Source: Perkinsus olseni (Eukaryota > Perkinsozoa > Perkinsida > Perkinsidae). From it: a stretch of 19,738 nt of DNA. Where the stretch lies: positions 1-19,738 of the forward strand of contig JABANP010000747.1 of assembly GCA_013115135.1 (NCBI GenBank), read 5' to 3'. The position numbers were made by a program, and so were the translations under genes. The notes under the pieces are model-generated. The model was not told the origin of the DNA. It ran no database searches and was given only the letters and a program-made list of their open reading frames with translations. Below, piece after piece: positions 1 through 19,738 of this stretch. Numbering within the stretch: the first letter of the stretch is position 1; each line of letters opens with the position of its first letter.

Positions 1-15
1 AGGTTCCATCATCCA

Positions 16-37
16 CCTTGATCACCGGTGATCAAGG
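16..37. repeat. 22-bp perfect palindrome
   Basis: Two 11-bp arms meet without a spacer, centred on ACCGGT. It does not fit the three-part scar rule seen at 52-73. No coding region surrounds it. Confidence 0.8.
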
Positions 38-51
38 CAGGTGTGCCGTGC

Positions 52-73
52 CTCCCACCGTGGGAGTCCCACG
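52..73. repeat. 22-bp inverted-triplication scar, W = CTCCCACG
   Basis: Positions 52-58 are bases 1-7 of W, 59-66 are the reverse complement of W, and 67-73 are bases 2-8 of W. The match is exact. The inferred empty site is the single 8-mer. The scar at 17849-17870 has a W differing only in its first base. Confidence 0.85.
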
Positions 74-88
74 CTGGTTCAAACCAAT

Positions 89-103
89 GCGATACGGTAT
101 CGC
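89..103. repeat. 15-bp odd palindrome, possible decayed scar
   Basis: Arms of 7 bp flank a single central base, as in half of a 22-bp scar. If W is GCGATACC, the expected third part matches only 5 of 7 bases. A CCAAT direct repeat (84-88 and 103-107) brackets it, which is an alternative explanation. Confidence 0.35.
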
Positions 104-377
104 CAATAACCATCTGGTCTTCTGGCATGAGAACCTCACGCCCATTGTAGAACTATCCTTGGCCTTCTGGTACTGTTACAGGTGGGAGCATGAATAGCAA
201 AAACCCGTCCAGCTACCGACAATTGAGAACCGTCAATTGAATCAGAATACTGTCAACCGAATTCAGAAAGGACATCGTTGATGAATCTCACGTGAATTAA
301 CAGAGCCGGGCGGGAGGAATGTGGACTTTAGGTATACCAATCCGCTCGCGGATGGAAAGATCGTGAAAAAACATGTC

Positions 378-399
378 ATGGACGTCGCCCATTGGGCGA
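378..399. repeat. 22-bp scar, W = ATGGGCGA (one mismatch)
   Basis: The middle part (385-392) and last part (393-399) are exact. The first part (378-384) differs from bases 1-7 of W at the fifth base (A for G), consistent with a later point mutation. Confidence 0.7.
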
Positions 400-531
400 A
401 GCGTATAAGTGTGTTCGAAGTACTCCGGTGAGCAAGCCTTTCGCATCATTCACGAATCGATTATCGATAACCATCTTTTCCTGCCCTGCATCTTCGTTCT
501 CTTCTTTTCCGTCCGCATAATATGGAATTTC

Positions 532-607
532 TGCTCAGCGAGGAGTCCTCACTTACTGATGGTTCAGACAGAGTGAGGCTCACTCTCGCAGGCCTCCTCG
601 CAGAGCA
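532..607. repeat. Large imperfect hairpin containing an expanded scar (547-585)
   Basis: Outer 14-bp arms (532-545 and 594-607) pair with one mismatch. Inside, CCTCACT (547-553) is followed by 17 bp of filler, then GAGTGAGG (571-578), then CTCACTC (579-585). That is the three-part scar for W = CCTCACTC with extra sequence between parts one and two. The complemented eighth base expected after part one is not present. Confidence 0.5.
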
Positions 608-611
608 ATTT

Positions 612-641
612 GACGACCATAGTTGAAGAACTATGTTCGTC
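612..641. repeat. Hairpin, 12-bp arms with one mismatch, GAAG loop
   Basis: GACGA plus CATAGTT (612-624, one unpaired position) pairs with AACTATG plus TCGTC (629-641). No third copy follows, so it is not a scar of the 52-73 type. Confidence 0.7.
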
Positions 642-701
642 GCTTTCTCGTCACTTCAGTCATCTTCAGAGAGCGCATGACCCCGAATCCACTCGCGTAT
701 C

Positions 702-750
702 TGGTCGATGCCATAAGAGGCTGGACTCTGGCGTTTTATGGCATCGACCA
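702..750. repeat. Hairpin with perfect 15-bp arms and a 19-nt loop
   Basis: The left arm (702-716) and right arm (736-750) are perfect reverse complements. Nothing in the flanks suggests a target duplication. Confidence 0.8.
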
Positions 751-1986
751 CCGCTGCTCCTATGAAGACCATCGATTCGATCACTACTCATCAGACTTTG
801 AGAGAAAAGGGCTGCCAGTCTGAGAGTTACAGAGGTCCTACGGGATATGAGGCACCCGAGCGACTACCAATCCGGCTGATGATCTTGGCTGGGATGGAGA
901 AAGTTACTGTTCCGAGGTGGTTCGAATGGCGAAACGCCGTGGGTCTGAGTTCTTGCATCGCTTGAGCAACGATCCGGTAACTCGTCATCCGGCCGCAGGC
1001 TACTGCGTAGTACCAACCACTCTGACGTCGGTGTCAATGCTTTCTGATGCTTTCTCTTGCGGAGGACCTTCAATATCCATGCGGTTAGTGTGTTACTCGG
1101 ATTACACACTCGCCGTGCATGGCCTTCGCTCATTCTTAAGCGCAGTGCCCGACTCACCTGACGTTTGTTTTCCCTCAGACGTCGTCATTTACTTGGGACG
1201 CTTCTTACACTCGAATCCGCTTGAGATGATTCCTAGGCGAATCCCCGTTGACGTCGATATCGGCGTCCAACTTACTCCGAACACGGCGCCTTGCCGAGCT
1301 GCCAGCATTTCCACTCCTCGTTAGTAAGGGCCTGCAAGTTGCATGCTACAACACTCTTTCAGCCCACGGCATCTAATCCCCATGCTGATGCCGATTTGTT
1401 CGCCGACCATGACAGGACTCCTACCGCGAGATCTATCAGGACTGTGATGAAAGAAATGTTGCATGATGGAATGATGGAACTTCCATCCCGGATGTTCTAG
1501 CCTGGTCCTTCACGGTTGTCGCTCCTCTGCTGTATTTCATAGCAATGCAAGATGAGATGGAAATATGAGTGTATTTTTCTCGGCTAGCTTCAACGAGGGT
1601 GCGGTTAGGGCTAGATACTACACCCCATAGAAAGGCTTCCTTGCTCGGAGTTCAATCTGCTTTCCATTATTATGCTGACGACCGCTCCGCACGCATGGTG
1701 AAGGCGGCTTGTGCACTATAACTCAGTACAGTGTGGCTTTTTGAGACGGGGCTCAAAGAGTGGTAGAATTGGACTAGGCGGGAGCTATGCAATAATGTGA
1801 TTTACAGCTTACTGAGCTAAGCTAAGCTTACTGTAGCACGTATACTCATGCACGCGGGTGAAAGGCGCACAGTGAGGTCAGACGGTTATCTGATACTAAT
1901 TGTATGCTGTCGCAGTAAAAGTAAGTGCAGCGATGGAAGTTTTACAGCTGAGAAGTATTCAACCAGGCTGCAGCCGTTGCATGGCG

Positions 1987-2023
1987 TACACTATAGGCGT
2001 CACTATGTTGTCACTATAGTGTA
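1987..2023. repeat. Hairpin with 10-bp arms; short direct repeats in the loop
   Basis: TACACTATAG (1987-1996) pairs with CTATAGTGTA (2014-2023). The loop and right arm carry two further partial copies of TCACTAT. Confidence 0.6.
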
Positions 2024-2335
2024 GAAGAAACAGCGCAGCAGCTTGAAAGCGATAAACCGATGAATTGAGTGAACCTGATCTCAGCCGCTAACTGCGGCCA
2101 GGCCGTTACACAATATGGTCTCGTAAGTTGTCTGGAGACGGTTGCATTGGGAAAATGTTTGAAAATGGTAACGTCAGGGGCACGGCAACTTTGCCGCTCT
2201 CCCGAGAAGTGCCCGCGACGCTTGCTCGCTCGTTACGGTTATCCGGGGGAGTTCCTTTTCGGTCGAATTAAAGACACCATTCTACAAGTATTTAGGGCAA
2301 CCAAACAGTCGAGCATTCTGAAGCTCTCCTACCCC

Positions 2336-2395
2336 GCACCATAACTACTAGCAGACTGCTAGTAGTTATGGTGCCAGTCTGCTAGTAGCAGACTG
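2336..2395. repeat. Two adjacent palindromes (39 bp and 21 bp): expanded scar
   Basis: 2336-2374 is a perfect odd palindrome centred on 2355, and 2375-2395 is a perfect odd palindrome centred on 2385. The left half ends in CTAGCAG (2348-2354). The right half begins with the complement of C followed by TAGCAGA (2385-2392). These are the borders expected for W = CTAGCAGA with long inverted tracts between them (19 bp of left flank, 10 bp of right flank). One mismatch: the base at 2355 is A where the complement of the eighth base (T) was expected. Confidence 0.6.
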
Positions 2396-2793
2396 AAACA
2401 CTGTGTCCCTCGTCCGGTCAGGCCGACACCGACTTCCGTGGGGCAGTTGTCCCCTCATGGACGTGGGAGTCAGCCTTCTGCGACAGAGGCGAACTTCCAG
2501 CTTCGCATGATACCGTGACTCCTCCGCTGAAATTCTAGTAAGTCGCGTGTCTCGAGGACGGAGTAGTCCTGGCAGCACATCAAAATGAATTAGTAACGAT
2601 CTTCACTTTCCAGCACCTTGTACGTGCCGAGGTGCATGCGTGCCTATCATACCGCGACGCGCAGTCGAGCTTACGCGGAGGTTCCTCCCGGGAGTTTTCA
2701 GTCTACGCTGTACTTCATTATTAGTGGGAGGCTCCCACTGGGAGCCCATGGCTCTCTCAGCCGGATCGGGCCTCAGGCGTTCACTCTGCAAAC
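2396..2793. other. Non-coding stretch upstream of P450-like copy 1
   Basis: No supported gene. It contains the scar at 2724-2745. Similarity to the second P450-like copy starts only about 15 bp upstream of the ATG (the GCGTT motif before each start). Confidence 0.5.
2724..2745. repeat. 22-bp scar, W = GTGGGAGC
   Basis: Exact: 2724-2730, 2731-2738 and 2739-2745 follow the three-part rule. Confidence 0.85.
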
Positions 2794-3199
2794 ATGCTCC
2801 CACTAGCCGACGTCCTTCCCGGCCTCTTCAATAAGGTTGGATCATTGGTGCGCTCCCGCCCCTCGCCCCGTCTCCTGGCATCGGGGATGGCAGCAGTGGC
2901 TGCTGTGTACCTCCACCGGGCCATCACACGACGTAAACAGCGACCATCACTCTGTAACAGACTCGGCGGGACTCCCGGGGTGAGCGTAGCACTCAGGGAG
3001 GATGGCTGTATCTCCCACTTGAAGTGGTTAAAACCGACTAACCACTGCCATGCTCGCTCCCTCATGAGTTCATCCCATTCACCACTTCCCTCAGCCCATT
3101 CCTTATTTCAGATTCGTCCCGAGGTCCTCTGAGCACTTCGTCTATGGCCTCGAGATCTTGGTCGATAAGTATGGTGATGCTTACGCGATTGCGAAACTT
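2794..3199 (+). pseudogene. P450-like gene 5' end, copy 1 (two exons, truncated)
   Basis: Exon 1 (2794-2979, 62 codons) encodes a short N-terminus, a hydrophobic segment around residues 27-40 and a basic stretch (RRKQR, about 46-50). This looks like an endoplasmic-reticulum signal anchor. The exon ends in a GGTPG motif at a strong donor (GGG, then GTGAGC). A 115-bp intron runs to TCAG at 3091-3094. Exon 2 then reads PIPYF...PRSSEHF and ends near DKYGDAYA. The proline-rich hinge after a membrane anchor followed by 'KYGD' resembles the start of microsomal cytochrome P450s; this family call is an inference from short motifs. Exon sequence, splice sites and an intron hairpin are shared with the copy at 19364, so both derive from one gene. 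Similarity cannot be followed past about 3190, where a hairpin (3200-3231) begins and no haem-binding region follows. Copy 1 is therefore a fragment. Confidence 0.5.
3023..3046 (+). other. Conserved intron hairpin (8-bp stem, 8-nt loop)
   Basis: AGTGGTTA (3023-3030) pairs with TAACCACT (3039-3046). The second P450-like copy has AGTGGTCA and TGACCACT at 19577-19584 and 19593-19600. A C-G pair in one copy is a T-A pair in the other, so pairing is preserved. Confidence 0.6.
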
Positions 3200-3231
3200 A
3201 CGCAAAACTGCGAGGCCAGGCAGTTTTGCGT
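3200..3231. repeat. Hairpin with perfect 12-bp arms, 8-nt loop
   Basis: 3200-3211 pairs with 3220-3231. It lies where similarity to a functional P450-like gene appears to stop. Confidence 0.75.
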
Positions 3232-3534
3232 GCAAGGCCCCACGCATACAGCATGGCTACCAGGGAACCAACCATCGTCACGACACTGCGTTGGCTGAAA
3301 TATCATTTCTCAATGTAGCATGACGTCACGGCTATGACTTGGTTGTCCTGTCGTCAGTCGCTGGCAGCGAGTAGATACTGTGGTGCAGGAAGTTAGTGCT
3401 TCAGAGTAAGAAATTCCCGAGAGGTTTTCTTGAGCGAGAGGTGAAGTTGCTCCGCGAATGTCCATGCGGGTCAGGCTCGAGAGGAATGGAGGTCCGGAAA
3501 GATAAGTAAAGATGAAAGCAGGGATCCTCTGGAG
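3232..3534. other. Non-coding stretch, nothing recognised
   Basis: No supported gene or RNA. Only small hairpins are visible, such as the 13-bp palindrome around 3359-3371. Confidence 0.5.
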
Positions 3535-3556
3535 ATCCCTCGGAGGGATTCCCTCC
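3535..3556. repeat. 22-bp scar, W = ATCCCTCC
   Basis: Exact: 3535-3541, 3542-3549 and 3550-3556. A further hairpin (GGGATC with GATCCC) abuts it on the left. Confidence 0.85.
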
Positions 3557-3630
3557 GGGGACCACTTACGGTACCTTAGATAATGCCCGTAAGGAGGCTT
3601 GCAAAAAAGCCTTTTGTTTAGAACCCTCAC

Positions 3631-3737
3631 TCGAGGAGCGCTTCATTCAATGAAGCGCTCCTCGATTACCTTATATTAATACGAACGACGTGCGTATTAA
3701 TGCCGGCAATGAAGTTCATTGCCTTACTAATATAAGG
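3631..3737. repeat. Multi-hairpin structure: expanded scar, W = CTTCATTG
   Basis: 3631-3665 is a perfect 35-bp odd palindrome whose left arm ends in CTTCATT with C (complement of the eighth base) at its centre, 3648. 3705-3723 is a 19-bp odd palindrome with G (complement of the first base) at its centre, 3714, followed by TTCATTG. Both borders specify the same 8-mer. Between them lie inverted copies of the flanks: an outer stem pairs 3669-3678 with 3728-3737, and an extra hairpin (3675-3683 with 3693-3701) sits inside it. Confidence 0.65.
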
Positions 3738-3786
3738 AGCCTTTTAGCACCTTACCTTACCCTTCCGACCAAAGTCGCCGAAAGAT

Positions 3787-3840
3787 ATAAGAACGACGTG
3801 CGAGAAAACTGTGAGTTACCTTGCGGTTTTCGCTTCTTAT
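3787..3840. repeat. Hairpin sharing a 12-bp motif with the structure at 3631-3737
   Basis: ATAAGAA (3787-3793) pairs with TTCTTAT (3834-3840), and GCGA-AAAC (3800-3809, one bulged base) pairs with GTTTTCGC (3826-3833). GAACGACGTGCG at 3791-3802 also occurs at 3683-3694. Confidence 0.6.
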
Positions 3841-4402
3841 GAGCCCTTGTAAAATAGACCACTGGTTACTGATATGCCTAAGTGCTTTATCATTCAACTC
3901 ATTGAGAAGAGTTACGTTGGGATAGCTCTCTTCGAGATTGTCCGTGCCTTTGATCGTGGTGCATACGTTCGTCCCAGTGCAGACGTGCGTTCCTCGTCAT
4001 GCTATTGGGCATACGTTCACTCTAGATCCTAGAATAGATATCGGAGGAAAAGCGCGTCAGGCTTTTCCGTAGGTGAAACATCAGTCGGAGAGTTTTCTCC
4101 CTAATATCGCCTGACTCGGGCGCGCGCATTCTCATGCGTTTCGGTCTCTGCGTGCTGTCCGCACGCAAAGCCTCAGTGAGGCTTTGCCATCCCCGATAGC
4201 TATCATAGAGCCTCAAGTTGGCTTGAGGTTCAGATTTTCTTAACCGAGGTCTGGCGAGAGGTAGTTGGTTCCTCGCGTGTCTGGTGTGCCATGGGCGACC
4301 AGTCACGGGGAACCGACCACCTTGCAGTCGCCGCCGGCCACAGGTCGCGGGCTCGTGTTTCGGGCTTCGTCCTGCGGCCAGCGGCTATTGCCCCCTCCCA
4401 AA
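3841..4402. repeat. Non-coding stretch with clustered hairpins
   Basis: Perfect or near-perfect stems lie at 4046-4068 (7-bp arms, 9-nt loop), 4149-4167 (7-bp arms), 4165-4187 (perfect 23-bp odd palindrome), 4211-4228 (7-bp arms, TTGG loop) and about 4262-4316 (long imperfect stem). No coding region is supported. Confidence 0.55.
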
Positions 4403-4424
4403 CTCGCACTGTGCGAGTCGCACA
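4403..4424. repeat. 22-bp scar, W = CTCGCACA
   Basis: Exact: 4403-4409, 4410-4417 and 4418-4424. Confidence 0.85.
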
Positions 4425-4991
4425 TCAGAGGTTTCACAGTTCTTTCAGAGCTCCTCTCGAGCCCAGTTTCGCCTCTCTTTGGGCCCGGTGTCAAATAGCC
4501 ACACTGCAATAAGTTATAGTGCAAACAGTTGACCGCCCTCCCTCGAGGGCTTGTACCAAAATCGATATCTCTCTGCTATAACTAGATAAGCCAACTCGAC
4601 TCCAGCTCCTTTTTTATACCAGCTAACTTAGTAATACGATATGTGGCACTAGCCGGTTAGTAGGGTGTTTGGTTCCTGTCGATCGATACCAATAACAGAA
4701 GATGGAGATGAATAAGACAGTACAGCCAAAGGTCGATAGAAATCGATCCTCAAACCGAAACTGGATCGAATAAACTTGCACTGAAATGAATCAGATAACA
4801 TCAGATCCATATAATACATATATCTTCGATCCATCAAACTTATAGCGAATGCACTTCAGCGGTAGAGTGGGACTTCAGCATATTCCCACGCAGACCCTCG
4901 TCCAGAACAGGCTAGCAGGGTGTACTAGTCGGGCGAGCGATGTGTCTCATCGAGATGCGTTCCTCGTCTTTATCCTACAGAGTTCGGACCA

Positions 4992-5023
4992 AGAGGATTG
5001 CAGCGAGACACTCGATGTGGATC
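4992..5023 (+). repeat. 32-bp dispersed repeat, copy 1
   Basis: Identical to 19125-19156. Both lie just after an AG dinucleotide and remain open in the same reading frame (CSETLDVD), so a duplicated exon piece is possible, but no gene is recognised. Confidence 0.6.
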
Positions 5024-5086
5024 AAAATCACCATCACCAAACGGTACGCCGAGAAGCCGGAGGCTCATGAGAGATGCTTTTTGAGT

Positions 5087-5125
5087 GGCCCGATCGACCC
5101 ACTGCGTGGGTACCCCGATCGGGCC
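5087..5125. repeat. Nested hairpin, 10-bp outer and 6-bp inner stems
   Basis: GGCCCGATCG (5087-5096) pairs with CGATCGGGCC (5116-5125). ACCCAC (5097-5102) pairs with GTGGGT (5106-5111). ACCC is bulged. Confidence 0.7.
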
Positions 5126-5329
5126 CTATCTGAGAGTCTGGTGTTGAGACTACTTAGCAGCGAGCTCCGAGGTCGGACGTCGTTACCTCCGCAAAGAAGA
5201 GTTTCCAGCAAAGCCCACGAGGGACAGTCGAAGCCAATCGGTTGCATCAGGATATGTCCAGATCGACAACCCTTTTTCGTGAAGCATGCGGAGATATAGC
5301 TGCGCTAAACTACTCTATGCGGAGAAGCG

Positions 5330-5354
5330 GATTAACCTCTATGCAAGGTTAATC
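5330..5354. repeat. Hairpin with 9-bp arms, 7-nt loop
   Basis: GATTAACCT (5330-5338) pairs perfectly with AGGTTAATC (5346-5354). Confidence 0.65.
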
Positions 5355-5662
5355 ATTTTTCTGGCTCCAGTACGGTTGTTGACTCGATATACCGTATAGG
5401 TGCTGATCTCGCAGATTCTGCAGAGCGGTCAGTGTGATCTTCGCCAGAAATGAACCGTTTACTCATTCTTCAGGTATGGGCCTTGCTGCATACCACCCTT
5501 CGAAACTTACTGTCACCTCTCGAAGTCGTGGATCACGGCGCTTCTCCTAGCGCCCTCGCCCTGGTTGTGAGTGCTTGAGATGTTCGACGAGCGGCTGCGT
5601 CAACAATCGGCACAGTCTGTAACAGCTACGGGGGGGATATAGCCCGCCCTGTACTCGTACTC

Positions 5663-5878
5663 TGTTATGGAGCGCTGTCGATTGGCACGGTTGTCGCTGC
5701 CGACTGGCGCGGTGATCGATTTGATGATGATCGATTTCAGCTATCAGCACGTGTGCGCATATTCCCCCTCGTGAGGCCTTTATCAGTTCCGTTGCATACT
5801 GATATTATTGACTGGCGGCACCTCGGTGTTGCGCAGCGCAACTTGCGCTAGTACGGGACACTCGCACGAGTCATAGCA
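5663..5878 (+). repeat. Element A 5' LTR (216 bp, with scar)
   Basis: Runs from TGTTATGG to CATAGCA. It is 14 bp longer than the 3' LTR, entirely because of the scar at 5828-5849. The final A also forms the first base of the gag ATG. Confidence 0.92.
5828..5849. repeat. 22-bp scar in 5' LTR, W = GTTGCGCT
   Basis: Exact. The 3' LTR has the single 8-mer at 18381-18388. LTRs are identical at insertion, so the 14-bp difference arose afterwards. This is the best direct empty-site control in the window. Confidence 0.95.
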
Positions 5879-7077
5879 TGGTGCCCAGACCCAGGAACGG
5901 TGCTTCCTCCGTTAGTTCTGGCTCTTCTCGTGCCCGTATGAGTGTCTCTTCGGGTCCCTCTGAATTTGCTGAGCCCCCGAGTTGGGAAGATGAGACCGAG
6001 GAGTATGTTCTTGCCCTAGGCGGCTACGATCAAGACGAGGGCCGATCCCCTGGTCCTGCTGAGCAACACCAGGGCTCCTCATCCAGTTCTGCTGAGCAAC
6101 AGCAAACCGCCCAGGTAGCCGCTACTTCGGGAGCTGGGGACCGTCAGCCATCCCCCTCCCCAGCGTTGGGCAGCCATTCCCATCCCCCTCAAGGGCAGGG
6201 GCTAGATGAGGCCGCTGATCACGCTCATCGTACAGTCAAGTCCTACGACCTCGGCGAGAAGTTCACCGGCACCGATAAGCAGGCAAACAGCTTAGAGGTG
6301 TATGAGTTCATCTCTCGAGTTAAGGCGCATTTGAAACTGCTTAACATTCCCCCATGTAATCATTATCAGTATTTGTTATTGAATACCCGATTAGCTGCCT
6401 ATAATACTTTGACCAATAACGTTCGTCTGCCGATAAATGATCCACAAGCTTTTGAGAAGGGCATTCTGGTCCTCCAAGAGCGATTCGGTGTGGGTCGCCA
6501 CGACCTGTGGGCATTAGCCCGCACCCGTCGTCTGAATGTCGGTGAAACCACATCCGACCTCATGGGTGATCTTCAAAAGTATCTCTCGTATAGTCTGCCC
6601 GAGGTCCTGAACATTTCTCGCCAGTGCCTTGATTGGGTCGTCGTCATGTCGTTCTGGCACTCTCTCCCTTTATCGTTGCCAGGCCTTGACAATCTGCGCA
6701 CGACTTGGCTATCCCAGGTTCGCGAAGGAGCTCCGTTAGTTGAGACCGCTTTGAATCTCACTCGCTCCGTTCGCGTTGAGGGCCAAGAGGGAGTTGCTCT
6801 TGTTCAGAGTCCGAATTATTACTCTCGCCCCTCAGGCAAGGGGAAGCATAAGGGGAAGGGATATCCGCCGCGAGGTGCCGGAAAATCACCGCCTGTTCAT
6901 CGGAGTATATCCCGCTCATCTCCTTCTCAAGTTCCCCGTTGCTTTAATTGCAACGGACGGGGACATATCAGTCGCAATTGTCCCTCCCCCCCCAAGGTAT
7001 TGATAGGGGAGTGGAGCTGGCTGCCCGATTATGCCGTCCATAATCACCTGATCCTGTCTTGTAGGTTCAACTGTTGA
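5878..7077 (+). CDS. Element A Gag (3' end disrupted by a scar)
   Basis: Structural nucleocapsid/capsid protein of the retrotransposon, 399 codons as it stands. The N-terminal ~110 residues are rich in Ser, Pro, Glu and Gln and probably disordered. The middle (about 125-310) is a capsid-like helical region. A basic Gly/Lys-rich linker leads to a CCHC zinc knuckle at residues 355-368 (C-x2-C-x4-H-x4-C), which in the family binds genomic RNA. The ATG at 5878 straddles the LTR end and the primer-binding site. The last few codons and the stop are an artefact of the 14-bp scar at 7065-7086; without it the frame would run directly into the protease, giving a gag-pro fusion frame. Confidence 0.85.
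   Translation: MVPRPRNGASSVSSGSSRARMSVSSGPSEFAEPPSWEDETEEYVLALGGYDQDEGRSPGPAEQHQGSSSSSAEQQQTAQVAATSGAGDRQPSPSPALGSHSHPPQGQGLDEAADHAHRTVKSYDLGEKFTGTDKQANSLEVYEFISRVKAHLKLLNIPPCNHYQYLLLNTRLAAYNTLTNNVRLPINDPQAFEKGILVLQERFGVGRHDLWALARTRRLNVGETTSDLMGDLQKYLSYSLPEVLNISRQCLDWVVVMSFWHSLPLSLPGLDNLRTTWLSQVREGAPLVETALNLTRSVRVEGQEGVALVQSPNYYSRPSGKGKHKGKGYPPRGAGKSPPVHRSISRSSPSQVPRCFNCNGRGHISRNCPSPPKVLIGEWSWLPDYAVHNHLILSCRFNC
5879..5896 (+). promoter_or_regulatory. Element A primer-binding site
   Basis: TGGTGCCCAGACCCAGGA directly follows the LTR. It begins with TGG, the complement of the CCA end of a tRNA. Which tRNA serves as primer cannot be told from the window. Confidence 0.6.
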
Positions 7078-7086
7078 ACTTCAACA
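7065..7086. repeat. 22-bp scar at gag/protease junction, W = GTTCAACA
   Basis: Exact: 7065-7071, 7072-7079 and 7080-7086. The net 14 bp shifts the frame from gag (ending at 7077) to the protease frame; subtracting it joins the two. Confidence 0.93.
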
Positions 7087-7289
7087 GCCCAGATCAGAGT
7101 GAGACCTTTACGGCACTCATTGACTCCGGTTCAACAGTCACAGTCATTTCACAGTCAGCCTGTGAGAGACTCTTTGGACGTTCCCTACCCTGCGATGATG
7201 AGCCCTTTCATGTGACAACGCTCTCTGGTAGGATCGCACTCCACGGTGGAGTCTCCACCGGACGGTGACATCTCACTGTCTCCTGGGAG
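7087..7289 (+). pseudogene. Element A protease, N-terminal part (interrupted)
   Basis: Retropepsin-like aspartic protease that would process the polyprotein. The catalytic motif DSGS sits at about 7122-7133 in ALIDSGSTVTVIS. The frame stops at 7266-7268 because of the scar at 7238-7259. If that scar's 14 bp is discounted, the reading frame stays open to 7289, where element B begins. The C-terminal half of the protease resumes at 13169. No start codon of its own is expected, as it was fused to gag. Confidence 0.85.
7238..7259. repeat. 22-bp scar in protease, W = ACTCCACC
   Basis: Exact: 7238-7244, 7245-7252 and 7253-7259. It creates the premature TGA at 7266. Confidence 0.93.
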
Positions 7290-7509
7290 TGTTGAGGGTC
7301 GTTATTCCTTCCTTATCTCCCATTGGGGAAACGCTACACTGAAGGACTTATAGAGAGACTTAACTTATCAATATCATTAGCAATGAACTCCACCGACGCT
7401 AGGCTAAGATACGCGCTGCGACACAACGTGGAGACACAGTAGTGGAGGAGACGCCATACACTGAAACGACACAATTACTTGATCATTAGATAGTCGTCAT
7501 CCATCTACA
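7290..7509 (-). repeat. Element B 3' LTR (220 bp)
   Basis: Identical by eye to 12946-13165. On the coding strand it runs TGTAGATGG to CTCAACA. The integrase ORF ends inside it, with its stop at 7497-7499. Confidence 0.92.
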
Positions 7510-8654
7510 CGCCCCCCTCGCACAGAACCTGCGCGAAACTTCTTCCTTCTAGGCAATCGGGACAACTTCGGTGGACTAGCCTCGTCACAGAACTCCCACT
7601 GCTCATCATCCAAGGTGAGCCACTCCGGTTCAGTGCCATCATCCCAGGTAACCAAACAACGATGACCGGGCTCATCATGGGACGTCACCGTCTCGTCACG
7701 ACGAATAGTTCCAGTATAGAGATCGCTATCGCCGTTGACGTCAGTGATGTTGACGGATATACGAGCCCCCACACGACTTGGACCAATAAAATCTCCGACC
7801 AGCCTACCAGTCTCTTCAAAGGGGCACAAGTTGTGAATAGACTCGACCTGCTTACGACCACCTGGAAGAAGTACGAGTACACGATTGCCGGTCAAGATGG
7901 CATCGACGAAGCCAAGACTACTGCCTAAATCCGCCTTTCTCAATCGCTGACGGATCACAGCCACAGGCTCGCCCACATATGGACGCCAGCGTCGCTGCTT
8001 GCCGATGCCGAGAGTCTCCAATACGTGAGTTCGTAAGGACCGCCAATGAGTCTCAAGGTAATACTTACGGAAGGCCAAGGCGTCCTTAGCAGGGAAACAC
8101 TTAATAGGGAACCCAGCTACTCGAAGAGGTCCGACTTGTTTCTCATAACCGAATGCCAACAAGTCCGGTGTAACCGGCCTGGTCTTCGCCTCGATCTCAA
8201 TGAGACGTCCCAGGGGCCGAGAGTTGAGAACGAACGACAAGTAGTCCAACAGAAGGCCAAAGTCACCATCATCTTCTGGTATACGGCCACGGACATGACG
8301 TAAGGCCTTTCTCAAGACAGTAAGGAAGACCCCATGCAAACGATTTGACCTGCCGGCTTCCCATGGAGCCGATGAAGCCAGCGTGTGCACACTGGTTCCC
8401 AACGCTTCCTTCATATCCCGATGGAACGCCTGCGACGAAAAATACGACGCATTATCGACGTACAAGTGACGGACTCCTCCTCGCTGCAGCTGTACTCGAC
8501 GAAGGCATTGCAGGATAGACCTAGAATCTTCCTTATCGAGAGGTAACAGAGTACAGTGCCCAGTGCCACGACAGACCACAACCACAACCTTCCTTTTTTC
8601 ACCGAGATGAACCACATCAACGTCTACACTCCAGTAAGGGGGTTGATGGAGCAT
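7497..8654 (-). CDS. Element B integrase core with C-terminal Tudor-like domain
   Basis: 385 codons. The DDE integrase core begins at once: D in WSVDVDVVHLG, D in LYVDNASYF, and an acidic residue in PWEAGRSNRLHG as the likely third catalytic residue. The HHCC zinc domain that normally precedes the core is absent both here and at the end of ORF1. Residues about 296-355 resemble a Tudor-type fold: Y-TGTI, then a CLVTWDDG...EWLTL...W pattern, followed by a basic tail. By analogy with integrase chromodomains it may direct insertion to modified chromatin; this is inference. The frame is -1 relative to ORF1, whose stop lies 18 bp upstream, and is open across the junction. Expression could use a -1 frameshift, but no canonical slippery heptamer is obvious. 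The last codons are encoded by the polypurine tract and the LTR. Confidence 0.8.
   Translation of the reverse strand: MLHQPPYWSVDVDVVHLGEKRKVVVVVCRGTGHCTLLPLDKEDSRSILQCLRRVQLQRGGVRHLYVDNASYFSSQAFHRDMKEALGTSVHTLASSAPWEAGRSNRLHGVFLTVLRKALRHVRGRIPEDDGDFGLLLDYLSFVLNSRPLGRLIEIEAKTRPVTPDLLAFGYEKQVGPLRVAGFPIKCFPAKDALAFRKYYLETHWRSLRTHVLETLGIGKQRRWRPYVGEPVAVIRQRLRKADLGSSLGFVDAILTGNRVLVLLPGGRKQVESIHNLCPFEETGRLVGDFIGPSRVGARISVNITDVNGDSDLYTGTIRRDETVTSHDEPGHRCLVTWDDGTEPEWLTLDDEQWEFCDEASPPKLSRLPRRKKFRAGSVRGGRVDG
7510..7519 (-). promoter_or_regulatory. Element B polypurine tract
   Basis: GAGGGGGGCG on the coding strand lies immediately before the 3' LTR, the usual site for plus-strand priming. Confidence 0.7.
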
Positions 8655-8671
8655 AGCAGTCTCATCTTTCT

Positions 8672-11600
8672 CTAACCGAGGGGAAACTGTCGCAGTGGTT
8701 CTCCAATCGGACTGCCGAGATTGAAATAGATGATGCCATCTTGCTCGCTGATACCACCACCTCCTTCTACTAGCCGTTTCCGTTGGTCATCTGGAATGAG
8801 GCTCTGAGCACTGCGGACCAAAGTAAACAACTCATCACGAGGTGAATCATCAGGAGAAGTAGGATGCTGCACTGCAACAACATATGACGTCATCTCCTCA
8901 ACTGGCACGTCTGGTGATGGCATACCACCAGCATCAGATCGAAGAAGAACTTGAGAGAGCGTATCCTTGGTTCCATCGGGAAGCTCGCATTGCCGTTCAA
9001 AGAGTCGTGACAAACCGTCGGCGACCCGGTTCTCCTCACCCTTCAAATAGGTAACCGAAATGGTGGACCCGGGAACTGTCCTTCGGATAGCTGCGCACTC
9101 ATCCGCACACGCGCCTAACAGACGACTGATGGCACGCCTCTCAAGGGACTTACTCTTGGGGGCTGTGGGCAGACCAGCGGTGGTAGCAGAAGACCATGAG
9201 ACCGTAGCTCGGTTATCGCAGAAAATGCGAATATCATAGGAGGCCTTAGACTTTCGACACAAAGAAGAAGTAGCCGACACAACATCACCGATGGACTGTA
9301 AACACCGAAGTAGGGCACACAACTCTCTTCGATTGCTATGCCACGCCACTTGATTGGCGCGCCATCGCCAACAATCTTCTCTCAGCGTAACGGTTACGGC
9401 TGGCCCACCTCGCTTTGCGGCGTCATTCACATAGTCTATGATGTAGCCACCCCCCGAGAGGCTAGCGTCGGATGCGGCCTGCAATAGGAGAACAGAACCG
9501 TTTTCTGGTAACGGAAGGCCTGCCCGGTGAGCACAAGGGACCGCATCATCTCTCCTCTCAATAACCCATCTCAACAGAGGTAACATGGCCGGGTGAGTCG
9601 CTATAGAGGCCAACGCATCCCAGGATGAGAGATGTGGAGAGCTCTTCCCGGCGACACTTCTTAGAGCGTCGGCAAGGGCTCGGTCGACAGAATGTTGAAG
9701 TAGTGGATCCACCCCAAGCAACCCAGCTAACCCGAAGACTTCTCGACGGCTGAAGGAACCTGATTTTAGTATCTCATCGGCCTTAACGGCAGCTTGATTG
9801 AGACGATTAAGACGCTCACATACCAACACCAGAGAACCACCAGAGAAATGAAGATTAACACCAAGGTACTTCCCGGTTTCTTCCACAGAACACGTCACTC
9901 CTCGATCAGAGAGTGCCGTCTGTAGTTCTTCTCGGCGTTCAGGGGTTGACAGAGCAGAGAACTTGCGGTGGGGAGTATGCTGACCACCGGCTTCTAGAGT
10001 GTTGAGCCAAAGGGAAAGGTCACGGACCGGAACCTTCACGGTTTTATCCGCGAACATATAATCATCAACCACCAGCTCGAAGAGGTCGCTCCCAAAGTGA
10101 CATGCCAACTCCTCCTCGCTAGCACAGAGAGAAGAGGCGAGTCCAGCCGGACCCACGTTCACACCGAACGTGAGCCTGTTACTCACGAAAATATCGCTGC
10201 CAGCATACAGCAACATCTGAGAACCATGAACTCTCACATGATAAAATGCTGCCGTCGCATCCCCTACCAATAAGATGGCAGGAGAGGCGATCATCAGCCG
10301 AACAAATATGGCCGCCGTAGACGGGACAAAACTGGAGGCGTCAGGCAATAACATATTAGCTGATCTAAAATCACAGACTAACCGGCCTTTACGTCCACCA
10401 GGAGTCCCCTCACCGCCCAGCAGAAACACATTCGCTTTGAACGGAGAGTCGACGATACCCTTATCAACTTTAGTCCACCATTGGCGTTGGACATATTCCT
10501 CTACGAGGCTATCGAAGATGCGCTTGCGCTCTGGACTCAACCGGTTGCGAAGCGCCTCCGAGTACTCACGCACAACAGAATCTCCTGAAGGCAGTGGAAA
10601 CTTGAGTTCGCACGTCACAGATTGCCGTGGGATATCGATGATCTCAACGGGACAAAGAGGGCGAAAACGAAACTCAAACTTCGGAGCGTAAGGAACAGGA
10701 CGCCAATCAAACATACACAGGCGATTCAACGCCGCAGTAACAATGGTCTTCTCCTCGGGAGTGGGCGTTACCGAGAGAGAGTCAGCACCGGACATAGTAG
10801 GCGGGGGAACGAGAGGAATTACACCAGTCTTGGGGTCCACATCGCCAACAACATACACGCCAGACGAATCCGGGAAATGATCTTCCAGCGTAGCTTCTGA
10901 TGGCACAGAAACCACAACATTAAGTCGATTTAAAGCCTCGCGACCGAGCAGCACACGGAAGGGACCATAACCATCCCGACGGACAGTACCAGAACCCTCG
11001 GAGGGAAGGATATTGAAAGACACTGGAACTTCTAGTTGGCCACCACGAAGACAGATCTTTCCAAGAATCTCTTTCCCCACATCGACGAGAGTACCGTCTG
11101 CTAACTCGACGACGGACACATCCACCTTTTCACTGGGGTTGCACGGGAATTCATAACCAAGCCAATACGAAAGTCCTGCACCAGTATCCACAACAGCATC
11201 GATTTGATACCACTCATCGGGACTAGAGTCAGGAGAGAATTTGGCCTTCAACACGATCTCAGGAGGAATAATAGCGCCGTCGGTGACCGCATATGCGACA
11301 ACATCGCGACTCGCTACTACCTGGGTGTCCTTACCAGCCTGGCCCTGTGCGGGCCGAAAACTTTCACCGGTGGACGATTGACGGCCACGGTACGGTCGGA
11401 CAAAGAACTGGCCATTGAAAGAATTCCCATCGGGCATAGAAGTCTCCTTACGGAAGCCGAAAATACAGTACGGCTTACCCCTGCGGTTTTTACCGCAGTA
11501 GACCACATCAGCTTTAGTCAAAGCTTTAACCTTGTCACGGTTCTTGGAGTCGGCACCAGCACCATAAAAGACAGAAACACAGGACCTCTCAATGTTCTCA

Positions 11601-12946
11601 ATCTCCTGGATACGGGCAACCTTGGAAGGCGACGAAGCAGGGCGACCTTGAAGAATAGGATCCTTACCAAGCATCTCAGAGTCTTCGAACGACCGACATG
11701 CTGACCTGATAGCTTCAGAAACACTCGGGCCCGAGGAAGAGAAGAGAGGAAGGAGAGATTCCCAATCTTGGTGAACATCATCCTCAAGATGCCATAACCC
11801 TCCAGACATAGCTTGATGACAACTACGTATACGATCGACAGTATGCTTCCGCAAATTAATAGGGAGCTTACCGACGATTAAACGAGTCATCAATTTCAGC
11901 TCACTACGATCGGAAGGATATACCTCACCATACAGAACGTAGATACCCTTAACCTTCCGCAGAAAGGAATCACAAGAGCGAGTACCTTCAAATCGCAACT
12001 GCGCTAGCCGTCGCTGATACTCTTCCTTCAAGGGTAACCGAGAGCAAAACTGCTTAGTCAGAGAGTCGACAAGTGGCTGCCAACTATAAGCGTTATCACC
12101 AACCTCCTCAAGGGCAGCTTCCTTGACCTCCTTCTCCTCGAGCGTCGCCAAGAAGGCGATAGTAATGGTGCACTCGAGAGACTTCACCGGGACAAATCGT
12201 TCCTCGCCATGACTGCTCATGTGTACGCCTCCTCCTGCCTCAACCAGTAGGCGACCGAAGGCACCAACGTGAGCTTTGAGCTTGAACCGATCAGTGAGCT
12301 TGGGAAAACGGATCTTACCAACAGCTTCTGCAGTCAGACTGGGCCTCTTCAAGGCCTGCCTACCGGCGTAATACGCCAGAGGAGGTTCCGGCGCATAAGA
12401 ATAACGACGGTAATCGGGTCCACGACTACGAGATGACGGCACCGAAGGAGAAGATGATGATGATGGAGACGAAGACGACGGCGAACCGCCGGAAACAACA
12501 ACCGGAGCTAGCTCTTTCTCTCGATCACCTTGAGGGCCCACGGTACCAGATGGCAAAGCGGCCAAAGCAGCAGCCGTCAACATCGGTACAGCAGGTAGAC
12601 CACTAGTTTTCCCTTTACTACCCCGAGAACTGGCCTTGTCCTTATTGGAGCCTCCTTGAGATCGAACCGATAAGCATTCCGCGAGGTCGGCCTCCACCTT
12701 AGCCAAGTCTCCTTCGATCACCAACAAGTTTTCTTCGTGCTCCTTCTCTCGTCGTTCTAGCTCCAGTACAGTAGGGTCCTTGGCGTTGTCCGGAACGGCT
12801 AGGATCTTTTTGATATCATCCTTGACAGCTTCCAACTGAGAACGCAGGCGACCTTGCTGACGACGAAGCCCCGTCCTTTTAGCGCGCAATTCCTCACAAC
12901 GAGCAAATAAGGGATTAGGAGTAGCAGACCCATCGTGGAGCGCCAT
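8672..12946 (-). CDS. Element B Gag-protease-RT-RNase H polyprotein
   Basis: A single long ORF (1435 codons counted from an upstream ATG at 12979, inside the LTR). I take the ATG at 12946 as the start because it straddles the LTR/PBS junction as in element A. By residue number from 12979: a coiled-coil-like charged region (about 25-105), a Ser/Pro linker (about 150-190), a capsid-like region (about 215-430), retropepsin with DTGA at 598-601 and LLGRE at 677-681, reverse transcriptase with catalytic D907 and VVDD at 970-973, and RNase H with D1171, E1219, D1255 and D1321. No CCHC zinc knuckle was found in Gag. All catalytic residues looked for are present. It ends at 8672 just after RNase H, with no zinc-binding integrase N-terminus. 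Confidence 0.9.
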   Translation of the reverse strand: MALHDGSATPNPLFARCEELRAKRTGLRRQQGRLRSQLEAVKDDIKKILAVPDNAKDPTVLELERREKEHEENLLVIEGDLAKVEADLAECLSVRSQGGSNKDKASSRGSKGKTSGLPAVPMLTAAALAALPSGTVGPQGDREKELAPVVVSGGSPSSSSPSSSSSPSVPSSRSRGPDYRRYSYAPEPPLAYYAGRQALKRPSLTAEAVGKIRFPKLTDRFKLKAHVGAFGRLLVEAGGGVHMSSHGEERFVPVKSLECTITIAFLATLEEKEVKEAALEEVGDNAYSWQPLVDSLTKQFCSRLPLKEEYQRRLAQLRFEGTRSCDSFLRKVKGIYVLYGEVYPSDRSELKLMTRLIVGKLPINLRKHTVDRIRSCHQAMSGGLWHLEDDVHQDWESLLPLFSSSGPSVSEAIRSACRSFEDSEMLGKDPILQGRPASSPSKVARIQEIENIERSCVSVFYGAGADSKNRDKVKALTKADVVYCGKNRRGKPYCIFGFRKETSMPDGNSFNGQFFVRPYRGRQSSTGESFRPAQGQAGKDTQVVASRDVVAYAVTDGAIIPPEIVLKAKFSPDSSPDEWYQIDAVVDTGAGLSYWLGYEFPCNPSEKVDVSVVELADGTLVDVGKEILGKICLRGGQLEVPVSFNILPSEGSGTVRRDGYGPFRVLLGREALNRLNVVVSVPSEATLEDHFPDSSGVYVVGDVDPKTGVIPLVPPPTMSGADSLSVTPTPEEKTIVTAALNRLCMFDWRPVPYAPKFEFRFRPLCPVEIIDIPRQSVTCELKFPLPSGDSVVREYSEALRNRLSPERKRIFDSLVEEYVQRQWWTKVDKGIVDSPFKANVFLLGGEGTPGGRKGRLVCDFRSANMLLPDASSFVPSTAAIFVRLMIASPAILLVGDATAAFYHVRVHGSQMLLYAGSDIFVSNRLTFGVNVGPAGLASSLCASEEELACHFGSDLFELVVDDYMFADKTVKVPVRDLSLWLNTLEAGGQHTPHRKFSALSTPERREELQTALSDRGVTCSVEETGKYLGVNLHFSGGSLVLVCERLNRLNQAAVKADEILKSGSFSRREVFGLAGLLGVDPLLQHSVDRALADALRSVAGKSSPHLSSWDALASIATHPAMLPLLRWVIERRDDAVPCAHRAGLPLPENGSVLLLQAASDASLSGGGYIIDYVNDAAKRGGPAVTVTLREDCWRWRANQVAWHSNRRELCALLRCLQSIGDVVSATSSLCRKSKASYDIRIFCDNRATVSWSSATTAGLPTAPKSKSLERRAISRLLGACADECAAIRRTVPGSTISVTYLKGEENRVADGLSRLFERQCELPDGTKDTLSQVLLRSDAGGMPSPDVPVEEMTSYVVAVQHPTSPDDSPRDELFTLVRSAQSLIPDDQRKRLVEGGGGISEQDGIIYFNLGSPIGEPLRQFPLG
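12928..12945 (-). promoter_or_regulatory. Element B primer-binding site
   Basis: On the coding strand, TGGCGCTCCACGATGGGT directly follows the 5' LTR. It differs from element A's PBS, so a different tRNA primer is implied. Confidence 0.6.
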
Positions 12947-13165
12947 GTTGAGGGTCGTTATTCCTTCCTTATCTCCCATTGGGGAAACGCTACACTGAAG
13001 GACTTATAGAGAGACTTAACTTATCAATATCATTAGCAATGAACTCCACCGACGCTAGGCTAAGATACGCGCTGCGACACAACGTGGAGACACAGTAGTG
13101 GAGGAGACGCCATACACTGAAACGACACAATTACTTGATCATTAGATAGTCGTCATCCATCTACA
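12946..13165 (-). repeat. Element B 5' LTR (220 bp)
   Basis: Identical by eye to 7290-7509. The coding-strand end CA plus the PBS TGG forms the ATGG start. Confidence 0.92.
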
Positions 13166-13168
13166 GAG

Positions 13169-13961
13169 TCCGTGTGCGGATCTTGATCTCTCGGAGAGAT
13201 TCTCTCCCGTGTCCCCCCTGTTGCGTCTGCAGTCACGCGACATTGATGTCATGTTGGGCATGGACTGGCTCCACGATCTCGGGGCAACCGTTACTTTGCA
13301 TCCGGGCACTGAGCCACCATGGACCATTTCCCCTCTCGGTCGCCCCTCGGATCCTTCCGTCGGCCTTGCCTTGAGCACGCTCAGTTGTGAAACCACTATA
13401 GATGAACCGGATTTCATCCTGCGACGCCGGTCCGATTCTGGACCATCCCGCTTCTATTGGGAAGTGGAATGGAAATGGCTGTCAGGAAAGGAACCGTCCT
13501 TCCCCATCCTGAAGCCTCCGTCATTCCCGGAAAGCGTCGCACGGCTCACTCCACAACAGAAAGAGATTTTCTATGACCAACTCCGTATGTGGGTCCGTAA
13601 TGGGTTTCTACTCCCTACCCACCCGTCCCAGTTGAAAGGCGTGCTCACCTGCTTTCCACACGTCAGTATGGATAAACATACCAAAGTGCGACCAGTCTTG
13701 AACTATGTCTGGTTGAATGACCTATTGATCAGTTGTCCGCACTCAAAGGGTCCACCGACAACTTGCCTGGGTGAACTGCGTTCATGGCGTACCTGCAACC
13801 CGCATGATTGGTTCATTATAGATGTAACCACCGCGTATCTTAAACTTCGGGTTGCTCCTCACCAGCAATATTGGCAAGGTATAATCATCCCCGATTGGCC
13901 TGAGCCCAACACCTTCCGATTATCAAGGGTCGGGTTTAGCCTACACATTGCTGGTAAGGCT
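13169..13961 (+). pseudogene. Element A protease C-terminus and RT N-terminus
   Basis: Continues the protease from 7289. The scar at 13186-13207 shifts the frame, after which VMLGMDWL (the conserved retropepsin C-terminal motif) appears near 13248-13271. A linker leads into reverse transcriptase: a KVRPVLNY block and the first catalytic aspartate in FIIDVTTAYLKL (near 13813-13848). The frame ends at 13970 because of the scar at 13955-13976. Confidence 0.85.
13186..13207. repeat. 22-bp scar in protease, W = ATCTCTCC
   Basis: Exact: 13186-13192, 13193-13200 and 13201-13207. Together with the 7238 scar and the element B insertion, discounting it gives one open protease frame from DSGS to LGMDWL. 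Confidence 0.93.
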
Positions 13962-13976
13962 GAGCCTTGAAGGCTC
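13955..13976. repeat. 22-bp scar in RT, W = CAAGGCTC (one mismatch)
   Basis: Parts two (13962-13969) and three (13970-13976) are exact. The first base of part one is T instead of C. The change is silent in the inferred pre-scar codon. Removing 14 bp rejoins the two RT frames. Confidence 0.88.
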
Positions 13977-14444
13977 TCGATCGAGCCCTAACGCACCGAT
14001 TGACATCGACCCGCACGGTTTTTCCCGTCAAGAAATACGTCGATGACGTTGCCGTGCACCGCACCGATCTCTCTGTAGTGCAGAGGGCTCTCGCTGAGGA
14101 TGATCTGGCCACCAAGCCACCGACGCCACTGGCCGGTAGTAGTGTCCTTGGAGTAACCATCACGCCCACGGGGCGTTGGGTCCGTAAGAAACCCCTCGAC
14201 TTGGACACTATCCCTTCCACTCGGAAGCAGTTAGCCTCTCTGCTAGGCAAGCTCACAGCACACTATCCAGTGTGCAGTTGGCTCCGTATTACTTGGGCCA
14301 TGCTCATCCGTATTCTCGCATTGGCCGCACCCACTGCGAAGCACTCGTATGACTACCCACTCCCATCCAATCTCCGTACCGCATACTCTCATTTGATTCA
14401 ATACATCCGCATGCACGGAGATCCAGTGGGCGGAGACTGGCAAG
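13977..14444 (+). pseudogene. Element A reverse transcriptase, catalytic and thumb region
   Basis: Contains the RT active-site box KKYVDDVAV (about 14027-14053), with the two catalytic aspartates, then a thumb/connection region. The reading frame is continuous from the 13955 scar to a run of eight T at 14445-14452, where it leaves the RNase H frame. Confidence 0.85.
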
Positions 14445-14991
14445 TTTTTTTTCCGATCCTTGGACGCTGTATACCGATGGGAGTTCTCTGGGATGTGCCG
14501 CTGTCTTCTCTATCGGCTCTGTGATTTGTGAGGATCGTTCGTGGCTCCGTGATAGGAACTGCCGACGGCATATAAACGTAGTGGAAGCCGAAAGTGCTGT
14601 CCGCGGCCTTGGCATAGTCGTAGACTATATCCAGGCCTTCCATATCCCTCAGTGCTGTCTCACTGTCCGTACGGATAACACTTCAGTTGTCGCATGGCTC
14701 AGTCGATCCGCCAATCGACATTGGACTAAAATCCATGGTCTGTTCCGCCATGCTGTTGAGAGCCGAATCCAACTGATTCACGACATCTGCCGCAATTATC
14801 ATATCACGTTGACCGTGACTCACGTGCCCACCACCGAAAATCTCGCTGATGTTCCATCACGGCTGCCGCAACCGTTATCTCGAGAGATTCTTGGACTCGT
14901 CCAGGGATACGCCACCCCTGGAGCCGCTGACTCTTCCGCTCTGGTGGCCGTTCAGGCTCCGAGTGCTCCGTCTCAGCACTCAGAATCGTGA
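14445..14991 (+). pseudogene. Element A RNase H (start frameshifted at T8)
   Basis: RNase H degrades the RNA strand of the RNA/DNA hybrid. Active-site motifs in order are LYTDGSSLG, VVEAESAVRGL, VRTDNTSVVAWL and NLADVPSRL, so all four acidic residues are present. The frame differs from the RT frame by an offset placed at the T8 run (14445-14452), probably a homopolymer slip or a sequencing error. It ends in a stop at 14989-14991. Confidence 0.85.
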
Positions 14992-15780
14992 TCTTCGTGA
15001 TTGGCTCCAACAATTTCCCAACCGGGACGGGAAAGTCCTCCTACCGCCTCACCTCATTGGGGAATTTCTGTCGAGAGTACACGATCACGAAGGGCATGCT
15101 GCAATGCTGTCCCAATGCCGGGAATACATTGAGGCACCGGGCCTTGCGTCGGCCATTGAGTCTTTCCATTGCGAAGCATGTTCCAGAGGGAAGGCTTTTC
15201 CGGGAGACCGTCAACCGTTCACTTCTCCCCGGCACCTCCACCGAGCCCCGTTCCCTTTTGTTCGCATTCATTCTGATATTGCAGGTCCCTACTTGCGATC
15301 CGTGGACGGCACTACTCGCTTTTACCTCACTTCTGTCATCGACAGTTGTTCGAACTTCCTGTTAGTGCGTCATACTCAACATCCGCCGAATTCTCAAGAT
15401 GTCTGCTCACTACTCACGTCCCTCGTGCATACCTTCCACGTTGTCCCCCTGATGCTCCACTCGGACAACGGAACCCAGTATTCGAGCATGGCTATGGCCG
15501 ATCTTATCGAGTCATGGGACGCTATTCATCTCTTCACTCCCCGAGGATCTTCGCCATCCAACGGGAGGGTCGAGAGAGTTCATAGGTACTTGAACGAGTA
15601 TCTCCGTACCCATCATGATGGCAAGGGCATGTCCTACACCACCTTCTGTGATCTTATCCATCATGCAGTCTATTCATGGAATGTCACCAAGCGTGGGAAC
15701 ATCAGCCCACATTCGTCGGTCTACTCCTTTCCGGCCTCTATGGGTATGCATGTACGAAGGCAGTGTCGTCCGGGCCATGA
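14917..15780 (+). pseudogene. Element A integrase, zinc and catalytic domains
   Basis: An HHCC zinc motif (HDHEGH...CEAC) is followed by the DDE core: D in RIHSDIAGPY, D in LHSDNGTQY and E in SSPSNGRVERVHRYL. It lies in a different frame from RNase H; the shift falls somewhere around 14900-14960, and no scar is visible there. The C-terminus leaves frame at the scar 15774-15795. Confidence 0.85.
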
Positions 15781-15795
15781 GTCATGGCCCATGAC
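15774..15795. repeat. 22-bp scar in integrase, W = GCCATGAC
   Basis: Exact: 15774-15780, 15781-15788 and 15789-15795. Removing 14 bp brings the integrase core and its C-terminal tail into one frame. Confidence 0.93.
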
Positions 15796-15979
15796 TACGT
15801 TGACTCGTGTGTTGTTGATCCACCTCCCGAGCAGGTCATCCCAACAGGCACGCGAGTGTTGGTTCGCTGTCCGTCCCCGTTGGCTAAGCTAAATTTCCGG
15901 TGGTACACAGCGATCATTATTCGCCAGGTAAGTGCCAATGTGTTCATCACCAAGGCCGACGTATCTGGTCATGAAGTGA
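15796..15979 (+). pseudogene. Element A integrase C-terminal tail (interrupted by LINE)
   Basis: Encodes a GTRVLVR...FRWYTAII segment typical of the small beta-barrel C-terminal domain of Ty3-like integrases. The frame runs by chance straight into the LINE. The remaining codons lie after it, from 18121 to the TAG at 18171-18173. Confidence 0.75.
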
Positions 15980-15981
15980 AG

Positions 15982-18053
15982 CGAGCAGTGCAGAAGGATC
16001 GTGCAGTGATAGCGGTATTTCTAGACGCCACATCGGCATACGATTATGTCAGGCATGATGTGTTACTAGCAAGATTGGGATCTTTCTTCATGCCCCCCCA
16101 TATGTGGCGGTGGATCCGGAACTTTATCAATAACCGTATCGTTCATACATTGTGGGGTCAGACGCGGTCCCGCTCTAGAATTATGCGTCGAGGTGTACCT
16201 CAGGGTTGTTCGATGAGCCCTATTCTGTGGTTGGCATACATGTCACCTCTCATCTCATATCTTTGGGACGGAATCGTCGACGATGTTTCTTTTCGTACCT
16301 TTTGCTTGGCAGATGATGTTTGTATAACAATGTCTGTTAGAGTGAAAGATCTGGATTGTAAGCTCTACTTGTTACAGCAACAATTAGATGGTGCTAATGA
16401 TTTCTTCTCCTCATCGTCAATAAAACTGAACGCAACAAAATCTGCCCTGGTTGTTTTTTCGACGAACTATAATGTTCGAAAGAAGGCCATTAAGCTGTGT
16501 ATTGCGGGCGAAGAAGTTCCGAGGAGTTCGAATCAGCGTATGCTGGGATTGTATGTAGATGAGGGACTAACTTATGCTAAAAGCTGTGACATGTGGAGGA
16601 GTAGAGTGTTTGCTCGTATCCGTATAGTTAATCATGTGAGTAGCCGATCTTGGGGCACTAGTTTTAGAAGTACTCGACAAGTGGCTGATCAGCTTATCAT
16701 GTCCAGCGCTCTCTATGCTATTCCCGGGTTTTATGGGGCGGTCAGCTCTAAACGGAATTCTCACAGGCTACTCACTGCTTATAATTCTATTATGAGGGCT
16801 GTGTCTGGGTGCCTATTAGCTACTGATGTAGAGAAGTTACCTACAATAGTAGGATGGGAAAAGTTGGTTACCCGTGTACAACGTCGTGCAGCGCACCTAG
16901 CGCATATGGCACTCAGACATCCACAGCTTACTCCAGCACAGACATCAATTTTGGGTGGAACGGTGAAGAAGAAGAGGAAAAAATTACTTGGATGGAGAGA
17001 ATTATCGGCCGAGTTCTTACCACAAGCCTTCTATCCTCTTATATCTCCCTTACCACACAGGCTCGCACCTTGGCTCTCCCTTCCGATCATCTTCAGCGCT
17101 TCATCTTGTAACAAACGAGATGATAGTTCGGTCAGAAAGGCGGCCATAGTGAGTGCCTTGTGTACTTCTCGTGAGCGGGTGCATTCTAAACCGTTGTGGG
17201 AAATATGGTTCGATGGCTCTGTGGACTCTAGTATTGGCCATGGTGGTGCTGGTGGTGCGATTTGGTTCGGAGATGAAGCAGAACCACGTTGGTCAGCGTC
17301 TGTTCCTGCGGGTATGGTTGCCTCATCTTATACTGCTGAGATACGTGGGTTAGCATGTTGTATGGAGTCTTTCGAAGGGTTCATCTCTTCGCACATAGTT
17401 GAGCCTAATCATACGGTTTTAATTGTATGTGACTCATTTTCCTTATTCTGTGCTTTGAAAGGTGATCCCTATAGTATGTCCGCCGATCTCATTACTGCAT
17501 GGGAATCCCTATATAGACTATCTTCGTATGTCACCTCCTGTGAACTTTTGTGGATTAGTTCACATTGTGATATATCTCGTAATGATTTTGTTGACTCTCT
17601 AGCTCAAGAGGGGACTAAGATGGATCAATCTTCGTGCTTACTACCTGTGTCTGCGGTTAAATCCTATATTAATAGAGATAGAGTACGAACTCCGATCCTC
17701 AAATTGCCAGAGGACATATCGGTGCTTGAGCTCGATAAACCAGTATCATTGAGATATATTCAATCTACTTGTAACCAGATTTACGCAGGCAAGTGGTCTG
17801 AGTGCTTTGATTATTTGTTTAAAATAGGTAGAGTCGAATCCCCTCTATGTCCCACCGTGGGACTCCCACGTGTAAACGATCGAATGTAGACGTAGTTGAC
17901 GATATTGAGCATAGGCTGTTCAAATGCCCTAGATTGGAGGAGATCAGATTACGCTGTTTTGGTGCTTCTCCGTCTGAGGGAGAAATATGCGAGTTTGTCG
18001 GTTTAAATACCATTAATGTCGCGCGGTTCGTAGCTTTGGCGAAAGATGCTTGA
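15982..18053 (+). pseudogene. LINE ORF2 fragment: RT, RNase H, C-terminal zinc motif
   Basis: RT motif A is in AVFLDATSAYD, motif B in RRGVPQGCSMSPILW and motif C in FCLADDVCI. RNase H follows from about 17205: IWFDGSVDS, YTAEIRGLACC, VLIVCDSF and SRNDFVDSLAQ. An RNase H after RT points to the I/Ingi/LOA group of LINEs. The frame ends early at 17889 because of the scar at 17849-17870. Past it the original frame continues (17871-18053) with EHRLFKCP. Discounting the scar's 14 bp gives a C-x2-C-x12-H-x4-C zinc motif, the usual LINE C-terminus, and a natural stop at 18051-18053. Apart from the scar, the frame is intact. Confidence 0.88.
17849..17870. repeat. 22-bp scar in LINE zinc motif, W = GTCCCACG
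   Basis: Exact: 17849-17855, 17856-17863 and 17864-17870. It splits the first two zinc-ligand cysteines. Confidence 0.93.
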
Positions 18054-18120
18054 TCATTGTATCTTTCATCTTTCCCTCGCCTGTTCTGTAGAATGGGCTT
18101 GGACCGTAAAAAAAAAGTGA

Positions 18121-18173
18121 GCACGCACAGTCGCAATATCAAGCTTCTTCTGTCTGACGGTGGTCATGATTAG
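18121..18173 (+). pseudogene. Last codons of element A pol
   Basis: After the second AAGTGA, the integrase tail frame stays open to TAG at 18171-18173, 42 bp before the 3' LTR. Confidence 0.7.
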
Positions 18174-18202
18174 TCTCATTTCCTCTCTGCAATAATCACC
18201 TC

Positions 18203-18213
18203 AAGGAGGAGGG
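18203..18213 (+). promoter_or_regulatory. Element A polypurine tract
   Basis: AAGGAGGAGGG, two bases before the 3' LTR. Confidence 0.8.
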
Positions 18214-18215
18214 CA

Positions 18216-18417
18216 TGTTATGGAGCGCTGTCGATTGGCGCGGTTGTCGCTGCCGACTGGCGCGGTGATCGATTTGATGATGATCGATTTCAGCTATCAG
18301 CACGTGTGCGCATATTCCCCCTCGTGAGGCCTTTATCAGTTCCGTTGCATACTGATATTATTGACTGGCGGCACCTCGGTGTTGCGCTAGTACGGGACAC
18401 TCGCACGAGCCATAGCA
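18216..18417 (+). repeat. Element A 3' LTR (202 bp, scar-free)
   Basis: Runs TGTTATGG to CATAGCA. It retains the empty 8-mer GTTGCGCT at 18381-18388. Confidence 0.93.
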
Positions 18418-18452
18418 TACTCCGATCGCGTTAGGGCAAACTTCTCTCAATG

Positions 18453-18467
18453 GACTATCGGATAGTC
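18453..18467. repeat. 15-bp odd palindrome, probable decayed older scar
   Basis: GACTATC, G, GATAGTC. The expected third part ACTATCC would coincide with ACTA-CC if the younger overlapping scar at 18465 is discounted and one base is lost. This suggests one scar formed within another. Confidence 0.45.
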
Positions 18468-18486
18468 ACTAGTAGTGACTCACTAC
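18465..18486. repeat. 22-bp scar, W = GTCACTAC
   Basis: Exact: 18465-18471, 18472-18479 and 18480-18486. Confidence 0.88.
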
Positions 18487-18617
18487 CTCGCATTTCAACC
18501 TCAGCGATTTCCCCACACATGGACTTTGAACGACTCTTGTCCTACTGAGAGCGATTCAACTCTCACTCAGTAGCCACGGGCACCCAAAATTGTCATCGGT
18601 AACTCATATGGGTCTTC

Positions 18618-18732
18618 CCAACGGCGTAGGTACCACCATTGAGTATGACCGTCATACTCAATGGTGGTACGGTTGGTACCACAGTGGTACTACCACTACG
18701 CCGTTGGTGCATCATGACGTCATACTATGACG
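18618..18732. repeat. Expanded scar with 41-bp palindrome, W = GTATGACG
   Basis: 18630-18670 is a perfect odd palindrome whose left arm ends GTATGAC with C (complement of the eighth base) at 18650. At 18718-18732, CGTCATA, C, TATGACG gives the right border for the same 8-mer. Between them the inverted copy of the left flank continues: 18618-18629 pairs with 18696-18707 across an 11-bp discrepancy. A compact scar (18676-18697) lies inside. Confidence 0.6.
18676..18697. repeat. 22-bp scar, W = GTACCACT
   Basis: Exact: 18676-18682, 18683-18690 and 18691-18697. It is nested within the larger inverted structure 18618-18732 and so is younger. Confidence 0.88.
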
Positions 18733-18768
18733 GGGGTTCATACTAAGCCAGCGCATTTCGGGGAACGC

Positions 18769-18804
18769 ACGCATGCTCATACGCATGTCCAAACGCATGC
18801 CCAA
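18769..18804. repeat. 12-bp tandem repeat, three units
   Basis: ACGCATG followed by a variable pentamer (CTCAT, TCCAA, CCCAA); a further ACGCATG lies at 18814-18820. Confidence 0.7.
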
Positions 18805-19027
18805 CGCTAGAGAACGCATGACTGCGCAGGATCCGTAATCGCTTATAACTTCATAGCCAGAGCGCTAATAGCTAGCTGAGGGTAATGAACAGAACCGGTA
18901 ACTTCTCCCATACCTACTGCCCGGATCTCAGCCTCATACTTGCTGCGCACTAAAAATAAAGTAAATAATACCAAAAATCACGATTTGCTACAACTAGTCT
19001 ATGGGTCTTGCAGGGTCCGTGGGGTGA

Positions 19028-19070
19028 CTTTCGCGCTCCCCCGGGGGCCCCAACCCCCGGTGCGCGAAAG
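19028..19070. repeat. GC-rich two-tier hairpin
   Basis: CTTTCGCGC (19028-19036) pairs with GCGCGAAAG (19062-19070). CCGGGGG (19041-19047) pairs with CCCCCGG (19054-19060). Confidence 0.7.
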
Positions 19071-19124
19071 GGCGCCTTCGGCGTGCAATTACGCTTTTGG
19101 CAAAGCAAGTTCGCGCCTGCACCC

Positions 19125-19156
19125 AGAGGATTGCAGCGAGACACTCGATGTGGATC
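19125..19156 (+). repeat. 32-bp dispersed repeat, copy 2
   Basis: Identical to 4992-5023; similarity decays at once on both sides. Confidence 0.6.
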
Positions 19157-19363
19157 GAAAAACCTTACCTTTTGCTATGGTAAGGCGAACCGGTGGCAAG
19201 AGAAAGCTTCGCGTCGTTTGACTGTAGTAACTTGAGAGGTGTTCAAAGCATACTAAACTTCATTTCCATACCAGCGAAGAATTTCGGACGGTGCTCGCGA
19301 AAGCTCTAACAGAGGGCACTCCTAGAGCTTAGCCTGGAAAGTTGGAGCGTTTATTCTCCAATA

Positions 19364-19738
19364 ATGGTTCGACTCGCCGAAGTCCTTCCCGGCCTCCTCA
19401 ACGAGATCCGATCATTGGTGTGCTCCCGCCCCTCCCCCCGTCTCATGGCCTCGGGGATGGCAGTAGTGGCCGCCGTCTACCTCTACCGAGCCACTAAGCG
19501 ACGTAGACAGCGACCATCACTCTGTGACAGACTCGGAGGAACTCCCGGGGTGAGCGTGGCTTCACCTCCCGCTAGGAGTGGTCAATGTCGACTGACCACT
19601 GTCGTGGTTGCTCCCTCACGAACGAATCTATTCATGTGACGACTTTTCTCAGCCCATTCCTTATTTCGGATTCGTCCCGAGGTCGTCCGAGCACTTTCTC
19701 TATGGCTTGGAGATCTTGGCCCGATACTTATGGCGATA
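19364..19738 (+). pseudogene. P450-like gene 5' end, copy 2 (runs off window)
   Basis: Exon 1 (19364-19549, 62 codons) aligns without gaps to copy 1: a hydrophobic segment LMASGMAVVAAVYLY, then a basic KRRRQR stretch, ending in GGTPG at a GTGAGC donor. The intron is 103 bp (19550-19652), ending TTTTCTCAG. Exon 2 starts PIPYFGFVPRSSEHF. The PGP-like hinge behind a membrane anchor suggests a microsomal cytochrome P450, an oxidase anchored in the endoplasmic reticulum. This is inferred, as the diagnostic haem-binding cysteine lies outside the window. Relative to copy 1 there is one extra base near 19725 (GGCCCGAT against GGTCGAT), which shifts the frame just before the KYGD position. It may be a pseudogene, a sequencing error, or a real gene with a nearby splice site. 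Confidence 0.5.

What the first reader, a model, noticed from the sequence alone, without database searches (positions are those of the whole stretch)
52..18697. A recurrent 22-bp scar: W(1-7), reverse complement of W, W(2-8), always +14 bp
Fourteen sites follow one strict rule although their 8-mers W differ: 52, 378, 2724, 3535, 4403, 5828, 7065, 7238, 13186, 13955, 15774, 17849, 18465, 18676 (12 exact, 2 with one mismatch). The rule fixes 14 of 22 bases, so under uniform base composition about 7e-5 exact hits are expected in 19.7 kb. The scars occur in intergenic DNA, an LTR, LTR-element coding sequence and a LINE, so they are not a sequence family but a mutational signature. I know of no named class of insertion with this exact structure. 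It implies an active, highly stereotyped process in this genome.
Basis: seen in the sequence. Interest (0 to 1): 0.96.

Follow-up and report, generated by a model that had tools for sequence, protein, structure and literature searches.

The report
Stereotyped excision scars of hAT transposons
The genome of a single-celled clam parasite (most likely Perkinsus olseni) is littered with 22-base scars of one fixed form, likely left where hAT jumping genes were cut out and the hairpin-sealed DNA ends rejoined in nearly always the same way, so that each scar would mark one past jump.

Summary
All 14 sites exist (12 exact, 2 with one mismatch), and the rule is in strong excess only for word length 8: 49 exact sites in 220 kb, none in randomised sequence. 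Homologous copies without the scar carry a plain 8-mer and lack 14 bases (22 clean cases, none clean against; 5 of the window's 14 sites could be checked).

The claim that no named class fits is not right. The scar is what hAT excision predicts: an 8-bp target duplication, flanks sealed as hairpins, hairpins opened to complementary 8-base tails, tails joined. This gives W(1-7) rc(W) W(2-8) for any W. W shows the hAT target motif nTnnnnAn (P = 2e-8). Three hAT elements with exact 8-bp duplications are present; a near-identical copy of one has an open transposase frame. Rarer variants seem to keep both hairpin tips. New is the near-single outcome and the abundance (thousands, extrapolated); published Ds footprints are heterogeneous. 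Occupied sites are strikingly rare, and no site occupied in one copy and scarred in another was found.

The parts
52..73 (.). scar, W = CTCCCACG (exact)
378..399 (.). scar, W = ATGGGCGA (one mismatch)
2724..2745 (.). scar, W = GTGGGAGC (exact); one diverged copy (L081) lacks about 15 bases here, ambiguous
3535..3556 (.). scar, W = ATCCCTCC (exact)
3641..3721 (.). possible variant footprint: W = CTTCATTG, both hairpin tips kept, palindromes of 18 and 10 bases, filler between
4403..4424 (.). scar, W = CTCGCACA (exact); 4 of 4 copies lack the 14 bases and read CTCGCAGA; the shared repeat ends 9 to 14 bases after that 8-mer
5828..5849 (.). scar in the left LTR, W = GTTGCGCT (exact); the same element's other LTR and 9 further LTR copies have no scar
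7065..7086 (.). scar, W = GTTCAACA (exact); the gag-like frame 5812-7077 ends inside it
7238..7259 (.). scar, W = ACTCCACC (exact)
7290..13165 (-). younger LTR retrotransposon (two identical 220-bp LTRs) nested in scarred sequence; contains no scar even at 3 mismatches, about 6 expected from the density around it
13186..13207 (.). scar, W = ATCTCTCC (exact)
13955..13976 (.). scar, W = CAAGGCTC (one mismatch); reading frame 13146-13970 ends inside it and the next frame starts at 13964
15774..15795 (.). scar, W = GCCATGAC (exact); 2 of 2 copies lack the 14 bases (L093 keeps the same 8-mer, L094 a diverged one)
17849..17870 (.). scar, W = GTCCCACG (exact); 2 of 2 copies lack the 14 bases (L083 keeps the same 8-mer, L082 has one base changed)
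18381..18388 (+). plain 8-mer GTTGCGCT in the right LTR, the unscarred partner of 5828
18465..18486 (.). scar, W = GTCACTAC (exact); 9 of 9 copies have the plain 8-mer (GTCACTAC or GTCACTAT)
18643..18732 (.). variant footprint: W = GTATGACG, left palindrome 21 bases, right 8; 82 bases absent from copy L096, which has the plain 8-mer; scar 18676 lies inside it
18676..18697 (.). scar, W = GTACCACT (exact), nested inside the variant footprint

Best explanation
Each scar is likely the footprint of a hAT-family DNA transposon that inserted at an 8-base target W, duplicated it, and was later cut out. The steps, inferred from hAT biochemistry, would be: (1) the transposase nicks the flank one base outside the element and seals each broken flank as a hairpin, so that the left flank reads W(1-7) then w8'...w1', and the right flank is its mirror image; (2) both hairpins are opened at or beyond the inner border of the target duplication; (3) the two 3' tails, rc(W) and W, are perfectly complementary, anneal over 8 bases and are ligated. 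The product is W(1-7) rc(W) W(2-8), 14 bases longer than the empty site, for every W. When annealing fails, end joining would give the rarer variants with longer palindromes and filler. Shown here: the form, the 8-base specificity, the +14 against plain 8-mers, the hAT target motif in W, hAT elements with 8-base duplications, and variants that fit two hairpin tips of one W. Inferred: the hairpins, where they are opened, the annealing, and that a resident element came before each scar.
For: (a) The excess is sharp at length 8, the hAT duplication length. (b) The algebra of two hairpins with a one-base offset and annealed 8-base tails yields the scar for any W. Footprints centred on the complement of the bases next to the element are what PMC5873905 reports for Ds (passages). 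(c) W carries the target motif reported for Hermes and hobo, nTnnnnAn (PMC10368747, PMC11226609; passages): T2 or A7 in 77 of 174 positions of 87 scars distinct by sequence, against 24.6% background, P = 2e-8; both in 18 of 87, 5.3 expected. (d) Copies without the scar have the plain 8-mer, sometimes with a base changed (22 clean cases). (e) Variants that fit both hairpin tips of one 8-base W with a palindrome of 7 to 31 bases and filler: 27 rows in 289 kb, against 4 in five randomised copies and 0 in five more; lengths 9 and 10 give 1 each. (f) hAT elements are present: 21 Dimer_Tnp_hAT matches; three elements with terminal inverted repeats and exact 8-bp duplications; one family with two copies 99.8% identical over 1.9 kb in different flanks, one with an open 668-aa frame that carries the hAT C-terminal domain. 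(g) The youngest element in the window, with identical LTRs, has no scar.
Against: No site was found that holds a hAT element in one copy and a scar in another; but the searches that could show it listed only places, and scored 40 of 194, 39 of 428 and 11 of 11 candidates. Occupied sites are very rare beside scars: among the loci held, exact 8-bp duplications with 12-bp inverted repeats (up to 2 mismatches) gave 5 hits, against 2 for 7 bp and 5 for 9 bp, and only one of them is convincing. Known hAT footprints are heterogeneous (28 kinds in 128 Ds excisions); the classical form with one complementary base on each side is not in excess here (6 seen, 5.7 expected). The 8-mers next to 17 hAT ends fit the motif only as a trend (13 of 34, P = 0.07); one hAT copy (C129) has unequal flanks, and the family responsible is not identified. 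The one-base nick offset of Hermes is recalled; the paper that I asked for is not held.
Confidence: 0.78

Rival explanations
1. Hit-and-run: the hAT transposase makes the scar during or straight after integration, before the 8-base gaps are fully repaired, so there is hardly a resident element. A gap filled by 7 of 8 bases has its 3' end just where the excision nick would be, and could go directly to the hairpin.
For: Occupied sites are very rare beside scars. The three copies that differ by six scars hold no insertion with an 8-bp duplication among their gaps of 15 bases or more. Same motif and length as in the best explanation.
Against: Three complete elements with exact 8-bp duplications show that stable insertion happens. 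No direct evidence for the early step.
Confidence: 0.13
2. Template switching in replication: the polymerase copies seven bases, turns back over the 8-mer on the other strand, and returns.
For: Makes an inverted copy between direct copies, as seen.
Against: Gives no reason for length 8 (0 exact for 9 to 13, 2 each for 6 and 7), nor for the nTnnnnAn motif.
Confidence: 0.04
3. A tiny mobile palindrome or sequence family of 14 to 22 bp that inserts itself.
For: Fixed insert size of 14.
Against: The inserted letters come from the target: W differs from site to site (87 scars distinct by sequence), and copies hold the matching plain 8-mer.
Confidence: 0.01
4. Assembly or sequencing artefact.
For: Palindromes can mislead assemblers; no reads were available here.
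Against: Scars with 0, 1 and 2 mismatches (37, 33 and 32 in 200 kb), shared or private in homologous copies in the manner of inherited changes, none in the youngest element, and a target motif.
Confidence: 0.02

Closest known systems
Excision footprints of Ac/Ds in plants, budding yeast and Candida (PMC5873905, passages read)
   Same: Palindromic insertions centred on the complement of the bases that bordered the element; explained by hairpins opened off centre; microhomology often used in plants and budding yeast. In budding yeast palindrome arms reach 20 bases and 66 of 140 footprints have arms of 3 or more.
   Different: There the outcome is a mixture (28 kinds in 128 Candida events, longest palindromic insertion 3). 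Here one product with the full 8-base inverted copy dominates (83 canonical against 27 variant rows in 289 kb).
Hermes and hobo, hAT elements of flies (PMC10368747, PMC6900584, PMC11226609, passages)
   Same: 8-bp target with nTnnnnAn (Hermes, hobo); hairpin on the flanking DNA (Hermes).
   Different: No comparable genome-wide record of a single footprint form appeared in the listings of the searches made.
Kat1 of Kluyveromyces lactis, a domesticated hAT transposase that makes hairpin-capped breaks (PMC4763223, passages)
   Same: hAT chemistry and hairpin-capped breaks; the conserved CXXH motif needed for hairpins is also seen in the Perkinsus frame (HCFAH, by eye).
   Different: Kat1 acts at one locus with a host function; here the scars are dispersed.
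Coding joints with P nucleotides in V(D)J recombination (PMC6900584 for the shared flank-hairpin step; the rest recalled)
   Same: Flank hairpins opened off centre leave palindromic bases.
   Different: There many different joints; here nearly one.

Membership tests
hAT excision footprint | direct copies of an 8-bp target on both sides of the joint | tested here: met
   W(1-7) and W(2-8) flank the insert; excess at length 8
hAT excision footprint | palindromic bases centred on the complement of the base next to the element, on both sides | tested here: met
   centres w8' and w1' are part of the rule; also in 27 variant rows of other lengths, with the caveat
hAT excision footprint | target motif nTnnnnAn in W | tested here: met
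   77 of 174 against 24.6%, P = 2e-8
hAT excision footprint | empty site holds one plain 8-mer | tested here: met
   22 clean cases
hAT excision footprint | the same site occupied by a hAT element in another copy or strain | tested here: inconclusive
   searches with the window and L011 (capped lists of places) and with the left flank of one element showed none
hAT excision footprint | heterogeneous products from one system | tested here: inconclusive
   variants are indicated but one form dominates
hAT transposon (C816:7489-10164, and its near-identical relative in L027) | terminal inverted repeats and 8-bp target duplication | tested here: met
   CAGTGGCGGCG / CAGGGGCGGCG ends, CCTGATTC on both sides in C816; only one end of the L027 copy was read
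hAT transposon (C816:7489-10164, and its near-identical relative in L027) | hAT C-terminal dimerisation domain | tested here: met
   PF05699 in the L027 frame, 31.7 bits against a cut-off of 21.4; the C816 frame is interrupted
hAT transposon (C816:7489-10164, and its near-identical relative in L027) | activity in excision | not testable with these tools
   needs an assay or reads

The most novel reading that the evidence does not exclude
This genome is a fossil track of hit-and-run transposition: a few very restless hAT elements have jumped thousands of times, hardly ever staying, and a dedicated way of opening and re-annealing the two hairpin ends through the 8-base target copies seals nearly every exit with the same 22-base product. 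Each scar then names the exact site, target word and relative age of one jump, and a +14 frameshift generator of this strength is a main source of insertions in this lineage.
Probability: 0.35. Interest if true: 0.85.

Novelty: new variant of a known kind. Interest (0 to 1): 0.72.

Why it matters
If right, cut-and-paste jumps, which normally leave messy or invisible traces, can here be counted, placed and dated one by one. That gives a direct record of how often a DNA transposon moves relative to how many copies it keeps. It also points to an unusually uniform repair of hairpin-capped breaks, the kind of break made in V(D)J recombination, in a protist. In the window two retroelement reading frames end inside a scar (7065, 13955), so the scars can break genes.

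Tried and rejected
Other footprint forms: all joins with 0 to 8 palindromic bases on each side were counted. Besides sums of 8, which all give the same scar (84), W(1-7)W(2-8) was in excess (256 against 70), but so it was for lengths 9 and 10 (56 against 18, 28 against 6), so it is not 8-specific. Plain WW was in excess for all lengths from 6 to 10, as simple tandem repeats would be. A few small cells (11 against 1.7, 7 against 1.7, 5 against 0) were not followed.

Single palindromes outside scars: arms of 8 or more exceed the controls moderately for one centre base, but for most other spacers from 0 to 9 too, so this is not specific. The long ones seen there led to the variant scans. In the 27 variant rows L012 gives two rows with one right end, and window 455 is a short self-palindrome that may be chance. 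Lengths 6 and 7 also exceed their controls.

Non-autonomous elements: a scan for exact 8-bp duplications next to inverted repeats gave no excess over 9 bp. The insertion of about 340 bp in C250 absent from C468 and C521 looked like a candidate, but its TG...CA ends and repeated GTAAG suggest a solo LTR.

Rows dropped before counting copies: of 34 alignments over scars, 16 show the same scar in both (4 of these are the window re-fetched), 12 show the clean 14-base gap (10 scars), and 6 were not used (L016_551, L018_8421, L024_1968, L028_99, L036_442 against L025, window_17849 against L032: low identity or another gap pattern). In one search, two further gaps next to scar-like sequence have other sizes (7 and 22 bases). 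Window 2724 against L081 is ambiguous; 5161 (two mismatches) is the same in its copy L095 and I do not count it as a scar.

One search (window 13100-14100) found no copy over its two scars. DNA repair genes: one Ku match and one SNM1/Artemis-type DRMBL match show that such genes are present and decide nothing. One search used blast settings that returned no alignments and was repeated. Protein searches 9 and 71 served to find the host.
Full report
WHAT IS THERE. The rule W(1-7), rc(W), W(2-8) holds at all 14 listed sites, 12 exactly and 2 with one mismatch. The excess is at length 8. In the window plus 20 stretches of 10 kb from the same assembly there are 49 exact and 35 one-mismatch sites; lengths 6 and 7 give 2 exact each and lengths 9 to 13 none; three randomised copies give none with 0 or 1 mismatch. 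The 20 stretches alone have 37, 33 and 32 sites with 0, 1 and 2 mismatches; 5 of the 20 have no site with 0 or 1 mismatch. Of these stretches 19 of 20 are contig starts, so the density may be too high for the genome as a whole. A genome-wide pattern search for the subset W = GTYNNRAC gave 90 places against 13 for the reversed pattern, and 37 of the 50 places listed were exact scars. Extrapolation gives about 11,000 exact scars from the sample, or about 5,000 from the pattern count with the base frequencies; both are rough.

WHOSE GENOME. The assembly has 61.5 Mb in 968 contigs. A transposase frame matches, at 96% identity over 75% of the query, a protein of Perkinsus olseni (FOZ60_016047) whose contig is 15,660 bases long. 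That is the length of contig C816, where a copy of that element lies. The organism is therefore most likely P. olseni, a parasite of molluscs (recalled).

THE EMPTY SITE IS A PLAIN 8-MER. Clean comparisons, each a difference of 14 bases with the 8-mer (sometimes with a base changed) on the other side: 10 scars within the sampled loci (one search finds eleven 14-base gaps, nine of them distinct places, all scars), among them window 5828, which is in one LTR and not in the other LTR of the same element; 6 scars that are present or absent among three homologous copies of 96.7 to 97.3% identity; window 4403, 15774, 17849 and 18465 (for 4403 the aligner did not place the gap, and an ungapped comparison with the empty site shows it); and one scar each private to L052 and L094. 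That makes 22, with no clean case against. For 5828, 10 of 10 other LTR copies lack the scar; for 18465, 9 of 9. In the three pairwise comparisons, 14-base gaps number 6, 4 and 2, and one-base gaps 6, 3 and 5. The sharing pattern there is mixed (two scars in C468 and C521; one in C250 and, with two mismatches, in C521; three in one copy), which suggests exchange between the copies.

THEY ACCUMULATE WITH TIME. The window holds a younger LTR element, 7290-13165, with two identical 220-bp LTRs, nested in scarred sequence. It has no scar even at three mismatches, where about 6 would be expected from the surrounding density (Poisson P about 0.003). Reading frames end within the scars at 7065 and 13955, as a +14 insertion would cause.

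MECHANISM. hAT elements duplicate 8 bp, Hermes and hobo at nTnnnnAn (PMC10368747, PMC11226609; passages), and on excision seal the flanking DNA as hairpins (PMC6900584, PMC4763223; passages). In Ds footprints the palindromes are centred on the complement of the base that bordered the element (PMC5873905; passages), which is what a nick one base into the flank gives (that offset for Hermes is recalled). For a donor L-W-element-W-R the left hairpin strand is then L W(1-7) w8'...w1' L', and the right one its mirror image. Opened at the inner border of W, the two 3' tails are rc(W) and W, and annealing and ligation give L W(1-7) rc(W) W(2-8) R for every W. If the hairpins are opened further away, the tails are still complementary over just these 8 bases, so trimming would give the same product; this would explain why the product is so constant without a measuring device. 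This paragraph is inference from known chemistry.

TESTS OF IT. First, W should show the hAT target motif: T at position 2 or A at 7 occurs in 77 of 174 positions of 87 exact scars distinct by sequence (background 24.6%, P = 2e-8), both together in 18 (5.3 expected), with G1/C8 and Y3/R6 also preferred. The 8-mers beside 17 hAT ends show the same trend (13 of 34, P = 0.07). Second, failed annealing should leave products with both tips but other lengths: 27 such rows with a palindrome of 7 to 31 bases lie in 289 kb, against 4 in five randomised copies and 0 in another five; lengths 9 and 10 give 1 each, but lengths 6 and 7 give 22 and 11, also above their controls (3 to 7 and 0 to 2). So this test supports the model only in part. 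One case, window 18643-18732, is absent as a block of 82 bases from copy L096, which has the plain GTATGACG. Third, hAT elements should exist: 21 matches to the hAT C-terminal domain; complete elements at C457:982-2845 (GTCTGATG on both sides), C209:23508-24938 (GTCCGGAG) and C816:7489-10164 (CCTGATTC); and a family with two copies 99.8% identical over 1.9 kb in different flanks, one of them with a 668-aa frame without stops that carries the domain, the other interrupted. A further copy, C129, has unequal flanks.

WHAT DOES NOT FIT EASILY. Occupied sites are far rarer than scars, and no site was seen occupied in one copy and scarred in another (with capped lists; for the gaps of the three copies). 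Cut-and-paste elements keep their number while leaving one scar a jump, so a few very mobile elements could do this; but a hit-and-run variant, in which excision follows insertion at once, is open. The classical short footprint of plants is not in excess, so the repair here differs from the described cases.

KNOWN OR NEW. The kind is known: hAT excision footprints with palindromic bases. The variant is new as far as my searches go: the listings (some cut short; titles and abstract starts seen) showed no report of such scars in Perkinsus, or of one dominating 22-bp product. Only open-licence papers were searched, and I read passages of five. I rate it a new variant of a known kind.

Noticed in passing
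window 7290-13165: A nested LTR retrotransposon on the minus strand with two identical 220-bp LTRs (TG...CA) and a 1,443-aa open frame; it has no scars.
   Followed up: partly
L011:1000-7600, L074, L075 (starts of contigs C250, C468, C521): Three 97%-identical segments that all begin about 1 kb from a contig start, as subtelomeric repeats might; the pattern of shared scars suggests exchange between them.
   Followed up: partly
L011 5541-5875: Probable solo LTR (TG...CA, 5-bp duplication GTAAG) absent from the two homologous segments, 96 to 99% identical to copies on C215, C811 and C773.
   Followed up: partly
L015 6502-7482: A tandem duplication (spacing 681 bases) whose two copies carry the same two scars, so the scars are older than the duplication.
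   Followed up: no
window 18610-18735: Scar 18676 lies inside a long-palindrome footprint, with a further short insertion of unclear origin: several events nested at one place.
   Followed up: partly
L009:9553-9603, L028:1270-1316: Long perfect palindromes with one centre base (arms of 23 to 25 bases or more); L009 fits a variant footprint, L028 was not explained.
   Followed up: partly
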